Shown: positions 1 to 64,000 of the stretch, in pieces
Layout: the number at the start of each line of letters is the position of its first letter
How positions within the stretch are numbered: position 1 is the first letter of the stretch
Assembly: GCF_025998175.1 (NCBI RefSeq)
Contig: NZ_AP026695.1
Span: 62,001-126,000 of the forward strand
DNA: 64,000 bases
Direction of reading: 5' to 3'
Source of the DNA: Nitrosopumilus zosterae
GTDB taxonomy: Archaea; Thermoproteota; Nitrososphaeria; Nitrososphaerales; Nitrosopumilaceae
Translations under genes and position numbers: made by a program
The notes under the pieces: model-generated
Databases searched by the model: none
What the model was told of the DNA's origin: nothing
The model's input: the letters and a program-made list of their open reading frames with translations, nothing else

Positions 1-778
1 AACTTTGTGTTTTTTTATTAAATAACGAATCTACTCCAATAATGGAATTTTCATCAATACTGTAAATTAATAATGATGCACCAGAATCTATTGCATCTTC
101 ATTTTTAGTTTCTGTTTCTACATTAAAATTTTCGTCTGATAACTTTTTTTTGATTCGTTTAATTTCATTTCTAATTATTTCAATCGGGATTTTTGAGAAC
201 GTACAAATTAATTTTACATTATTTGTTTTTCTTTTTGAAAATAATATTGATTTCAAACGAGAAGGATATACTTGTAATTTTACTTCTCCACCTCCTTTGG
301 GATAATAGCCTCGTTTAATTAATTGAAGAGAAAATTCTATGCCCATTCTTGAATATGCTTCTTTTAGAATATGCTGTGTATACTCAAAAGAAGGACTCCA
401 AGGAACATCTGTGCCTCCCTTAATTGTTAAACTTAATTTTTTTTGGGATATTGCAACTACCGGAATCAATACTTGTAAAATTAAAGTAATACTTCCAGCA
501 GTACCTACATCTTCACTTAATTCTAAATTATCAAGATCTCTTGGAATGAACTTTAATTCTGTAGAACCTATTTCTGCTCCAATTACTTTTGCATTTGAAA
601 TTTTCTGAAGAATTTTAACAGCTGTTAGATGTTGTGGTCTTAATCCAGGAACTTTTCTGTTTTTTCTTATATTTTCTAAATGAATTGATTGTTTTGTAAT
701 ACATGCAAGTGTAATTGCTGAACGTATTATTTGACCTCCTCCTTCACCAAACTCTCCATTAATTTTCAAAAAATTCAT
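1..778 (-). CDS. rtcA: RNA 3'-terminal phosphate cyclase (3' end of gene outside window)
   Basis: Converts RNA 3'-phosphates to 2',3'-cyclic phosphates using ATP. Translating the minus strand from the ATG at 778 gives MNFLKINGEFGEGGGQIIRS; the GEGGGQI motif is the family's N-terminal signature. It continues with GLRPQHLTAVK and stays open to the window edge, giving about 259 of the usual ~340 residues. The C-terminal part with the catalytic histidine lies outside. A TATA-like ATCATAAAG (about 802-812, minus strand) lies 25-30 bp upstream. Divergent from the NMN adenylyltransferase gene. Identification is firm; only the 3' end is missing. Confidence 0.93.
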   Translation of the reverse strand, partial: MNFLKINGEFGEGGGQIIRSAITLACITKQSIHLENIRKNRKVPGLRPQHLTAVKILQKISNAKVIGAEIGSTELKFIPRDLDNLELSEDVGTAGSITLILQVLIPVVAISQKKLSLTIKGGTDVPWSPSFEYTQHILKEAYSRMGIEFSLQLIKRGYYPKGGGEVKLQVYPSRLKSILFSKRKTNNVKLICTFSKIPIEIIRNEIKRIKKKLSDENFNVETETKNEDAIDSGASLLIYSIDENSIIGVDSLFNKKTQS

Positions 779-841
779 AGTTTTTTTCACCAAGTACTCT
801 TTATGATACTTTTTTTACAAAGAAATTTTCTATATTTTTGT

Positions 842-1336
842 ATGAATGGATTGTTAATAGGACGATTCCAGCCTTTTCACTTGGGTCATCTTGAGGCATT
901 ACGATTTGCACTATCTAAAGTAGATAGATTATGGATAGGTTTGGGCAGCTCAAATAAACCTACAGAAAAAAACAATCCATTTTCTGCAGAAGAACGAAGA
1001 GAAATGATTCTTTCATCAATTAATGATTCTATGAAAAAGCGAATTTCAATTTATTTTATTCCTGATTTGGATAATCATGTTAAATGGATTGAGAAAATAG
1101 ATACTATTGTACCTAAATTTGATATAGTTTTTTCTAATGATGAATTAACAAATCATCTGTATTCTAAAAGAACAGTCAAAGTAGTTCCAATTCCATTTTT
1201 GAAAAGAAATGAATTATCTGGAACCAATATTAGAAATTTGATAATTAGCGATCAAAAATGGGATCATCTTGTTCCTGAAGGGACAAAAAATTTTTTGATA
1301 AACACTAGCGCCAATGATCGTTTAAAAAATCTCTAA
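842..1336 (+). CDS. nadM: Nicotinamide-nucleotide adenylyltransferase (archaeal NadM type)
   Basis: Joins NMN (or nicotinate mononucleotide) with ATP to make NAD, in the cytosol. The protein begins MNGLLIGRFQPFHLGHLEAL, with the GRFQPFHxGH nucleotidyltransferase motif at residues 7-16, and has the late SGTNIR motif that binds ATP phosphates. 164 residues is normal for archaeal NadM (~170). An in-frame ATG at 731 would add 37 residues with no family similarity before the nucleotide-binding strand, so I start at 842. Transcribed away from rtcA. Confidence 0.93.
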   Translation: MNGLLIGRFQPFHLGHLEALRFALSKVDRLWIGLGSSNKPTEKNNPFSAEERREMILSSINDSMKKRISIYFIPDLDNHVKWIEKIDTIVPKFDIVFSNDELTNHLYSKRTVKVVPIPFLKRNELSGTNIRNLIISDQKWDHLVPEGTKNFLINTSANDRLKNL

Positions 1337-1346
1337 TTATAAATAA
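1335..1346 (+). promoter_or_regulatory. TATA box of the aminotransferase gene
   Basis: The sequence AATTATAAATAA lies 30-40 bp before the ATG at 1376 and overlaps the nadM stop codon. Position and sequence fit an archaeal TATA box, giving the aminotransferase gene its own promoter. Confidence 0.5.
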
Positions 1347-1375
1347 ACCCCATAACACACTGTGATAGATAACAT

Positions 1376-2521
1376 ATGGAATATCTTTCAATGCTTCCAG
1401 GTCCAACAAATGTACCTAATAGAGTAATGAGAGCAATGCTTGCACCTATTATTAATCACAGAAGTGATGATTTTGTTGAATTATACACTGACGTAGTAGA
1501 AAAAACTCAACAAGTATTTGAAACACAAAATGATATCGTTGCTTTATCTGCATCTGGAACTGGTGCTGTTGAAGCTGGTGTTGTAAATTTAGTTAAAAAA
1601 GGTGATAAAATCATAATTCCTGTAAATGGAGAATTTAGTAACAGATTAGCACAACTAATTGAAGGACAAGGAGCTAATGTTGTTAAACTACAAACTCCAC
1701 CTGGAGAAAATGCAACTTTTGATCAAGTAAAAGAAGCATTTGACAATAATAAAGATGTTAAAGCATTCTACGTTGTTCACAATGAAACTTCTACTGGTAC
1801 AATGGTAAATTATCTTGATAAAGTGTCTGATTTGACATCTAGAAATGACGCATTCTATGTTGTAGATTCTGTTTCATTGCTTGGTGGTGCTCAATTACCA
1901 GTGGATAAATGGAATATTGATGTATGTATGACTGGCGCACAAAAAGCAATTGCAGCTCCACCAGGCATTTCACCAATATCTGTTAGTGCTAAAGCCAAAA
2001 AATACATGATAGAAAATCCACCACCTACAATGTATTTCAATCTAGCTAGATATTTCAAATATTATGATGAAGAGAAACATACTCCTTTTACACCTGCACT
2101 TCCATTACTTTATGCATATAGAGAAGCATTATCGATAATGCTGGAAGAGGGATTACAGAATGTCTTTAATCGCCATAAAATTTGTTCAGATGCATTATAC
2201 TCTGGATTAAGCGCAATGGGTCTTACTCCATTTGCAAAAGAAGAAGACCGTTCAATCTCAATTGTTGCATTAAATTACTTGGAAGGACTTGAAGACAAAA
2301 CTTTCAGAAATACACTAGCTAATAAATTCAAAGTGTTAGTTGCAGGCGGATTTGGTAATCTTAAAGGTAAAGTGTTTAGAGTTGGATGTATGGGAGAAGT
2401 TAGTCCATATCATGTAATGAGAACCATCTCTGCAATTTCATCTACATTAGCAATGATGGGATATGATGTAGATGCTCAAGCAGGACTAAAAACTGCAGAA
2501 GAAAAACTGAAAGCTCTCTAA
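1376..2521 (+). CDS. Class V PLP-dependent aminotransferase (alanine-glyoxylate / serine-pyruvate type)
   Basis: Pyridoxal-phosphate enzyme transferring amino groups among small amino acids and oxo acids such as serine, alanine, glyoxylate and pyruvate. Seen: N-terminal MLPGPTNVP, the HRSDDF segment, SASGTGAVEAG (PLP phosphate binding), HNETSTGT, the VVDSVSLLGG aspartate that contacts the PLP ring, and TGAQKAIAAPPG with the Schiff-base lysine. Length 381 matches the family. Exact substrate cannot be read from sequence; phosphoserine or serine-glyoxylate chemistry are alternatives. Stands alone between nadM and the FKBP gene. Confidence 0.88.
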   Translation: MEYLSMLPGPTNVPNRVMRAMLAPIINHRSDDFVELYTDVVEKTQQVFETQNDIVALSASGTGAVEAGVVNLVKKGDKIIIPVNGEFSNRLAQLIEGQGANVVKLQTPPGENATFDQVKEAFDNNKDVKAFYVVHNETSTGTMVNYLDKVSDLTSRNDAFYVVDSVSLLGGAQLPVDKWNIDVCMTGAQKAIAAPPGISPISVSAKAKKYMIENPPPTMYFNLARYFKYYDEEKHTPFTPALPLLYAYREALSIMLEEGLQNVFNRHKICSDALYSGLSAMGLTPFAKEEDRSISIVALNYLEGLEDKTFRNTLANKFKVLVAGGFGNLKGKVFRVGCMGEVSPYHVMRTISAISSTLAMMGYDVDAQAGLKTAEEKLKAL

Positions 2522-2562
2522 ATCCTGTTAACTTAATATAAGGAAATTCGAGACCGATCACA

Positions 2563-3321
2563 TTGACTTTCGATAAAGGATCATTAATTCTAGTAGACTA
2601 TACTGCAAAAGTAAAAGACACTGAAGAAATATTTGATACCACTATTGAAGAAGATGCAAAAAAACATTCTATCTATGAAGAAAATGTAAAATATCAACCA
2701 AAATTGGTTTCAATTGGAGAAGTTAGTTATCCTGTTCTAAAAGGATTAGATGAAGCACTTGCAAAAACATCAGCTGGTGACAAACTAACAGTTGAAGTTA
2801 CACCGGACAAAGGTTTCGGTGAAAGAGATTCTGGAAAAGTTAGAATGATTCCACTTAGAAAACTAGGTGAAGATGCAGAGAAAGTTTCCGTTGGTGATAC
2901 AATAGAAGTTGATAATAAAAGAGGAATTATCCGTTTTATTGGATCTGGTAGAGTACAAATCGACTACAACCACAGATATGCAGGAAAAACTATCTTATTT
3001 GATGTAAATGTAATAAAGTCTCTTGATTCTCCAAATGACAAAATTGATGGAATTCTCAAAAATAGATTACCTGTTGAGGATACAAAAATTTCATTTATTT
3101 TGAAGGACAAAGAAGTGAACATCACAATTCCTGAAGAAATTTTACGTGCTGATGGATTACAAATTATGAAACATTTCATTCAATTAGATATTTTCAAGTT
3201 TGTTCCAACTCTGGAAAAAGTGAACTTCATTGAAACCCATATAAATAAACAAACTCAGGAAAAGAAAGTAGAAAAAACTCCTGAAAAAATAGAAAAAACA
3301 CCTGAACAAAAAACAGCTTAA
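2563..3321 (+). CDS. FKBP-type peptidyl-prolyl cis-trans isomerase, long archaeal form
   Basis: Cytosolic prolyl isomerase and chaperone. The N-terminal ~160 residues form an FKBP core with an inserted flap domain (LILVDYTAKV, VLKGLDEAL, VTPDKGFGERD, then DYNHRYAGKTILFDVNV). A ~70-residue domain follows, and a charged tail with a repeated EKTPE motif. 252 residues fits the long archaeal FKBPs. The start is TTG at 2563, with a TATA-like CTTAATATAAG 22-35 bp upstream. The stop codon overlaps the stop of the convergent G1P dehydrogenase gene by 4 bp. Confidence 0.9.
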   Translation: MTFDKGSLILVDYTAKVKDTEEIFDTTIEEDAKKHSIYEENVKYQPKLVSIGEVSYPVLKGLDEALAKTSAGDKLTVEVTPDKGFGERDSGKVRMIPLRKLGEDAEKVSVGDTIEVDNKRGIIRFIGSGRVQIDYNHRYAGKTILFDVNVIKSLDSPNDKIDGILKNRLPVEDTKISFILKDKEVNITIPEEILRADGLQIMKHFIQLDIFKFVPTLEKVNFIETHINKQTQEKKVEKTPEKIEKTPEQKTA

Positions 3322-4382
3322 ATTACTTTAGTACTCTTTGCAAGATTCATTGCTTTTCTTTCTGTCATTTCAATCTCTTTGAGAATTGTGTATCTTTCAG
3401 GTCTTAATTCTTGTGCAATTATTAATGCATCAATGATTTGTTCTTCTTTCAAACCGATTTGTCTTGCAGTTATAGGGGCGCCAAGATCTTTGAGAGCCTT
3501 TGCAATTTTTCTCCAATCCTGTCCTTGAAGTTTTGAAATCATGATTGAACCCAATCCACACTTTTCACCATGTAATCCTTTTCCTGGTGCAATCTTATCT
3601 AATGCATGAGAAAAAAGGTGCTCTGCACCAGAACATGGTCTACTACTACCTGCAATACATGATGCAACTCCTGCACTAATCAGAGCTTCTACAATCACTC
3701 TTGCATCTAATCCGTTTTTGGCATATTTCCTTGAATTTTCTATCACAATATTTGCACTCATTAATGCTAAATCTGCTGAATATCTACCGTAATATTCACC
3801 AGTTTTTTCATGACCTAATTGCCAATCCTTTACTGCAATTATGTTTGCAATCAAATCACCGCATCCACTTGAAAGCAATCTGGTAGGTGCTTTTTTTATA
3901 ATATCAATATCTACAAAAACTCCCAAAGGTGCGCTGGCAACAATTGAATGTGGTTTGTCTGTTTTTACTGAAACAAATGGACTTGCCATTCCATCATGTG
4001 ATGCTGCAGTTGGTACGCTGACAAATGGGATGTCTAAATTAAAAGAAACCATTTTTGCAGCATCTACAGAGCGACCTCCTCCAATTCCAGCAACTATATC
4101 GGAATGATCTTTTTTGACATCTTTTTCAATTTTATTTAGACTAGAAATTTGATTATCTTTTGATAAATGCCATACGAATTGAATTTTTTTTGATTTTAGT
4201 GATTTTTCAATTTTTTCTTTAAGAATTTTTTTTACATGAATTCCTGAAATGAGTGATACTTTCTTTGGTTTAGTGAGGTTATGGAGAAAACCCCCAAATT
4301 CAGAGATATTTTTTTCACCTACCACAATTTGTCTTGGCAATTCCATAGTATGTGATTGCATGCGATCCTGATTTTTTGTCAT
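3318..4382 (-). CDS. egsA: sn-glycerol-1-phosphate dehydrogenase [NAD(P)+]
   Basis: Reduces dihydroxyacetone phosphate to sn-glycerol-1-phosphate, setting the stereochemistry of archaeal membrane lipids. Seen: the glycine-rich nucleotide site GIGGGRSVDAAK, VPTAASHDGMASP, the metal-ligand region GCGDLIAN, and SRPCSGAEHLFSHALD and HGEKCG, which carry the two metal-binding histidines. 354 residues matches the family. The start is ATG at 4382, divergent from psmB. It is one of the clearest archaeal markers in the window. Confidence 0.95.
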   Translation of the reverse strand: MTKNQDRMQSHTMELPRQIVVGEKNISEFGGFLHNLTKPKKVSLISGIHVKKILKEKIEKSLKSKKIQFVWHLSKDNQISSLNKIEKDVKKDHSDIVAGIGGGRSVDAAKMVSFNLDIPFVSVPTAASHDGMASPFVSVKTDKPHSIVASAPLGVFVDIDIIKKAPTRLLSSGCGDLIANIIAVKDWQLGHEKTGEYYGRYSADLALMSANIVIENSRKYAKNGLDARVIVEALISAGVASCIAGSSRPCSGAEHLFSHALDKIAPGKGLHGEKCGLGSIMISKLQGQDWRKIAKALKDLGAPITARQIGLKEEQIIDALIIAQELRPERYTILKEIEMTERKAMNLAKSTKVI

Positions 4383-4408
4383 TATTTATGATTTCAAGTG
4401 ATCAAAAA

Positions 4409-4437
4409 GTTATTTAAAAGGGTGAGATGCCACTCAC
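4409..4437. promoter_or_regulatory. Shared egsA/psmB promoter region with a dyad
   Basis: AGTTATTTAAAAGG (4409-4422) reads as a TATA-like element on both strands: it lies about 28 bp before the egsA ATG and 40 bp before psmB. Directly beside it is an inverted repeat, GTGAG-ATGCCA-CTCAC (4422-4437), a possible operator. psmB also has a Shine-Dalgarno-like AAAAGGTG just before its TTG start. Confidence 0.4.
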
Positions 4438-4458
4438 TTTATCTTAAAAGGTGTATTT

Positions 4459-5091
4459 TTGTCAAATAATGTTGAAGAAAAAATTCTGCACGGGACTACC
4501 ACTGTAGGTATCAAGGCTAAAGATGGTGTTGTCTTATGTGCCGATATGAGAGCTAGTGCCGGCTATTTTATTGCAAATAACAATACCATGAAAATCCAAA
4601 AAATTGACTTACATGCAGGATTGACTCTCGCTGGGGGCGTTGCAGACGCTCAAAATATTGTTGATATTTTACGTTATCATGCAAATCTCCACAGAGTTGA
4701 AAAACAAGGCCCAATTTCTATTCATTCACTTTCCAGACTTTGTTCATTGATATTTCATCAAAATAGAGGCTATCCATTTATGGCTGACATTTTAGTTGGT
4801 GGTTATGATGCAAATGGTCCTGCTTTATTTAATATTGATATGTTTGGCTCAGTTGAAAAAAAATCATATGTTACAACTGGTAGCGGCTCACCAGTAGCTT
4901 ATGGTTTGCTTGAAGAAGAATATAGAGAAGATCTCACAGTTGAAGAAGCTAAAAAAATAGCTCTACGAGCTGTTAAAGCCGCAATTGTTAGAAACATCGG
5001 AACAGGCGATGGAATTAACATCGCAATAATGGATAAAGACGGATTCCGTCTTTTGACCGATGAACAAAAGAAAGCAGTTATCGAACTTTAG
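4459..5091 (+). CDS. psmB: Proteasome beta subunit
   Basis: Catalytic subunit of the 20S proteasome. A short propeptide ends in HG and processing would expose the catalytic threonine (residue 13) in TTTVGIKAKDGVVLCAD. The later lysine (MKIQKI), GSGSPVAYGLLE, and the GDGINIAIMDKDG strand are all present. 210 residues fits archaeal beta subunits. The start is TTG at 4459, behind AAAAGGTG. Next downstream is aCPSF1, 7 bp after the stop, so the two are probably co-transcribed; this links protein and RNA turnover. Confidence 0.95.
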   Translation: MSNNVEEKILHGTTTVGIKAKDGVVLCADMRASAGYFIANNNTMKIQKIDLHAGLTLAGGVADAQNIVDILRYHANLHRVEKQGPISIHSLSRLCSLIFHQNRGYPFMADILVGGYDANGPALFNIDMFGSVEKKSYVTTGSGSPVAYGLLEEEYREDLTVEEAKKIALRAVKAAIVRNIGTGDGINIAIMDKDGFRLLTDEQKKAVIEL

Positions 5092-5098
5092 TGATTTA

Positions 5099-7039
5099 AT
5101 GCAAAGAAAACAACAACAAAAAGAATTACCTCCTAGTAGCCAGAATATAATGGCAACCATACTGCAAAGTATACCAAAAGAGGCAAGTGTAACAAAAATC
5201 GAATACGAAGGACCACGAATTGCTCTTTATACAAACGCTCCTAGATATCTTATGGAAAATAATGAAACAATTTCAAACCTTGTAAATATTATCAAAAAAA
5301 GAATTGTTGTAAGAACTGATGAGTCAATTAGAAAACCTGAAGATGAAGCTAGACGAATTATCGCAGAATGTGTTCCAGAGGAAGCAAAACTACAAGGAAC
5401 AATCTTTGATACTGCAACCGGTGAAGTTTCAGTTGAAGCAAAGAGACCATGGTTACTACAAAGAAACGCAAAAGAGTTCAATCATGCTGAAGTCACCGAA
5501 AAAATGGGCTGGAAATTGCGTATTAGAAAAGCAACTACTATACCTTCACGAACAATTCAAACAATTAATGCAACTCTGAAGCAATCTTCTGCTGAGAGAA
5601 GCAAACAACTCAAACAAGTAGGCGATGAAATTTTTAGACCCAGACTGTCTCAAAGAACTGAAGTTTCACTTTATACTTTAGGCGGGTTTGGTCAAGTTGG
5701 AAGATCCTCCTTATTACTATCTACCCCTGAAAGTAAGATCTTAATTGATTGTGGGATTAATCCCGGTGCTCGCTCTCCAATGGATGCTTTTCCTAGACTG
5801 GATTCTCTAGATATTACCCTTGATGATCTTGATGCAATCGTAATTGGACATGCACACTTGGATCATACAGGATTTTTACCGGCTTTATGCAAATATGGCT
5901 ATAAAGGTCCAATCTATTGTACTGAACCAACTCTTCCTATGATGAATCTCATTCAATTAGATGCAATCAAAGTAGCTTCTGCTCAAGGCAGAACTCCAAT
6001 TTATTCAGAAAGAGATGTAAAACAAATAATGAGACAGACTATCACTCTCCCCTATGGAACTGTAACTGATATTTCTCCTGATATCAAACTAGTTCTTGCA
6101 AATGCAGGCCACATACTAGGTTCTGCTTTATGTCATTTTCATATTGGAAATGGTGATCATAACTTTGTTTATTCCGGTGATATCAAATTTGGAAAAAGTA
6201 TTTTGTTTGAAGCTGCTAGTTGGAATTTCCCAAGAGTAGAAACATTATTGATCGAAAGTACATACGGACTAAAAGAAGATATACAACCAACCAGACAAGA
6301 GGTAGAATCCGCTTTCATTAATGCAGTTAACAATACATTAGCTGATGGAGGCAAAGTTCTAATTCCAATTCCTGCTGTTGGACGTGCCCAAGAGATAATG
6401 ATGGTAATTGATCATTATATGAAATCAGGAGAAATGATTGAAGCTCCAGTATTTACAGAAGGAATGATCTCTGAGGCATCTGCAATTCATGAATCATATC
6501 CTGAATATCTTGCAAAAGAACTAAAACAAAAGATCTTAGAGACTGATGACAATCCATTTGATTCAGAATATTTCACTAATATTGAACATGGAGATGCCAG
6601 AGAGGAACCAATGAGAGAAAATTCACCATGTATTATTTTAGCAACATCAGGAATGTTGGAAGGTGGGCCTGTTTTAGAATATTTCAAAAATATTGCACCT
6701 GACAAGAAAAATAAAGTATTATTTGTTTCATATCAAGTTAATGGAACTTTAGGAAGAAGAGTTCTTGATGGTTCCAAACAAGCAACTATGTTGGGAAAAG
6801 AAGGTAAAGTTGAAGTTGTTACAATCAATTGTGGTGTAGAAAAACTAGATGGTTTCAGTGGTCATAGTGATTATAATCAACTAATGTCATTTGTACAAAG
6901 ATTGAGACCAAAACTTCGAAGAGTCCTTGTTAATCACGGAGAACGTAAGAAATCAGAAAATCTTGCAATGAATATTAGGCGAATGTACAGAGTACCTGCC
7001 CATTATCCTCAAATTCAAGAAGCAATTAAATTATTTTAA
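5099..7039 (+). CDS. KH-domain beta-CASP ribonuclease aCPSF1 (transcription termination factor)
   Basis: Archaeal CPSF73-like nuclease that cleaves RNA 3' ends after U-tracts and causes transcription termination. Domain order: two KH-like RNA-binding domains (about residues 1-150), a metallo-beta-lactamase domain starting LYTLGGFGQVGRSS with the GHAHLDHTG metal motif, a beta-CASP domain, and late metal-binding GHSDY and NHGE motifs. 646 residues is typical. I prefer ATG 5099 (MQRKQQQ), just after the psmB stop; an ATG at 5060 would overlap psmB by 32 bp. The 3' end overlaps convergent sepF by 9 bp. Confidence 0.93.
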   Translation: MQRKQQQKELPPSSQNIMATILQSIPKEASVTKIEYEGPRIALYTNAPRYLMENNETISNLVNIIKKRIVVRTDESIRKPEDEARRIIAECVPEEAKLQGTIFDTATGEVSVEAKRPWLLQRNAKEFNHAEVTEKMGWKLRIRKATTIPSRTIQTINATLKQSSAERSKQLKQVGDEIFRPRLSQRTEVSLYTLGGFGQVGRSSLLLSTPESKILIDCGINPGARSPMDAFPRLDSLDITLDDLDAIVIGHAHLDHTGFLPALCKYGYKGPIYCTEPTLPMMNLIQLDAIKVASAQGRTPIYSERDVKQIMRQTITLPYGTVTDISPDIKLVLANAGHILGSALCHFHIGNGDHNFVYSGDIKFGKSILFEAASWNFPRVETLLIESTYGLKEDIQPTRQEVESAFINAVNNTLADGGKVLIPIPAVGRAQEIMMVIDHYMKSGEMIEAPVFTEGMISEASAIHESYPEYLAKELKQKILETDDNPFDSEYFTNIEHGDAREEPMRENSPCIILATSGMLEGGPVLEYFKNIAPDKKNKVLFVSYQVNGTLGRRVLDGSKQATMLGKEGKVEVVTINCGVEKLDGFSGHSDYNQLMSFVQRLRPKLRRVLVNHGERKKSENLAMNIRRMYRVPAHYPQIQEAIKLF

Positions 7040-7309
7040 ATCGTATTCTGGTTTCCAAATTTTTATGTTAGATGGAGCAACAATAATTCTTTCTTCTCCT
7101 AATCTTGCAATATCTGCATCAGCAGCTTTTGCAATAGAATACAATTCTTCAACAACCTTTCTTAATTGCTCTACATCTTTCTGAGCTAATGGCGTAACTC
7201 TCAAAATCAAAATCATTTCTTTTTTGATGTCTTCTTTTATGGAATGAACATCACTAATGTCTCTAATGGTTATAGCTTTTAGATATGTGGGGCTTTCTTG
7301 TTTTTGCAT
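7031..7309 (-). CDS. sepF: Archaeal SepF, FtsZ membrane anchor
   Basis: Small division protein that links FtsZ to the membrane in FtsZ-using archaea. The core reads YLKAITIRDISDVHSIKEDI, then ILRVTPLAQKD and DIARLGEERIIVAPSNIKIW, the SepF beta-alpha fold. 92 residues is short, with little beyond the core; the N terminus MQKQESPTYL is too short for a long amphipathic anchor. Thaumarchaea also have Cdv/ESCRT division genes, so FtsZ partnership here is inference from the family. Confidence 0.85.
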   Translation of the reverse strand: MQKQESPTYLKAITIRDISDVHSIKEDIKKEMILILRVTPLAQKDVEQLRKVVEELYSIAKAADADIARLGEERIIVAPSNIKIWKPEYDLK

Positions 7310-7383
7310 CCTTATTGAAAATGGCGATCTACTCCCTCAAAAACTCTTCCTTAGTTCTAACTAATTTTTAAAAAAATTCACGC

Positions 7384-8397
7384 CTACATTCTGAATTTAA
7401 TATAAGATTGCTCTTCTGCACATTGGGAATTAATTTCCTCAGTTAAATTCTCATTTTTCACGGTTACAATACAATCTTGATCTTTTGGTGCATCTGAATA
7501 TCTTAGTGTTACAGATGCTGCAAATTCTACATGATCTTTTGCATTTTTTCCACGTAAAATTGAAATGGGTCCTAGATGATCTTTGGCTTCAAGCAAAATA
7601 TCTCCTGGTAATGCAATTGCTTTGATCATTTCATTTTCATCTTTGTTTCTTCCAACAACAAATTTTGTTTCTTCATCTAATCTAAAATGTCTTCCAATTT
7701 TCAACAAATCAATATCGTTGATTGTTGGAGTTTCAACATGTTCAAACAAGTCTTTAGCTTTAATTCCAAATTGTGGTTCTGTTAACAAACAACCCCCACC
7801 TGCATTAGGTGGATTTTCAATTCCATATTTTTTTGCCATTTCTAATTGATTTCTTCTTGTTCTACCTTTTATCATTCCGAGATTTTCCCTTTTGATCAAT
7901 CCTTCTTTTTCAGGATCTGTTTCTGGAAGTAATCCGGCAGAAAGTGGTCTTACTATTTTTCCAATCAATCCTGATTCTTTTTCAATAATTCTTAATGCAG
8001 GTGCATGTTGACTCATTGGACGTTGTCCTAAAACTTCTCCGGATATGATAAATTCTGCACCGATCTCCTCCATGTATTTTTTTGCAGCATCAAACATCAT
8101 AGTTCTACAATCAACACATGGATTAAAACCCGCACCAATTCCATGTTTTGGATGTTTTAACATCTCAATGTACTCATCACCAAGATAAACAGTCTTTAAA
8201 TTAACATTTAGATCATCAGCTCTTTCTCTAATTTCAAAACCGCACCCTCTCCCACAATCAAAATCACAAAAAGGAGTCTTTATTGCAACAGCTGAAACAT
8301 CAAATCCTTGCTCTTGCATCATACGCACTGCAAGCTGGCTATCTAGACCTCCAGATAACAAAGCAACTACTTTTTTCTTTTCTTTTTCTTCTGTCAC
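7384..8397 (-). CDS. PP-loop ATP pyrophosphatase, MnmA/ThiI-like tRNA thiolation family
   Basis: Adenylates a substrate, probably a tRNA uridine, for sulfur insertion. Seen: PP-loop LLSGGLDSQLA near the N terminus, a cysteine cluster CDFDCGRGCG, then GFNPCVDCRTMM, ISGEVLGQRPMSQHAP, RPLSAGLLPET and GGGCLLTEPQFG, a signature often annotated as a tRNA thiouridylate enzyme. The start is uncertain: GTG 8397 has a TATA-like GTATAT 24-29 bp upstream and the PP-loop follows closely, while ATG 8442 would add 15 residues. The exact tRNA position modified is unknown. Confidence 0.8.
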   Translation of the reverse strand: MTEEKEKKKVVALLSGGLDSQLAVRMMQEQGFDVSAVAIKTPFCDFDCGRGCGFEIRERADDLNVNLKTVYLGDEYIEMLKHPKHGIGAGFNPCVDCRTMMFDAAKKYMEEIGAEFIISGEVLGQRPMSQHAPALRIIEKESGLIGKIVRPLSAGLLPETDPEKEGLIKRENLGMIKGRTRRNQLEMAKKYGIENPPNAGGGCLLTEPQFGIKAKDLFEHVETPTINDIDLLKIGRHFRLDEETKFVVGRNKDENEMIKAIALPGDILLEAKDHLGPISILRGKNAKDHVEFAASVTLRYSDAPKDQDCIVTVKNENLTEEINSQCAEEQSYIKFRM

Positions 8398-8420
8398 AGC
8401 GATCAAACTTAATTTTCCAT

Positions 8421-8446
8421 ATACAAACTTTACATCATACATAAAT
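8421..8446. promoter_or_regulatory. Divergent promoters of the PP-loop and M24 peptidase genes
   Basis: A minus-strand GTATAT (about 8421-8426) sits ~25 bp before the PP-loop GTG at 8397. A plus-strand CATAAATTG (about 8439-8447) sits ~25 bp before the peptidase ATG at 8469. Both spacings suit leaderless transcripts. Confidence 0.4.
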
Positions 8447-8468
8447 TGAGAATGTGTGATATTTTTGT

Positions 8469-9533
8469 ATGAAGCAACGAAGAAAAAATCTTTTAAAATT
8501 TGCTCAAAAAATTGATTGTGATACACTAGTTACATTTGAGCCTGAAAATCTGTTCTATATGACTGGATTTTGGGGAGAAGCAATAGGATTACTAGAGAAA
8601 AATGGTAAAACCACGATAATTGCTCCAGAATTAGAAGTAGGTAGAGCACAAGAAGAATCTGAAGACTGTGATGTAATCACAGCAGAAAGAGGCACTGGTT
8701 TAATATCCTCTTTAATTCAAAAAATCAAAAAAAATCAAGTTTGTACTGATTGTCAGAATTATTCTGTTATGATGTCTCTTAAAAAATCCATTCCAAAAAT
8801 TACATCATCTACAGAACCATTTTATAATTCACGTATAATCAAAGACGAAAAAGAAATTCAAATTCTCAAAAAAGCATCTAAAATAATAGATGAAATGTTC
8901 AATCTATGCTCAAAAAAGATGAAAATAGGTCAAAAGGAATCCGAATTGCAAACAATTCTGATGACATATGCAATGGAACAAGAAATGTTTGACACTGGTT
9001 ACAAATCTACATTAAATCCTCTGATAATAGCTGGAGGTCCAAATGGTGCACTTCCTCATGCACAAGTAACACAAAGAAAATTCAAAAACGGCGATTTGAT
9101 AGTAACTGATCTTACTTTGCGATACAAAGGATATGTTTCTGATGCGACTAGAACATTTGCAATTGGAAAAATTTCACAACAAGCAAATGAAGCATATGAA
9201 ATTGTCAAGGAATCACAAAAACTTGGTATTAAAGCTGTAAAACCTAATGCATACTGTAAAGATGTTGATTTTGCTTGTAGACAATACATTGAAGAAAAAA
9301 ATTATGGTCAATACTTTATTCATTCTACTGGTCATGGAATTGGATTAGAAGTTCATGAGCTTCCAACAATTTCTTACAAAAGTGAAACAAAATTACAAAA
9401 GAATATGGCAATTACTGTTGAACCTGGAATCTATATTGCAAATAAATTCGGAATTCGTATAGAAGACTCATTGATAGTAAATGAAAAACCAATTGTAATG
9501 CATAAATTTACTAAAGATTTAGTACAGATTTGA
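8469..9533 (+). CDS. M24 family metallopeptidase (Xaa-Pro dipeptidase/aminopeptidase type)
   Basis: Dimetal peptidase cleaving N-terminal residues before proline, in the cytosol. An N-terminal creatinase-like domain (about 1-120) is followed by the pita-bread catalytic domain. Metal-ligand segments are visible: DLTLRYKGYVSDATRT (two aspartates), HSTGHGIGLEVHE (histidine), VEPGIYI (glutamate) and GIRIEDS (glutamate). 354 residues is typical for short PepQ-like enzymes. Proline specificity is by family resemblance. Divergent from the PP-loop gene. Confidence 0.9.
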   Translation: MKQRRKNLLKFAQKIDCDTLVTFEPENLFYMTGFWGEAIGLLEKNGKTTIIAPELEVGRAQEESEDCDVITAERGTGLISSLIQKIKKNQVCTDCQNYSVMMSLKKSIPKITSSTEPFYNSRIIKDEKEIQILKKASKIIDEMFNLCSKKMKIGQKESELQTILMTYAMEQEMFDTGYKSTLNPLIIAGGPNGALPHAQVTQRKFKNGDLIVTDLTLRYKGYVSDATRTFAIGKISQQANEAYEIVKESQKLGIKAVKPNAYCKDVDFACRQYIEEKNYGQYFIHSTGHGIGLEVHELPTISYKSETKLQKNMAITVEPGIYIANKFGIRIEDSLIVNEKPIVMHKFTKDLVQI

Positions 9534-9535
9534 GT

Positions 9536-10018
9536 CTAATCATAAAAATCTACTAAATCAATGATATGTTTTGAATCTTGATTGTTAGATGTAATTTTTC
9601 CTGAAATCTTATTTACATTCCAATCATAATTTAACTCACCTTTGTATGATTCAAAATCTAAGATAAAATGATATTCTTCATCATTTATTTTTGATACTGC
9701 TAATTCAACTATAGTTTTTTTATTATCAAAAATTTTTTCATCTGGATATTCTTCATTAATTCTATTTGTTATTGCCTCCATTACTGTTAATCCTGATTCA
9801 TTTGGTCCGTTGTAGTTCATCAATATATCAACAACCTGTTTTTGTTCCGATGTGAGTTCAGGAAATCTACTTTGAAGATCACTCTTTGTTAATTCGGGAA
9901 TGGCAAAGATTACAAAGATTGTAATAATTACAAGATAAATTGGTGCTCTTTTACGAAGAAATGATTTAAAATCATTCTTTTTTGGTTTTTCTTCTTTTTT
10001 CTTGTTATTTTTTACCAT
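9536..10018 (-). CDS. Membrane-anchored protein of unknown function
   Basis: 160 residues starting MVKNNKKKEEKPKK: a very basic N terminus, one hydrophobic segment (APIYLVIITIFVIFAIPELT, about residues 25-44), then an acidic extracytoplasmic domain. No family recognised. I choose ATG 10018 because AGGAAAAG lies a few bases before it and the upstream methyltransferase gene ends 15 bp earlier; an earlier in-frame start would overlap that gene. Last gene of the CoA operon, so co-transcription is likely but no role in CoA synthesis is implied. Confidence 0.7.
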   Translation of the reverse strand: MVKNNKKKEEKPKKNDFKSFLRKRAPIYLVIITIFVIFAIPELTKSDLQSRFPELTSEQKQVVDILMNYNGPNESGLTVMEAITNRINEEYPDEKIFDNKKTIVELAVSKINDEEYHFILDFESYKGELNYDWNVNKISGKITSNNQDSKHIIDLVDFYD

Positions 10019-10032
10019 TACTTTTCCTAAAT

Positions 10033-10878
10033 TCAGTGTTTTGCAGTTAAAATTAAAACTTGCCAAGGAAATAGAATTTTTCCATTTTTCTTTGTATATT
10101 GTAATGTCTTCTCTTTTACAACCTGTTTCAATTCTTTTCTTTTTGAATAATCTAATTCATTTAACTTCTCTTTTAGTGGTTTTGCAATGTATTTGATATA
10201 ATTATCCCAATAATCTGTAAATTTTCCAGGACTGTAATGAAAAATAAATTCTTTAACTGAAATTTCTGAGAATCCTGCCTTACTAATTTCTGTGCTTAAT
10301 GCAGATTTTGTGCCATATCTATCAAGATTTGGAGATCCTGGTGGAACATATTCAGGGATGAATTCTTTTACTGAATCTAAAATATTGCTAAAAAATGGAA
10401 CTTTATCTCCTCTACCATGAACGGATATTCCTATTTTTCCTGATTCTTTGAGGCTATTTTTCATATTTTTTAATGCTTTATCAGCATTTGGAAAGAAAAA
10501 CAATGCATATTGACATGTAATGATATCAAATTTCTTTGAAAAGTTAAAATTTTCCGCATCAATATTTAGAAAATCTACATTTGATTTTTTTCCACTCCAT
10601 TTTTCTGCAATTTTGATTGCAGTGCTTGAAGTATCTACACCTACTACATATCCTGAATTTCCTACTTTTTTTCTAATATTTTTTGTAACAACACCAGTTC
10701 CACATGCTATATCAAGTACTGAATCTCCTTTGTTAATTTCCACTAATTCTATTAATTTAGTTGTACTTTGGAATGGTCCTTTACTAACACTTGCCCATCT
10801 TTTATGGTAACGTGGTGCTACTTCGTTCCATACTGTAATGTTTCTTTTTTTGTACTCAAGTGATTTTAACAAAGACAA
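10033..10878 (-). CDS. Class I SAM-dependent methyltransferase
   Basis: Cytosolic methyltransferase of the UbiE-like Rossmann class. SAM-binding motif I is VLDIACGTGVVTKNI at about residues 54-68; later come VVGVDTSSTAI and FDIITCQYALFFF. 281 residues. The substrate is not evident; small molecule methylation is likely. The TTG start at 10878 lies 2 bp after the stop of the 57-aa gene, so translation is probably coupled in the CoA operon. Confidence 0.82.
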   Translation of the reverse strand: MSLLKSLEYKKRNITVWNEVAPRYHKRWASVSKGPFQSTTKLIELVEINKGDSVLDIACGTGVVTKNIRKKVGNSGYVVGVDTSSTAIKIAEKWSGKKSNVDFLNIDAENFNFSKKFDIITCQYALFFFPNADKALKNMKNSLKESGKIGISVHGRGDKVPFFSNILDSVKEFIPEYVPPGSPNLDRYGTKSALSTEISKAGFSEISVKEFIFHYSPGKFTDYWDNYIKYIAKPLKEKLNELDYSKRKELKQVVKEKTLQYTKKNGKILFPWQVLILTAKH

Positions 10879-10880
10879 CT

Positions 10881-11054
10881 TTAGATTAATTCCCTCAGAT
10901 CTGATTTTAATTTCCTTCCTGTCTCATGAAAATATCTATGTTCAATTATCTTTAGAGTTTCTGAAATTTTAAAATTATTTGCATATTTCTTTCCCTTTTT
11001 TTCTTCAAGTTCTTTATATTGTGATATTAATTTTTTAAGCTCAGAATTTTTCAT
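10881..11054 (-). CDS. 57-aa charged protein translationally coupled to coaBC
   Basis: Reads MKNSELKKLISQYKELEEKK and ends in TGRKLKSDLRELI: charged, helical, without signal peptide or membrane segment. The ATG overlaps the coaBC stop codon (ATGA), and the stop lies 2 bp before the methyltransferase start, so it fills the only gap in the operon precisely. No family recognised. The tight packing at both ends is the main evidence that it is a real gene. Confidence 0.7.
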   Translation of the reverse strand: MKNSELKKLISQYKELEEKKGKKYANNFKISETLKIIEHRYFHETGRKLKSDLRELI

Positions 11055-12307
11055 TTTAGTTTCTGTTCAATTTCTTTTCTAATTAATTTAACAATCTTTT
11101 CTTTTTGTTTCCAACCTGATGATTTTATTTTATTATTATCTATAATTAAGATCTGATTACGATCAGGGTTTTTTTGATATTTGCTACCAATATCATTTGC
11201 AATCATAATGTCTGCATTAACATCTTTCATCTTTTTTTGAGCTGATTTGATTAATGCACTTTTTGTTATATTAGATTCTGCTTTGAATCCAACCAACAGT
11301 GTATCTTTTTGCAATTTTTTTACTTGTTCAATTATTTTAGGCACTTTTTTGAGCCTGATTGTAAGGCATTTTTTATCACTTTTAATTTTGGATTTTGATA
11401 CACTTTCTGGAGTGTAGTCTGATGCAGCTGCCGCCATAATAACAACATCAAATTTTTTCTTTAATTCTTTTTTAGTTATATCAAACATCTCTTTACTTGT
11501 TGTAACGTTGATAACTTTTGCACCTTTAGAAGGTTTTTGATTTCCTGGTCCGTAAACAATAGTGACTTTTGCTCCAGCAGAAATCAATTCAGATGCTAAA
11601 AGAACTCCAGTTTTTCCTGAACTAATATTTGTAATTACTCTTACAGGATCAATGTATTCTAATGTAGGACCTGCAGTAATCAGTATTTTTTTATTTTTTA
11701 AAACTGATGAAAATCCAAATTTTTTCAACACTATCTCTAAAACATCCTCTGGTTCTGGTGCTTTTGCTTTTCCTTCAACCATTTGGGGATTAACGAATTG
11801 AATTTTATTTTTTAGAAATTCAATATTTTTCTTAACTGCCAAGTTATCATACATTGATTCATGCATTGCTAAACACATCAGAATTGGAATTTTGGATCCA
11901 AATCCTACAGTAAGCACTGTTGAAACTGGAGTATCATCAATTCCATTTGCAAGTTTACCAAGTGTATTTGCTGTTGCAGGATATACAATCACTAAATCTG
12001 ATTGTTTATAATCTGCTAATCTAATATGTTCTAATTCACCAGTAAGTTTTGTTATTACTTCATTTCCAGTAGCCCACTTAAAATAATCTGGTTGTATCAA
12101 TTTAGTTACCGCATTACTCGTAACACATGTTACATCAGCACCATGTCTCATTAGTAATCTTGCTAATTCAATTGCTTTGTATGCTGCAACACTACCTGCA
12201 ACACAAAGAACTATTTTTTTCCCTATAAGCTCAACACCTTTTGAAGTAACTATATCAAGTGATGGATGATCTTTTTTCTTTATTTTCTTAACTACCAATT
12301 TGCTCAC
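11051..12307 (-). CDS. coaBC: Bifunctional phosphopantothenoylcysteine synthetase/decarboxylase
   Basis: Makes 4'-phosphopantetheine from 4'-phosphopantothenate and cysteine in two steps. The N-terminal flavoprotein decarboxylase (CoaC) begins GKKIVLCVAGSVAAYKAIEL at about residue 29 and has the FMN-site AMHESMY. The C-terminal ligase (CoaB) begins KKILITAGPTLEYIDPVRVITN at about 204, with SSGKTG and the later nucleotide-site lysine segment. 418 residues is typical. GTG start at 12307, overlapping panB by 20 bp. The ~28-residue N-terminal extension is unusual; a later start is possible. Confidence 0.93.
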   Translation of the reverse strand: MSKLVVKKIKKKDHPSLDIVTSKGVELIGKKIVLCVAGSVAAYKAIELARLLMRHGADVTCVTSNAVTKLIQPDYFKWATGNEVITKLTGELEHIRLADYKQSDLVIVYPATANTLGKLANGIDDTPVSTVLTVGFGSKIPILMCLAMHESMYDNLAVKKNIEFLKNKIQFVNPQMVEGKAKAPEPEDVLEIVLKKFGFSSVLKNKKILITAGPTLEYIDPVRVITNISSGKTGVLLASELISAGAKVTIVYGPGNQKPSKGAKVINVTTSKEMFDITKKELKKKFDVVIMAAAASDYTPESVSKSKIKSDKKCLTIRLKKVPKIIEQVKKLQKDTLLVGFKAESNITKSALIKSAQKKMKDVNADIMIANDIGSKYQKNPDRNQILIIDNNKIKSSGWKQKEKIVKLIRKEIEQKLK

Positions 12308-13136
12308 GTAGTTTTTTTAACTCATCATCATCCATAGAAAACCAATTTTCTTCTGCAGGAAACGCTTCTGAATTTACATCTTTTTTGTAATCTTCAAGGG
12401 ATTTTACAATATCTTCAGACAAATTCATGTATCTTTTAGCAAATTTTGGTTTAATTTTATCATACATTCCAAGTAAATCTTGAACAACTAGAACTTGTCC
12501 ATCACAACCAACACCTGAACCAATTCCAATTATAGGAACACTGACTGTTTGAGATATTATCTCAGCTACTTCATGACTAACCATTTCTAATGCAATACTG
12601 AATACTCCTGCCCTTTCAAGCTTTTTTGCATCTTCTATTAACTTCATTGCAGATTCTTTAGTTTTACCTTGAACTTTGTATCCTTCTGAAAGCATTGTTG
12701 TTTGTGGCTGTAATCCAATGTGTCCCATTACTGGAATTCCAATGTCAACTATGGCATTGATTGTTTCAGTCATTATTGAACCACCTTCAAGCTTTACTGC
12801 ATCAGCTCCTGCTTTGATTAATTTTCCTGAATTATTAATCGCATCTTCTATACTAGATTGGTATGACATAAATGGTAAATCTGATATTAAGAGTGCATTT
12901 TTTCTTGCTCTGCTGACTGCTTCTGTAAACATACACATTTGATCCATTGTCACAGGAATTGTATTTTCATATCCTAACATTACCATTCCTGCACTATCTC
13001 CAACTAAGAGTACATCAATTCCTGCTTTATCACAGAGTGATGCTAAAGTGTAATCATAACTTGTAATGACAGAAATTTTTTTCTTTTCTTTTTTCATTTT
13101 TAAAATATCTAGTACTGATTTATGCAATCTTAGCAC
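12288..13136 (-). CDS. panB: 3-methyl-2-oxobutanoate hydroxymethyltransferase (ketopantoate synthase)
   Basis: Adds a hydroxymethyl group from methylene-tetrahydrofolate (or the archaeal equivalent) to 2-oxoisovalerate, making ketopantoate. Seen: VITSYDYTLASLCDKAGID, VGDSAGMVMLGYENTIPVT, LPFMSYQ, GADAVKLEGG, MGHIGLQPQT and IGIGSGVGCDGQVLV. 282 residues fits PanB. GTG start at 13136 overlaps the phosphopantothenate synthetase gene by 17 bp; an in-frame ATG at 13097 (MKKEKKKIS) is an alternative. It is the third gene of the CoA operon. Confidence 0.94.
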   Translation of the reverse strand: MLRLHKSVLDILKMKKEKKKISVITSYDYTLASLCDKAGIDVLLVGDSAGMVMLGYENTIPVTMDQMCMFTEAVSRARKNALLISDLPFMSYQSSIEDAINNSGKLIKAGADAVKLEGGSIMTETINAIVDIGIPVMGHIGLQPQTTMLSEGYKVQGKTKESAMKLIEDAKKLERAGVFSIALEMVSHEVAEIISQTVSVPIIGIGSGVGCDGQVLVVQDLLGMYDKIKPKFAKRYMNLSEDIVKSLEDYKKDVNSEAFPAEENWFSMDDDELKKLREQIGS

Positions 13137-13884
13137 CTCTTGTTAGATTTTTTCTTATCTCAAGTATGTTTTCTGAAAGATTTTTTTTATTGTCAAAATC
13201 ATCCACTATTTTTCTAAGTGAACTGTGATTTTTTTTAGATAATTTCTTTGAGTCATATATTAGCAAATCAATTGCGCGTGTTACATTATCTACAATTGTA
13301 ATATTTGCAGTTTGGGAAGTTCTAGAAAGAGGATTTAGATCAAATGTAATGACTGTTTTTCCTGCTTTTCTTAGAGCTATTGTTCTATCTCCATCTTCTA
13401 ATGGTACTACTACAACATCTGCGACAAAAATTCCATTTTTATCAACTACTCTTCTTGCTGAATCAATCCTAGGTAATTTTGTAGATGTACTGATATTCGA
13501 ACCTAAAACCACCTTTGCACCTGATTTTTTGAGAATCTTGATGATTGCCTGTTTTCTGTTTTTGTTAGCATAAAACAGGTTTACCTCAAGTTTAGCCTTG
13601 GTTTGCTTTGATAATTTTACAATTTCTTTAGGGCACAATGCAGCTATATTCCCATTGATAGATATGACTGGTCTTTCTGCTAAAAGAATCTGAGCTGCAG
13701 CAGCTCTTATTGCCTTTTTTGCAGACTTTGTTGTTTTCTCGCCTAATAGATAATCAAAAGCTTCCCCTCTGCCTTGTGCTAGCAATCCTTCTTTTGCAAC
13801 TAAACCATTATCAAATCCTTTCACAAGTTTCTCTCTAATAAGTAATGATTTAGCTCTTGGATGTGATTTAGGAATTAGTGGCAT
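13120..13884 (-). CDS. 4-phosphopantoate-beta-alanine ligase (phosphopantothenate synthetase)
   Basis: Archaea-specific enzyme joining phosphopantoate and beta-alanine with ATP, replacing bacterial PanC/PanK together with pantoate kinase. Seen: IPKSHPRAKSLLIREKLVKG at the N terminus, GLVAKEGLLAQGRGEAFDYLLGE, RPVISINGNIAALCP, the variable middle, then DLNPLSRTSQTANITIVDNV. 254 residues matches the family. It lies 10 bp downstream of pantoate kinase, which makes its substrate. Confidence 0.93.
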   Translation of the reverse strand: MPLIPKSHPRAKSLLIREKLVKGFDNGLVAKEGLLAQGRGEAFDYLLGEKTTKSAKKAIRAAAAQILLAERPVISINGNIAALCPKEIVKLSKQTKAKLEVNLFYANKNRKQAIIKILKKSGAKVVLGSNISTSTKLPRIDSARRVVDKNGIFVADVVVVPLEDGDRTIALRKAGKTVITFDLNPLSRTSQTANITIVDNVTRAIDLLIYDSKKLSKKNHSSLRKIVDDFDNKKNLSENILEIRKNLTRGAKIA

Positions 13885-13894
13885 GTAATTTCAA

Positions 13895-14806
13895 TTAATT
13901 AAAAAGAACTCTAGCTCCTTGATCATCTAATTCTGATTTTATTATTGAACCATCAGAATATTTATGTAAAATTTCTAAAACATCATTTTCTTTCTCTTTT
14001 GAAATCATTGTAAAAACTGTTTCACCAAACAATGCAATTCCACATTTGATATTCTTTTGTGATAATTCATCAACCAATTTTTGCATTCTTGGTGTCATAA
14101 CATCTACATATTTTGCAAATTCTAAAGACATATCTTGAAAATGTTCATAATTTTTTGATTCTAATAACTTTTTTACCATTTTTCCACCCATGCCATTAAT
14201 CTGTGATAAACGCTCTCTGATGAACTTATTTGTAGAAATTGGAGAGAAACATATCATTAATATAGTAATTTTATCTGTCAAAATTTTTTCAACACTTCCA
14301 ATTCCAGGAGCACCTGGTTTAACACGAATTTCAAATCCACCATGATATGAAGCCAAAACATCTCCTAGTCCTGTTTTACAATTTAACTCTGCGTTATGTG
14401 CAATTTGTCCAATTCTTGTTTTATCCAATTTAGTATCAAGAGCTTGATCTAGCGCATAAGATAACGATAAAGCAACAGCACTACTAGAACCTAAACCATA
14501 TCCAACTGGAATCAAAATTTCATGTTCAATGTCAAAAAATGTATCTGAAAATTCTCCAAGCTTTAAAAATTCATTTAAAACATATTCTGATACATCTGTT
14601 TTATCTGATTGATATCCTTTTGTTGTAATATGAAAATTTGATTGCTGATTATTTTTTGTATTAATTTTTACTTTTGTAGTTACACCATGTTTAATTGAAA
14701 ATCCAGCACCCATCGAACCTAAATTTTCTAAATTATTTTGAGAGTCCTCTAAATGAGCTTTGAAAAAACCTGTAATATGAGCAGGACAAAATGCCTTAGC
14801 TTCCAT
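13895..14806 (-). CDS. Pantoate kinase (GHMP family)
   Basis: Phosphorylates pantoate as the first step of the archaeal route to phosphopantothenate. GHMP-kinase features: AFCPAHITGFF near the N terminus, NLGSMGAGFSIKHG, the ATP-binding loop PVGYGLGSSSAVALSLSYAL, and GLGDVLASYHGGFEIR. 303 residues. The neighbouring synthetase gene distinguishes it from other GHMP kinases such as mevalonate kinase. First gene of the operon; TATA-like sequence lies in 14830-14860, shared with the divergent PhoU-type regulator. Confidence 0.92.
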   Translation of the reverse strand: MEAKAFCPAHITGFFKAHLEDSQNNLENLGSMGAGFSIKHGVTTKVKINTKNNQQSNFHITTKGYQSDKTDVSEYVLNEFLKLGEFSDTFFDIEHEILIPVGYGLGSSSAVALSLSYALDQALDTKLDKTRIGQIAHNAELNCKTGLGDVLASYHGGFEIRVKPGAPGIGSVEKILTDKITILMICFSPISTNKFIRERLSQINGMGGKMVKKLLESKNYEHFQDMSLEFAKYVDVMTPRMQKLVDELSQKNIKCGIALFGETVFTMISKEKENDVLEILHKYSDGSIIKSELDDQGARVLFN

Positions 14807-14871
14807 TGATCTCAGTTTAAATTTTACACAAAATATAAGAATATGGTTTAAATTAATTAAATTAGTATAAA

Positions 14872-15852
14872 TTGACTAAATTTATTCGACGCCTACAAAA
14901 AATTGGAAGTACCATCCTAGTGTCATTGCCAAAAGAATGGATTGATGCAAATAATCTCGATAAATCCAGTCAGGTTGAGATTGAAACTGGACATGATAGT
15001 ATTTCAATATCTCTAAACAAAGAATCACGTACAACAAAAGAACTAGTTATTTCATATCCATTACCAAAAGAGGAAAACATAGTAGCTGACATTACGGGTG
15101 CTTACCTTTTAGGATATGATGTATTCAAAATAAATTCCAAATCCAGCATACCGGGAGAAGATAGAGAAAAAATTCGTAATTCAATGAGAAGACTAGTAGG
15201 TATGGAAATCATTGAAGAGGATGCATCTCATATCAATATGCAATTTCTTTTAGATGCAACAACACTTGATCCAGAAAAAATTCTAAAGAGAATGAGTTCA
15301 ATTGCACTTGGAATGTATGATGACGCATCAAAAGGATTAATTTCAGATGATAAATCTAATTTAGAAACATTATCAAAACGTGATGTTGAAGTGAATCGAC
15401 AATATTTTTTGTTAGTTCGTTTAATTCGAAGTGCACTTGTTGATAAAAAATTAGCTAACGCATTTAATTTAGAAAATATTGATGTACTTGATTATAGGGT
15501 TGCAGCAAATCTTCTTGAGAATGCTGGTGATTCTATAGTTGAACTTTCAAATTTTATTTACAATTCAACTTTATCACAAGAGGATTCAAAAAAGATTTTT
15601 GATATGGTAAAAGATTTCAGTATACTTGCAGAAAAATCAATTGACGCATTTACAAAACCTGATAGACTTTTAGCAATTGAAGCAATATCATTACATAAAA
15701 AATATGAACAAAATTTAAGTAAATTAAGAATTGCATTAGGAAATAAAAAACAAATTCCAATTGAATTTCTTGATTTAGTCTATATGTATGAAAAAATTGC
15801 ACAGTCTTGGGCCGACGTTGCAGATCTTGTTAAACCAATCTATAATGAATGA
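14872..15852 (+). CDS. AbrB-PhoU fusion regulator (phosphate uptake regulator type)
   Basis: The N terminus (MTKFIRRLQKIGSTILVSLP, then KEWIDANNL) is an AbrB/SpoVT swapped-hairpin DNA-binding domain of about 45 residues. The rest is two all-helical PhoU-like repeats (about residues 110-320). 326 residues. Such fusions are thought to regulate phosphate uptake in archaea; no pst genes are adjacent, so the target is unknown. TTG start at 14872. Convergent with the NUDIX gene: the two stop codons are adjacent. Confidence 0.85.
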   Translation: MTKFIRRLQKIGSTILVSLPKEWIDANNLDKSSQVEIETGHDSISISLNKESRTTKELVISYPLPKEENIVADITGAYLLGYDVFKINSKSSIPGEDREKIRNSMRRLVGMEIIEEDASHINMQFLLDATTLDPEKILKRMSSIALGMYDDASKGLISDDKSNLETLSKRDVEVNRQYFLLVRLIRSALVDKKLANAFNLENIDVLDYRVAANLLENAGDSIVELSNFIYNSTLSQEDSKKIFDMVKDFSILAEKSIDAFTKPDRLLAIEAISLHKKYEQNLSKLRIALGNKKQIPIEFLDLVYMYEKIAQSWADVADLVKPIYNE

Positions 15853-16368
15853 TTAGTAAAGTTTCTTTTTGGCTGCATAAGTCAAAACCGCACATATTGT
15901 TTTTGAATCTTGAATTTTTCCAGATTTAATTAATTTCAATAGTTTCTTCAAATCCATTTTTGTAACTGACAAAATCTCATCTTCATCTAGTTTCAAATCT
16001 GCAATTTTCTTTAATCCTGAGGCTACAAAACAATGAATTACCTCTGTGTTATAACCTATAGATGGATAATATGTAATGAGAGAAGTCATCTTTTTTGCTC
16101 TATATCCAGTTTCTTCTTCTAATTCTCTGTAGGCACATTTTATTGGTTCTTCCTTTTTTTCTAAAGTTCCTGCAGGGATTTCTAATACGTATCCATGAGG
16201 AAATCTATGTTGTTTTACAAGAATAATCTTTCCATCATCATCAAAAGCAAGCATTGCAGCAGCTCCTCTATGTTCTATCATTTCACGTTTTACTTTCCTT
16301 CCTTCTATTTTACCATCATAAACACTAAGGCCTAAAATTTTTCCCTCATAGATCTTCTTTTTCTTCAT
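15853..16368 (-). CDS. NUDIX hydrolase, ADP-ribose pyrophosphatase-like
   Basis: Hydrolyses a nucleoside diphosphate linked to another moiety, most likely ADP-ribose. The NUDIX box is complete: [20 protein letters not shown] then TGY, preceded by LEIPA as in ADP-ribose pyrophosphatases. 171 residues fits that subfamily. It starts 25 bp downstream of the Lrp-type regulator and is probably in the same transcript. Confidence 0.88.
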
Positions 16369-16393
16369 CTAAAATCTTAGAAATTGTTATTAT

Positions 16394-17296
16394 TTAATTC
16401 GTTTGATAAGTTAGATGTAATTTTGATGATTTCTTAAAATCTTTAATAGCTTTTTCTAACCATTTGATATGAAATGAAATTTTCTTGGGAATAAACAAAT
16501 CTGCTGATTTTACATTCTTAACAGTTCTAACTTTTTGTGTTATTTCATCCATTTTGAAAATATTGTCACTATACATAAACAAAACTATTTGATTTTTGGC
16601 AATAAATGGAATCTGTAAATATGATTTTGAAAATATTCTGTTCATATTTTCTATTGTTTCTTTAAGATCCCCATCTATCCAAGTTAATATGGCATGAGGA
16701 ATATATCTTTCAATTTTTTTTGGATCATAAATCACTGTAAACTGAACTCCATCATTTTCTTGTAGTTTTTCAATGCATCTGGTAATTGTTTTTGTGGACA
16801 TGTTTGTCTTTTCTGCAATTGTTTCAATTTTTGCTATGGGGTTTTTGATTAATTTATCTAGTATTTCTAAATCTGTTTTAGTAAGATTTGAATTAAATCC
16901 AGGATTCTCTGCTTCAAAAATAGACAAAACTCTAACATCTTTCATCAATTTACTTGCAAGTTGAATTTTTTGCTCCATGTTATCTTTTACAACAATACTA
17001 CAAACAGTAATTCCACCTACACATGGAACCACAAAAAATGGTTCCCCTACAAGGACTATCTGATCTAAAATTTCATTAATATCTTCACCTGATACTACAA
17101 AATACAAAACACCATATCCCAAAACAGGAGGTTCAACTTTAATGAAAAATTCTTCAATAATTTTCATTTCTTCCATTTTTCGAATTCTTGCACGCACTGC
17201 TCCTCCAGAAATCCCTAATTCCATCCCAATTTGTCTATCTGACTCTCTACAATTATTCAATAATCTGCTTAAAATTTTCATATCTAAATTGTCCAT
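16394..17296 (-). CDS. Lrp/AsnC-type regulator with two HTH domains
   Basis: DNA-binding protein of 300 residues. First HTH at residues 1-55 (MDNLDMKILSRLLNNCRESD, IGMELGISGGAVRARIRKME), then a ligand/oligomerisation-like domain, then a second HTH at about 140-190 (LTKTDLEILDKLIKNPIAKI, MSTKTITRCIEKLQE) and another partner domain. The duplication makes it about twice the length of usual Lrp proteins. Ligand and targets are unknown; it is divergent from the MacB-like ABC operon and a 9-bp direct repeat lies between. Confidence 0.85.
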   Translation of the reverse strand: MDNLDMKILSRLLNNCRESDRQIGMELGISGGAVRARIRKMEEMKIIEEFFIKVEPPVLGYGVLYFVVSGEDINEILDQIVLVGEPFFVVPCVGGITVCSIVVKDNMEQKIQLASKLMKDVRVLSIFEAENPGFNSNLTKTDLEILDKLIKNPIAKIETIAEKTNMSTKTITRCIEKLQENDGVQFTVIYDPKKIERYIPHAILTWIDGDLKETIENMNRIFSKSYLQIPFIAKNQIVLFMYSDNIFKMDEITQKVRTVKNVKSADLFIPKKISFHIKWLEKAIKDFKKSSKLHLTYQTN

Positions 17297-17306
17297 TATA
17301 TCACCT

Positions 17307-17336
17307 AAACCAACTCAATAAAATAAAAAACCAACT
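17307..17336. repeat. 9-bp direct repeat spaced by two helical turns, possible operator
   Basis: AAACCAACT occurs at 17307-17315 and again at 17328-17336, 21 bp apart start to start, in the 115-bp gap between the Lrp-type regulator and the ABC permease gene. Same-face tandem sites are common for Lrp proteins, so this may be an autoregulatory site. AT-rich flanks include several TATA-like stretches. Confidence 0.3.
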
Positions 17337-17411
17337 AATATGATATAAAACTGTCTATTTTGTTAGCAGATATATCAAATATATTAAATATTAGACTATT
17401 TCATAATTTTT

Positions 17412-18599
17412 GTGGAATACAGATTACGATTAGCAAAACGAATGCTGTTCAACAAAAAAGGTAGTTTGATTGGAGCAGTATTGGCAGTAACAATTGGAAT
17501 TTTGGTAATTCATGTAAACTTTGTAATTTTTCAGGGACTCTTTGATGCAATTGTTAGAGATATCAGTGATTATCGAAATGGTGATATTCTTGTCACCGAT
17601 GATGCAGATTTTATTGATAAATCTGATTTGTCTCTTGTAAATTGGTTTGAAAGAATTCCATATGTTGAAGCTGCAACTCCGCGGCTTTCATCGACGGCAG
17701 AAATGAATATGACTAAAAGTGGAAAATTAGTAGAAGAAACCAGAGTTCCTATTGTAGGTGTTGACCCATTCAGAGATATCCTTGCATCAACTGTTGCCCA
17801 AACTATTACAGATGGTTCCTATGTTTTCTCTAGAAATTCTATAGTATTGGGATCAAATGTTGCAAGAGATCTTGGTGGAGCTCAAGTTGGTGATAGTGTT
17901 AAAGTTCTCATAGTTGATAGATATGGACAAGACCAAATTCGAAGATTTACCGTCTCTGGAATTGCTCAATCACCTGGTGGCCAAGGATTTGATTATACTG
18001 CCGTAGTACATATTGACACTTTACGTGATATGATGAATAGACATGGTGACACAGGATCTCTAATAGTAAAACTTAATGATCCCTCAAAGGCATTTGAAGT
18101 AAAAGAATTCTTCTTAAGATCATTTCCAAATGATGATTTTATTGCAGAAACCATAGAAGAATCAGCTGAACAACAATTAGCTGGTTTTAGATCAGGTATT
18201 GCAATGATTAACATGATTGGATATTTTGGAATGATGTCATCAGCATTTGCAATTGTTACAATTCAAATGATGTTAGTAAATGGTAAAACAAGAGAAATTG
18301 GAGTAATGAGAGCAATAGGAGCTAAACGAAAAGATATTTTGATAATTTTTATTTTCCAAGGAATGATTATTGGAGCAATAGGAGCTGGTGTGGGTACTGC
18401 GGCAGGATTGGGCTACACATTTTATGCAAAGGAAACAAAAATGTCTTTTGATAACAGCCTGCCTCTTGAAGTAAGCTATAACTGGGAAAAAATTATACAA
18501 ACCGCATTAACGTCATTTGTTTTGGCAATTATTGCATCATTATATCCCTCGTATAGAGCAACAAAATTGTTACCAGTGGAGGCGATGAGAACTGTCTAA
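17412..18599 (+). CDS. ABC transporter permease, MacB/FtsX type
   Basis: Integral membrane subunit of a mechanotransmission-type ABC system. One N-terminal membrane helix (GSLIGAVLAVTIGILVIHVNF), a ~200-residue extracytoplasmic MacB-PCD domain, then three C-terminal helices (from about residue 270) including the GVMRAIGAKRKDI coupling segment. 395 residues. GTG start. Partner ATPase and an exported protein follow without gaps. Unlike bacterial MacAB, there is no MacA-like adaptor nearby. Confidence 0.88.
   Translation: MEYRLRLAKRMLFNKKGSLIGAVLAVTIGILVIHVNFVIFQGLFDAIVRDISDYRNGDILVTDDADFIDKSDLSLVNWFERIPYVEAATPRLSSTAEMNMTKSGKLVEETRVPIVGVDPFRDILASTVAQTITDGSYVFSRNSIVLGSNVARDLGGAQVGDSVKVLIVDRYGQDQIRRFTVSGIAQSPGGQGFDYTAVVHIDTLRDMMNRHGDTGSLIVKLNDPSKAFEVKEFFLRSFPNDDFIAETIEESAEQQLAGFRSGIAMINMIGYFGMMSSAFAIVTIQMMLVNGKTREIGVMRAIGAKRKDILIIFIFQGMIIGAIGAGVGTAAGLGYTFYAKETKMSFDNSLPLEVSYNWEKIIQTALTSFVLAIIASLYPSYRATKLLPVEAMRTV
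18578..18582 (+). promoter_or_regulatory. Shine-Dalgarno site deciding the ATPase start
   Basis: GGAGG inside the end of the permease gene, 9 nt before CTG 18592. It is the only strong ribosome site near the start of the ATPase gene and supports translation from a CTG codon. Confidence 0.55.
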
Positions 18600-19296
18600 A
18601 GTACTTGAAATAAGTAATCTAAGTAAGATTTACGGTGAAGGAGAAAACAAAGTAAAAGCTCTTGATAATGTATCATTTTCAATTGAGAAAGGAGAATTTG
18701 TTCTAATTGTGGGAAGTTCCGGTTCTGGTAAATCTACTTTGCTTAACATGATTGGATTGTTAGATCGTCCTACAAATGGAAAAATTTTCATCGATAAAAT
18801 TGATACTACAACCCTTGACGACAACAACATTTCATCATTTAGAAATAAAAAATTAGGATTCATCTTCCAATTTTCAAATTTGTTAAGTGATCTTACAGTT
18901 TTAGAAAATATTTTGTTACCCAGACAAATTGCTGGAACCAATCATACATCAGAAAAAGATGCAAGAGATTTACTAAAGGCAGTGGGACTAGAGAATCAAA
19001 TGAACAAACGAGCAAACAAAATTTCTGGCGGACAAGCTCAAAGAGTAGCAATTGCCAGAGGATTAATCAATAAACCCTCAATTGTTTTAGCAGATGAACC
19101 AACTGGTAACCTTGATTCTGTAACTTCAGAAACCATAGTTCAATTAATGAAATCAATGGCAAAAAAACTAAATCAAACATTCATTATAGTTACTCACGAT
19201 AGACAACATTTTGGCGATGTAGACAAAGTAATCACTATCAAAGATGGTAGAGCCTTCGAAGGTGAACAACCCTCCCAAATGGAAGTAACTGCATAA
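18592..19296 (+). CDS. ABC transporter ATPase (LolD/MacB type), probable CTG start
   Basis: ATPase partner of the preceding permease. From CTG 18592 the protein reads (M)SKVLEISNLSKIYGEGENK, with Walker A GSSGSGKST, Q-loop IFQFSNLL, signature ISGGQAQRVAIARGL, Walker B IVLADEPTGNLDS and H-loop THD. The frame has a stop at 18586-18588, and no ATG, GTG or TTG occurs until a GTG at 18709 inside the Walker A strand, which would destroy the nucleotide site. The CTG has GGAGG 9 nt upstream. Overlaps the permease stop by 8 bp. Confidence 0.88.
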   Translation: MSKVLEISNLSKIYGEGENKVKALDNVSFSIEKGEFVLIVGSSGSGKSTLLNMIGLLDRPTNGKIFIDKIDTTTLDDNNISSFRNKKLGFIFQFSNLLSDLTVLENILLPRQIAGTNHTSEKDARDLLKAVGLENQMNKRANKISGGQAQRVAIARGLINKPSIVLADEPTGNLDSVTSETIVQLMKSMAKKLNQTFIIVTHDRQHFGDVDKVITIKDGRAFEGEQPSQMEVTA

Positions 19297-20600
19297 TGAT
19301 TCTAAAGATTATGTTTGCATTATTTGTAATTGGACTTGTGCCATTTATTTTTGAAAACTCTTATGCTCAAATAAAATCGGGTGGTTTTGGTGATTCTCCA
19401 TTTGAAAGAGACTTTGGCGATGTAAAATTTTTAGATGCTTATTTTGGGACAATAAATGAGAAAATTGAGGTAGACTCAGGAGATAGTAACGTTCCATTTA
19501 CGGTAGTATTTGCAAATGTGGGTACACAGGATATTACAGGTATTAGAGGCCAGCTGTCATTGCCATTAGGTTTCTCTGCATCTGATGGTCCAGGCTCAAT
19601 AATTCGTGCTGATAGCGATTCTAATTCTTTGGCTGGAGAAAATTTCTATCTCACATTTTTTGTAAATCTTGATAAAAATATACGAATTCAGCAGTATCCT
19701 GGAACTGTAAAAGTTGATTATTCTAGATTAAGAGAATCTGGAGTTAGAACAGCATTTGCAGATTTTGATTTCAAAGTAACTGGCGATATTGTGATTAATG
19801 TAAGAGCAATAGAGCCCTTTCTTACTTCATTACGAACCAATGACGTAGTTATTGAAATTTCAAATAATGGAACTGCACCAATTTCTGGCGTAGATATCAC
19901 TGCAACTAACACACAAACAGAATTGGCTTCTACATCATCATCAATTACCAATGTAGAAAATGTTGTAATTTTAGAATCAAGCTGGGATATTGGAACCATT
20001 GATCCGAAATCTGTAAGATATCTTACAGCAACAGTTTATGTTCCAGAATCACTTAGAGGAGATACGCTAAGACTTCCTTTGTCTATATCATACTTTAATG
20101 CCCATGGAGATGAAAAAGTCATTTCAAAAATTGTAGACTTTTACATTAAAGGATTAATTGATCTTACTGTTTTCAACACAGATGTAATTGATTTGTCTGG
20201 TAAACAAATGGTTATTGGAGAAATAATTAATGAAGGAAATGAAGATGGATTATTTGGTTTTGTAACAATTGAACCTCGTGGCAATTCTAATATTAAATCA
20301 AGTACTCAATTCATTGATGAAATTGAAGTTGATGCACCAGTACCATTTAATGTTCCGATAGAATTTGATGGAGAACCCAAATATGGAGAACATGACATTA
20401 CTATAACTATAAGATACAAAGACAGTACTAGAGATGAAGTATTTCTAACACACGATACAACCATCTTTGTTAAAGAACCATCAAATGATGATGATGGTGA
20501 CCTTGATTCAACTTTGATCGTCATTCCAATTATTCTAGCAGTTGGTGCTGGAATCTTTATTATTCGTAGGCGTAAAAAAGCCAAAATTGAGGCTAATTAA
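19296..20600 (+). CDS. Exported protein with CARDB/NEW3-like beta domains and C-terminal membrane anchor
   Basis: 434 residues: signal peptide (MILKIMFALFVIGLVPFIFE, cleavage near SYAQ), several Ig-like beta-sandwich stretches typical of CARDB/NEW3 repeats (FTVVFANVGTQDITGIRGQL, VVIEISNNGTAPISGVDI, MVIGEIINEGNEDGLFGFV), an acidic linker, and a C-terminal helix (STLIVIPIILAVGAGIFII) followed by basic residues. Its ATG overlaps the ATPase stop (TAATG), so it is part of the ABC operon and may be the external partner of the permease. Confidence 0.82.
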   Translation: MILKIMFALFVIGLVPFIFENSYAQIKSGGFGDSPFERDFGDVKFLDAYFGTINEKIEVDSGDSNVPFTVVFANVGTQDITGIRGQLSLPLGFSASDGPGSIIRADSDSNSLAGENFYLTFFVNLDKNIRIQQYPGTVKVDYSRLRESGVRTAFADFDFKVTGDIVINVRAIEPFLTSLRTNDVVIEISNNGTAPISGVDITATNTQTELASTSSSITNVENVVILESSWDIGTIDPKSVRYLTATVYVPESLRGDTLRLPLSISYFNAHGDEKVISKIVDFYIKGLIDLTVFNTDVIDLSGKQMVIGEIINEGNEDGLFGFVTIEPRGNSNIKSSTQFIDEIEVDAPVPFNVPIEFDGEPKYGEHDITITIRYKDSTRDEVFLTHDTTIFVKEPSNDDDGDLDSTLIVIPIILAVGAGIFIIRRRKKAKIEAN

Positions 20601-20631
20601 AGATTAATTTTTAATCCGAATTGTAGAATTA

Positions 20632-20976
20632 ATGCTAGCTAAATTGAGATCAAGTATTGTTATTTTAATTGCAGTTGTAATTGTGGGAAGTGTAGTGATA
20701 ATTCTTGGGTTTTTAACAAACCAAGAGTATGTAGAAATTTCTGAAATATCTAATCAATATGAAAAATTAGAAAATTACAAAAATGAATTAGAAAAAATAA
20801 ATCAATACAATCAACAAATTCTAGAAGATTTAGAAGAACAAATCAAAAATTCTGATGATTCCTCCTTAGAGCAAATTCGTAAAGAAATTGATGTGGTAAA
20901 ACGTGTTATTAACGACAATAAAGTAGAGCTCGAAAAAGTAATTGAAAGACTATCTCAAACAGAATCTACTCCATGA
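20632..20976 (+). CDS. Single-pass membrane protein with coiled coil
   Basis: 114 residues: an N-terminal membrane helix (SIVILIAVVIVGSVVIILGF, about 7-27) and a long, highly charged coiled coil (about 35-108) rich in E, K, N and Q. No family recognised. It lies 31 bp after the ABC-operon exported protein and may belong to it, as a membrane-tethered stalk. Confidence 0.72.
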   Translation: MLAKLRSSIVILIAVVIVGSVVIILGFLTNQEYVEISEISNQYEKLENYKNELEKINQYNQQILEDLEEQIKNSDDSSLEQIRKEIDVVKRVINDNKVELEKVIERLSQTESTP

Positions 20977-21047
20977 ACTATTATTGATTCCATTTCTGGG
21001 AAATTCACATCATAATTATATCAAATCTAACAAAATTATAACTGGGT

Positions 21048-21116
21048 ATGGCAAAGGGTGTATTTCTATTTCTAGTTGGTAGTGTAGTTGGATTTATTAC
21101 AACTCCTCTTCTTTGA
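21048..21116 (+). CDS. Possible 22-aa hydrophobic peptide
   Basis: MAKGVFLFLVGSVVGFITTP plus LL: a single short membrane helix. A TATA-like ATAATTATATC (21011-21021) lies about 27-37 bp upstream, which would suit a leaderless transcript. Too short to judge by coding statistics; could be chance. Confidence 0.28.
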   Translation: MAKGVFLFLVGSVVGFITTPLL

Positions 21117-21164
21117 ATATTCTTATTTTTTCTAAATTCATATTAGTTATTATCATTCTTTTTC

Positions 21165-21356
21165 TTGTTGGAAACTCATCACAAATTAACAATAATTGGT
21201 ATAGTTTTATTGATTCTCACTTTTCTGATAAATAATTACCATCAGGAAGTTCATCCTAATGACGAAATTAATTATGCTTATGTTACAGGCATTGGAATGT
21301 TAATTGCATTTTCAATTAGTTTTGTAATGTTTACAAAAGATCGATTAAAATCTTAA
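21165..21356 (+). CDS. Small membrane protein, two helices
   Basis: About 63 residues with two hydrophobic segments (LTIIGIVLLILTFLINNY and YVTGIGMLIAFSISFVMF) separated by an acidic, histidine-containing loop. The start is TTG 21165 or the adjacent TTG 21168. No family recognised. Codon usage resembles its neighbours, but there is no clear ribosome site. Confidence 0.55.
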   Translation: MLETHHKLTIIGIVLLILTFLINNYHQEVHPNDEINYAYVTGIGMLIAFSISFVMFTKDRLKS

Positions 21357-21566
21357 AATTATTTTTACATTTGATAGATTGAATGATGCCGTTTTAGGGA
21401 AAAAACTCTATCCTACTATTTGATACAAATATGTTAAATTTGAATATAATATTCTCGTAGAAATTATTAATTAGAACTAAATACTAATTCGTAAAATTTT
21501 TGTCTAATCATTACTAAAGTCTAATTCATTTTTGGTGTTAGATTTAGGCACTTTGAATACCGTAAG

Positions 21567-21574
21567 ATTATAAG
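21567..21574 (+). promoter_or_regulatory. TATA box at the end of a 239-bp intergenic region
   Basis: ATTATAAG lies 22-29 bp before the ATG at 21596, a good leaderless spacing. The rest of the intergenic stretch 21357-21595 is AT-rich with no tRNA-like fold or convincing ORF that I can see. Confidence 0.5.
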
Positions 21575-21595
21575 CAATTACTAGATCTTGCGATT

Positions 21596-21979
21596 ATGCC
21601 TGGGGATGAGATTGAAGTCCCAAAGGAATTGAGAGAATTCATGCTTGAAGGAGCAGAAGAAACATTCCTTGGACAAAAAAATGGAGCAAAAAAACAATAT
21701 CGTTATGGTAATTTACACATTAGAGAATATGATGAGAAATTTCTTCTTCATACTGATAAAATTGACCCAAGAAAAGATCCGATTGGACATTTAGTTCATG
21801 ATGCCCCTGAAGTTTTAGTTGGTCTTGCATGTGCAATCTTTGGGAGTTCGCAAGTCACAAAAAAAATTCTTAACAACAACTCAAAAAAGAAATCTTTTGC
21901 TTCTGGCTTACTTTCATCAATTATTATTGGATATCTAGGATATTCTGCAACTAAAAAAATTAAAAATTATTGGGAATGA
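21596..21979 (+). CDS. Hypothetical protein with C-terminal hydrophobic segments
   Basis: 127 residues. The first ~70 are soluble and charged (MPGDEIEVPKELREFMLEGA and later YGNLHIREYDEKF); then APEVLVGLACAIFGSSQVTK and FASGLLSSIIIGYLGYSATK look like two weak membrane segments. No family recognised. It ends 3 bp before the UbiB-kinase gene and probably shares its transcript, so a role at the same membrane is plausible. Confidence 0.72.
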   Translation: MPGDEIEVPKELREFMLEGAEETFLGQKNGAKKQYRYGNLHIREYDEKFLLHTDKIDPRKDPIGHLVHDAPEVLVGLACAIFGSSQVTKKILNNNSKKKSFASGLLSSIIIGYLGYSATKKIKNYWE

Positions 21980-21982
21980 ATA

Positions 21983-23536
21983 ATGTCTACTACCAGAACA
22001 ATTTTTATCCTCATCAAACTTTTCCCATCAATTCTTGCATTACGAAAAGATAGGAAAAAATGGATTTACCATGAAGGAAATGAAATAGATTTAGAACAAT
22101 TTAGAAAAAATGCTCGTAAAGTACTTGACACATTCATCTCATTAGGACCTGTCTATATTAAATTAGGACAATGGCTTTCTTCAAGAGCAGACATTTTACC
22201 TCAACCATATTTGGAAGAACTTTCAAAACTTCAGGATAGTGTTCCAGCTGCACCTTTTGATCAAGCAAAATCAGTCATTGAAAAAGATCTTGGTCCAATT
22301 AATGAAACATTTGATCAAATAGATCCAAATTCCATTTCTGGTGCATCATTAGGACAAGTTTACAGAGGTTCCATTTCTGGTAAACAAATAGTCATTAAAG
22401 TAAAAAGACCTGGAATTGAAAAAATTGTTGCAGAAGATATCAAAGTTTTAAAAAAAATTCTTCCATTAGCATTAAGATTTGTTGATCCAAACTTACGTTA
22501 TTCAGCAAGAGCTATGCTTTCCCAATTTATTGAAACAATACATGAAGAAATGGATTATACCAACGAATCAGAAAATCTCAAAAAAATTAAACATGATTTA
22601 GAAAATAATAACAAAGTTGTGGTCCCTTCAGTATATGATGAACATTCGTCTAAAAATGTCCTCACAATGGAATATCTTCCTGGTATTAAAATTACTAATG
22701 TTGAAGCCCTAAATGAGAAGGGAATTGATAGACAAAAACTGGTAATTGATGTTCATAAGGTCTTCTTTACTATGCTTCTCAAACATTCCATATTTCACGC
22801 AGATCCTCATCCAGGAAACATTTCAGTTACTGATGATGGAAAATTGATTTTGTATGATTATGGAATGGTTGGACGACTAGATAACGAAACTAGACTAAGA
22901 TTGATTCGTCTATATCTTGCATTAGTGGAAAAAGATCCTCCAAGAACCGTTAATGCAATGTATGACCTTGGAATGCTTACACCTGATTTTAATCGCTCAG
23001 TAATCGAGAAAGGAATTGAACTAACTGTTCGTGCAATGCACGGTAAAAAACCAGATGAGATGGAAGTTGAAAGTTTGATGGAACTTGCCAATAAAACTAT
23101 GAGTAAATTTCCTTTTATTCTTCCAAAAAATTTGGCTTTGTATATGAGAATGGCATCAATTATTGAAGGCATTTACAAAACACACAAAGTAAATTTTAAG
23201 TTTGTAAAAATTCTAAGAGAAATTTTAGAAGAAGAGAGCCTAATCAAAGATGCATACATTGAAGAAATAAAACATTCATTTGAGCGATTTGCAAAATCAA
23301 TTGATGCTACAATTTCTATAGCACCCGAACTCAAAAAATATCTTGATGACAACAGATCATTGAATCTCTTAAACACAAAACCGAAATCTAATATTTTACT
23401 TTCTGGAAGTATTCTTTCTGCTGCAATTTTTATTGGCTCTTCATTTTTGTATACTACAAATGAATCAATTGGAATTACTGGAATGATTGGTTCATTAGTT
23501 ATTATGAGTATTTTTGCAATATTTAGAAAACGTTAA
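21983..23536 (+). CDS. ABC1/UbiB-family atypical protein kinase-like protein
   Basis: Member of the UbiB/COQ8/AarF family of membrane-linked ATPases, linked in other organisms to quinone or isoprenoid lipid handling. Diagnostic motifs: the KxGQ segment YIKLGQWLSSRADILP, the alanine-rich loop SGASLGQVYRG, the VIKVKRPG lysine, FHADPHPGNI and LYDYGMVGR. The C terminus has two hydrophobic helices (about residues 470-510). 517 residues is typical. The link to quinones is by analogy. Confidence 0.9.
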   Translation: MSTTRTIFILIKLFPSILALRKDRKKWIYHEGNEIDLEQFRKNARKVLDTFISLGPVYIKLGQWLSSRADILPQPYLEELSKLQDSVPAAPFDQAKSVIEKDLGPINETFDQIDPNSISGASLGQVYRGSISGKQIVIKVKRPGIEKIVAEDIKVLKKILPLALRFVDPNLRYSARAMLSQFIETIHEEMDYTNESENLKKIKHDLENNNKVVVPSVYDEHSSKNVLTMEYLPGIKITNVEALNEKGIDRQKLVIDVHKVFFTMLLKHSIFHADPHPGNISVTDDGKLILYDYGMVGRLDNETRLRLIRLYLALVEKDPPRTVNAMYDLGMLTPDFNRSVIEKGIELTVRAMHGKKPDEMEVESLMELANKTMSKFPFILPKNLALYMRMASIIEGIYKTHKVNFKFVKILREILEEESLIKDAYIEEIKHSFERFAKSIDATISIAPELKKYLDDNRSLNLLNTKPKSNILLSGSILSAAIFIGSSFLYTTNESIGITGMIGSLVIMSIFAIFRKR

Positions 23537-23929
23537 CTATTCTATTTTGATATCTTTCCCGTGTTTTTGGACGGGAACAATAATTGTCAAAATTCCTTGC
23601 TCATATTTTGCAGAGTTAACTGATTCTTCTCCCTCTTTTAATTCAATAGGCAATCTTATTTTCTTATCAATTATGTTTGGTCTCTGATTACAAATCATAT
23701 TGTGCTTGCCTTGTTCAGCAATTTCTTTGCATGCTTGAATTGATAAAATATTTCCATTGATAGATAACTTGATATCTTTTTTTTCAAATCCTGGCATATC
23801 GACTAACAATGTTAATTTATCCTCATCAAGATACATATCAACTGGAGGTAAAACAAATTCATAAAATTCTCTTGATTTATTTCCAATTTCTTTTATCATT
23901 TCATTTGCCATAGATTTCACTAATCCCAT
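23537..23929 (-). CDS. Hsp20/alpha-crystallin small heat shock protein
   Basis: ATP-independent holdase. The alpha-crystallin core spans about residues 35-130: PPVDMYLDEDKLTLLVDMPG, FEKKDIKLSINGN, IRLPIEL, and YEQGILTIIVP with the GILTI motif. The C terminus KHGKDIKIE carries an IxI motif. I start at ATG 23929 (MGLVKSMANEM) because TATA-like sequences lie 25-42 bp upstream; an upstream in-frame ATG would place the TATA inside the gene. Convergent with the UbiB gene, no gap. Confidence 0.9.
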   Translation of the reverse strand: MGLVKSMANEMIKEIGNKSREFYEFVLPPVDMYLDEDKLTLLVDMPGFEKKDIKLSINGNILSIQACKEIAEQGKHNMICNQRPNIIDKKIRLPIELKEGEESVNSAKYEQGILTIIVPVQKHGKDIKIE

Positions 23930-23953
23930 TTTGAGATATATGCTCAATTTTTG

Positions 23954-23971
23954 GTTATAAATCTTATAATC
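23954..23971 (-). promoter_or_regulatory. Hsp20 promoter, double TATA-like element
   Basis: On the minus strand, ATTATAAG and TTTATAAC lie 25-42 bp before the hsp20 start. Either could serve as TATA box; the nearer one has the standard leaderless spacing. Confidence 0.45.
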
Positions 23972-24148
23972 TATTCTTGGTATTTTCATAAACAAATGGG
24001 CATAATCTTAATTCTTTCCAAAAAAAGATTCAAGCCTATCTAAATTCTCCACATTAACAAGGACTCTTTTGAGACAAGTTAGACCATAGTCCGGTCGATG
24101 TGAAATGAACTTGTTTAGATTAAATATCACATTATTAACCTCATACTT

Positions 24149-24787
24149 GTGACAACAGTAAAACATTGGTATGTTTACATGGCAGCAGCAGTCACTGTTG
24201 CATTTTTAGTGGGATTTTTCTGGGATCAAACTCCTATTCCTCCAAACCAAATCCCTTGGAATAGCAATACTTCTTTAGAATGGAATGACTTTCAAGGAAC
24301 TCCTCCTCAAACTACTCCTTATTCTGCTGCAACTGGATATTACCTGGGATACAAAGATCTAGTCTGGAGACAATATTTTGTTGATAATGTTTGTACTTTT
24401 GTGATTAGTAGCGTGGATGTTGATGCATATGTTGACAGAACTCTTTCTTGGGTAAAAGATGGTTCTCAATCATCTGAATTGCTTTCACATGAACAAGGAC
24501 ACGCTGATATCTTACACGTTAAAGCTCTGGTATTGGGCAAGGCACTATGGGCATTAGTTGGCATGCCACATCAATGTCCAGATAATGATCCTGCCAAAGT
24601 CCAACAAGAAGTAGAAGATATGGTTAATTCAATCTATAATCCAATCTTTGACTCTCATGATAGATTGCAGGATGAATATGATTCTGACACTGATCATGGA
24701 AGAAATCCTGATGAACAAAGAAGATGGAATCAGAGACTTTCTGATATCTTTATGCCTCCTCCACCCAACCCAATTATTCCGCTATGA
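24149..24787 (+). CDS. Membrane-anchored zincin-like protein (DUF922-like)
   Basis: 212 residues: N-terminal membrane helix (about 6-25, VYMAAAVTVAFLVGFF), then an external domain with the zinc-protease motif HEQGH at residues 114-118 (LLSHEQGHADILHVKAL). The pattern of aromatic strands before HEQxH resembles the DUF922 family of secreted putative Zn proteins. The tail is proline-rich (MPPPPNPIIPL). GTG start at 24149. Whether it is an active peptidase is unknown. Confidence 0.65.
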   Translation: MTTVKHWYVYMAAAVTVAFLVGFFWDQTPIPPNQIPWNSNTSLEWNDFQGTPPQTTPYSAATGYYLGYKDLVWRQYFVDNVCTFVISSVDVDAYVDRTLSWVKDGSQSSELLSHEQGHADILHVKALVLGKALWALVGMPHQCPDNDPAKVQQEVEDMVNSIYNPIFDSHDRLQDEYDSDTDHGRNPDEQRRWNQRLSDIFMPPPPNPIIPL

Positions 24788-24913
24788 GAATAAATTTTCT
24801 GAATACTGGAACTTTTTTAAAGGCAACTTGTTCTACTGGTTTGTCGAATTCTAATCCTTTAGAGTAAAAGTAAGAAATTCATAATTTATATTTCAAACAA
24901 TCACTATGAATAC

Positions 24914-25741
24914 ATGGAGACGATTCCAAAGGTAGGAATTCTAGTTGGAATTGTAGCTGTAGTTATTTTTTTGCCCTTTTGGATGATTGTTACTATTGCA
25001 GAAAATGAGGCTTTGTTTGTCGAATTTTTCTTTAATGTAGATCTAGTGGAGAAAAAAATGAAAGAAACTAAAACATACAAAGCAATGTTGGAAAGATATC
25101 CTGATTCTATTGTATCGTTAAGAAATCATGGACCATTTAATTCAGATATGGAAATAATTGCTTACAGTAATAGTTCAGAGTCTCATCTTAATGCCAATAT
25201 TGGATTTGATCACCAAAACGATTTCACTTGGGAGCATGTACGTTGCCAAATAGGTGATGGCGATGACCGTAAAAAACTTGGAACCATCCCTCCGGAATTA
25301 ATTGAGAATAATCCTCCTATTCCTCGATATATGTTCAAAGAAGGAAATGCAGATAATTCGTTTACTGCTGATTTTATCAAGTTTACAAATTGTTTGGAAT
25401 TGAATAAAGAGCAAATCGAATTACAAGAACTTGATGCTGATTATCATGTTGCAATTCCTGAAAATACAGGGGTTCCTGGATGCCAAGAGGATTTGTCTTG
25501 TTTTGAGCCATATTCATTGAAGATTAAAGTTGGAGATATCGTAGCTTTTAGAAATTTTGATTCTGACTATCATACTGTAACAAGTGGAAGTCCCGAGTTT
25601 GGACCAGGAGGGGAATTTGATTCTGCATTAATGGAGTCAGGAGAACAGTTTTTCCATAAATTTACAAAAGCAGATGAATACGAGTATTTCTGTATGGTAC
25701 ACCCTTGGCAAACAGGTAAAATCATAGTTCATGAAAAATAG
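24914..25741 (+). CDS. Membrane-anchored cupredoxin with probable Gln axial ligand
   Basis: Type 1 copper protein facing outside. N-terminal helix (VGILVGIVAVVIFLPFWMI), a ~150-residue domain of unknown type, then a plastocyanin-like domain from about 180. Copper ligands: His220 (DYHTVTSG), Cys260 and His263 (FCMVHPWQTG). By alignment with the plastocyanin-like gene at 52853 (FCMVHPWMQG), the axial methionine is replaced by Gln266. Likely electron carrier or copper-redox protein in the copper-based respiratory chain of ammonia oxidisers; partner unknown. Confidence 0.85.
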   Translation: METIPKVGILVGIVAVVIFLPFWMIVTIAENEALFVEFFFNVDLVEKKMKETKTYKAMLERYPDSIVSLRNHGPFNSDMEIIAYSNSSESHLNANIGFDHQNDFTWEHVRCQIGDGDDRKKLGTIPPELIENNPPIPRYMFKEGNADNSFTADFIKFTNCLELNKEQIELQELDADYHVAIPENTGVPGCQEDLSCFEPYSLKIKVGDIVAFRNFDSDYHTVTSGSPEFGPGGEFDSALMESGEQFFHKFTKADEYEYFCMVHPWQTGKIIVHEK

Positions 25742-25869
25742 ACTTTAGATGGCAAGAGTAAAAACAAGGAAACTCCAACATATGAGCAAATTTATGCGAT
25801 ATACAAACATGAGCGTAGTCTAAATCTTGATAGATTTTTAATCAATTAATTTCCCACCTTTGATAACTT

Positions 25870-26451
25870 ATGATTATTGTAATAGAAGGTGGAGATCAGG
25901 CAGGAAAATTAACCCAGTCAACTCTTTTGGAAAAAGCTCTGAAAAAAAGGAAGATCAAAACTAAGTTATTTCATTTCCCTGATTACAACACACCAATAGG
26001 ACAAGAAATAAGAAAGTATTTGGATGGAAAACGAAAATTTTCCCCACAAGTAATTCACTGTTTATTGTCTGCAAATAGATGGGAAAAACTCGATGAAATA
26101 ATATCAGCACAAGAAAAAAATTCTATTCTCATAATGAATCGCTATTATCATTCAAATCTAATCTATGGGATTGCAAATGGTTTGAATCCAAAATGGCTTG
26201 AGAATCTTGATGCTGGTCTACCAAAGGCTGATCTTGTAATTTTACTTGATGTATCCCAAAAAGAATCATTTGATAGACAAAAAACCCATCGCGACAAATT
26301 TGAAAAAAATGAAGAATTTTTAAGAAAAATTTCTAAAATCTACAGGACTATTGCAAAGAAAAAAAATTGGAAAATAATTGATGCATCAAAATCTAAGCAA
26401 GAAGTACATGAAGAAATAATAAAAACATTTTCGAAGAAAATAGGGTTATGA
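25870..26451 (+). CDS. tmk: Thymidylate kinase
   Basis: Phosphorylates dTMP to dTDP. The P-loop region MIIVIEGGDQAGKLTQS opens the protein; the residue after the P-loop lysine is Leu14, with Thr15 next. Also FPDYNTPIGQEI, LLSANRWEKLDEI, the substrate-site NRYYHSNLIYG (DRY-like), and a lid segment KTHRDKFEKNEEF. 193 residues fits. Its last codons overlap the next gene by 4 bp; it heads a three-gene nucleotide operon with the HD hydrolase and UMP kinase. Confidence 0.9.
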   Translation: MIIVIEGGDQAGKLTQSTLLEKALKKRKIKTKLFHFPDYNTPIGQEIRKYLDGKRKFSPQVIHCLLSANRWEKLDEIISAQEKNSILIMNRYYHSNLIYGIANGLNPKWLENLDAGLPKADLVILLDVSQKESFDRQKTHRDKFEKNEEFLRKISKIYRTIAKKKNWKIIDASKSKQEVHEEIIKTFSKKIGL

Positions 26452-27683
26452 AAAAAAATTATCTCGACATAATTGATCCTATTCATGATTTTATCCGTGT
26501 TTATGAACATGAATTATCAATAATTGATAATCCTATTTTTCAAAGATTAAGACGAATAAGACAACTTTCAGGTGCTCATTTAACTTATCCTGCAGCTCAA
26601 CATACAAGATTTGAACATTCACTAGGTGTAATGCATATTGCAAGTCAAGCAGGTAATGCATTAAATGAAAAAGGGATTTTAAAATCTGATGACATTGAAA
26701 TTTTAAGATTGTCTGGGCTTTTACATGATATAGGACATGGTCCATTTTCTCATCTTTTTGAGGAAGTAATACAAGAAAAAAAATTTTCACATGAAGACTT
26801 TGGTAAAAAAATTATTCTAAAATCTGAAATTGGGGATAGTTTATCAAAAAATGGTTATGACAAAAAACTTGTTACAAAAATCGCTTTTGGAGACTCTAAA
26901 TTTCAATACCTAAATGAAATTGTTTCAGGCGCACTTAGTGCGGATATGATGGATTATTTACTTAGAGATGGTTATTTTACAGGAGCAGAACATGCAAAGA
27001 TTGATCATAAAAGAATTACTCAATCCCTTGATGTTCATAAAAAAAAATTATCTTTAGAACGCTCAGCATTGTATTCTTTTGAATCAATGATGCATTCAAG
27101 ATATCAAATGTTTAAGGCCGTTTATTTTCATAAAACTGTACGAGCTGCAGAAGTAATGTTGCTTGAAGCCCTTAGATTATCTGATGATGAATTTGGTTTT
27201 ACAACTTTTAATCTAAATGAATTTGTTAACCTTACAGATGAATATATTTTATCTACTTTAATCTCATCCAAATCTATGAAATTAAAACGTGCTAGACAAT
27301 TTGCTCAAGATTACCAAAATCGAAAATTGCTAAAATGTGTATTTGAGAGAATACTAACTAGCCCGATTGATCTGAAAAAAACAAGAACCGATGAATTAAG
27401 ATCAACAATTTCTAAAAAATCTAAAGTTGAAGAAAATGAAATCTTTGTTGATAGTTCTGTTACTCCGTCAATTCCTCTTGCACCATCAAAAAATGAATCT
27501 AAATCTATAATTTTAATTTCAAATGAAAATGGAAAATCATCCGCGAAAGAAATGTCAATTTCTGAAATTCCAGTCGTTTCGGCAATTTCAGGCTTTATGA
27601 ATATTCTTAGAATTTATACTCATCAAAAGAACAGAAAGAAAGTTGAAATTGCTGCAAAATCGATTATTGGTGATCTAAAATGA
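26448..27683 (+). CDS. HD-domain phosphohydrolase, SAMHD1/dGTPase-like
   Basis: Probable dNTP triphosphohydrolase. N-terminal [11 protein letters not shown] and [20 protein letters not shown] are typical of the SAMHD1-like group. The metal-site residues are visible: [29 protein letters not shown], and [15 protein letters not shown]. 411 residues. Overlapping tmk and pyrH by 4 bp on each side, which ties it to pyrimidine nucleotide balance. Regulatory or substrate specificity is inference. Confidence 0.88.
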
Positions 27684-28363
27684 AAAAAAGAATTGTCATA
27701 AAATTATCTGGTAAAATTTTTGGAATGGATAATGTCAAAGTACTAAAAGACTATGCAGAATTTCTAGTAAAAATTAGTAATATTTGTCAGCCAATAGTTA
27801 TTGCCGGGGGTGGAAATATTGCGCGACATTACATTTCTCATGCAAGATCTTCAGGCGCTGATGAATCAACTCTTGATGAATTAGGTATTGAAATATCAAG
27901 ACTCAATGCAAAGTTATTGATTTATGCTTTAAAAAATAAAGCATATTCACATCCGCCAACTACATTACAGGAAGTTAGACATGCAGTTGATGATGGATTA
28001 ATCGTTGTAGCAGGCGGTTTACATCCTGGACAGAGCACTAATGGTACTGCAGCTTTGATTGCAGAAAAAGTACAAGCAGAACAATTTCTTAACGCAACTG
28101 ATGTTGATGGAGTATATGACAAGGATCCAAACAAGTACAAAAATGCAAAAAAATTCAGACGTATTGAACTTAAGAATTTAAAAAATATGCTTATTCATGA
28201 AGATTCTGTTGCTGGAGGTTATGATCTGATGGATATTGTGGCTCTAAAAATTATAGAACGTTCTAAAATTAAAACCAGAATTCTAAAGGCTACTCCAAAA
28301 AATATTGAAAGTGCTATTAAGGGTGTTAATGTAGGCACAGAAATTGTTCTTGGTTCAAAATAA
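27680..28363 (+). CDS. pyrH: UMP kinase
   Basis: Amino-acid-kinase-fold enzyme phosphorylating UMP to UDP. Seen: [28 protein letters not shown], the UMP-site [40 protein letters not shown], and [13 protein letters not shown]. 227 residues matches archaeal PyrH. Third gene of the tmk-HD-pyrH operon with ATGA overlap. Confidence 0.94.
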
Positions 28364-28720
28364 TTATTCAGATTTTTCATTTTGAATTGTCTGTCTTGTT
28401 TCAGACCAAATTTGAATCTCCTTCTCTGGATATTCTTGCATTCCTGCATCTAGAAGTTTTTTGAAAATTGAAATTGCTTCATCTTTTTTTAAAGCCTTTG
28501 ATTGAGCCTTTGTAAATCCATCTTTATCTACAATAACTGCTACATATCCGTCCGGAGAATTAATAACTGCTGTAAATTCTTCTTCTCCCACTGGATGAAA
28601 TTTTCCATCAATTTTTTTGGTAGTTAACGTTAACATTGCAAATCCAGCTACATCAAACATCTTCATTTGTGATTTACTTGCTCGCAATTTTCCTTGTTGG
28701 ACTGCTTGAAAATACTGCAT
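28364..28720 (-). CDS. Conserved-looking hypothetical protein, 118 aa
   Basis: Soluble protein without recognised family. Starts MQYFQAVQQGKLRASKSQMK and contains a beta-rich middle (FDVAGFAMLTLTTKK, GYVAVIVDKDGF) and a C-terminal helix with EAISIFKKLLDAGMQEYPEK. No signal or membrane segments. Convergent with pyrH with no gap; own promoter between it and the divergent LEA-like gene. Confidence 0.72.
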   Translation of the reverse strand: MQYFQAVQQGKLRASKSQMKMFDVAGFAMLTLTTKKIDGKFHPVGEEEFTAVINSPDGYVAVIVDKDGFTKAQSKALKKDEAISIFKKLLDAGMQEYPEKEIQIWSETRQTIQNEKSE

Positions 28721-28790
28721 AATTCTTTTCTGCCTCCAATGGTATAATAACTATCTTAACATTTAAGACATCAAGAGGAAATGAAAAATA

Positions 28791-29348
28791 ATGAATCCTA
28801 AAATTTTTGTTGGTGTTGCAGTTGCAGCACTTGCTTTGATATTAGGTGGGATTCTTTTAGTAGGACCAACGATGGTAATTTCATCTCAGGATGATTCTTT
28901 AGATACAACCCCAATTGTTCAGCAAGTAAAACCCTTAGAAATTGAATTAGAAGATATTTCAGTGGCAAAAATCTCAGAACGTTCAGCAACAATTGATATT
29001 GCATTCAAAATCTCTAATCCTAATCCACGTTCAGTAATAGTTCAAACTATGGATTATCAATTATTCGAAACAGGCTATTCAGATTTTGAGCAAATCTCAG
29101 GTGGTGAAATTGGCAGTAGACCAGAGGGAATGGTGGAATTTGGCTCAAATTACTATACTCTTCTTGGTGAAAATTCTATTATTCTAAGAGATACAGTTGT
29201 GTTGAGAAATACTGGTAATACTCCTGATTTGTGGAAAGCCTTTGAGGATGGTACGAACACCTGGCGAGTTTCTGGTGATGTCTTTTACAATCTCAGCTCG
29301 ATGACTAGTGGCCAAGAAAATGAGCTTCATTTTGAATTTACAAGGTAA
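28791..29348 (+). CDS. Membrane-anchored LEA14/WHy-like domain protein
   Basis: 185 residues: N-terminal helix (ILVG region, VAVAALALILGGILLVGPTM), then one WHy/LEA-2-like beta-sandwich (LEIELEDISVAKISERSATI, IAFKISNPNPRSVIVQTMDYQLFE). The NPNP turn is characteristic. Such proteins are linked to stress or cell-surface functions; the specific role here is unknown. Confidence 0.75.
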   Translation: MNPKIFVGVAVAALALILGGILLVGPTMVISSQDDSLDTTPIVQQVKPLEIELEDISVAKISERSATIDIAFKISNPNPRSVIVQTMDYQLFETGYSDFEQISGGEIGSRPEGMVEFGSNYYTLLGENSIILRDTVVLRNTGNTPDLWKAFEDGTNTWRVSGDVFYNLSSMTSGQENELHFEFTR

Positions 29349-29415
29349 ATTTCTATAGTATCATAAAATTCAAAAATTATGATATTTTGTTTTTAGATAA
29401 AAAATATTGGCAAAG

Positions 29416-29423
29416 TTATAAAA
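29416..29423 (+). promoter_or_regulatory. TATA box of the 36-aa membrane peptide gene
   Basis: TTATAAAA is a near-ideal archaeal TATA box, 25-32 bp before the ATG at 29448. It predicts a leaderless transcript. Confidence 0.6.
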
Positions 29424-29447
29424 GCTCGTAAAATTGATTTTTATCAA

Positions 29448-29558
29448 ATGGCAGAAGCAGGTATGGCCGCATTTGGCGCAGCAGCAGGAGTAGCAATAGC
29501 ACTAGCAGTAGTGACATTCGCTCTTCGTGGTAAGGGACACCCAGAACCACTCGATTAA
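29448..29558 (+). CDS. 36-aa Ala-rich single-helix membrane peptide
   Basis: Reads MAEAGMAAFGAAAGVAIALA then VVTFALRGKGHPEPLD: one alanine/glycine-rich membrane helix and a short basic/polar tail. The unit is complete: strong TATA box 25 bp upstream, ATG, stop, and a hairpin terminator right after. Codon choice (GCA, GCC, GGT) resembles highly expressed genes in the window such as amt. No family recognised; possibly a small subunit of a membrane complex. Confidence 0.7.
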   Translation: MAEAGMAAFGAAAGVAIALAVVTFALRGKGHPEPLD

Positions 29559-29561
29559 CCA

Positions 29562-29578
29562 AAAGGAATTTTTCCTTT
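29562..29578 (+). terminator. Hairpin terminator after the 36-aa gene
   Basis: AAAGGAA-TTT-TTCCTTT, a 7-bp stem starting 3 bp after the stop codon, followed by a T-rich stretch. Confidence 0.5.
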
Positions 29579-29596
29579 ACAATATTTTTAATTCAT

Positions 29597-30244
29597 CTAA
29601 TTATTGTCGCCCATTCCTAACATTTCTGCTAGAGATATCTGCTTGGAATTCTTCTTTTTCATAAAACATCTTTCATAATATTGACATTCAGAACATTCAG
29701 TTGATGGCTCTAAGATTGGGATTTTTTGTTCTTTTAGAAGATCATTTAGAACTCTTACTCTTCTAATTACTTCCTCAAACATCTTTTTGTTTCGTGTTAA
29801 TGAGAATGTTGTCTCTCTTCTATCTCCTGAAATATATACAACAACTCCGTCATTTTTGTCATAAATCCACATACATGCATTAAGATACAAAACATCATTT
29901 GCTTGAGGACTTTCTAATTCAACTGGTGCTGGTCTGAATAAAAGAATAGTGTCATCTACTATCATATCGACTTGGCCTTTTAGCCTAATGTCCTCTATGG
30001 CAAATTCTTTTGGTTCACTGCCATACTCTAGTTTTCTTAATAATCCTGAGAGAAGCTCATTGAATCCTCGTCTTTCAATTTCTTGAGGATCTACCCTATC
30101 ATAGTAAGAGCGTCTAAGACATTGAACTACTTCATGAAGATGTATAGTTTGAATATCCTTTGAATCTACTTGAACCTCTAACTCTTTTCCAATAGATTTA
30201 ACAGCACTTTGAATAATTTTTCGAAAATCTCTATCACCCATCAT
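29597..30244 (-). CDS. Cas4-like Fe-S protein with degenerate nuclease site
   Basis: 215 residues with Cas4/Dna2-like PD-(D/E)XK layout. Four cysteines suited to a 4Fe-4S cluster: Cys42 (VVQCLRRSYY) and Cys184, Cys187, Cys193 (CSECQYYERC). The metal aspartate is Asp93 (LKGQVDMIVDD). Where active members have E-x-K, this has Glu109-Leu-Glu111 (PVELES), and the QxxxY motif is not evident. No CRISPR array or other cas gene is nearby, so a DNA-repair or structural role is more likely. ATG at 30241 is an equal start choice. Confidence 0.75.
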   Translation of the reverse strand: MMGDRDFRKIIQSAVKSIGKELEVQVDSKDIQTIHLHEVVQCLRRSYYDRVDPQEIERRGFNELLSGLLRKLEYGSEPKEFAIEDIRLKGQVDMIVDDTILLFRPAPVELESPQANDVLYLNACMWIYDKNDGVVVYISGDRRETTFSLTRNKKMFEEVIRRVRVLNDLLKEQKIPILEPSTECSECQYYERCFMKKKNSKQISLAEMLGMGDNN

Positions 30245-30277
30245 GATAATTTACCTTCTTTTATGATCCCTTTTAGT

Positions 30278-30514
30278 TTAGCTCATGATTTTAGTTATAA
30301 TTTTCGAAATTCTTCCTGAAAACGCTAATATCACAAAATGGACTCCAAAACCAATAACTGCCCCTATGATAAGCTCGCCTGTAAAATAGTAAATTCCTAG
30401 AAATAGTCCCAACGGAGGTAATGTGAAAATCATTGCTAAGAATGAACTCACCCAAATGAACCTGATTAGAACTTCTGTGGAAATTTCTGTTTTTTTCTTT
30501 GGAAAATTAAACAT
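30278..30514 (-). CDS. Small two-helix membrane protein next to atpC
   Basis: 78 residues: basic N terminus (MFNFPKKKTE), helices WVSSFLAMIFTLPPLGLFLG and ELIIGAVIGFGVHFVILAF, and a basic end. It starts 10 bp downstream of atpC on the same strand and is probably co-transcribed. It does not resemble any ATP synthase subunit I know; it could be an assembly factor or simply a neighbour. Confidence 0.68.
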   Translation of the reverse strand: MFNFPKKKTEISTEVLIRFIWVSSFLAMIFTLPPLGLFLGIYYFTGELIIGAVIGFGVHFVILAFSGRISKIITKIMS

Positions 30515-30524
30515 GTTATAATTC

Positions 30525-31571
30525 CTATTCTTCTTCTAGGATCAACTTTGACATTGTAATATCGGTTGGAATTTTTTGTTCAATTGCAAAAGCAATAGCT
30601 GCTAGATTTCTAATTTCAAATGAAGTCAATTTAGTAATTCCAACAATCGTTGCAAAACTAAACATCTTAGTGAATGATCTCAATGACGCACTGTATATTG
30701 CCATCTCAAACGCTCTTTCAAATTCTGCAATAGCATCCAATTCATTTTCTACTTGAGGAACTAAATCCTTGTATTTGGTGCTGGATAATTCATTAAATGC
30801 ATCTCTGGCTGTTGCTGCCGCCATCATTCTTCCAAGCAATTCTCTTGCAGGTGGACTTGTACTGATAACTAGATCTTGGATTTGTTCTTCTTTCAATCCC
30901 CAAAACTTTCCTCTGATTACACTCAAAATATTATAAAAATCAATATCCATTGAAACTAGTTTTGTGGCTTCCTTATCAGAATAATTTTTCATTGCACCTG
31001 CTAGATGTTGATATAATATTTTATCAAAATATGTATCAAAGACTTGCACATTCTTTTTTTCATTGTATAATGCAGCAGCCTTTGCAATCTCTTCTCCAAA
31101 CTTAACTGAATTTAAGCTTGCAACTGCTTCTTCAAGATCTTTTGAAACTAGAGCTTTGATTACAATATCTCTTTGTTTGATTAATTCTTCTGCATGAAGA
31201 TTTACGTGAGTTTCAATCTCTTCCTGAGGTTTGCCTAGTACTTTGCCTTTAAGAATTAATTTTAGATTTGCTATGATAAATTTCATATAATATGCGTCTA
31301 ATACACCAGAATTTCCTGATGTCTTTGCAATGGAATAGTGAATATCTGCCAGTTTGCTTCTTAGGGCTGATTCGATTTTTTGTGAAGTATATGGTTTTTG
31401 AACATCTGCTACAGAATCAGCATAAACTGTATTCTTAATTCTGGTCATTAATTCTTCTAAATCTCTTGATTCGGCAAGCGTTTGAAAATCGGCCTTTGTC
31501 AATAATTTGCCTCTTTTACTATATGCCTTAACTGAGGCATAGACATTCTTTGAACCGCCCATTTCGATCAA
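30525..31571 (-). CDS. atpC: A-type ATP synthase subunit C
   Basis: Funnel-shaped subunit that links the central stalk to the membrane rotor. Seen: N-terminal NVYASVKAYSKRGKLLTKAD, repeated helical segments, and FYNILSVIRGKFWGLKEEQI, a typical C/d-subunit motif. 348 residues fits archaeal AtpC. ATG 31562 (MGGSKNVY) is as likely as 31571. It lies about 7 kb from the E-A-B-D-K cluster, so the synthase genes are split. Confidence 0.88.
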   Translation of the reverse strand: MIEMGGSKNVYASVKAYSKRGKLLTKADFQTLAESRDLEELMTRIKNTVYADSVADVQKPYTSQKIESALRSKLADIHYSIAKTSGNSGVLDAYYMKFIIANLKLILKGKVLGKPQEEIETHVNLHAEELIKQRDIVIKALVSKDLEEAVASLNSVKFGEEIAKAAALYNEKKNVQVFDTYFDKILYQHLAGAMKNYSDKEATKLVSMDIDFYNILSVIRGKFWGLKEEQIQDLVISTSPPARELLGRMMAAATARDAFNELSSTKYKDLVPQVENELDAIAEFERAFEMAIYSASLRSFTKMFSFATIVGITKLTSFEIRNLAAIAFAIEQKIPTDITMSKLILEEE

Positions 31572-31623
31572 TCTCTATAGACAACTGATTTTAATGTTTG
31601 GCGAACTATTTCTGAGAACTAAT

Positions 31624-32301
31624 CTAAGTAATTTTATCTAAGAATATTATGGCCTCGCCTTTTTCTTGTTTTGAGAGTTTTAAAAAGGCTAGTAGAATCT
31701 CTTTCTGAATTGTTAATGATTCATCTGAAATATCCTTCAATTTTGATAGATCAAAGGGGAGTAACTCTTCAATTTTATTCTCACAAAACGCCTTGACATA
31801 TTTTTGAAAAATTGAATAAGTAAAATTTGGACTTATTTTTAACAGACTTGTTAAAATTTTCTCAAATTCCTTTTCAGAGGATTCTGCCTTTGAGAAAAAC
31901 TCTTTTAGCAATTCTTCTCTGTTTTTAATTTCATTCAATGACAGTGCTATCAAAATACCTTTTTTTGTTAAATGATAATATGGAATTCCCTTTTCTTGTA
32001 GTGCTTTTGGACCTCTTTTTAGGGGTAATCTGCCATCTTCTTCTGCAATCTCCATAGGAAGCAAAATTTCATCAAGATCCCGAAATATCCCTGAATAGAT
32101 ATTCTTCCAAGCTATTCCATGTTTTTTTGCTATTCTCTGAGAAATACCAGTACGTGTTCTTTCAGCAGCATTTGCATTACTTCCAAGTATTGCAATAATT
32201 GATCTTTGTCTATTTGCTTCTCCTGTCAAATCATCTCCTTTAGTCTTGAATGTATCAAAAATTGCAAGTTTAGTGTTTGATTTAACCTTCATTTGTAACA
32301 C
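31624..32301 (-). CDS. Probable DNA-binding protein (winged-helix-like), unknown role
   Basis: 225 residues, soluble. The N-terminal half suggests a winged helix: GISQRIAKKHGIAWKNIYSG (helix-turn-helix-like) and LQEKGIPYYHLTKKGILIAL, which looks like the end of a wing plus helix as in archaeal HTH regulators. The C-terminal half is helical and charged. No family named with confidence. Divergent from amt, so it is a candidate regulator of ammonium uptake. Confidence 0.6.
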   Translation of the reverse strand: MLQMKVKSNTKLAIFDTFKTKGDDLTGEANRQRSIIAILGSNANAAERTRTGISQRIAKKHGIAWKNIYSGIFRDLDEILLPMEIAEEDGRLPLKRGPKALQEKGIPYYHLTKKGILIALSLNEIKNREELLKEFFSKAESSEKEFEKILTSLLKISPNFTYSIFQKYVKAFCENKIEELLPFDLSKLKDISDESLTIQKEILLAFLKLSKQEKGEAIIFLDKIT

Positions 32302-32389
32302 CTTGACATAATTTTCATATTTTATGTTATTATCAGAATATACTAAAATATAATAATTTACTTTTTCACAGCCTTTCGAGTCTCCAATG

Positions 32390-32398
32390 CTTAAATAA
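32390..32398 (+). promoter_or_regulatory. amt promoter TATA box
   Basis: CTTAAATAA lies 22-30 bp before the amt ATG at 32420, predicting a leaderless or near-leaderless transcript. Confidence 0.5.
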
Positions 32399-32419
32399 TT
32401 TTCAATTTCGATAAATTTA

Positions 32420-33979
32420 ATGAATTCTAGGAACTACAAGTATGCTCTATTACTTGTAGCCGCAGTATCCATCACAGCAGCAGGTGCAATGTCACAGGCA
32501 TATGCACAACAAGTTACTGATGGTATGGACGGATATGTAAAGGGAACCAGTGGAATTTACACTGGTAACCCTAACGAATGTTGGTATGAAGAAGATGGCG
32601 GCATGCTACCTTGTAAAATTGATACAGGTGATACAGCATGGATGCTCACTGCAACTTCATTAGTACTCTTCATGTCCCCAGGTGTCGGTTTCTTTTATGG
32701 CGGATTGGCCAGATCAAAGAACATCGTCAACGTACTTGGTATGACCTTAATTGTAATGGGTCTAATGTCAGTACAATGGGTTCTATGGGGATACTCACTA
32801 GCATTTGGCGGAATTGATTCGGATGCAAACTTATTCATGGGAAATCTCGATTACGCCGGATTTAACATGGTTTCACCATATGCACCATTAGGTGAAGCAG
32901 GTCCTTGTGGAGACACTTGGTCAGCAGCTTATCAAATGAATGCAATGGTTGAAGGTGATGTTTGTAGTCAAGGTTGGCCTGGTACAGTACCACACCAACT
33001 ATTTGCAATGTTCCAAGCAACATTCGCTATCATTACACCAGTTCTAATTATTGGTGGATTGATTGACAGAATCAAATTCAGCGCATTAGTAATATTCGTA
33101 CTCTTATGGGGAACCTTCGTTTATGATCCAATAGCACACTGGGTCTGGGGAGGAGGATACATAGGAGGAGGTTCATTAGACCTCGATCCAGACTTATCTC
33201 CATCATACGCATTAGACTTTGCTGGTGGTACTGTAGTACACATATCTTCAGGATTCGCTGCATTGGCAGGTGCCTTAGTCCTTGGTAGACGACTTGGATA
33301 TGGCAAAGTTCCAATGGAGCCACACAACATCCCAATGGTAGTCCTCGGCGCAGGAATTCTATGGTTTGGATGGTTTGGCTTCAACGCAGGAAGTGAAGTT
33401 ATGGTAGACGGCATTACCGTCAGTGCATGGACTGTTACAAATACAGCAACTGGTATGGCTGCAGTCACTTGGGTGCTCATGTCTTGGGCACATACAGGAA
33501 AACCAAGTGTCGTAGGAGCTGCATCGGGAGCAGTAGCAGGATTGGTAGCAATCACACCAGCCTCTGGTTGGGTAGGTCCAATGGCTGCGATTATAATCGG
33601 TATTGCAGCTGGTACAATTTGTTATGCAGCAATTGCATTCAAGAGTGCACGCAAATGGGACGACGCATTAGATGTATGGGGAGTACACGGAATGGGTGGT
33701 CTTACAGGTGCAATTTTGACTGGTACATTGGCTAGCCCACACATTTGGGATACTGGAGACGGTATCGGTGCATGGACTGGAACTGCAGAAGGAATGGAAC
33801 AGCAAGCAATCAGCATCATTGGTGCTGCAATATCAATAGGCTATGCCTTTGGTGTTACAATTGTAATCCTCAAAGTAATGGATGCCGTATGGCCTGGCGG
33901 AATCAGAGTCACTCCAAAAGAAGAGGAGATTGGTCTCGATTTAGCACAGCACGGAGAAAGAGCATACGTAAACGAATAA
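32420..33979 (+). CDS. amt: Ammonium transporter (Amt/MEP/Rh family)
   Basis: Takes up ammonium, the energy substrate of ammonia oxidisers. Signal-peptide-like N terminus (residues 1-29, ending AYAQ), then 11 membrane helices. Family motifs: SPGVGFFYGGLARSKN, the first channel histidine in VVHISSGFAAL, and the second in VWGVHGMGGLTGAILTG; WFGWFGFNAGS is also typical. 519 residues. Codon use and base composition are more GC-rich than neighbours, as expected of a highly expressed gene. No glnK lies beside it. Confidence 0.96.
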   Translation: MNSRNYKYALLLVAAVSITAAGAMSQAYAQQVTDGMDGYVKGTSGIYTGNPNECWYEEDGGMLPCKIDTGDTAWMLTATSLVLFMSPGVGFFYGGLARSKNIVNVLGMTLIVMGLMSVQWVLWGYSLAFGGIDSDANLFMGNLDYAGFNMVSPYAPLGEAGPCGDTWSAAYQMNAMVEGDVCSQGWPGTVPHQLFAMFQATFAIITPVLIIGGLIDRIKFSALVIFVLLWGTFVYDPIAHWVWGGGYIGGGSLDLDPDLSPSYALDFAGGTVVHISSGFAALAGALVLGRRLGYGKVPMEPHNIPMVVLGAGILWFGWFGFNAGSEVMVDGITVSAWTVTNTATGMAAVTWVLMSWAHTGKPSVVGAASGAVAGLVAITPASGWVGPMAAIIIGIAAGTICYAAIAFKSARKWDDALDVWGVHGMGGLTGAILTGTLASPHIWDTGDGIGAWTGTAEGMEQQAISIIGAAISIGYAFGVTIVILKVMDAVWPGGIRVTPKEEEIGLDLAQHGERAYVNE

Positions 33980-34010
33980 GAAAAACCCTTTTCTTTTCTT
34001 CTTTTTATTA
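33978..34010 (+). terminator. amt terminator
   Basis: AAGAAAA-ACCC-TTTTCTT hairpin (33978-33995) overlapping the stop codon, running into a pyrimidine-rich tract ending in CTTTTTATTA. Confidence 0.5.
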
Positions 34011-34052
34011 TTCAATCCAAATCAATTTAGATTTGATCATTTTAGCCAAATT

Positions 34053-34829
34053 ATGTTAATTACCACAACCGATCTTAATTCAATTATCAATGATCCTGAT
34101 GTTATAATTGCTGACACTCGTTCTTTCAAGGAATATTCTGAAGAACATATTCCAGGATCTGTACATTTGGACTTGTTTGCATTTCATTGGATTGATACAA
34201 CAAAACAAGGAATTGAGAATTTCAATAATCAAACCAAAAATCTTCTTTCATTCCTTGGAGTTACTCCAGAAAAAAAAATAATCTTTTATGATTCTGTTTC
34301 TGGAATGCTTGCCGCAAGAGGTGTTTGGATGCTGATGTATTTTTCACATGAAAATACATCAATGCTTGATGGTGGAATTACAAAATGGAAAAAAGAAAAT
34401 CTTCCACTAGAAACAAAATCTAATGGATTCAAACCATCTCATTTTTCAGGAGAAATCAATCCAGAAATTATTTCAGGGTTTGAATATATTAGAGATAATC
34501 TGAAAAACGTAAAAATCCTTGATGCCCGCTCACCCGGAGAATTTGATGGAAGCATAGTTCGTGCTGCTCAGTCTGGTCATATTCCAAATTCAATCAATAT
34601 TGACTGGAATCAAAATCTCAATGAAGATGGTACTTTCAAAAATGATGAACAATTATTACAAATATACAATTATCCAAAAGATACTGAAATCATTACATAC
34701 TGTCAAGGAGCATATCGAGCTGCAAATTCTTTTTTGGTTTTAAAAAAATTAGGATTCAAAAATGTCAAAGTATATCTTGGGTCTTGGGGAGAATGGGGAA
34801 ATAAGCTGGAGCTTCCAGCAGAAAAATAA
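34053..34829 (+). CDS. Two-domain rhodanese-like sulfurtransferase
   Basis: Thiosulfate or 3-mercaptopyruvate sulfurtransferase type. N-terminal rhodanese domain (IIADTRSFKEYSEEHIPGSV) is inactive-looking, with FYDSVSGMLAA in the loop position. The C-terminal domain (ILDARSPGEFDG) has the active cysteine in TYCQGAYRAAN. 258 residues. Next to amt but with its own 73-bp gap and the amt terminator between, so probably independent. Confidence 0.88.
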   Translation: MLITTTDLNSIINDPDVIIADTRSFKEYSEEHIPGSVHLDLFAFHWIDTTKQGIENFNNQTKNLLSFLGVTPEKKIIFYDSVSGMLAARGVWMLMYFSHENTSMLDGGITKWKKENLPLETKSNGFKPSHFSGEINPEIISGFEYIRDNLKNVKILDARSPGEFDGSIVRAAQSGHIPNSINIDWNQNLNEDGTFKNDEQLLQIYNYPKDTEIITYCQGAYRAANSFLVLKKLGFKNVKVYLGSWGEWGNKLELPAEK

Positions 34830-34937
34830 ATTTTCTAAAAATAATTCAAGCCTCATGGAACTTGAATCTCTTAAATTTGCATCATTCCTAAATTTTCCTA
34901 TATACATAAATCTCAAATCCCGTTTTGATTAAAAATC

Positions 34938-35732
34938 ATGAAAAATTTTTTCTATATTGCACTTCCAATTCTTGCATTTTTACTAATATTTGTAAATACA
35001 TTCTTTGGCCATTTTATTTTTTCATCAGAAACCCAACAGGTAATAAACAAATATTCAGTGTATGTTCATTTGTTGTCAGAATGGCAAAGTGATTCAAAGA
35101 ATATTATTTTTGACGTAACAAACTCTTGGTATAAATCAGATCAAGTCAGTGATGAAGATCATGTGTTTAATGCTGAGTCCAAAGAATACAATACAAATCA
35201 ACTTCAAGAAATCCATGGCAAATCCTATGTTGAATTAAAGCATGAATTCAGTGAATGCCATGAAGAATGGCAACCAATGCTCTATAGAAAAGCAATAGAT
35301 ACTGTAAGACATGAGATTGAATATGTCCAAGGAAAGCAGCTAAGTACTGATCCAGGCATCTCTGTGTATCCTGACATTGAGAATAGAAACTACGATAATT
35401 CAGAACAACAATCAAAAATTAAAAGTGGCTATATTCAATTTGTCCCTATTTGTACATCTAAAGAAATTACATCATATGATTACAGTGTCAAAATTGATAA
35501 CAAAGATTTGGGTTTTGATGTGTATTTTGTTTCATCATCTAAACAGCGTGAAAACTTTGGAAGTTCTGACTTTGATTCTTACACAGAATTAGGATGCTTT
35601 GGACAAAACAAACAAAGCTATAGTGGAACGTGTAAAAATATAAAAAAAGACGGTGGATTGTTATTGGTATTTCCTGATGAACTCAAACCATGGACTACAA
35701 AAGTTACAATAAACCTTTATGAAATCAATTAA
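34938..35732 (+). CDS. Membrane-anchored external protein, unknown function
   Basis: 264 residues: N-terminal hydrophobic segment (FFYIALPILAFLLIFVNTFF) and an external domain with several cysteines (about Cys107, Cys172, Cys219, Cys232) that may form disulfides. No family recognised. A TATA-like TATATACATAAA lies 28-40 bp upstream. Convergent with atpI, 5 bp apart. Confidence 0.72.
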   Translation: MKNFFYIALPILAFLLIFVNTFFGHFIFSSETQQVINKYSVYVHLLSEWQSDSKNIIFDVTNSWYKSDQVSDEDHVFNAESKEYNTNQLQEIHGKSYVELKHEFSECHEEWQPMLYRKAIDTVRHEIEYVQGKQLSTDPGISVYPDIENRNYDNSEQQSKIKSGYIQFVPICTSKEITSYDYSVKIDNKDLGFDVYFVSSSKQRENFGSSDFDSYTELGCFGQNKQSYSGTCKNIKKDGGLLLVFPDELKPWTTKVTINLYEIN

Positions 35733-35737
35733 AGATT

Positions 35738-37837
35738 CTATTTTCTTTTCCAGATAAATTGATTGTAAATCAATTCTGGTCTAATTTGTCTAAATGACTG
35801 TGAACCACCAACATACCATTTTGTAAAGAATTCATACAAGTGCAATCTGAGAGACTGTATGTATACAATTAATCCTTCAATCATCATAATTCCCAAGTTA
35901 CCGCCAATGATCATTGCCATTGCTCCACCTGATTCTACACCGCCTAATGACGAAAATGCATTATTTACTGTCAACAGCAAAGCTGCATGGACCAGTAACA
36001 TGATTCCAAGTCGAGCGTAACTAATTGTATGAGCTAAACTTTCAACTGTTTTTCCTAAGAGGACTTCCATTATGACACTTGCAGGATCTGCTCCGTCTTC
36101 TGGATGCTTCTTTGCATGCATCACACCTCCAATCATCATGATGACCATTGATGCAATAACAATAACAACTGCAATTCTTGTAATAATCCAAACTTGTGCC
36201 CAATCGCCTAGGAACATTGTTACCCAAGGAACTGCTTCTGTGTGGACTTTTGAATACATATTCATCACATCATACTGCGAGCCAATTGCACACATCATAA
36301 TAACTACGATTCCTCCATAGAGCGTGATGTTTGGAATTGCTTCAGTAAACACGACTAGTTTGTGTCCATCTTTTAGTAATCTGATTACGCGTAGAGTCAT
36401 TGCCCAAACTAAATGAACAATTCCGATGAATAATGATACTTTGAGAATATTAATCACTTGTTCAAATGTTAATTCTGCAACACTGAGAATTCCAACTATC
36501 CAACTAACAGAATGTAACGCTCCACCTTCTTCTAGTAATCCTTCAAATGGACCCATATGATCAAGATGATATCCAAACGCTTCTCCTGCACCGACTCCTG
36601 CTATAGCTGCCGAAGCACCAGAAATCGCAATAAGCATTCCCCATTTAGAAAGTTCTCCTTGTCCTTTGAACTTGAATAATAAACCAAGTGCCATAAGTAA
36701 CAATCCGTGACCCATATCTGCAAACATAAGTCCATAGAAAATTGGCCACATTAGGGCAATCATAGGAGTTGGATCTGGTTCTCCTGTTTTTGGTATTCCT
36801 TGACTTTTTGTAATTACTTCAAATGTTTTAACGAATTTTTTATTATCAAATAAAGTTGGAATTTCTTCTTTTAGTTTAGGATCTGTAACGTCTTCTACAA
36901 CTGACATCCATTGTTTTGTTGACTCTATGAATTTTGATTCCATTTTTTGGGGAATAAAACCCTGAATTACTGCAAAATGTTTTGTTCCGCCAGGTTTTCT
37001 CAAAGTCTCAAGTACATCTTTTGCAACTAGTGCCTTTTCATGTAAAGCTAGAATGTCTCGTCTAATCTTTTTTGTTAATCCTGCTAATTCTTTTTTGATT
37101 GATGCTTGTTTTGCAGTTAATTCTTTAATTTTTGATTCTGCAAGTTCATATGCTTCACTAGGAACCTGTGGAAATCCTTCAGGAATTTTAAAAGTATTAG
37201 AATTGAAACTTCTTAATACTTTTAGAACTTTCTCAGAATCTGCAGTATCTGAAATTACTAAAATTGCAGATTTTTCCTTGTTTTCTAAATCATATTTGTA
37301 AATTGTAATTCCTTCAAGAGAGCGACTTATCTCATCAAAATCGGCAGAATTGATAACAAAAAGATTTGTAAAAAAGTACTTCATTAAACCAAATCCTGAA
37401 AGATCCATCTTCATCTTTCTGATAACTTCTAAGGCGTCTTTGAGCGACTTGTATTCCTCAATTGAAAGTTTAGTATTTGCAGCATTTTCTAATAATTTTG
37501 CAGGCTCATCAATAATTGAAGGGGCTTCTTTACTTAGTTGCTCTACCATCTCTTCAATTTCATTAATTTCATAATCTTTTTTCTTGATAACAGTTCCCTT
37601 GAATAAAATCTCCATAATTCCCACGACTAGAGGAATTCCCATCCCCTTGATGACATCATCAATTGATTGATACGTTTGCTGAGCCTTTAGTAGAAGATCA
37701 TCAATTTCTGGAGTCACCAAATCACTAGGGGAATCAATTTTGTGATACCATTCAAATTCTGTTAACCTTGAAATCGCTTTAGGAGACTCACTTCTTGGTA
37801 AAATGACTGTTCCTAGTTTTAGATCTGCTGTTCCCAA
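35738..37837 (-). CDS. atpI: A-type ATP synthase subunit I (a subunit)
   Basis: Membrane stator carrying the ion half-channels. The soluble N-terminal half (about 1-360) is followed by the membrane half with 7-8 helices, including the family motifs PMIALMWPIFYGLMFADMGH, SYARLGIMLLVHAALL (the essential arginine region) and LRLHLYEFFTKWYVGG. 699 residues fits. Divergent from the E-A-B-D-K cluster, with a 72-bp shared promoter region (37838-37909). Confidence 0.93.
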   Translation of the reverse strand: MGTADLKLGTVILPRSESPKAISRLTEFEWYHKIDSPSDLVTPEIDDLLLKAQQTYQSIDDVIKGMGIPLVVGIMEILFKGTVIKKKDYEINEIEEMVEQLSKEAPSIIDEPAKLLENAANTKLSIEEYKSLKDALEVIRKMKMDLSGFGLMKYFFTNLFVINSADFDEISRSLEGITIYKYDLENKEKSAILVISDTADSEKVLKVLRSFNSNTFKIPEGFPQVPSEAYELAESKIKELTAKQASIKKELAGLTKKIRRDILALHEKALVAKDVLETLRKPGGTKHFAVIQGFIPQKMESKFIESTKQWMSVVEDVTDPKLKEEIPTLFDNKKFVKTFEVITKSQGIPKTGEPDPTPMIALMWPIFYGLMFADMGHGLLLMALGLLFKFKGQGELSKWGMLIAISGASAAIAGVGAGEAFGYHLDHMGPFEGLLEEGGALHSVSWIVGILSVAELTFEQVINILKVSLFIGIVHLVWAMTLRVIRLLKDGHKLVVFTEAIPNITLYGGIVVIMMCAIGSQYDVMNMYSKVHTEAVPWVTMFLGDWAQVWIITRIAVVIVIASMVIMMIGGVMHAKKHPEDGADPASVIMEVLLGKTVESLAHTISYARLGIMLLVHAALLLTVNNAFSSLGGVESGGAMAMIIGGNLGIMMIEGLIVYIQSLRLHLYEFFTKWYVGGSQSFRQIRPELIYNQFIWKRK

Positions 37838-37909
37838 GACAAATTTTGGGTATTTTCATTGAGTTTAATATCTTTCTGATTGCTTCTCTCCCAAACATTA
37901 AAATCCATT

Positions 37910-38527
37910 ATGGGTCAACGGCACCCATTGACATCTAATTCAGCATTAGAAACTACGATTGACAAAATTTTAAACAACACTGAAAAAGATATTCTTTCAA
38001 ACATCAAATCTGCTCTTGTTGAATCTCAACAAAAATTAGATGATTCTATCCCAAAATTGGAGAACGAATATGATAAAATTATTTCAGATGGCAAAAAAGA
38101 AGCAGATAAGATCGAAAAACAGATCATTGGAAGTTCAGATATTGAGGCCAGAAATAAGCAACTTATGCTATTGGAAGAAGCAGTTGCTAAGGTTTTTTCA
38201 AAAGCACTAGATCAAATTGCAAATACTGACAAAAGTGGTGATTATTCAAATTTGATTAAAACTCTATTAGACGAATCAACTCAAGTTTTAGGTACCAATG
38301 AAATCACTGTTTTTACTAGTGCAAAAGATAGAGATGTAGTTCAATCTGCATTATCACAATTCTCGGGAGCTGAGTTAGCATCTGATACAATTAATTGTCT
38401 TGGTGGAATTGTAGCAAAATCAAAAGATGGGGCAATGACATTTGATAATACCATTGATGCAAGAATTGAACGCCTGAAGCCTTTAATAAGGAAAGACATT
38501 GCATCAAAATTCGGAGTAGGAAATTAA
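37910..38527 (+). CDS. atpE: A-type ATP synthase subunit E
   Basis: Peripheral stalk subunit. Long charged N-terminal helix (about 1-100, e.g. [28 protein letters not shown]) and a globular C terminus with [20 protein letters not shown], the family motif [10 protein letters not shown] follows. 205 residues from ATG 37910 ([10 protein letters not shown]); a TTG at 37880 is possible but a TATA-like sequence at about 37864-37870 leaves little room. First gene of the E-A-B-D-K transcript. Confidence 0.88.
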
Positions 38528-38528
38528 G

Positions 38529-40307
38529 ATGGCAGCTCAAGGTAGAATTGTTTGGGTAAGTGGTCCGGCTGTAAGAGCAGACGGTATGTCTGATGCGAAA
38601 ATGTATGAGACAGTGACTGTTGGTAATTCAAAATTAGTAGGGGAAGTAATTCGTTTAACTGGGGATGTAGCATTTATTCAGGTTTATGAGTCAACAAGTG
38701 GATTAAAACCAGGCGAACCTGTTGTAGGTACTGGAAATCCACTCAGTGTATTATTAGGTCCTGGGATTATTGGACAACTTTATGATGGAATTCAAAGACC
38801 ATTAAGAGAATTATCAAAAGCTTCTGGTTCATTCATTGGTAGGGGCATTACAACGACTCCAGTTGACATGACAAAAAAATATCATTTTGTTCCAACTGTT
38901 TCTAATGGGGATGTAGTGCATCCAGGATTTGTAATTGGCACTGTTCAAGAAACTGAACTTATTGAACACTCTATTATGGTTCCACCAGATCATCCAGGCG
39001 GAGTTATCTCAAATTTAGTGTCTGAAGGAGATTATGATTTAGAAACTCCATTAGCTTCTACCGAGAAAGATGGTCAAAATACTCCTATCAAGATGTATCA
39101 CAGATGGCCTGTAAGAAAACCACGTCCATATCAAAAAAGATACGATCCTACTGTTCCGTTACTTACTGGCCAACGTGTAATTGATACGTTCTTCCCAATC
39201 GCAAAAGGAGGAACTGGTTCAATTCCTGGTGCATTTGGAACAGGAAAGACTGTTACATTACACCAAATCGCAAAATGGGCTGATTCCCAAGTTGTAGTCT
39301 ACATTGGTTGTGGCGAAAGAGGAAATGAAATGACTGAAGTTCTCGTGGAATTTCCACACCTTAAAGATCCACGTAGTGGAAAACCACTCATGGATAGAAC
39401 AGTCCTTGTTGCAAATACTAGTAACATGCCGGTAGCAGCAAGAGAAGCAAGTATCTACACCGGTGTAACAATTGCAGAATATTATAGAGATATGGGCAAA
39501 GATGTCGTACTTGTAGCAGATTCTACAAGCAGATGGGCTGAAGCACTCAGAGAAATGAGTGGTAGATTAGAAGAGATGCCAGCAGAAGAAGGATATCCAT
39601 CATATCTTGCATCAAGATTGGCGGAATTTTATGAAAGAGCAGGTCGTGTAAAAGCAACCGGAAGTCCTGACCGTGATGGCTCAGTAACTCTGATTGGCGC
39701 TGTATCCCCATCTGGTGGTGACTTTACAGAACCAGTTACAACTCACACAATGAGATTTATCAAAACTTTCTGGGCTTTGGATGCAAAACTTGCATACTCT
39801 AGACATTACCCATCAATTAACTGGATGAACAGCTATTCTGGTTATCTTGCAGATATTGCAAAATGGTGGAGTAAAAACATTAGTGAAGATTGGTTTAACA
39901 TCAGAAGTGAAACTTATGGTATTTTACAAAGAGAAGACACATTAAAAGAAATTGTCAGACTCTTGGGTCCTGAAGCATTACCTGACGAAGAAAAATTAAT
40001 TCTTGAAGTTGCAAGAATGGTAAAGATTGCTTTGTTACAACAAAACTCGTTTGATGATGTTGATACTTATTGCAGTCCAGAAAAACAATTTAAATTAATG
40101 AAATTATTAGTTGACTTTTACAAGAAAGGACAACAAGCACTCAAAGAAGGTGCAGCATTATCTGACATTAGAGCATTAGATGTAGTATCAAGTATACTCA
40201 AGGCAAGAATGGATATCAAAGATGACGAGATGCCAAAACTTGATCAATTAGATAAAGACATGCAAAATCAATTCAAATCAATTACGGGAGTTAAAGTTAC
40301 AAATTGA
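38529..40307 (+). CDS. atpA: A-type ATP synthase catalytic subunit A
   Basis: Catalytic nucleotide-binding subunit. Walker [10 protein letters not shown] (about residue 234), the A-specific bulge domain between about 110 and 190, [12 protein letters not shown] with the catalytic glutamate, and [20 protein letters not shown]. 592 residues, with no intein. 1 bp after atpE stop, and its end overlaps atpB by 4 bp. Confidence 0.97.
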
Positions 40308-41689
40308 CAACAAAAGGCGGAGTTCAATACAGTAAGATTGCAGAAATCAAAGGTCCGCTAGTTGTAGTAGATGATGTTGAAAATGCAGCATTTGATGAAC
40401 TAGTTGAAATTGAAACTACTGATGGAGAAAGAAGATTGGGTAAAGTTCTCGAAGTAGGAAACGGCAAAGCAATCGTCCAAGTCTTTGAGGGAACAACTGG
40501 ATTATCAATTTCAGGAACTAATGCAAAATTTGTAGGTAAAGTTATGGAAATGCCGGTATCCAAAGAGGTACTAGGTAGAGTGTTTGATGGATTAGGCAGA
40601 CCAAAAGATGGACTGCCAGATCCAATTGCTGATAAATTTATTGACATTAACGGTGAACCAATGAATCCTGAGCAACGTGAATATCCAAAGGATTTCATTC
40701 AAACTGGTGTATCCGTAATTGATGGATTGATGACTCTAGTTAGAGGACAAAAACTTCCAATCTTCTCAGGTTCTGGTATGTCTCACAATCTTTTGGCAGC
40801 ACAAATCGCAAGACAAGCAAGTGTTATTGGTACAAGTGATGACTTTGCCGTAGTCTTTGCAGCAATTGGTGTGCAATACAGTGAAGCAGAATATTTCAGA
40901 CGAAGTCTTGAAGAATCTGGTGCACTAAAGAGAAGTGTTCTATTTCTAAACACAGCAGATGATCCTGCAATTGAGAGAATTATTACACCTCGTGTAGCAT
41001 TAACTGTTGCCGAATATCTTGCATTTGAATTAGGAATGCACGTTTTAGTTGTAATTACAGACATGACAAACTATGCAGAGGCACTAAGAGAGATAAGTGC
41101 AGCAAGAGAGGAAGTTCCTGGAAGAAAAGGATATCCTGGCTATCTTTACACTGACCTTTCAACAATTTATGAACGAGCAGGAAAACTCGATGGCAAAAAA
41201 GGAAGTGTTACACAAGTCCCAATTTTATCAATGCCATCTGATGATATTACTCACCCAATACCTGATCTTACTGGTTACATTACCGAAGGACAAATAGTAG
41301 TTGGTAGAGATTTGTTCAGACAAGGAGTTTATCCACCAATCAATATTTTGATGAGTCTTAGTAGACTTATGAAAGATGGAATTGGTGAAGGCAGTACCAG
41401 AGATGATCATAGTGAAGTTGCTAACCAAGTTTATGATGCATATTCTAGAGCACAAGAAGTAAGAGCACTTGCAGGAATTGTAGGCAAAGCAGGATTAACT
41501 GAAATTGATCTCAAATACATGGATGTTGGAGATACTTTTGAAAAAGAATTCCTTACACAAGCAACTGATGAGAACAGAACAATTGAAGAAACTCTTGCTC
41601 TTATGTGGAAGATTGTATCAAAATTACCAAAGAATGAGATTACTAAAATCAAAGACAAGTACGTAGAACAATATTACAAGGAAGAGTAA
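40304..41689 (+). CDS. atpB: A-type ATP synthase regulatory subunit B
   Basis: Non-catalytic partner of subunit A. Contains the degenerate P-loop [54 protein letters not shown] and [13 protein letters not shown]. 461 residues. TTG start overlaps the atpA TGA stop. Confidence 0.97.
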
Positions 41690-41693
41690 CTGG

Positions 41694-42326
41694 ATGTCAT
41701 TTGGACAAAACGTTGCAGCAACAAAAATTGAGCTTTTTAAATATAAAAAATCGACTCAAATCGCTGTAATGGTCCAGCAAATTTTAGATGATAAACGTAA
41801 AGTTCTCTTAAAAAATATTGAAGAGATGATTCAAGAAGCATCTAAAGCAAGGGGTGGAATTTGGGAACCATTACAAGATATTTACAAATCAGTTAACGAA
41901 GCATATCTGGCATTAGGTACTAACACTGTTGACTCTGTTGCAGAATCAACACCACCTGTAATGGAAGTAGAACTTCATGTTAGAAGAGTCGTTGATGTAA
42001 AAATTCCTGCACTTACAGTTACTGAAAAAGATACAAAATCAATGCCTTATGGATTTGCAGACACCAATTCTTCAATTGACAGAGCATCAAAACAAATCAA
42101 AGAATTGATGCCGAAAATTTGTAAAGCAGCAGAATATGAAAATTCAATTTTTAGTCTTGCAAAAGCGTTAGAAAAAACTCAAAAATTATTAAATGCGCTT
42201 GAAAATGTCATTGTTCCTCAATACAAAGAAAACATCCGATTTATTCTCTCTACTCTAGAGGAAAGAGAAAGAGAAGAATTCGCAAAGTTAAAAAAAGTGA
42301 AAGAAAAGATGGAAAGTGGAAAATAA
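41694..42326 (+). CDS. atpD: A-type ATP synthase subunit D
   Basis: Central stalk coiled-coil shaft. Begins MSFGQNVAATKIELFKYKKS, long helices, a central variable region, and the C-terminal helix with RRVNALENV-like LLNALENVIVPQYKENIRFI. 210 residues fits. Its stop overlaps the next small gene (TAATG). Confidence 0.92.
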   Translation: MSFGQNVAATKIELFKYKKSTQIAVMVQQILDDKRKVLLKNIEEMIQEASKARGGIWEPLQDIYKSVNEAYLALGTNTVDSVAESTPPVMEVELHVRRVVDVKIPALTVTEKDTKSMPYGFADTNSSIDRASKQIKELMPKICKAAEYENSIFSLAKALEKTQKLLNALENVIVPQYKENIRFILSTLEEREREEFAKLKKVKEKMESGK

Positions 42327-42457
42327 TGGCAAAGGAAGAAATTAAAAAATTACTTGAAAATTCAAAAAAAGAATTGGATGCAGATTATGATAATTTTGTT
42401 ACATCTGTCAAAGATGATCTGAACTCTTTCAAAAAGAAAGCACTAGATCGAATTTGA
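42326..42457 (+). CDS. 43-aa helical protein between atpD and atpK
   Basis: Reads MAKEEIKKLLENSKKELDAD then YDNFVTSVKDDLNSFKKKAL and DRI: a single charged amphipathic helix. Its ATG overlaps the atpD stop (TAATG), so it is translated with the operon. Heptad-like spacing would suit a coiled-coil stalk; a minimal subunit H/G (which pairs with E) is possible, but the usual H is about 100 residues. No other stalk gene is in the window. Confidence 0.72.
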   Translation: MAKEEIKKLLENSKKELDADYDNFVTSVKDDLNSFKKKALDRI

Positions 42458-42509
42458 GTTAATTATCTCATCATGATTTAAATATGGACCTAAAGGAGCC
42501 ACAACATAA

Positions 42510-42815
42510 ATGAAAACTATCGTCATGTTACTTTTGGCAGCATCAGCAATTTCAATTCTAGGTTCAACTGGAGTTGCATTTGCTCAAGAAGATGGTGCAT
42601 CTAATGGTGACTCTATGAAACTCCTCGGTGCTGGTTTAGCATTTGGTATTGCAGCAGGTGGAGCAGGAATAGGTCTTGGTCAAGTAGGTGCAGCAGGTCT
42701 TGCAGTCATTAGTGAGAACCCAGCTTTACAATCTAAGGTGTTCATCTTCGTAGGTATGGTCGAATCAATCGCAATCTACGGTATAGTTATGATGTTTATC
42801 ATCTTAGGACAATAG
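42510..42815 (+). CDS. atpK: A-type ATP synthase proteolipid subunit K (c ring)
   Basis: Rotor ring subunit. Signal-peptide-like N terminus (1-25, ending AFAQ), then one helical hairpin: GLAFGIAAGGAGIGLGQVGA and FIFVGMVESIAIYGIVMMF. The ion-binding glutamate is Glu85; Gln58 in helix 1 and Ser86 follow the pattern of ligand-bearing sites. 101 residues, a single hairpin. Last gene of the synthase operon; high-expression codons. Confidence 0.93.
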   Translation: MKTIVMLLLAASAISILGSTGVAFAQEDGASNGDSMKLLGAGLAFGIAAGGAGIGLGQVGAAGLAVISENPALQSKVFIFVGMVESIAIYGIVMMFIILGQ

Positions 42816-42826
42816 TCCTACAACAT

Positions 42827-42850
42827 CTTTTTCAAATTTTTAAATTTTTC
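42827..42850 (+). terminator. T-rich terminator between convergent atpK and pyrI
   Basis: CTTTTTCAAATTTTTAAATTTTTC follows the atpK stop after 12 bp. Several U-runs without a strong stem, the pattern recognised by archaeal termination with aCPSF1. Confidence 0.45.
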
Positions 42851-42852
42851 AA

Positions 42853-43314
42853 TCAATTGTATTTTAGCTTGTTTACATCCAAAACTCGTGCACAGTATCT
42901 GCATTTGAGTACTCTGCCTTCTTTGTCAATAACATCCATAATTGATTCAATGTGTTCGGTACTATTTGTAATGCAATCAGGATTGGAACAACGAAATATT
43001 CTGTCTATTTCATTTGGAAGTGAAACTCTTCTTTTCTCAACAAGCTTGAAATCTTTTATCATATTGATGGTAGCTTTTGGAGCAATAACGGCTAGCTTGT
43101 TTGTGTCGTCATCTTTTAGGAATTTGTTTTCTATTTTTATAATGTCTTTTTTCTTAAATTTACCACTTGGAACATTAAGTGCTATGGTAATTAATTCCCC
43201 GTCTCTACCATCAATTCTTAAAGCGCTGAGCACCTGAAGGCCCTTGCCTCCATCAATATGGTCAATTACAGTGCCTTCTTTGATTCGTCGAACCATAAGT
43301 TCGGACTGTTCCAT
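42853..43314 (-). CDS. pyrI: Aspartate carbamoyltransferase regulatory chain
   Basis: Binds nucleotides allosterically and holds the PyrB trimers. Allosteric domain (LMVRRIKEGTVIDHIDGGKG, LRIDGRDGELITIALNVPSG) and zinc domain with four cysteines: CSNPDC and CRYCARVLD. From ATG 43314 it is 153 residues, the usual length; an ATG at 43335 would be too long and lies over the promoter. A TATATATT lies about 25 bp upstream. Confidence 0.94.
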   Translation of the reverse strand: MEQSELMVRRIKEGTVIDHIDGGKGLQVLSALRIDGRDGELITIALNVPSGKFKKKDIIKIENKFLKDDDTNKLAVIAPKATINMIKDFKLVEKRRVSLPNEIDRIFRCSNPDCITNSTEHIESIMDVIDKEGRVLKCRYCARVLDVNKLKYN

Positions 43315-43324
43315 CAGAATACTT

Positions 43325-43347
43325 TGTATAGTCACCTGTATATATTA
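43325..43347. promoter_or_regulatory. Divergent pyrI/pyrB promoters
   Basis: TATATATTA (43339-43347) lies about 25 bp from the pyrI ATG at 43314. TTGTATAG (43324-43331) lies 25-32 bp from the pyrB ATG at 43356. The two TATA elements are interleaved, each placed within the other's initial region, so the two genes are probably expressed in a mutually exclusive or tightly coupled way. Confidence 0.45.
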
Positions 43348-43355
43348 TTGAAAGA

Positions 43356-44285
43356 ATGAACCAATTCTATCAAAAAGATATAATCTCGATTAAGGATTTT
43401 GACAAAAATTCACTAGAAACAATATTTTCAGCAACTGACAAAATCATGCAACTAGACCCATCTGATAGACGAGAAATTTGCAAGGGAAAGACTTTGGGAT
43501 ATTTGTTTTATGAACCTAGTACTAGAACTCGTCTCAGTTTTGATGCTGCTATGGCATCTGTTGGTGGAAATTCATTGGGCATCTCAAATATGTCTTCGTC
43601 TTCTACTCAAAAGGGTGAAAGCCTAGCTGATACTGTACGAGTAATGTCAATTTATTCTGATGTTCTTGTATTGAGACATACTCTTGATGGTTCAAGCAGA
43701 TTTGCAGCGGAAGTTTCTGAGAAACCTGTAATCAATGCTGGTAGCGGAACAGAAGAACATCCTACTCAGGCAATTCAAGACCTGTTTACAATAAAAAAAG
43801 AAAAGAGAAAGATTGATGGTCTCAAGATAGGAATTGTTGGTGATCTAAAGTATGGTAGAACAGTTTACTCTTTGCTTTATGGACTTGGAAATTATGACGT
43901 TGATGTCCACCTAATTTCTCCTGAATCATTAAAAATTAGATCTGACTCTGTATATGAAATTAAAAAGAGGTTAGACTTTGCTGAATCAACTGACATTACA
44001 GAGACAATAGATGAATTTGATGTTCTTTATGTTACAAGAATTCAAAAAGAAAGATTTCCTGATGAAGAGGAATATCTCAAAGTTAAAGGAAGCTATGTAG
44101 TTGGACTAGACTTGATAAAACAGATGAAAGATGATGCAATAATTTTACATCCGCTTCCAAGAATAGATGAAATCTCAGCGGATGTTGATAAGACAAAAAA
44201 TGCAAAGTACTTTGAGCAAGCAGAATATGGAAAATACACACGCGCAGCAATTTTGGGCTTGATTCTCAATGAAAATGGATTTTAA
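43356..44285 (+). CDS. pyrB: Aspartate carbamoyltransferase catalytic chain
   Basis: Condenses carbamoyl phosphate with aspartate in pyrimidine synthesis. Carbamoyl phosphate site FYEPSTRTRLSFDAAM, LVLRH, GSGTEEHPTQAIQDLFTI, GDLKYGRTV, YVTRIQKERFPDEEEY and ILHPLPRIDEI. 309 residues. Divergent from its regulatory chain pyrI. Complements pyrH and tmk in the window. Confidence 0.96.
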   Translation: MNQFYQKDIISIKDFDKNSLETIFSATDKIMQLDPSDRREICKGKTLGYLFYEPSTRTRLSFDAAMASVGGNSLGISNMSSSSTQKGESLADTVRVMSIYSDVLVLRHTLDGSSRFAAEVSEKPVINAGSGTEEHPTQAIQDLFTIKKEKRKIDGLKIGIVGDLKYGRTVYSLLYGLGNYDVDVHLISPESLKIRSDSVYEIKKRLDFAESTDITETIDEFDVLYVTRIQKERFPDEEEYLKVKGSYVVGLDLIKQMKDDAIILHPLPRIDEISADVDKTKNAKYFEQAEYGKYTRAAILGLILNENGF

Positions 44286-44336
44286 ATTATTTTAAAATTC
44301 GTATTCCATATATCTAGAGACATTTCAATACAACTG

Positions 44337-45047
44337 TTGACACAAACAAGAGTAATTCCTATCTTTCCTTTAGATTTAGTGTTATTTCCGCGACAAGAAT
44401 TGCCTCTACGAATTTTTGAGCCACGCTACAAACAGTTAGTTGACGATTGCATGATAGGTGATGGTCAGTTTGGTGTTTGCTTGCTTGATGAAAATAATAC
44501 TGTAAAAGGTTGGAATTCTCCTAAATTAGTTGGAACAATTGCCAAGATTACAAAATGTGAAGACATTGAACTTGATGGATTGCAACTACACATTGAAACT
44601 ATAGGAAGAAATTCATTTAAAATAAGAAAAATTATTCCGCCATCAATTTCACAACCTGAAAACTATGATCCACTATCAGTTGAAGGACATCAGGAAATAT
44701 CTGATATTCATGAAAAGATTGGAACGGAAGAGAAAATGTACATTCAAGCAGAGGTTGAAATGATTCCGGAAATTGATGAAAACATTTCATTAGAAAAATG
44801 GGAGAAACTAGTTGAATTATGGAAAAAGAAAATTATTAATCAGGCATTACCTCAAGTTGTAGAACCACACGCTTTGGACCATGTTTTAGAGCAATACTAT
44901 CTAACTACTGACACTCCAACAATTGATTACATCTACTCATTATCTGCACTTGGTGCAAAAGATCCAAATGAGCTTCAACCAATTTTAGAAGCAACAACCA
45001 TGGATGACTTGATTCAAAAAGTTGAAGAATTACTTACAGTGAAATAA
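44337..45047 (+). CDS. LON substrate-binding domain protein (stand-alone)
   Basis: Resembles the N-terminal domain of Lon protease without ATPase or protease parts. Begins MTQTRVIPIFPLDLVLFPRQ, then LPLRIFEPRYKQLVDDCM, GDGQFGVCLL and GTIAKITKC, all typical of LON domains; the C-terminal ~80 residues are helical. 236 residues. TTG start. Function in archaea unknown, possibly an adaptor that recognises proteins. Confidence 0.87.
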   Translation: MTQTRVIPIFPLDLVLFPRQELPLRIFEPRYKQLVDDCMIGDGQFGVCLLDENNTVKGWNSPKLVGTIAKITKCEDIELDGLQLHIETIGRNSFKIRKIIPPSISQPENYDPLSVEGHQEISDIHEKIGTEEKMYIQAEVEMIPEIDENISLEKWEKLVELWKKKIINQALPQVVEPHALDHVLEQYYLTTDTPTIDYIYSLSALGAKDPNELQPILEATTMDDLIQKVEELLTVK

Positions 45048-45069
45048 CCCCTTATGAATTAAAATAATA

Positions 45070-46425
45070 ATGTCTATTAGAAAATACGGTATCTTGGTCT
45101 TTTTGACATATTTAGTATTTCCAGCAAGTAATGTCTATGGACATGGATTTGGGATTGATACAATTTCATCCATAGATATTCAGGGAAAAGAATTATCAAT
45201 TTCCGTAGAGATGCCAATGTATTTTGAAAATACACAGGAACAAATTACAATCACTGCAACTGAAAAAGAAACAAAAGAAAATGCAAAAAATGTAACATTT
45301 CTAATTGGATTATTTCATGAGAATGAAATGATTTTTAGAAATTATTTTTTTGCTGATAATGGAATTTTACAAATTAAGGTAACGCCAACACAAGAAGAAA
45401 AAATTACAATTCATGGGGAACAAGACTCTTTACTTGGAGCTTGGCATGGAACTGAATCTAATCCTATAGAAGTCACTGGTCCATTATTTGATTCAGGAGG
45501 TCTATACAATTTTGAAATTGAGGTCAGAACTATTGATGAACCCACAAACATCATAGAGAATTCTGGTATTTATAATGCTGATTTGAGTTTGATTGAGATT
45601 ATCTCTTTTATTCAAAAGGATTCTGAAAACAATGATGTAGAATTTCGTTCAAAGTCATATTTTGATACAGTTTCTAATTTCAAGTATGATTTTGTGGCTA
45701 AAGAAGTTACATTTGAAATGCCATTTGATTGGAGTGAGAAACAAATATCTCACATACCTGTAGTTCATGTAGAAACTCATTTACCAAAAGATTTTGTAGA
45801 ATTTCTTTCTCCCAGCTATTCTGCATATGTAAATGGTGTCGAACTATTCAAATCCTCAATATCTGTTGATGATTATACAGAGGATGATGAAAGAATAATT
45901 CATCTTGTTTTATTACAAGATCATTTAAGATATTTGAAAAATGAAATGAAAAAATTAGATGAACCAATAACAGAAAATATGGTATTTAGAATATCTGCTA
46001 GTGAGAACACTGCATTTCCGCTGGAAGCGTATACAAAAAGTGAGGACTTTAAGGTAAATCTTTCATGGGATCCGTTAAAAGTAGAACCTGGAATTGACAC
46101 GAATTTTATTTTCACTATTAGAGACGGTAAAACAAATGATCCTTTACGAAATTCTGATTATACATTTGTCCTAATTCAAAATGGTAGAGAGATTCATCGT
46201 GTATCTGGAACTGCTCAAATAGGTGGAGAATTTGAAAAATTTATGTTTACTGACGATCAAACAGGTCCTACAATAATTAAATTTGAAAACATTAGAAATA
46301 CAGGACAAGAAACTGAATTTGCACTAGTTGTAGTACCAGAATTTGGAACTATTACATTATTGATATTAGTAATTTCAATAATGAGTATTGTTTTTGTTAG
46401 TAGAAGAAATCCACTAGCAATCTAA
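45070..46425 (+). CDS. HGxG-family secreted protein with PEFG-CTERM anchor
   Basis: Secreted, 451 residues. Signal peptide of 24 residues (NVYG cleavage), so the mature protein starts HGFGIDT. Two more histidines are shared by all four HGxG paralogs in the window: VVHVETHLP and ERIIHLVLL. Also FDSGGLYNFEIEVRT and FEMPFDWS, as in the paralogs. The C terminus is VVPEFGTI plus hydrophobic helix plus RR, a PEFG-CTERM sorting signal. Unlike its paralogs it lacks the tryptophan repeats. Metal binding is inference. Confidence 0.85.
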   Translation: MSIRKYGILVFLTYLVFPASNVYGHGFGIDTISSIDIQGKELSISVEMPMYFENTQEQITITATEKETKENAKNVTFLIGLFHENEMIFRNYFFADNGILQIKVTPTQEEKITIHGEQDSLLGAWHGTESNPIEVTGPLFDSGGLYNFEIEVRTIDEPTNIIENSGIYNADLSLIEIISFIQKDSENNDVEFRSKSYFDTVSNFKYDFVAKEVTFEMPFDWSEKQISHIPVVHVETHLPKDFVEFLSPSYSAYVNGVELFKSSISVDDYTEDDERIIHLVLLQDHLRYLKNEMKKLDEPITENMVFRISASENTAFPLEAYTKSEDFKVNLSWDPLKVEPGIDTNFIFTIRDGKTNDPLRNSDYTFVLIQNGREIHRVSGTAQIGGEFEKFMFTDDQTGPTIIKFENIRNTGQETEFALVVVPEFGTITLLILVISIMSIVFVSRRNPLAI

Positions 46426-46805
46426 AGCGCTACTAGCTTTACAGTATCCATGTTTTTGTTAGTCTGAAAATCTTTTGTAATCGTAGAAACTTTTTCTGCA
46501 TCACCATTGATCAAAAAGAGTTCCATGCATTTTTCTTTCTCGATTTTACTATGAAGATGCGTTGTGATTAAATCTTCAAAATTATGTGTTATTCCTGAAA
46601 CCACATGATCAAATTCATCATTATGTACAACCAAAAGAATTGCGTGAATGTTTCCAGATAAATCTGCTTTTTGTTTTTCTTCAGAAACAAATGATCTGAT
46701 TCCAGCTCTGATTGCCTCCGATCTCCCGGAAAACCCCATAGTTGTTTGCAGCTTGTCTAGTTCTGAGAGAATTTCATCGTTTAGGGAGATTGAGACTATT
46801 GGCAT
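46422..46805 (-). CDS. NikR-like metal-responsive regulator
   Basis: Ribbon-helix-helix regulator, 127 residues. N-terminal RHH (MPIVSISLNDEILSELDKLQ, GFSGRSEAIRAGIRSFV) and a C-terminal ACT-like domain with the NikR-type ligand set: ITHNFEDLITTHLHSKI and KCMELFLI. Divergent from the ZnuABC-type operon, so it probably controls that operon and itself. Whether it senses Ni, Zn or Cu cannot be read from sequence. Stop overlaps the end of the convergent secreted gene by 4 bp. Confidence 0.86.
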   Translation of the reverse strand: MPIVSISLNDEILSELDKLQTTMGFSGRSEAIRAGIRSFVSEEKQKADLSGNIHAILLVVHNDEFDHVVSGITHNFEDLITTHLHSKIEKEKCMELFLINGDAEKVSTITKDFQTNKNMDTVKLVAL

Positions 46806-46826
46806 ATGTATAATGTTATTAATTAT

Positions 46827-46877
46827 CTTATAAGTTTAGCAATTAATTTTATTAAGATTTTATAGATTTATTAATAA
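46827..46877. promoter_or_regulatory. NikR/znu intergenic promoter and dyads
   Basis: CTTATAAG (46827-46834) is a perfect palindrome about 25 bp from the nikR ATG and serves as its TATA box. TTATTAATAA (46868-46877), also a perfect palindrome, lies about 20-28 bp before the znuA GTG. Both are candidates for combined TATA/operator sites; AT-rich context means chance is possible. Confidence 0.4.
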
Positions 46878-46895
46878 TCCATAAAGAATTACAGC

Positions 46896-47795
46896 GTGAA
46901 TATTCAGATAAAAATGGCAATAATTGCAATTGCAATAATAATTCCATTAAGCTCACTTGTCGTGTATGGAACTGATTCCAAACCACAATTATCAAATACG
47001 AATAATTCAAAACTCCAAGTAATTTCATCATTTAACCCGCTTTACGAATTTTCACAAAATGTCGGACAAGAAAAAGTTGATGTTACATTACTTATTCCAG
47101 TAGGAGTTGAGCCTCATGATTGGGAACCAACTGTTAAAGATGTTCAAAGAATGCAAAATGCAGATCTAATCATTATCAATGGAATTGGATTTGAAAATTG
47201 GGTTGATAATTTGGAAGATACAGGTTATTCTGGTGAGATAATTGATACAAGTAATGGAATTTTAATCAAGACTGATGAAATTTCTTCAGTTTCTGGAGAC
47301 CCACATATTTGGTTAAATCCTGTTTATGCAAAAATTCAGGTACAGAATATTGCAAATGCGTTTTCTAATTCTGATCCTGCCAATGAACAATATTATCAAT
47401 CAAATGCTGCAAAATACATTGAAGAATTAGATCTACTTGACTCAAAAATTCGAAATGAATTATCTGATTGCAATAATAACTTTATATCTTTTCATGATGC
47501 ATTTTCATATTTTGCAGATGAATACAATCTAAATCAACATACAATAATTTCATCTAATGACCCACATGGAGAAGCTACTGCAAAAACATTAGAAAATATT
47601 ATTTCCACTGCTAAAAACCTTAACATTAACATAATTTTTGCAGAAGAAAGTGTAGACACTAGAACATCCACAATAATTGCAAATGAGATAGGTGGCAAAG
47701 TTTTAGTTCTGTCCCCCCTTGAAGTTGTAACTGATGGGACTTACATTTCTCGTATGACTGAAAATCTTGAAAATCTAAAGGAGGCATTATGTTGA
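46896..47795 (+). CDS. Metal ABC transporter substrate-binding protein (ZnuA-like)
   Basis: External cluster A-I binding protein for Zn, Mn or another divalent metal. N-terminal hydrophobic segment (IKMAIIAIAIIIPLSSLVVYG), then ISSFNPLYEFSQNV, IPVGVEPHDWEPT, GDPHIWLNP (His), FISFHDAFSYFAD (His) and DTRTSTIIANEIGG. These give the usual three His plus acidic ligand set. 299 residues. GTG start. First gene of the three-gene operon. Confidence 0.92.
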   Translation: MNIQIKMAIIAIAIIIPLSSLVVYGTDSKPQLSNTNNSKLQVISSFNPLYEFSQNVGQEKVDVTLLIPVGVEPHDWEPTVKDVQRMQNADLIIINGIGFENWVDNLEDTGYSGEIIDTSNGILIKTDEISSVSGDPHIWLNPVYAKIQVQNIANAFSNSDPANEQYYQSNAAKYIEELDLLDSKIRNELSDCNNNFISFHDAFSYFADEYNLNQHTIISSNDPHGEATAKTLENIISTAKNLNINIIFAEESVDTRTSTIIANEIGGKVLVLSPLEVVTDGTYISRMTENLENLKEALC

Positions 47796-48511
47796 AAATA
47801 GTTGAGATTGAAAATCTGACTGTTCAATATCCTGATGTTAAAGCATTAGATGATGTTAGCTTTGAGGTAAATCAGGGAGATTTTCTAGGCATAATTGGTC
47901 CTAACGGAGCGGGAAAATCTACGCTTTTTGATGTCATGTTGGGGCTAAATACAAAATACAAAGGAACCATCAAATTTTTTGGTGAAGATATTAAAAAATC
48001 AAAAGAATATCTTAAAGAAATTGGATATGTCCCACAAAAACCAATTTTTGAAAAAAATTTTCCAGTTACAGTGATTGATGTTGTGAGAATGGGACTAAGA
48101 AATGAAACAGATGAAAATAAGATTGATGAAGTTTTACAGCAATTATGGATTCATGAATTAAGAAATAGAAGAATTGGTGATCTATCTGAAGGTCAACAAC
48201 AACGAGTTTTCATTGCAAAAGCTTTGATTACAAATCCAAAAATTCTGATATTAGATGAACCTGTTACAGGAATTGATCAACAAAACATTGATTTGTTTTA
48301 CAGTATTCTTCGAGAATTAAACTCTAAACGAAAAATTACTATAATTTGGTCATCACATGATTTGGATGCAGTAAATCAACTAGCAAATCATGTGGCATGC
48401 CTAAACAGAACTCTGTTTTTCCATGGGGAATCAGAGAAATTCTTTTCAAATGACGAACTAATCAAACAATATTCTGAAGCATCGATGCAGGAACATATGC
48501 ATCATCACTGA
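47789..48511 (+). CDS. Metal ABC transporter ATPase (ZnuC-like)
   Basis: ATPase of the metal uptake system. Walker A GPNGAGKSTL, signature LSEGQQQRVFIAKAL, Walker B ILILDEPVTGID, H-loop SSHD. The C terminus ends EHMHHH, a possible metal contact. ATG is preceded by AAAGGAGG, 5 nt away, a strong ribosome site; it overlaps znuA by 7 bp. 240 residues. Confidence 0.93.
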   Translation: MLKIVEIENLTVQYPDVKALDDVSFEVNQGDFLGIIGPNGAGKSTLFDVMLGLNTKYKGTIKFFGEDIKKSKEYLKEIGYVPQKPIFEKNFPVTVIDVVRMGLRNETDENKIDEVLQQLWIHELRNRRIGDLSEGQQQRVFIAKALITNPKILILDEPVTGIDQQNIDLFYSILRELNSKRKITIIWSSHDLDAVNQLANHVACLNRTLFFHGESEKFFSNDELIKQYSEASMQEHMHHH

Positions 48512-48513
48512 AT

Positions 48514-49332
48514 ATGTCTCTAGAAATTCTAACCTTTAGTTTTATGCATAGAGCACTAATTTCTGGGATTGCAATAGCAATTCTTTGCTCAGTTGTTGGA
48601 TTATTCCTAGTTTTGAGACGTTATTCCTTATTTGGGGATGCCATAGCTCATTCATCATTTGGTGGAATTGCACTAGGATTGCTAGCTGGCATTTATCCAT
48701 TATGGACAGCATATGGAGTTTCAATTGCGAGTGCATTAGTTATCACAAAAATTAAAAATCGATACAACATTTCAGGTGATGCATCAATTGCAGTTCTTTT
48801 ATCCTCAGGCATTGCAGTTGGTCTTGTAATTATTGGGTTATCAGGTGGTTTTACAATTGATATCTTTAGTTTCCTGTTTGGAAGCATTCTGCTAGTTAGT
48901 GTGAACGATACTGTTCTAATTTTGGCATTAACTGGAGGAATTTTAATTGTAATTTTATTACTTTATCGTCAAATTCTTTATTCAACATTTAATGAAGAGC
49001 AGGCCAAAGTAAGCGGAATTCCAGTTGAGAAAATAAACTATCTAATTGTCTTCATGGCAGGAATTACTGTAGTTACATCAATACAACTTGTAGGCGTGTT
49101 GTTAATTTCAGCTCTATTTGTAATTCCAAATGTTACTGCAATTATGTATGGCAAAGGATTCAAACAAACTGCGATAATTTCCATGAGTTTCTCTATATTT
49201 TCTGTAGTTGTAGGAATTTTATTGTCTTACATATTCGATATAACTCCTGCAGGAACTATTGTTTTATTGGCAATTAGTTTACTTGCAGGAACTATGGGAA
49301 TAAAATCATCTGGATTGTTATCTAAGAATTGA
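48514..49332 (+). CDS. Metal ABC transporter permease (ZnuB-like)
   Basis: Membrane subunit with about 8-9 helices. Seen: ALISGIAIAILCSVVGLFLV, LRRYSLFGDAIAHSSFGGIA, the family signature of the ABC-3 permeases, then LISALFVIPNVTA. 272 residues. It ends 11 bp inside the convergent CopC-CopD fusion gene. Only one permease gene; it would form a homodimer. Confidence 0.93.
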   Translation: MSLEILTFSFMHRALISGIAIAILCSVVGLFLVLRRYSLFGDAIAHSSFGGIALGLLAGIYPLWTAYGVSIASALVITKIKNRYNISGDASIAVLLSSGIAVGLVIIGLSGGFTIDIFSFLFGSILLVSVNDTVLILALTGGILIVILLLYRQILYSTFNEEQAKVSGIPVEKINYLIVFMAGITVVTSIQLVGVLLISALFVIPNVTAIMYGKGFKQTAIISMSFSIFSVVVGILLSYIFDITPAGTIVLLAISLLAGTMGIKSSGLLSKN

Positions 49333-52108
49333 TCAAAGAATTTAATCTTCTTTTATCTTGTATGCTTTTTACATAGAATAAAGACGTTGCAATAATTCCT
49401 AATGCAATAAGTGGTGATGCAATTTCTGTGTATTTTAGTTCTGATCCACCTGTTGTTTGTATTTGTGATGCAATAACAGGGGTTTCCGTAATTTTCACTG
49501 TTCCTATTTTGTTTGCTTGTTGTTCAACAAACCACACATTATCATCTCCATCTGATGTCATGAATTGAACAAATGTTGATTCAGTTGGTACTGGAACTTC
49601 AATCAAATTATTGTTGTCTGGATCATATGCTCCAATCTTGTCTACTGTATGTTGTGCAAACCAAATATTTCCATATTTATCCAATGTCATTCCAAATGGT
49701 AATGCTTCTTCATTGGGAATTGAAATTCTATCGAATGTTTCCAAAACTGGATTAAATTTGGCAATGCCTAATCCTGTATGTTCTGCAATCCAGAGGTTTC
49801 CATCGTCATCAAAGAGTAAAGCCTCGGGACCTTGTAATGGGGGTTCAGCTGAAAATTCTGTTATCTTATTAGTTTTAGGCTCAATATATCCAATTTTTCC
49901 TGCACCTGTTGTTGAATACCATATTTTTCCATCATTATCAATTGTTAATGCAAATGGCAAGTTTTCTTTTCCAGACAAAACAATTTCTTCAAATTCATCA
50001 GTTTCTGGAGAATATTTTACAATTCTGTCTTTGTTAATGATAGTAATCCAGATGTTTCCGTCAAAATCTGCCTTGATAAATAATGGTGTATTATCTGAAA
50101 TCACAGGATCTAGTTTTGGGATTGTTTTTGTTGTGATTTGTTTGGTTTGAGTATCTATGAATCCAATTTGATTTCTAGGCGGATCCACAAACCAAATTCT
50201 TCCTTTATTATCTTGTGTGAGGAATGTTGTGACAAGTCCATCAAATGAGTATGATGAAAATTTTTGAGAATCAAGTGAGAATTGCCATATTCGTGATGCA
50301 TTTGCATCACTTATCCAAATTGAATTATGACCATCATATATTGGGAATAATGGTTTTGCATCTTTGTCTGGAAGTTCGTATTCAATAATTTGTGTTTGAA
50401 TGTCTCCAAGTCTTGGCTTTACAAGCAAATTCAAAAGCTTTGACTCACTTGCATTCTCTGTTCTTTGAGCTTCAATCTCTACTAGCCATTCTCCTGAAAA
50501 TCCAAATGTCAATTCTCCTTGGAATTCTAATGGTTTGCCTTCATTTTGTTTTATTAATTCCATAGGAACTTCAATTGGGGAAATAGCCTTAGATGGATTT
50601 GAAACCTTTACTTTGAGTTGATTTGAATCGTATAGTTGATTTCCTTCAAAGTCACTAACTTTAACTAAAATTGTGTTTGTTCCGCTTGAAAATGGAGAAA
50701 TGTCAATATCAAATTTTACATTTTCAGTAAATTCGATTGTCTTAAATCCATATACTACCTCTTGAGCGTCAACTTTCTGAATTTCACCAGCTGGCAATGT
50801 CCCATTAGCTAAAAGTGCAACTATTCCGAGAAGAACAATTCCTAAGGTCACATCAACCTTGAGTGATCTTTTTAGTTTTCTGTGAACTGAGATCTTTCCT
50901 GACTGAAAATTTTTTTCTGCATTTTTTTGAACTTTAAACTGGAAAAATCCTCCCAATCCAATCATCATTGCAGCAATTGTAATTTTAAGAATAATCAATT
51001 GACCATATACTGATTCTGTGATTAATCCTACATCACTTTCTAAGAACCACATCAAAGTTGGTCCTGTTATTATGACAATTCCTACTGAAATTATGAATGC
51101 TATTGAAAATCTAGGAATTAACAAAAGACTCATCTTCTCTCGATTTTTTTCTCGTAACTGAGAAAATGTTGGAAGCAACGCAAATACAAAATAGAAAATT
51201 CCTCCTATCCACACTGCTGCAACCAGATTGTGAATGTAATCTAATACCAGCGGTGCCATTTGACCAGTTGCTGCGCCATGCCCAATCAAACTTGTAGTTG
51301 AAATTAATCCCAACGAAACTATTAGCATTGGAATCTGATTTTTCTTTGATAGAGATTTTCTTTTATCCATTCCAAACCAAATACCAAGTAAAATTATTGT
51401 AATAATCATCCTAGCTAGCCATATTGTTCCAAAGTCTGTTCCTATCACAACTATTGGTGATATCTCTAGTCTGATAGTTTGAATTGCTAACATGAGAATA
51501 TCTGAAATGAAAACAAGCATTAATCCAATTCCAGTAATAGACATGAATTTTCCATGATGAAAGTTTTCTATTTTTTCTAATTCTTCTTTGATTAGTTGTT
51601 TGTTTTGTGTTCCCCAAATCATTAGTGATGCAATAACTGCACCTAAAACAATAGTTTGACCTATAATTCCTGGAAATCTTGCACCTGCTTCTGGTAAAAA
51701 TATAATTTCTGATGGTCTTTCTTGATCTAACAAAGAAGGATCAATTTCAACATCTCCTACTGCAAACAAAAATGCACTTGGAACAAGATGTCCATCAACT
51801 TTGGATAACACTTTGGTAGATGCAGTGTAAATTCCATCTTCCAGAGGTGGTGTTGTAACAATTAAGGATACTTCTCCTTCATAGTAACTGGTGTCCTTAT
51901 TGTCAATTTGATTCCCTTCGCTATCAAATACTTTGATTTCACTAAAATCAATATCAACTCGTTCTGAATAATATACAATTACTTCTGTAGTTCCTGCAGG
52001 CGAACTTGATGCTAAACTAGGAATTGTTTCTTCTGTAAATGGATGTGCATATACAAATGGGATAGATACTGATGATAAAATTAGTAAAATAATTGCAATT
52101 TTTTTCAT
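49322..52108 (-). CDS. CopC-CopD-beta-propeller (Vgb-like) fusion protein
   Basis: 928 residues combining three modules. Signal peptide 1-21 (FVYA); mature protein starts at His22 with a CopC domain (about 22-122), whose Cu(II) ligands His22, Asp105 and His107 (KVDGHLV) are present. CopD-like membrane domain with about 8 helices (about 150-450), including LDYIHNLVAAVWIGG. Then an external region and six Vgb/streptogramin-lyase-like blades (about 590-890, each with a G-x-I/L/V-W motif such as NIWFAQHT), and a final helix. Likely copper import or sensing at the surface; CopC/CopD function follows the family, the propeller's role is unknown. Confidence 0.9.
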   Translation of the reverse strand: MKKIAIILLILSSVSIPFVYAHPFTEETIPSLASSSPAGTTEVIVYYSERVDIDFSEIKVFDSEGNQIDNKDTSYYEGEVSLIVTTPPLEDGIYTASTKVLSKVDGHLVPSAFLFAVGDVEIDPSLLDQERPSEIIFLPEAGARFPGIIGQTIVLGAVIASLMIWGTQNKQLIKEELEKIENFHHGKFMSITGIGLMLVFISDILMLAIQTIRLEISPIVVIGTDFGTIWLARMIITIILLGIWFGMDKRKSLSKKNQIPMLIVSLGLISTTSLIGHGAATGQMAPLVLDYIHNLVAAVWIGGIFYFVFALLPTFSQLREKNREKMSLLLIPRFSIAFIISVGIVIITGPTLMWFLESDVGLITESVYGQLIILKITIAAMMIGLGGFFQFKVQKNAEKNFQSGKISVHRKLKRSLKVDVTLGIVLLGIVALLANGTLPAGEIQKVDAQEVVYGFKTIEFTENVKFDIDISPFSSGTNTILVKVSDFEGNQLYDSNQLKVKVSNPSKAISPIEVPMELIKQNEGKPLEFQGELTFGFSGEWLVEIEAQRTENASESKLLNLLVKPRLGDIQTQIIEYELPDKDAKPLFPIYDGHNSIWISDANASRIWQFSLDSQKFSSYSFDGLVTTFLTQDNKGRIWFVDPPRNQIGFIDTQTKQITTKTIPKLDPVISDNTPLFIKADFDGNIWITIINKDRIVKYSPETDEFEEIVLSGKENLPFALTIDNDGKIWYSTTGAGKIGYIEPKTNKITEFSAEPPLQGPEALLFDDDGNLWIAEHTGLGIAKFNPVLETFDRISIPNEEALPFGMTLDKYGNIWFAQHTVDKIGAYDPDNNNLIEVPVPTESTFVQFMTSDGDDNVWFVEQQANKIGTVKITETPVIASQIQTTGGSELKYTEIASPLIALGIIATSLFYVKSIQDKRRLNSLINS

Positions 52109-52201
52109 TTACTCCTAAGATCATTGTTCATAATTTAAACAGTTTTCATGTGTTCGTCATTTGTACCAATTCACGTAAAGATAATAACTTGTAAATGTCA
52201 T

Positions 52202-52840
52202 ATGATATCTGTGAAGCTAGTAATTTTTGGATTTATTGGACTATTGTTTAGCATTGGAATGATTGATGCTTCATTTGCACATACCACCGTAGAAGTAGAA
52301 CAATACCACATTGAAGCAGGATGGGGAATTGAACCACCTGTTGTAGGAATTAGAAACGACATTGTCTTTAAAATCACTGAACCTGGAGAAACTGAGGGAT
52401 CCTACAAGGGAGTCACCAATGTATTCAGAAATGTAGAAGCTACAGCAATGTATGGTGGAGCCGCCAAAAAAATCGATATCAATTCTGATCCACGACCTGG
52501 ATATTATTTCTCACCCATAATTCCAACTAAAACTGGAGGTTACATTATGAATCTGCAAGGAGATATTCGTGGTACTATTATTGATATTAAAATTCCAGTT
52601 GAGGATGTAGAACCTACTGCAGTCTTGGATTTTCCTCCTACAAGTAATGAAGGTACTGCAGACATTACTGCACTAAAAAATGCATTATTATCACTTCAAC
52701 AAGATGTTTCTAAATTACAGTCTGGCGAAACTTCTGTATCTTCGGATGGTGGAGCAGCTTATGACTTTGCAATATTTGGATTGTCAATTGCAGCAGCAGC
52801 TATTGTCTTGGCAATTATTGCTTTAGTAAAAAGAAAATAG
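52202..52840 (+). CDS. Secreted His-start protein with C-terminal membrane helix
   Basis: 212 residues. Signal peptide to residue 26 (ASFA), so the mature protein begins HTTVEVEQYHIEAGW, a beta-rich domain with internal histidine. Then a Ser/Thr and coiled segment (ITALKNALLSLQQDVSKLQS) and a C-terminal helix (FAIFGLSIAAAAIVLAIIAL) with KRK. ATG 52202 is chosen because an earlier in-frame start adds a non-signal-like stretch. Function unknown; next to the CopC-CopD gene and divergent from it. Confidence 0.78.
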   Translation: MISVKLVIFGFIGLLFSIGMIDASFAHTTVEVEQYHIEAGWGIEPPVVGIRNDIVFKITEPGETEGSYKGVTNVFRNVEATAMYGGAAKKIDINSDPRPGYYFSPIIPTKTGGYIMNLQGDIRGTIIDIKIPVEDVEPTAVLDFPPTSNEGTADITALKNALLSLQQDVSKLQSGETSVSSDGGAAYDFAIFGLSIAAAAIVLAIIALVKRK

Positions 52841-52852
52841 AAAAGAGGATTC

Positions 52853-53722
52853 CTAAAATCTTGGAATGACTCTAGATTTTGCAGTTACTGCAACAATGCT
52901 TATGATTGCAACAGCTAGTACCATCATTGCAATTGTACCAAATTCTGGTACAACATTTGAGAATACTACTTCTTCACCAATTGGTCCTGTTTTAGGATCT
53001 TCAACACCGTAACCTTGGAAGGTAACAGTGATGTCTACTGGATCAGAAGAAGTTAATGGTGCTGTCGTATGCATGCCTGTGCCTTCATGATGATGTGCGC
53101 CTTCGTCCATCAAAACTTCTACACCATTCTGTGTTACCATCATATCGTGGTTAACATGTTCTGCATCTTCAAATTCAATGGAAATTTCCATTGCTTCGCC
53201 TGCAGTTGGTGTTGAAGTCCAAATAGAAACCATTGTGCCGTCAGATAACATTCCGGTTGCAGTTGCTGCACCTTCCATGCCCATCATTTCGTCATCATGC
53301 TCGTCATCATGTTCATCCATAGCTTCTGCTTCTTGTACTACAATCAATCCTTGCATCCAAGGATGAACCATACAGAAGTAAGGAACTTCACCAATTGTGT
53401 CAGGAGACCATTCAAATGAATTTCCTGCCATTAACAATCCGGTATCAAATTCTCCACTTGGACCATCTTCAGGAGTTCCTGCTGTGAATGTATGTGCTGC
53501 TGTATCCACATTTGACATGATTACTTTGCCACCTACATCAACTGTTGCAGTACTTGGAATGTAACATCCCTCTGCAGTGTCTTCACATCCTGGAGCTCCA
53601 GAACCTGGTGCTGTCTCAATTGTGACTTCTGAGTGATCTGCAAAAGCAGCTGGTGTTGTTGCAACTATTCCAGCTACAATAGCAAATAGTACGAAGAAAG
53701 AGCAAATTGCTTTAGTCTTCAT
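52853..53722 (-). CDS. Plastocyanin-like cupredoxin with second domain and PEFG-CTERM
   Basis: Surface blue-copper protein. Signal peptide to about residue 28 (AFA), cupredoxin domain 29-132 with full ligand set His77 (AAHTFTAG), Cys117, His120, Met123 (FCMVHPWMQG); a His/Asp/Met-rich linker (EHDDEHDDEMMGMEG); a second beta domain (about 150-255) rich in His and Met; and the VVPEFGTI sorting signal. 289 residues. Likely electron carrier or copper store on the cell surface. Codon use is of the high-expression type. Confidence 0.92.
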   Translation of the reverse strand: MKTKAICSFFVLFAIVAGIVATTPAAFADHSEVTIETAPGSGAPGCEDTAEGCYIPSTATVDVGGKVIMSNVDTAAHTFTAGTPEDGPSGEFDTGLLMAGNSFEWSPDTIGEVPYFCMVHPWMQGLIVVQEAEAMDEHDDEHDDEMMGMEGAATATGMLSDGTMVSIWTSTPTAGEAMEISIEFEDAEHVNHDMMVTQNGVEVLMDEGAHHHEGTGMHTTAPLTSSDPVDITVTFQGYGVEDPKTGPIGEEVVFSNVVPEFGTIAMMVLAVAIISIVAVTAKSRVIPRF

Positions 53723-53779
53723 TAAATTGAATACCAGTCCGGATACATAAAAACCTCACTGGAATTTTCAGAACTAGAA

Positions 53780-54598
53780 CTAGTCTTTTCTAAACTGGTA
53801 CAACTTTAGAATTCCAAATACTGGAATTCCTGCATACATTACAATGTTTAGTAGAACTATAGAGATCCCATATCCTAACATCTCTTCTTCTGAATCAATG
53901 CTTACGTGATTCAATAAAGATAATGATGTTAACATTGGAGTTAGTGCAAGTTTTACTGCTTCTTTGAATATCGGGTTCTCGCGTTCAAAGTCTGCAATTG
54001 CTGGTGAAAATGAGTAATAGAATTGATTGAAACCTGTCATAAATACAATCCCAGATTCAGTTGATAAAATAGTATTATCTCTGAGTTCTCTTAATTGTTG
54101 AACTTGTGGAGCCATTTCAGAACCATATGTTGCAGTGGCAATTAGACATCCGCCATTTTCTCCATTAACTCCATTTTCAGGAGGAATCATGGGTTGAGCT
54201 TGAGCTTCACCTACTACAATATCAAAAGAAACCGCTTCTGCTGGAATTGGTTGGAATAAAATTCCTTCAATGTTAAAACTCATAGTGTATACTCCTTCAC
54301 CAAGATTGAATTCAATTGGAATCTTTACAGAACCTATTGATGTATGTGTTAATGGAATTGGACCAAATACAGTCTCACCATCTTTTGAAACTGATACAGT
54401 GTAATCAATATGCTCTTGGATTTTTTGTGTTTGAGGATTGATAAAATCAATATTTATTTTTGTTTGAATATTTGGATCTATCTCATCATATGTTAATTTA
54501 ACATCTAGTGTTCCTTTTTCAGTTGGAAGTATTTGTGATTCTGCGAATGCTGGAATTATTAATAATGGAATTAACAGTAATACAAACAGAAATTTCAT
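53780..54598 (-). CDS. Secreted CFI-box protein
   Basis: 272 residues. Signal peptide (1-19, PAFAES), a beta domain (about 25-130), a Pro-rich linker and a CFI-box C-terminal domain: CLIATATYGSEMAPQVQQ, LRELRDN, YYSFSPAIADF, and a final helix (ISIVLLNIVMYAGIPVFGIL) with KLYQFRKD. The CFI box has one cysteine (GGCLIATA), which may anchor or link the protein. Possibly a surface-anchored sensor or sorting signal; no function is established. Confidence 0.78.
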   Translation of the reverse strand: MKFLFVLLLIPLLIIPAFAESQILPTEKGTLDVKLTYDEIDPNIQTKINIDFINPQTQKIQEHIDYTVSVSKDGETVFGPIPLTHTSIGSVKIPIEFNLGEGVYTMSFNIEGILFQPIPAEAVSFDIVVGEAQAQPMIPPENGVNGENGGCLIATATYGSEMAPQVQQLRELRDNTILSTESGIVFMTGFNQFYYSFSPAIADFERENPIFKEAVKLALTPMLTSLSLLNHVSIDSEEEMLGYGISIVLLNIVMYAGIPVFGILKLYQFRKD

Positions 54599-54707
54599 AC
54601 CTATTTTCTAATAATCATAAATAAAAGTTGTACCCTATTTGTCACAAAAAAATTCTCATAGGCAACAATCCTATACCATCTTTAAATATGGATTTAATTG
54701 AATTCTA

Positions 54708-56420
54708 ATGTTGTACCATAAACTTGCATTATCGATGATAATTATTGGTATTTTTGCAATTCCTGTTGTTATTCCTGATGTATTTGCACATGGACTTGGA
54801 GGAGATCAAGCTCCACCAATTAGCTTTGGTGATATGGAAGTCACTGTACGTACACAACTAAGTCCATCTGATATCACTGTTGGTGACATCGATTCAGCTA
54901 ACATGCAAGTGCGCTTTTTCGATACGCTAACTGACAAGAATCTTGATAAAGTTACTTACAGAGTGGAAGTTTGGCAAAGTGGAGAACTTTTAGCTAGAAA
55001 TCTATTTTATGATATGGATGGAAGATTAGATGTAAAAATCAAGCCACAACCTAATTGCAATGAAGAACATCTTGAAGAATGCTCCATTTATGGTGGTTCA
55101 GAACATGTTAGCGCACCAGGAGCGCTATTTGTTCAAGGAGCTGAATGTACTGATGATAATTTAGATATTTGTGCAAGACCGTCAATTACAGGCCCAATTT
55201 TTGTAAAGGGCGGATTATACAAGATTAGAGTTGACATTGAAGCAGCTACCAGTCCAAGAACTGTGTTAGCTAATTTACTAAGTTATGAAACTTTTGTCAG
55301 TGTTGCACAAGAACAAGACTTTTTTATCAAAACTGCTAATGCTGAAGAAGTTCCAGTAGTTGTAAAAACATACTATGATGATGTTGATAATTTTAAATTT
55401 GATACATCTAATAATTCAATTTCATTTGACATGCCCTTTGATTGGAATCCATCTTATGTTGATTTAGTGCAAGTTGTACATGAAGAAGTAAGAGTTCCAA
55501 AAACATTTACTCCTTATGCTGAAGGAACACAATTCAAAGGATATGTTAATGGTGTAGAAATTGATCAGAGAGCATTACTAAATGATCCCTATTCATATGA
55601 AGATACCAACATTATACATTTTCTAATTACAAAAAATGAATTGCAAAAAATCAATGAAAAATTAGGAGCCGACAATCACAATAACCCAAAAATGGATTTA
55701 AAACTAGTTCCATTACCTGAAGCTTCAAAAAGCTCTACAGAATTTTATCTAGTTGATACCACAAACTATGAACAAGTCCCAACCACTGTAAAAATTTCAT
55801 GGGATGGGAAATATGGTGCAAATCAAGAAATTCCATTCGAGTTTGCATTCTTCAATGAAAATAGAGAACTCATAAAAGATATCAAATATGCATACTTTGT
55901 TTTTGATGAATTTGATCAAGAAATTGCTAGTAATGTTGGTGATGACACATCAAGTCTTGGAATTCCTTCTACTGAAGGAATTGACGTTCAAAGAATTTTT
56001 GTGCCATCTCAAGGTCAAATTAGAGTTGACGTTAAAGTTTTAGGAACCGGATTGGATTACAATCCAAAGTATGCAGGAATTGGTTCGGCAATTATTGAAA
56101 TAGGTCCAGGTGCTCCTGTTTCTGCATCTTCGATACCTGAGAAAGCAGCAATTCCTAGTTGGATTAAAAACAATGCTGAGTGGTGGGCAGCAGGACAAAT
56201 AGATGATGATTCATTCATTCAAGGAATTCAATTTTTGATTAAAGAAAATATCCTGAAAATTCCTCCAACCACGCAAGGCTCTAGTTCAGTCTCAAATGAA
56301 ATTCCTAGTTGGATTAAAAACAATGCTGAGTGGTGGGCAGCAGGACAAATAGATGATGATTCATTCATTCAAGGAATTCAATTTTTGATTAAAGAAGGAA
56401 TTATGAGGATTCAATCATAG
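54708..56420 (+). CDS. HGxG-family secreted protein with two tryptophan repeats
   Basis: 570 residues. Signal peptide to residue 27 (DVFA); mature start [10 protein letters not shown]. Shared with the paralogs: [35 protein letters not shown] and NIIHFLI. The C terminus has two copies of a 50-residue repeat ([31 protein letters not shown]) at 56151 and 56301; the DNA of the two copies is identical over 97 bp. A TATA-like TTTAAATA lies 22-29 bp upstream of the ATG. Role unknown; a metal-binding surface protein is proposed. Confidence 0.82.
56150..56396 (+). repeat. Identical 97-bp DNA repeat within the gene at 54708
   Basis: Positions 56150-56246 and 56300-56396 are identical by eye, in frame, 150 bp apart. 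They encode the two tryptophan repeats. Neighbouring repeats in the other paralogs are only similar, so this copy was duplicated or converted recently. Confidence 0.85.
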
Positions 56421-56453
56421 GTTTTTAAATAAATTCTACCAAGTGATAGTATT

Positions 56454-56660
56454 ATGAAAGACATCAATGACATTATGCCTAAAATTCCAAACATGAAATG
56501 GGGTGCCTTGATGAATACCCCGCCAACCAATGACAAAGTTGACGAGATGAACAAAATTTTTCCAAGTAACGGTAAATGGCATACCGTCTTTGAAGAAAAA
56601 GATCTTATTACAATTGACGGAAAAGAGATTCGTAAAAAAGATCCCGAAAAGTGGACCTAG
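56454..56660 (+). CDS. Small soluble protein, unknown function
   Basis: 68 residues: MKDINDIMPKIPNMKWGALM and later KWHTVFEEKDLITIDGKEIR. No signal peptide or membrane segment. A TATA-like TTTTTAAATAAA (about 56422-56433) lies 25 bp upstream of the ATG. Its stop is 1 bp before the TTG start of the next secreted protein, so the two are likely coupled. Confidence 0.65.
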   Translation: MKDINDIMPKIPNMKWGALMNTPPTNDKVDEMNKIFPSNGKWHTVFEEKDLITIDGKEIRKKDPEKWT

Positions 56661-56661
56661 A

Positions 56662-58218
56662 TTGAGAAATTCTTTACTGATTTTAACTCTAATATTATCA
56701 TCTGTTCTTATATTGACATTTGATAATGTCTATGGTCATGGAGTTGGAAGTGAAACTTTTCCTCCTGTAGAATTAGATGGAAGATTAGTTACATTGGAAG
56801 TTTCATCTTCAACAAGTGATCCTGACACTAATGATGACCAACAAATATCAATTTCATTAATTGATTTTGATTCAAAAGTTACTCTACGAGATGTTACTTT
56901 TTTGATTAAATCACAACGTGGTGAACAATTTCTATTTGAACAAGAATTCAAAGCTGATAATGGATTCATAGTTTTTAATTTTGTATCTGAACAAACTAAT
57001 TCTATAATTATTGAAGAAGATCATGGAGGTAATCTGTTTGGTTCATTACTTGGACTTGATAGCAGAATGGTTCATGTAAAAGGACCAAAACTTAGTGAAG
57101 GCGGACTATACAAATTTGATGTTACTATACTTACTGCAGATGGATATTCTAAAAAACTAATGAACCCTCTAGTTTTTAATGCTGGAATATCTATTGCCCA
57201 AACTACACAATTTGATTTTATTGATCCAAATTTTGGAGATCAATATGTACAAGTAATATCATACTATGATAAAATTTCGAATTTCAAATATCAACCTGAT
57301 TTAAGAGAAATTAGTTATTCAATGCCTTTTGAATGGAGCCAATCCAACATTAATCAAACATCTGTTGTTCATCAGGAACTTGTAATTCCAAAAAATTTTG
57401 GTGATTTGTTAGTGTCGGGATTTTCGATGTATATTAATTTTGTAAAGATCTCAGATGATGTTGTAAACATTGATGATTTTTTTTCAGATCAACGTGTAGT
57501 TCATTTTATAATATATCAAAAGGAATTGCAAAATGTATTTCATTTTAATCCCAATCAAAACGAAATGAATTTCATAATAAAACCAGACCGTGACTATTCT
57601 CATTTAAGCTCAGTCACTGAAAATGGACAATTTAGAATTCTAGTATCTTGGGAACCTGAGAATCTAAAATCTAATTCTAATGCAAAAATAATTTTTGATA
57701 TTACCGATATTTTCTTAAAGAATAGACCTGTTGCTGCAAGTTATGACTTTTCAGTTACACAAAATGATAAAATAATTTTTGAACAAAGTGGAATTAGCAG
57801 TGATTCAAAAGAACAACATAATGTTGCAGAATTTCTGATTCCTCAGGATATAACAGGTGTTGTAAATCTAAATTTTAAAAATTTAGACAATAACAATCTT
57901 GCAAAAACAACAATTCCAATTGTGATTGATCGAATTTCAGATCAAAACGGTGAATTCATTCCTGATTGGATTCGAAACAATGCATTATGGTGGTCTGAAG
58001 AACAAATTGATGATAATACATTCATTCAAGGAATTGAATATCTAATTAAAAACAAAATCATAATTATTCCAGAAACTCAAAAAGAGTCTTTACAATCTAA
58101 AGAGATTCCATCATGGATTCGAAACAATGCAGCTTGGTGGGCGGCAGGACAAATTGATGATAAAACATTTGTTCAGGGATTGGAATTTTTAATTCAAAGG
58201 GGAATTATTCATGTTTGA
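56662..58218 (+). CDS. HGxG-family secreted protein with two tryptophan repeats
   Basis: 518 residues from TTG 56662 (MRNSLLILTLILSS). Signal peptide to residue 25 (NVYG), mature start HGVGSETFPPVE. Paralog motifs: LSEGGLYKFDVTILT, YSMPFEWS, VVHQELVIP and VVHFIIYQ. C-terminal repeats at about 57958 and 58105 (147 bp apart): IPDWIRNNALWWSEEQIDD and [20 protein letters not shown] start here because a longer reading frame extends through the preceding 68-aa gene without any signal peptide. Confidence 0.8.
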   Translation: MRNSLLILTLILSSVLILTFDNVYGHGVGSETFPPVELDGRLVTLEVSSSTSDPDTNDDQQISISLIDFDSKVTLRDVTFLIKSQRGEQFLFEQEFKADNGFIVFNFVSEQTNSIIIEEDHGGNLFGSLLGLDSRMVHVKGPKLSEGGLYKFDVTILTADGYSKKLMNPLVFNAGISIAQTTQFDFIDPNFGDQYVQVISYYDKISNFKYQPDLREISYSMPFEWSQSNINQTSVVHQELVIPKNFGDLLVSGFSMYINFVKISDDVVNIDDFFSDQRVVHFIIYQKELQNVFHFNPNQNEMNFIIKPDRDYSHLSSVTENGQFRILVSWEPENLKSNSNAKIIFDITDIFLKNRPVAASYDFSVTQNDKIIFEQSGISSDSKEQHNVAEFLIPQDITGVVNLNFKNLDNNNLAKTTIPIVIDRISDQNGEFIPDWIRNNALWWSEEQIDDNTFIQGIEYLIKNKIIIIPETQKESLQSKEIPSWIRNNAAWWAAGQIDDKTFVQGLEFLIQRGIIHV

Positions 58219-58272
58219 TCGATTCTTGTTCGAAAAATGAACCAGTCGCTTTAAATCTTAAAAATTTTAATT

Positions 58273-58674
58273 TTGATCACTTTGTTTAGGCCTGAAAGAA
58301 TAGTTGAAAGAAAATCAACTCTATTTTCAATTGTAGTTACTGGCGTTATTGCAATTCTTGCTTTGCCAATAATTATTCCACATCTTTTACATGGATATCA
58401 TCTTGTACACATTTTCCTACATGTTGGAGGAATTACACTTGCAGTCTTCATTTCGGTGCTTGCAGGAGCTGCATACTACAGATTAAGAACAAAAAGACTT
58501 TTGCTAAGCGCTGCGGCATTTACTAATTTTATTGCAGCTGAAGTTGTTTTGCTATTTGATGCTACATGGCCAAATATCTATAATCTAGGCGGAATGTCAT
58601 TTCCCGAAGTTGGACATTTGTTGACTTTTATTACCTTGGGACTATTGGCTTTGGGAGTGTTTAGAAATGACTGA
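58273..58674 (+). CDS. Small polytopic membrane protein
   Basis: About 133 residues with four hydrophobic segments (STLFSIVVTGVIAILALPII, HIFLHVGGITLAVFISVLAG, LLLSAAAFTNFIAAEVVLLF, HLLTFITLGLLALGVF). Histidines lie near membrane faces (HLLHGYHLVHIFLHVGG). TTG 58273 or TTG 58282 as start. The next gene, a winged-helix regulator, overlaps its end by 8 bp, suggesting a membrane sensor paired with a regulator. Confidence 0.7.
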   Translation: MITLFRPERIVERKSTLFSIVVTGVIAILALPIIIPHLLHGYHLVHIFLHVGGITLAVFISVLAGAAYYRLRTKRLLLSAAAFTNFIAAEVVLLFDATWPNIYNLGGMSFPEVGHLLTFITLGLLALGVFRND

Positions 58675-59167
58675 TAGAAATTCACAATTACAGCAAATCA
58701 TTGAAGAAAATCCTGGAATTCAATTCCGTGAAATAATGCGTTCATCTGGATTAAAAAATGGCGTACTCAGTCATTATCTAGGAAAATTAGAAAAAAGTGG
58801 AATAATCAAAGTTATTCGTGGTCCACGGCAAGCCAGATTCTATCCACCTAGAATAACCGAAAACGAATCTATTGTTATCAAAGCTCTAAGAAAAGAAACT
58901 CCACGTGATCTGTTACTTGCACTGATCAAAGAAGATGGATTAGAATTTAATCACCTAGTAAAAGAAGTTAGAAAATCTCCATCAACTGTTTCGCTTTATC
59001 TTTCCCAGATAGTTGGTGATGGACTAGTTGAAATAAAACTAGTTCAACTCAAAAAGAGATATTATATTAAAGCAAGAGAGCTCATAGATAAATTAGTTGA
59101 AGAATATAGGCCAGGCTTACTTGAAAAACCAACATCCGGATTTGAAGATATCATCAACTCTTTCTAA
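58667..59167 (+). CDS. Winged-helix transcriptional regulator (double wHTH)
   Basis: 166 residues, two winged-helix domains: IIEENPGIQFREIMRSSGLK then NGVLSHYLGKLEKSGIIKVI (residues 10-50), and LIKEDGLEFNHLVKEVRKSP then STVSLYLSQIVGDGLVEIKL. Resembles archaeal ArsR/MarR-like tandem regulators. Co-transcribed with the preceding membrane protein; may control the surface genes around it. Confidence 0.82.
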   Translation: MTDRNSQLQQIIEENPGIQFREIMRSSGLKNGVLSHYLGKLEKSGIIKVIRGPRQARFYPPRITENESIVIKALRKETPRDLLLALIKEDGLEFNHLVKEVRKSPSTVSLYLSQIVGDGLVEIKLVQLKKRYYIKARELIDKLVEEYRPGLLEKPTSGFEDIINSF

Positions 59168-60386
59168 TTCAATTTTTTGTATTTCTACAATTGTATGTTT
59201 TTGTCTAGTTTTATTTTCTCCAGTTGCTCACGCTGATGTTTTCATTCCTGATAATGAATACCATGGTTATTACGATTTTGAAGGAATTTACACTGTTGTT
59301 GGTAATGTTAAAAATCAAAATGATTTTGCATTAATCCCAACAATCACAATATCGGTAATTGACAATGAAACAAAAATTACCAAGACACTTAACCATGTTC
59401 CAATTCCTCCAATGGTTGACATTCCATTCAAACTAAAATTCCCAGAAATTCACGGTCAAAATCCTGTTGTACTAAAAGCAGAACTAAAATATGTAAAGAC
59501 TGACAAACCCCCCATCCCCATCCAGATTATCTATGATAAAACTTTGATAACTTATGATGATGGCCATGTTACCGGTAGAATCAAAAACATTGGGAATCAA
59601 ACTGTATACAATCCCAAAATCTTTGCAATTGTGCATGGTTATGAAAAATATATCTTAGATGTGGCTCAAAACATTGATCGTATTGAAAAAATTGAACCAG
59701 GAGAAATTCTAAACTTTACGATATATCCTGATCCATCTGTTTCTGAACCTGTTCGCTTTTATTCTTGTTTTGCACCTGTGGATACTACAGTAATTCCTCT
59801 TACTACAAAAAAGAATAATGGCGATTTCGATTTCAGATATGATTCTGGAGCATGGTATTATGCTGCAAAATTTGACGAAAAGGGAACTACATTGAACATT
59901 AAAGGGTACAACAGCTATCCATTAGAGACTTATGCAAACTTTGAGTTTCCTCCAATTTCAGGAAATGAGAAATTTACAGTTACGCTAAATGATGAGTCTA
60001 TAGAATTTATTCAAAGTGTAGATGAGATGGGCTTTTGGCATGTGGCTTTCAAAGTAGAATCTAGATCACAGGGAGTCTTGAAAATTTCTGGTTTTGAGAA
60101 AGGATTGCCTCCTGAACTACCAAAAATCCCACAATGGATTAAGGTTAATACAGAATGGTGGATAACAAACCAAATCTCTGATTTAGAATTTCTTGAAGGA
60201 ATAGATTTTTTGTTTGAAAAACAAATAATCTCTGTTCCTGAACGAGATGTAATTGCTGAATCTCAATGGAAGATTCCTGAATGGGTAAAAATTTCTGCTG
60301 AATGGTGGTATGAAGAAAAAATCTCTGATGATGACTTTCTAAATACAATTGAAAATCTTGTTAAGCGAAAAATAATCGTAGTTTAA
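59142..60386 (+). CDS. Secreted protein with two tryptophan repeats (non-HGxG)
   Basis: 414 residues from TTG 59142. Signal peptide (MKISSTLSNSIFCISTIVCF, PVAHA cleavage), a beta-rich ectodomain with a CARDB-like part (VTGRIKNIGNQTVYNPKIFA), and C-terminal repeats at about 60126 and 60273: IPQWIKVNTEWWITNQISD and IPEWVKISAEWWYEEKISDD. TTG 59121 and TTG 59097 are alternative starts further upstream. It lacks the HGxG start but shares the repeat module with its neighbours, so the module is swappable. Confidence 0.78.
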   Translation: MKISSTLSNSIFCISTIVCFCLVLFSPVAHADVFIPDNEYHGYYDFEGIYTVVGNVKNQNDFALIPTITISVIDNETKITKTLNHVPIPPMVDIPFKLKFPEIHGQNPVVLKAELKYVKTDKPPIPIQIIYDKTLITYDDGHVTGRIKNIGNQTVYNPKIFAIVHGYEKYILDVAQNIDRIEKIEPGEILNFTIYPDPSVSEPVRFYSCFAPVDTTVIPLTTKKNNGDFDFRYDSGAWYYAAKFDEKGTTLNIKGYNSYPLETYANFEFPPISGNEKFTVTLNDESIEFIQSVDEMGFWHVAFKVESRSQGVLKISGFEKGLPPELPKIPQWIKVNTEWWITNQISDLEFLEGIDFLFEKQIISVPERDVIAESQWKIPEWVKISAEWWYEEKISDDDFLNTIENLVKRKIIVV

Positions 60387-60473
60387 GAAAATTAGATAAT
60401 AATTTTATATCTACCATAAATTATGTAAGCATAAATTGATTATAAAATAATTTTTTGTTTTTCACCAATATAA

Positions 60474-60515
60474 TTAGATGACTCATCCATTTCTCATCTA
60501 ACCACTACAGTAGTG
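60474..60515. other. Two adjacent inverted repeats upstream of the gene at 60616
   Basis: TTAGATGA (60474-60481) and TCATCTAA (60494-60501) form an 8-bp inverted repeat with a 12-nt spacer; CACTAC-A-GTAGTG (60503-60515) follows two bases later. Together they lie about 100-140 bp before the TTG start. Could be operators or RNA hairpins in the 229-bp gap (60387-60615). Confidence 0.4.
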
Positions 60516-60615
60516 TTGATAATGAAGAATAGATAAACCAAATTGGTATATTAGTAAGTTTCTTATTTTTTTATTTCATGAAATTTTAATAGCAGAAATT
60601 CTAAGCAATACAATC

Positions 60616-62181
60616 TTGAAAATTTTAGCCTCAATAACCGTGATTTGCATTATATTTTCATTTGCAATAATTCCAAATGTGTTTGGACATGGATTGGGTG
60701 GAGAAGTTTTACCGCCCATAATCATTGAAAATAAACAGGCTTCACTTTCAATCAGTATAACGCCATCAGTTTTTGATGAAAATCCTGAAAAATACATCTC
60801 ACTTAGACTCTTTGATTCAAACACTGATGCAATAATTGAACATGTTACATTTGAATTTGAACTAAAAAAAGACGGCAAACAAATTTTCAAAGATATTTTT
60901 CATGATGAACTTGGAAATCTCAACATCAAAGTATTCACAGATAATTCAAACAATATTACAATAGAGGGAATCAAAGAGCCAATTTTAGGCGGTTGGATGA
61001 AAAGCAATTCCAATCCATTAATTCTTAGAGGTCCAGTTTTTACTTCTGGAGGATTATATGAATATACTATAAAAATTCTATCAATTAATTCTGATTCTAA
61101 TATAATTAATGAAGAAATAATATTAGATGGTGGAATTAGTCTTGCCCAAACAAATTATTTCAATGTAAATGATTACCTAAATGAAGAAAAAACACTACAA
61201 GTAATATCTTATTTTGATACTATAAACAACTTTAATTTTGAATCAAATACAATAGAATTTTCAATGCCATTTGATTGGAATCAAAATCTTGAACAACTAA
61301 GTGTGGTTCATCAAGAAATTAGAGTGCCAAATACTTTTGGAGACTTTCTTTCAACAAGATATGATTCAACAGTTAATGGCATTCTACTACCAGACGAATC
61401 TGTAACAATTGATGATTATTCTTTTGAAGATAGGACAATCCATCTAGTTGTAAATCAGGAATTAATCAAACAAATCCAAAATGAGGCAATACGGACATCT
61501 GATACAACAATGAATTTTCAATTAAGACCGAGTGAAACTGTCAAATTTCCCCTAGAATTAGTAACTCCTGATTTAAGATACGAGGTATTTTTGTCATGGG
61601 AGCCTGAAATTATCCATACAGAAGGCGAAATTACGTTTTTTGTTACTTTTGAGGAGATTTTCTCAGATAAATCAAAAAAACTCGTAGAATATGATCTATC
61701 GATAATCCAAAAAAATAACGAAATATTTTCAAAACATCTAACAGGAAATGTAAATTCTCAAACACCAAATTCACACAAAATCACATTCAGTAATGAACAA
61801 TCTGGCACTGCAAATTTTGTTTTATCTAACATAGGCGGAAATTCCTTATCTAAAGGAAATTTTATTCTAGTTATTCAATCTCCTAGTGATATTCAAAATG
61901 ATTCATCAATAATTCCAGAATGGATTAAAAATAACGCAGCATGGTGGGCTGACGGTTCCATAGATGACAATTCCTTTGTACAAGGAATTCAATTCTTAAT
62001 AAAAGAAGGTATTTTGCAAATACCTTACACTACACAAGGTAGCAGCTCAACTTCAAATCAAATTCCAGAATGGATTAAAAATAACGCAGTATGGTGGTCT
62101 GAAGGTACAATTGATGACGACTCATTTATTCAAGGAATTCAGTTTCTCATAAAAGAAGGTATTTTGCAAATAACAAGCTGA
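60616..62181 (+). CDS. HGxG-family secreted protein with two tryptophan repeats
   Basis: 521 residues, TTG start. Signal peptide to residue 24 (NVFG), mature start HGLGGEVLPP. Paralog motifs: FTSGGLYEYTIKILS, FSMPFDWN, VVHQEIRVP and RTIHLVVNQ. C-terminal repeats at 61912 and 62062 (150 bp apart): IPEWIKNNAAWWADGSIDD and IPEWIKNNAVWWSEGTIDD, joined by the linker TTQGSSSTSNQ, close to the linker in the 54708 gene. The closest relative of the 54708 protein in the window. Confidence 0.82.
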   Translation: MKILASITVICIIFSFAIIPNVFGHGLGGEVLPPIIIENKQASLSISITPSVFDENPEKYISLRLFDSNTDAIIEHVTFEFELKKDGKQIFKDIFHDELGNLNIKVFTDNSNNITIEGIKEPILGGWMKSNSNPLILRGPVFTSGGLYEYTIKILSINSDSNIINEEIILDGGISLAQTNYFNVNDYLNEEKTLQVISYFDTINNFNFESNTIEFSMPFDWNQNLEQLSVVHQEIRVPNTFGDFLSTRYDSTVNGILLPDESVTIDDYSFEDRTIHLVVNQELIKQIQNEAIRTSDTTMNFQLRPSETVKFPLELVTPDLRYEVFLSWEPEIIHTEGEITFFVTFEEIFSDKSKKLVEYDLSIIQKNNEIFSKHLTGNVNSQTPNSHKITFSNEQSGTANFVLSNIGGNSLSKGNFILVIQSPSDIQNDSSIIPEWIKNNAAWWADGSIDDNSFVQGIQFLIKEGILQIPYTTQGSSSTSNQIPEWIKNNAVWWSEGTIDDDSFIQGIQFLIKEGILQITS

Positions 62182-62221
62182 ATAATGTTATTATACAAAT
62201 TTTAATCAAATAAAATCACAA

Positions 62222-62998
62222 ATGCTACCATTAAGAGACGAAAATCCACATCCACCAGGATTTAAACCAACTGTAACTTACACACTAATCATAATCAATG
62301 TAATTGTATTTTTTATTGAAGTTGCATTTACCGGTCAATTCTTTGACTTTACAAATCAGAATGCATTCAATTTATTCTACAACTGGGGTGCTGTTCCAAG
62401 CTGCGTTACTGGTGGAACTGTTGTAAATGTTGATTTTGGTGCAGGTCCACTACGTGTGTCTTGTCCTGATGCACCATATTTCTCGTTACTAAGTTCAATC
62501 TTTTTGCATGGAGGTTTGATGCATCTTGGAGGAAACATGTTGTTTTTATGGATCTTTGGTGATAACATCGAACACAAATTTGGAAAAATAAAATATCTTG
62601 GAATCTATCTGATGTGGGGAATTCTTGCAGGACTAATTCATATTTATGGTGATGCTAGCAGTCCAATTCCCGCAGTTGGCGCATCAGGTGCAATCTCTGG
62701 AGTACTGGGAGCTTATCTTGTGATTTTCCCAAAAGCTAGAATCCAGACATTTCTGATGATGGGATTCTTTTGGAGAATGATGCATATTCAAGCAAGATGG
62801 TTCTTGCCATTCTGGTTAGTTTTCCAAAATCTGCTACCCTTTTTTATTGGAGGATTCGGTGTAGCTGGTGGAGGCGTAGCATATCTTGCTCACATTGGAG
62901 GGTTTGTTGTAGGTCTGGCAACAGGATATCTCTACAAAAAGACTCACAGTTCAGAGTTTACATATGGAACAAGATATGGCTATAGGCCAGATTATTGA
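62222..62998 (+). CDS. Rhomboid-family intramembrane serine protease
   Basis: 258 residues with about six membrane helices. Catalytic serine in GASGAISGVLGAYL (Ser about 159), catalytic histidine in YLAHIGGFVVGLATG, and the HGGLMHLGGNMLFLWIFGDN loop that is diagnostic. An insertion loop with two cysteines lies between helices 1 and 2. Follows the surface-protein cluster; it may cut anchored proteins, but that is inference. Confidence 0.92.
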   Translation: MLPLRDENPHPPGFKPTVTYTLIIINVIVFFIEVAFTGQFFDFTNQNAFNLFYNWGAVPSCVTGGTVVNVDFGAGPLRVSCPDAPYFSLLSSIFLHGGLMHLGGNMLFLWIFGDNIEHKFGKIKYLGIYLMWGILAGLIHIYGDASSPIPAVGASGAISGVLGAYLVIFPKARIQTFLMMGFFWRMMHIQARWFLPFWLVFQNLLPFFIGGFGVAGGGVAYLAHIGGFVVGLATGYLYKKTHSSEFTYGTRYGYRPDY

Positions 62999-63031
62999 AC
63001 GCATAAATCTCCGAATCTATCTGAAATTTTT

Positions 63032-63208
63032 ATGCCGTTGATTACAGTTTCAATGTATCCTGGTAGAACGCAGGAACAAAAAGACGAGTATGCAAAAGCA
63101 ATAACAAAATCTGCAGTAGAAATTCTAAAAACAAAAGAGAATCATGTTATTGTTATTTTTGAAGACAATCCTAAAGAAAATTGGTTTCTAGCGGGAAACC
63201 AACTTTAA
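63032..63208 (+). CDS. 4-oxalocrotonate tautomerase-like protein
   Basis: 58 residues: MPLITVSMYPGRTQEQKDEY, then AKAITKSAVEILKTKENHVI and VIFEDNPKENWFLAGNQL. After methionine removal Pro1 would be the catalytic base, and the PGRTxEQK pattern is the family signature. A TATA-like element is not clear. Substrate unknown; likely a tautomerase of small keto acids. Confidence 0.85.
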   Translation: MPLITVSMYPGRTQEQKDEYAKAITKSAVEILKTKENHVIVIFEDNPKENWFLAGNQL

Positions 63209-63293
63209 TTATTTTTAAAATAGCTAGCCTCCACACTTAACACTTGTTGGCTATGCCGTAAAATCATACATATTTGATTTCAGAATTATGTCA

Positions 63294-63312
63294 GTACATT
63301 CTACGAATGTAC
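63294..63312. promoter_or_regulatory. Inverted repeat upstream of the His-rich secreted gene
   Basis: GTACATTC-TAC-GAATGTAC is a perfect 8-bp inverted repeat with a 3-nt centre, 13-38 bp before the possible ATG starts of the next gene. A tight dyad like this near a promoter is a plausible metalloregulator site; an RNA hairpin is the alternative. Confidence 0.5.
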
Positions 63313-63349
63313 CAATTTTCTTTTTATGATAAATGTGATGCCATACTTG

Positions 63350-64000
63350 ATGACAACAAAAACTATCTTGATGATATTGCCAATTCTATGTGCAATTGCT
63401 CTATTGTTTACTCCGTCAACTGTATATGCTCATGCAGGACATAATCATGGTGGTGGTGGATGTTCAGATTGTAATCCACCTACATTAGGTGTTGATGCAA
63501 GTGGAAAAAGACAAGTTTCTGGAGGATTAACCATCAACGGTCAGACATTTGATGCAGAAGCATTCAAACAAGATCTTGATTCTCAAATTCTCCAAATTGG
63601 GGAACCTGTAGAGATCACACTAAAAATATATGATAATAGAGGATATAATGAACTAAAACATGTCGAGCTGAATCTGGGTTACGAGGAAAAACTCGTGTCT
63701 GGAGTAATGATTCCACATCATCCAGTTACCATAGAATGGAGTAAGACGTTTGATGGAAAAACTACTACAACTGTTTTTGACAAACAAAAACTACTCAAAG
63801 ATGTCAATGTTCAGGTTCTTGACAACAGTCCAATTATTGGTGTAAAGTTTAATTTTACACCTGTACAAAAATTTGACGCAAATACAATTGTCACAAAGAT
63901 CTGGGATCAAAAAAGAAATGCCAATACGAACTATTTCCATAACGCGCTAGACATAATCTCAAATAAACCTGCACCAGTTTTGGCAAATACTCTAAATTCT
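63350..64000 (+). CDS. His-rich secreted protein, 3' end outside window
   Basis: Open to the window edge (217 codons). Signal peptide from ATG 63350 (MTTKTILMILPILCAIALLF, STVYA cleavage), so the mature protein begins HAGHNHGGGGCSDCNPP: several His and two Cys at the very N terminus, suited to metal binding. The rest is beta-rich with IPHHPVTIEW and a later FHNALD segment. Starts at 63326 or 63338 are also possible. Function unknown; it continues the His-first surface set. Confidence 0.75.
   Translation, partial: MTTKTILMILPILCAIALLFTPSTVYAHAGHNHGGGGCSDCNPPTLGVDASGKRQVSGGLTINGQTFDAEAFKQDLDSQILQIGEPVEITLKIYDNRGYNELKHVELNLGYEEKLVSGVMIPHHPVTIEWSKTFDGKTTTTVFDKQKLLKDVNVQVLDNSPIIGVKFNFTPVQKFDANTIVTKIWDQKRNANTNYFHNALDIISNKPAPVLANTLNS

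Follow-up and report, generated by a model that had tools for sequence, protein, structure and literature searches.

A likely copper-handling surface locus with CopC-CopD, NHis and GHG proteins in an ammonia-oxidising archaeon

How copper-dependent ammonia-oxidising archaea (AOA) gather copper and place it outside the membrane is the question raised by a locus of Nitrosopumilus zosterae, in which seven secreted proteins had been predicted to start with histidine in their mature form and to make up a surface copper system. An N-terminal His is a known copper-gripping arrangement, and in the open literature that we searched no report of N-terminal-His copper proteins of AOA was found. The locus lies at the end of a window of 64,000 nucleotides, i.e. 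the whole stretch of DNA analysed (contig NZ_AP026695.1, positions 62,001 to 126,000), and its features are given in Table 1.

Predicted histidine starts and their statistics

All seven genes proved to be real: at each predicted place the frame is open and encodes a hydrophobic leader, and His directly follows a plausible signal peptide in every one of them. Using a home-made signal-peptide score, which is crude and takes no account of the +1 residue, Pro and downstream hydropathy excepted, the best cut falls directly before His in six of the seven (45070, 49322, 54708, 56662, 60616 and 63350). For 52202, the score favours a cut three residues upstream of the His site (6.7 versus 6.0); the cut at His is nevertheless favoured here because Ala or Gly, then His, is found in all 72 family members reaching the N-terminus. 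For 63350, whose complete gene (L002:1326-2198) was obtained from the genome, a cut after HA scores nearly as well as the one before His (8.5 versus 8.8), and a His start is seen in only 2 of 13 homologous stretches.

The frequency of His at +1 in signal-peptide-like ORFs was compared with a background consisting of 20 stretches of 20 kb from the same genome together with the window's initial 45 kb. With the score cut-off set at 6, such starts amounted to 5/11 in the region versus 2/83 in the background (Fisher, p = 1.6e-4), and at stricter cut-offs to 3/9 versus 2/68 (cut-off 6.5, p = 0.010), 3/9 versus 1/47 (cut-off 7, p = 0.011) and 2/6 versus 0/31 (cut-off 7.5, p = 0.023), all of these tests counting paralogs as independent. 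The published background rate of N-terminal His is 2.6% (PMC12537917). Four of the seven genes are paralogs (GHG1 to GHG4, with 23-32% identity to 45070), so that the seven represent four independent families; for this reason, and because 63350 is weak, the notion of seven independent cases was abandoned.

Table 1. Features of the locus (positions in the window; a slash marks the predicted signal-peptide cut).
Feature	Position	Strand	Predicted mature start	Predicted His1 codon	Remarks
GHG1, GHG-family protein	45070..46425	+	SNVYG/HGFG	45142-45144	C-terminal PEFG-CTERM (TIGR04296, 43.7 bits, cut-off 25)
NikR-type regulator	46422..46805	-			Optional cluster module; NikR_C (45.6 bits), RHH_1
ZnuA-type binding protein, ABC ATPase and ABC-3 permease	46896..49332	+			Optional cluster module
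CopC-CopD fusion	49322..52108	-	PFVYA/HPFT	52043-52045	C-terminal Vgb-like propeller; DGH motif
NHis protein	52202..52840	+	DASFA/HTTV	52280-52282	Beta-sandwich domain, C-terminal TM helix (predicted)
Cupredoxin-like protein	52853..53722	-			PEFG-CTERM; cupredoxin assignment by reading the sequence
CFI-box-CTERM protein	53780..54598	-	Starts ESQ		Secreted; NF041770 (76.3 bits, cut-off 40)
GHG2	54708..56420	+	PDVFA/HGLG	54789-54791	Two C-terminal WIKNNAxWW repeats
GHG3	56662..58218	+	DNVYG/HGVG	56737-56739	Two WIxNNAxWW repeats
Winged-helix regulator	58667..59167	+			Often in cluster; HTH_24, HTH_5/ArsR
GHG4	60616..62181	+	PNVFG/HGLG	60688-60690	Two WIKNNAxWW repeats
63350 protein	63350..64000, beyond window end	+	STVYA/HAGHNHGGGGCSDC	63431-63433	Weakly supported

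CopC-CopD, NHis and the order of the cluster

The gene order CopCD-NHis-cupredoxin-CFI-GHG2 is kept in all 36 loci in which both ends are present, and a related cluster also occurs in family f2 and in genome G099. Among the neighbours named by the original prediction, CopC-CopD was confirmed, whereas the ZnuABC/NikR module turned out to be optional: at least four genomes (L082, L088, L093, L096) have otherwise intact clusters, CopCD included, that lack it, and it was therefore rejected as core of the system. The amicyanin match of the cupredoxin-like protein (E 0.092) is far below the amicyanin cut-off.

The CopC-CopD fusion is above the Pfam cut-offs for CopC (32.9 bits, cut-off 23.3), CopD (56 bits) and Vgb_lyase (175.5 bits), and joins to its CopC domain a predicted N-terminal His and the DGH ligand motif, which we take to be the Cu(II) site of CopC. 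In 56/56 homologous stretches, the aligned start is His and DGH is present. Counting against a copper-handling explanation, CopC/D of N. maritimus has been reported to be down-regulated under copper limitation (PMC7785015).

His1 of NHis is unchanged across a 41-row tree of length 21.5. The NHis model has an ordered N-terminus and a predicted C-terminal helix (residues 158-185), which would be inserted in the membrane. CrdA, FetP or CopC account for 11 of the 16 structure matches with Z of at least 8, and the Foldseek list is topped by generic Ig-like folds. The best fold match is H. pylori CrdA (Z 11.0, rmsd 2.2, 97 aligned), which, however, is devoid of His and uses Met to bind copper (PMC9182242). 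P19/FetP gives a modest match with Z 9.6 (rmsd 3.4, 109 aligned), and CopC aligns to NHis only from model residue 8 onwards, indicating that the His1 residues of the two proteins occupy different structural places. At the sequence level, the PDB search with the NHis profile returned 22 matches at E up to 1, the best of which (E 2.1e-5), like most others, covers the C-terminal stalk and helix. The comparison of folds covered the families listed by VIA-align.

Regarding genomic context, one NHis relative lies between two nosL genes on a Thermus plasmid, one of Natrinema has a cbb3 oxidase, SCO and CopD in its vicinity, and another adjoins CopC-CopD in the AmoA-negative genome G108; among three distant relatives, two have copper-linked contexts and the third is without a copper neighbour. 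An eighth His-start gene, a relative of 52202 (AFA/HSAKV, L002:2177-2953), is situated just beyond the window end.

The arrangement is similar to B. subtilis YcnI-YcnJ (a DUF1775 protein and a CopC-CopD-YtkA fusion), in which a CopC-CopD fusion likewise stands beside a small extracellular beta-sandwich protein. YcnI carries His at its N-terminus and a TM helix at its C-terminus, and 52202 has the same traits by prediction, extracellular beta-sandwich included; Cu(II) exchange between YcnI and YcnJ has been published (PMC12362106). The systems differ in that DUF1775 had no Pfam match in 52202 (E 0.1) or in 41 NHis members (E 0.01), and in that the place of YtkA in YcnJ is taken by a Vgb-like propeller in the AOA fusion. 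YtkA (PF13115) is likewise not matched by any AOA NHis member at E 0.01, while the distant Natrinema relative, starting AAA/HETQ, reaches 36.1 bits (cut-off 25.9). NHis has the look of an archaeal YcnI counterpart for CopC-CopD.

Conservation and distribution of the GHG family

Among 129 GHG members, position 1 is His in 112, Asp in 13 and Gln in four, with 3 changes on the tree versus a median of 20 and a constraint rank of 9 among 384 columns; Gly2 is even more conserved. The first mature residue of histidine-brace proteins is His; in GHG such a start is predicted and conserved, with Asp or Gln in 17/129. Further into the protein, His208 (122/125), Glu210 (122/125), Asp242 (124/125) and His252 (123/126) are nearly invariant; His208 and His252 would be candidates for the second His that a histidine brace places near His1. 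Asp1 is found in 9 of the 11 members of family f3, in which no CopCD was present within the six loci read, and in four members of family f1.

Short GHG members (L012, L211) retain His1 without the middle domain, so that His1 does not require His208/His252. One Gln1 ortholog group is devoid of His208, Glu210 and His252, and another Gln1 member retains all three. Gln1 members start with QHHSG, QHHGG, QHHGA or QMHGG, and a His at position 3 would fit an ATCUN-type site; one idea, drawn from these motifs, is that such a site may be present in these members, although a further one starts with QALG.

The family is found in 70/70 AmoA-positive and 0/24 AmoA-negative genomes, tracking AmoA in all 94 genomes compared. 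Since AOA are a single clade, this co-occurrence may reflect one gain. AmoB of the same genome also reads ADA/HG at its predicted mature start, and no relation between AmoB and GHG was found by family searches; a published native-gel study names AmoX, AmoY and AmoZ (PMC10030591).

Apart from sorting tags, no Pfam or NCBIfam family matched GHG above cut-off. The mature form of GHG4 was modelled with AlphaFold (mean pLDDT 94.2). The GHG N-terminal domain gives a modest match to FetP with Z 8.5 (rmsd 3.6, 112 aligned), near the stated background of the tool (7 to 8); GHG and NHis both resemble FetP by fold, and no sequence relation of P19/FetP to either was found in profile and family searches. 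Homology between GHG and NHis themselves is not claimed, the only profile match being a meaningless one of 32 columns, at 0.6% probability, which involves the C-terminal domain of GHG. The signal-strapping families DUF4198, DUF6702, Ang-1 and Ang-2, for which metal binding has been measured, are similarly secreted beta-sandwich proteins with a conserved N-terminal His (PMC12537917), but GHG and NHis differ from them in having no such Pfam match. The sole archaeal mention that we found in that study is a remark on DUF4198.

Weighing the explanations and the proposed role

Taken together, these results suggest that the locus is likely a copper-handling surface locus comprising CopC-CopD, NHis and GHG, an explanation that we hold with moderate confidence. 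Alternatively, GHG might be structural or adhesive envelope proteins with Ig/MG-like domains and surface-anchoring repeats, whose HG/DG start would be constrained by folding or signal peptidase and not by metal. In line with this, the whole GHG model matches strings of MG domains (C3, alpha-2-macroglobulin; Z 8-9.5, rmsd 10-18), which at these rmsd values we read as generic Ig/MG architecture, and the C-terminal domain matches Ig-like domains of GH2 (Z 8.1, rmsd 3.0, 96 aligned); moreover, modules of the PEFG-CTERM and WIKNNAxWW types also occur in other proteins, Asp1 is tolerated and Gly2 is conserved above position 1. However, the four conserved inner residues together with His/Asp1 look site-like rather than scaffold-like, and GHG stays in fixed vicinity of CopCD and NHis, so that we consider a purely structural role unlikely, if far from negligible. 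That the run of His starts is mostly due to coincidence and duplication, with a single paralog family and one CopC among unrelated neighbours, appears very improbable: the reduction to four independent families, the poor conservation in 63350 and the modest enrichment at strict cut-offs (p 0.01-0.02) speak for it, but conservation and synteny across AOA families far exceed local chance.

The identity of the metal is a separate issue, as the N-terminal-His proteins might bind Ni or Zn for ZnuABC-type uptake under a NikR-type regulator. NikR_C, ZnuA and ABC-3 genes do lie inside the cluster, a GHG gene adjoins ZnuABC and NikR in the f2 genome G053 (L224), and the N-terminal-His family DUF4198, whose genes lie near NikR_C genes, has a preference for Ni(II) (PMC12537917). 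Yet the absence of this module from intact clusters that keep CopCD, and the contexts of CopC and NHis, which indicate copper, make this reading quite unlikely. Distinctly improbable, finally, is a role of GHG as unrecognised extracytoplasmic copper enzymes or AMO-loading factors, with a putative centre of His1/Asp1, His208, Glu210, Asp242 and His252; as such, GHG could act in ammonia or hydroxylamine oxidation itself, beyond holding copper.

According to the preferred copper-handling explanation, CopC-CopD would take Cu(II) at its N-terminal His and hand it to the membrane, and NHis, by analogy with YcnI and YcnJ in Bacillus, may, anchored in the membrane, hold or exchange Cu(II) as a partner of CopC. 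The four GHG proteins would be extracytoplasmic, and their mature His1-Gly2 end, if cleavage occurs at His, would be a functional metal chelator. Metal binding by GHG is plausible, and the proteins probably retain Cu(II) on the cell surface, perhaps by means of His208, Glu210, Asp242 and His252, which would then meet His1 in one site. From there, as we infer for both copper specificity and delivery to AMO, bound Cu(II) might flow as a pool to CopC, cupredoxins or AMO. The surface copper group originally predicted is supported in part, for CopC-CopD, for NHis with its copper-protein-like predicted fold and for the GHG family found in all AmoA-positive genomes compared, and is weaker with respect to 63350, the ZnuABC/NikR genes and the Asp1 proteins of f3.

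Overall, these results put forward NHis and GHG as two testable protein families. If GHG binds copper N-terminally, these archaea would possess a lineage-specific surface copper pool, which would be assayable with purified protein and traceable in metaproteomes.

Histidine starts and the families that carry them

The source genome, a single contig of 1.775 Mb, carries archaeal AmoA, and the organism is thus an ammonia-oxidising archaeon (AOA). All seven genes for which a histidine start had been predicted exist, and a signal-peptide score placed the top cut directly before the histidine in 6/7; this score is crude and, proline excepted, blind to the identity of the +1 residue. For 52202 it favoured a cut three residues upstream, and here the cut before histidine is favoured by an Ala/Gly-His pair kept in 72/72 members. 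Histidine at +1 was enriched in the region (5/11 versus 2/83, p = 1.6e-4; only 0.01–0.02 at stricter score cut-offs), in tests that count paralogs as independent; a report on N-terminal histidine gives a background of 2.6% (PMC12537917). Since 45070, 54708, 56662 and 60616 are mutually paralogous (GHG1 to GHG4), the seven genes represent four families rather than seven. Named relatives of 54708 are mostly Nitrosopumilus.

The GHG family

Using the mature 60616 sequence, we obtained a confident, mainly beta model (mean pLDDT 94.2; residues 1–10, pLDDT 80), which we divide into a beta-sandwich at the N-terminus, a one-helix middle domain and, at the C-terminus, an Ig-like domain; these limits are our own reading. 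The C-terminal end of GHG1 is a PEFG-CTERM tag; that of GHG2, GHG3 and GHG4 consists of two WIxNNAxWW repeats. Apart from this tag, Pfam and NCBIfam scans returned no family over cut-off, and a sequence search of the PDB found no relative with E of 1 or below. The C-terminal WIKNNAxWW module is also carried by many secreted proteins, among them 59097 and a second copy of NHis, the small, predicted membrane-anchored beta-sandwich protein encoded by 52202.

Position 1 of GHG is His in 112, Asp in 13 and Gln in 4 of 129 members from three families of organisms (f1, f2, f3). A quick 73-member tree (total length 44) requires four changes of its state; on the 69 tree rows shared with the alignment it needs 3 versus a median of 20, ranking 9th of 384 columns. 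On these rows a single change is seen at Gly2 and at Asp242, two each at Trp197, His208 and His252, and three at Glu210 (mature 60616 numbering). Secreted proteins normally tolerate variation at their first mature residue, so this constraint supports a functional GHG N-terminus.

Residue 1 and the middle-domain residues thus each show conservation. His208, Glu210 and His252 are retained in 11/13 Asp1 members, the other two being short and devoid of that region, and the histidines are retained in a Gln1 member of G099. The case for one joint site is nevertheless thin, because three full-length Gln1 orthologs (own L007, L101, L102) have lost His208, Glu210 and His252 while retaining Asp242, and short members (L012, L211) keep the His start without the middle domain. 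GHG relatives at L007, L101, L102, L072 and L212–L215 start Q-H-H or Q-M-H, and their histidine at position 3 may form an ATCUN-type site for copper or nickel. Asp1 occurs in 9/11 members of f3, presumably the soil family, in which six loci of 18–20 kb contained neither NHis nor the CopC-CopD fusion (CopCD, 49322); it also occurs in f1, twice within a still recognisable cluster (L225, L228).

Among 81 genomes of the class, the GHG profile (E ≤ 1e-10) and Archaeal_AmoA pick the identical 69 and are absent from the identical 12. In an order-level set of 14 genomes, one of them (G069) a repeat, the single AmoA-positive genome, G099, has four long GHG matches, and the 13 AmoA-negative genomes have none save a match to the C-domain only in G105 (E 3.9e-6); 4/12 newly added AmoA-negative genomes are <90% complete. 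GHG is thus found in 70/70 AmoA-positive and 0/24 AmoA-negative genomes. A phylum-wide draw gave a match in 25 genomes and none in 126, of which all 20 listed lie outside the class. With AOA taken as a single clade, the distribution may reflect one gain without loss.

The CopCD–NHis cluster

Both CopCD and GHG2 were present in 36/51 loci scanned, at least two genomes being counted twice (L088/L209, L084/L189), and NHis, a cupredoxin and a CFI-box-CTERM protein (CFI) lay between them in 36/36, four with an additional CFI or NHis copy. An f2 locus (L218) groups CopCD, GHG, NHis, CFI and GHG, and a single G099 contig carries GHG, NHis and CopCD. The ZnuABC/NikR neighbours of the original prediction are present in this cluster, but the module is missing from L082, L088, L093 and L096. 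A propeller fused to CopC-CopD is retained in f2 and other AOA clusters.

Features of the cluster and related loci (bare numbers, window; L, locus; C1, source contig)
Feature	Coordinates	Strand	Remark
AmoB	L244:3903-4526	-	predicted start ADA/HG, same genome
158-aa Met- and His-rich ORF (MMNDPNMMNQW type)	L244:8404-8880 (C1:254404-254880)		close to amoABC
CopC-CopD + virginiamycin-B-lyase-like propeller fusion	49322-52108	-	propeller 175.5 bits
NHis paralog fused to two WIRNNAKWW repeats	L002:2177-2953 (C1:126177-126953)		directly after 63350, outside window
Further NHis paralog	C1:31153		
WIKNNAxWW repeats	56160, 56310, 57967, 58114, 61921, 62071		plus 18 more matches genome-wide

His1 of NHis is invariant: a tree with 41 rows and length 21.5 shows no change there and one each at Trp15 and Glu18. 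The NHis model (mean pLDDT 84.0, pTM 0.60) exceeds 90 in every block through residue 110 and closes with a long helix. Sixteen structures matched with Z of 8 or more; 11 of these entries are CrdA, FetP or CopC, several being the same protein, and the others are DUF4426, CBM56, DUF4785 and two more; the Foldseek list is largely generic Ig-like folds. As CrdA is described as having no His (PMC9182242) and the CopC alignment starts only at model residue 8, NHis appears to share their fold, but not necessarily the site.

Three distant relatives lie on plasmids: one in Thermus reads LA/HES and is flanked by two nosL genes, one in Natrinema reads AA/HET and has SCO, CopD and a cbb3 oxidase nearby, and around the third, in Natronorubrum, 4 kb on either side contain no copper gene. 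An NHis relative in the AmoA-negative genome G108 adjoins CopC-CopD, so the pair is independent of ammonia monooxygenase (AMO). YcnI-YcnJ, for which Cu(II) exchange and growth phenotypes are reported (PMC12362106, PMC13344008), is the closest working model.

Homologs of 63350 have a His start in 2/13 stretches (own and G088), a third (L121) being ambiguous, and in most others the domain is embedded in larger proteins. Because a second NHis gene follows in both genomes, 63350 may have a link to metal, though a weak one.

Copper and ammonia oxidation

AmoB, the known copper control, has after ADA a predicted HG start like that of the GHG family, and the Met/His-rich ORF near amoABC possibly binds Cu(I). 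Copper limitation is reported to raise CopC/D in N. viennensis and, in N. maritimus, to lower CopC/D and raise a lone CopD (PMC7785015); H2O2 exposure increased a CopC-domain protein in three Nitrosopumilus strains (PMC6593220). Possible roles are uptake, storage and the assembly of oxidase or AMO.

Taken together, CopCD and NHis likely form a Cu(II) pair and the GHG proteins are plausible N-terminal metal holders. We infer that the metal is copper, not nickel or zinc, and that it would be delivered to AMO.
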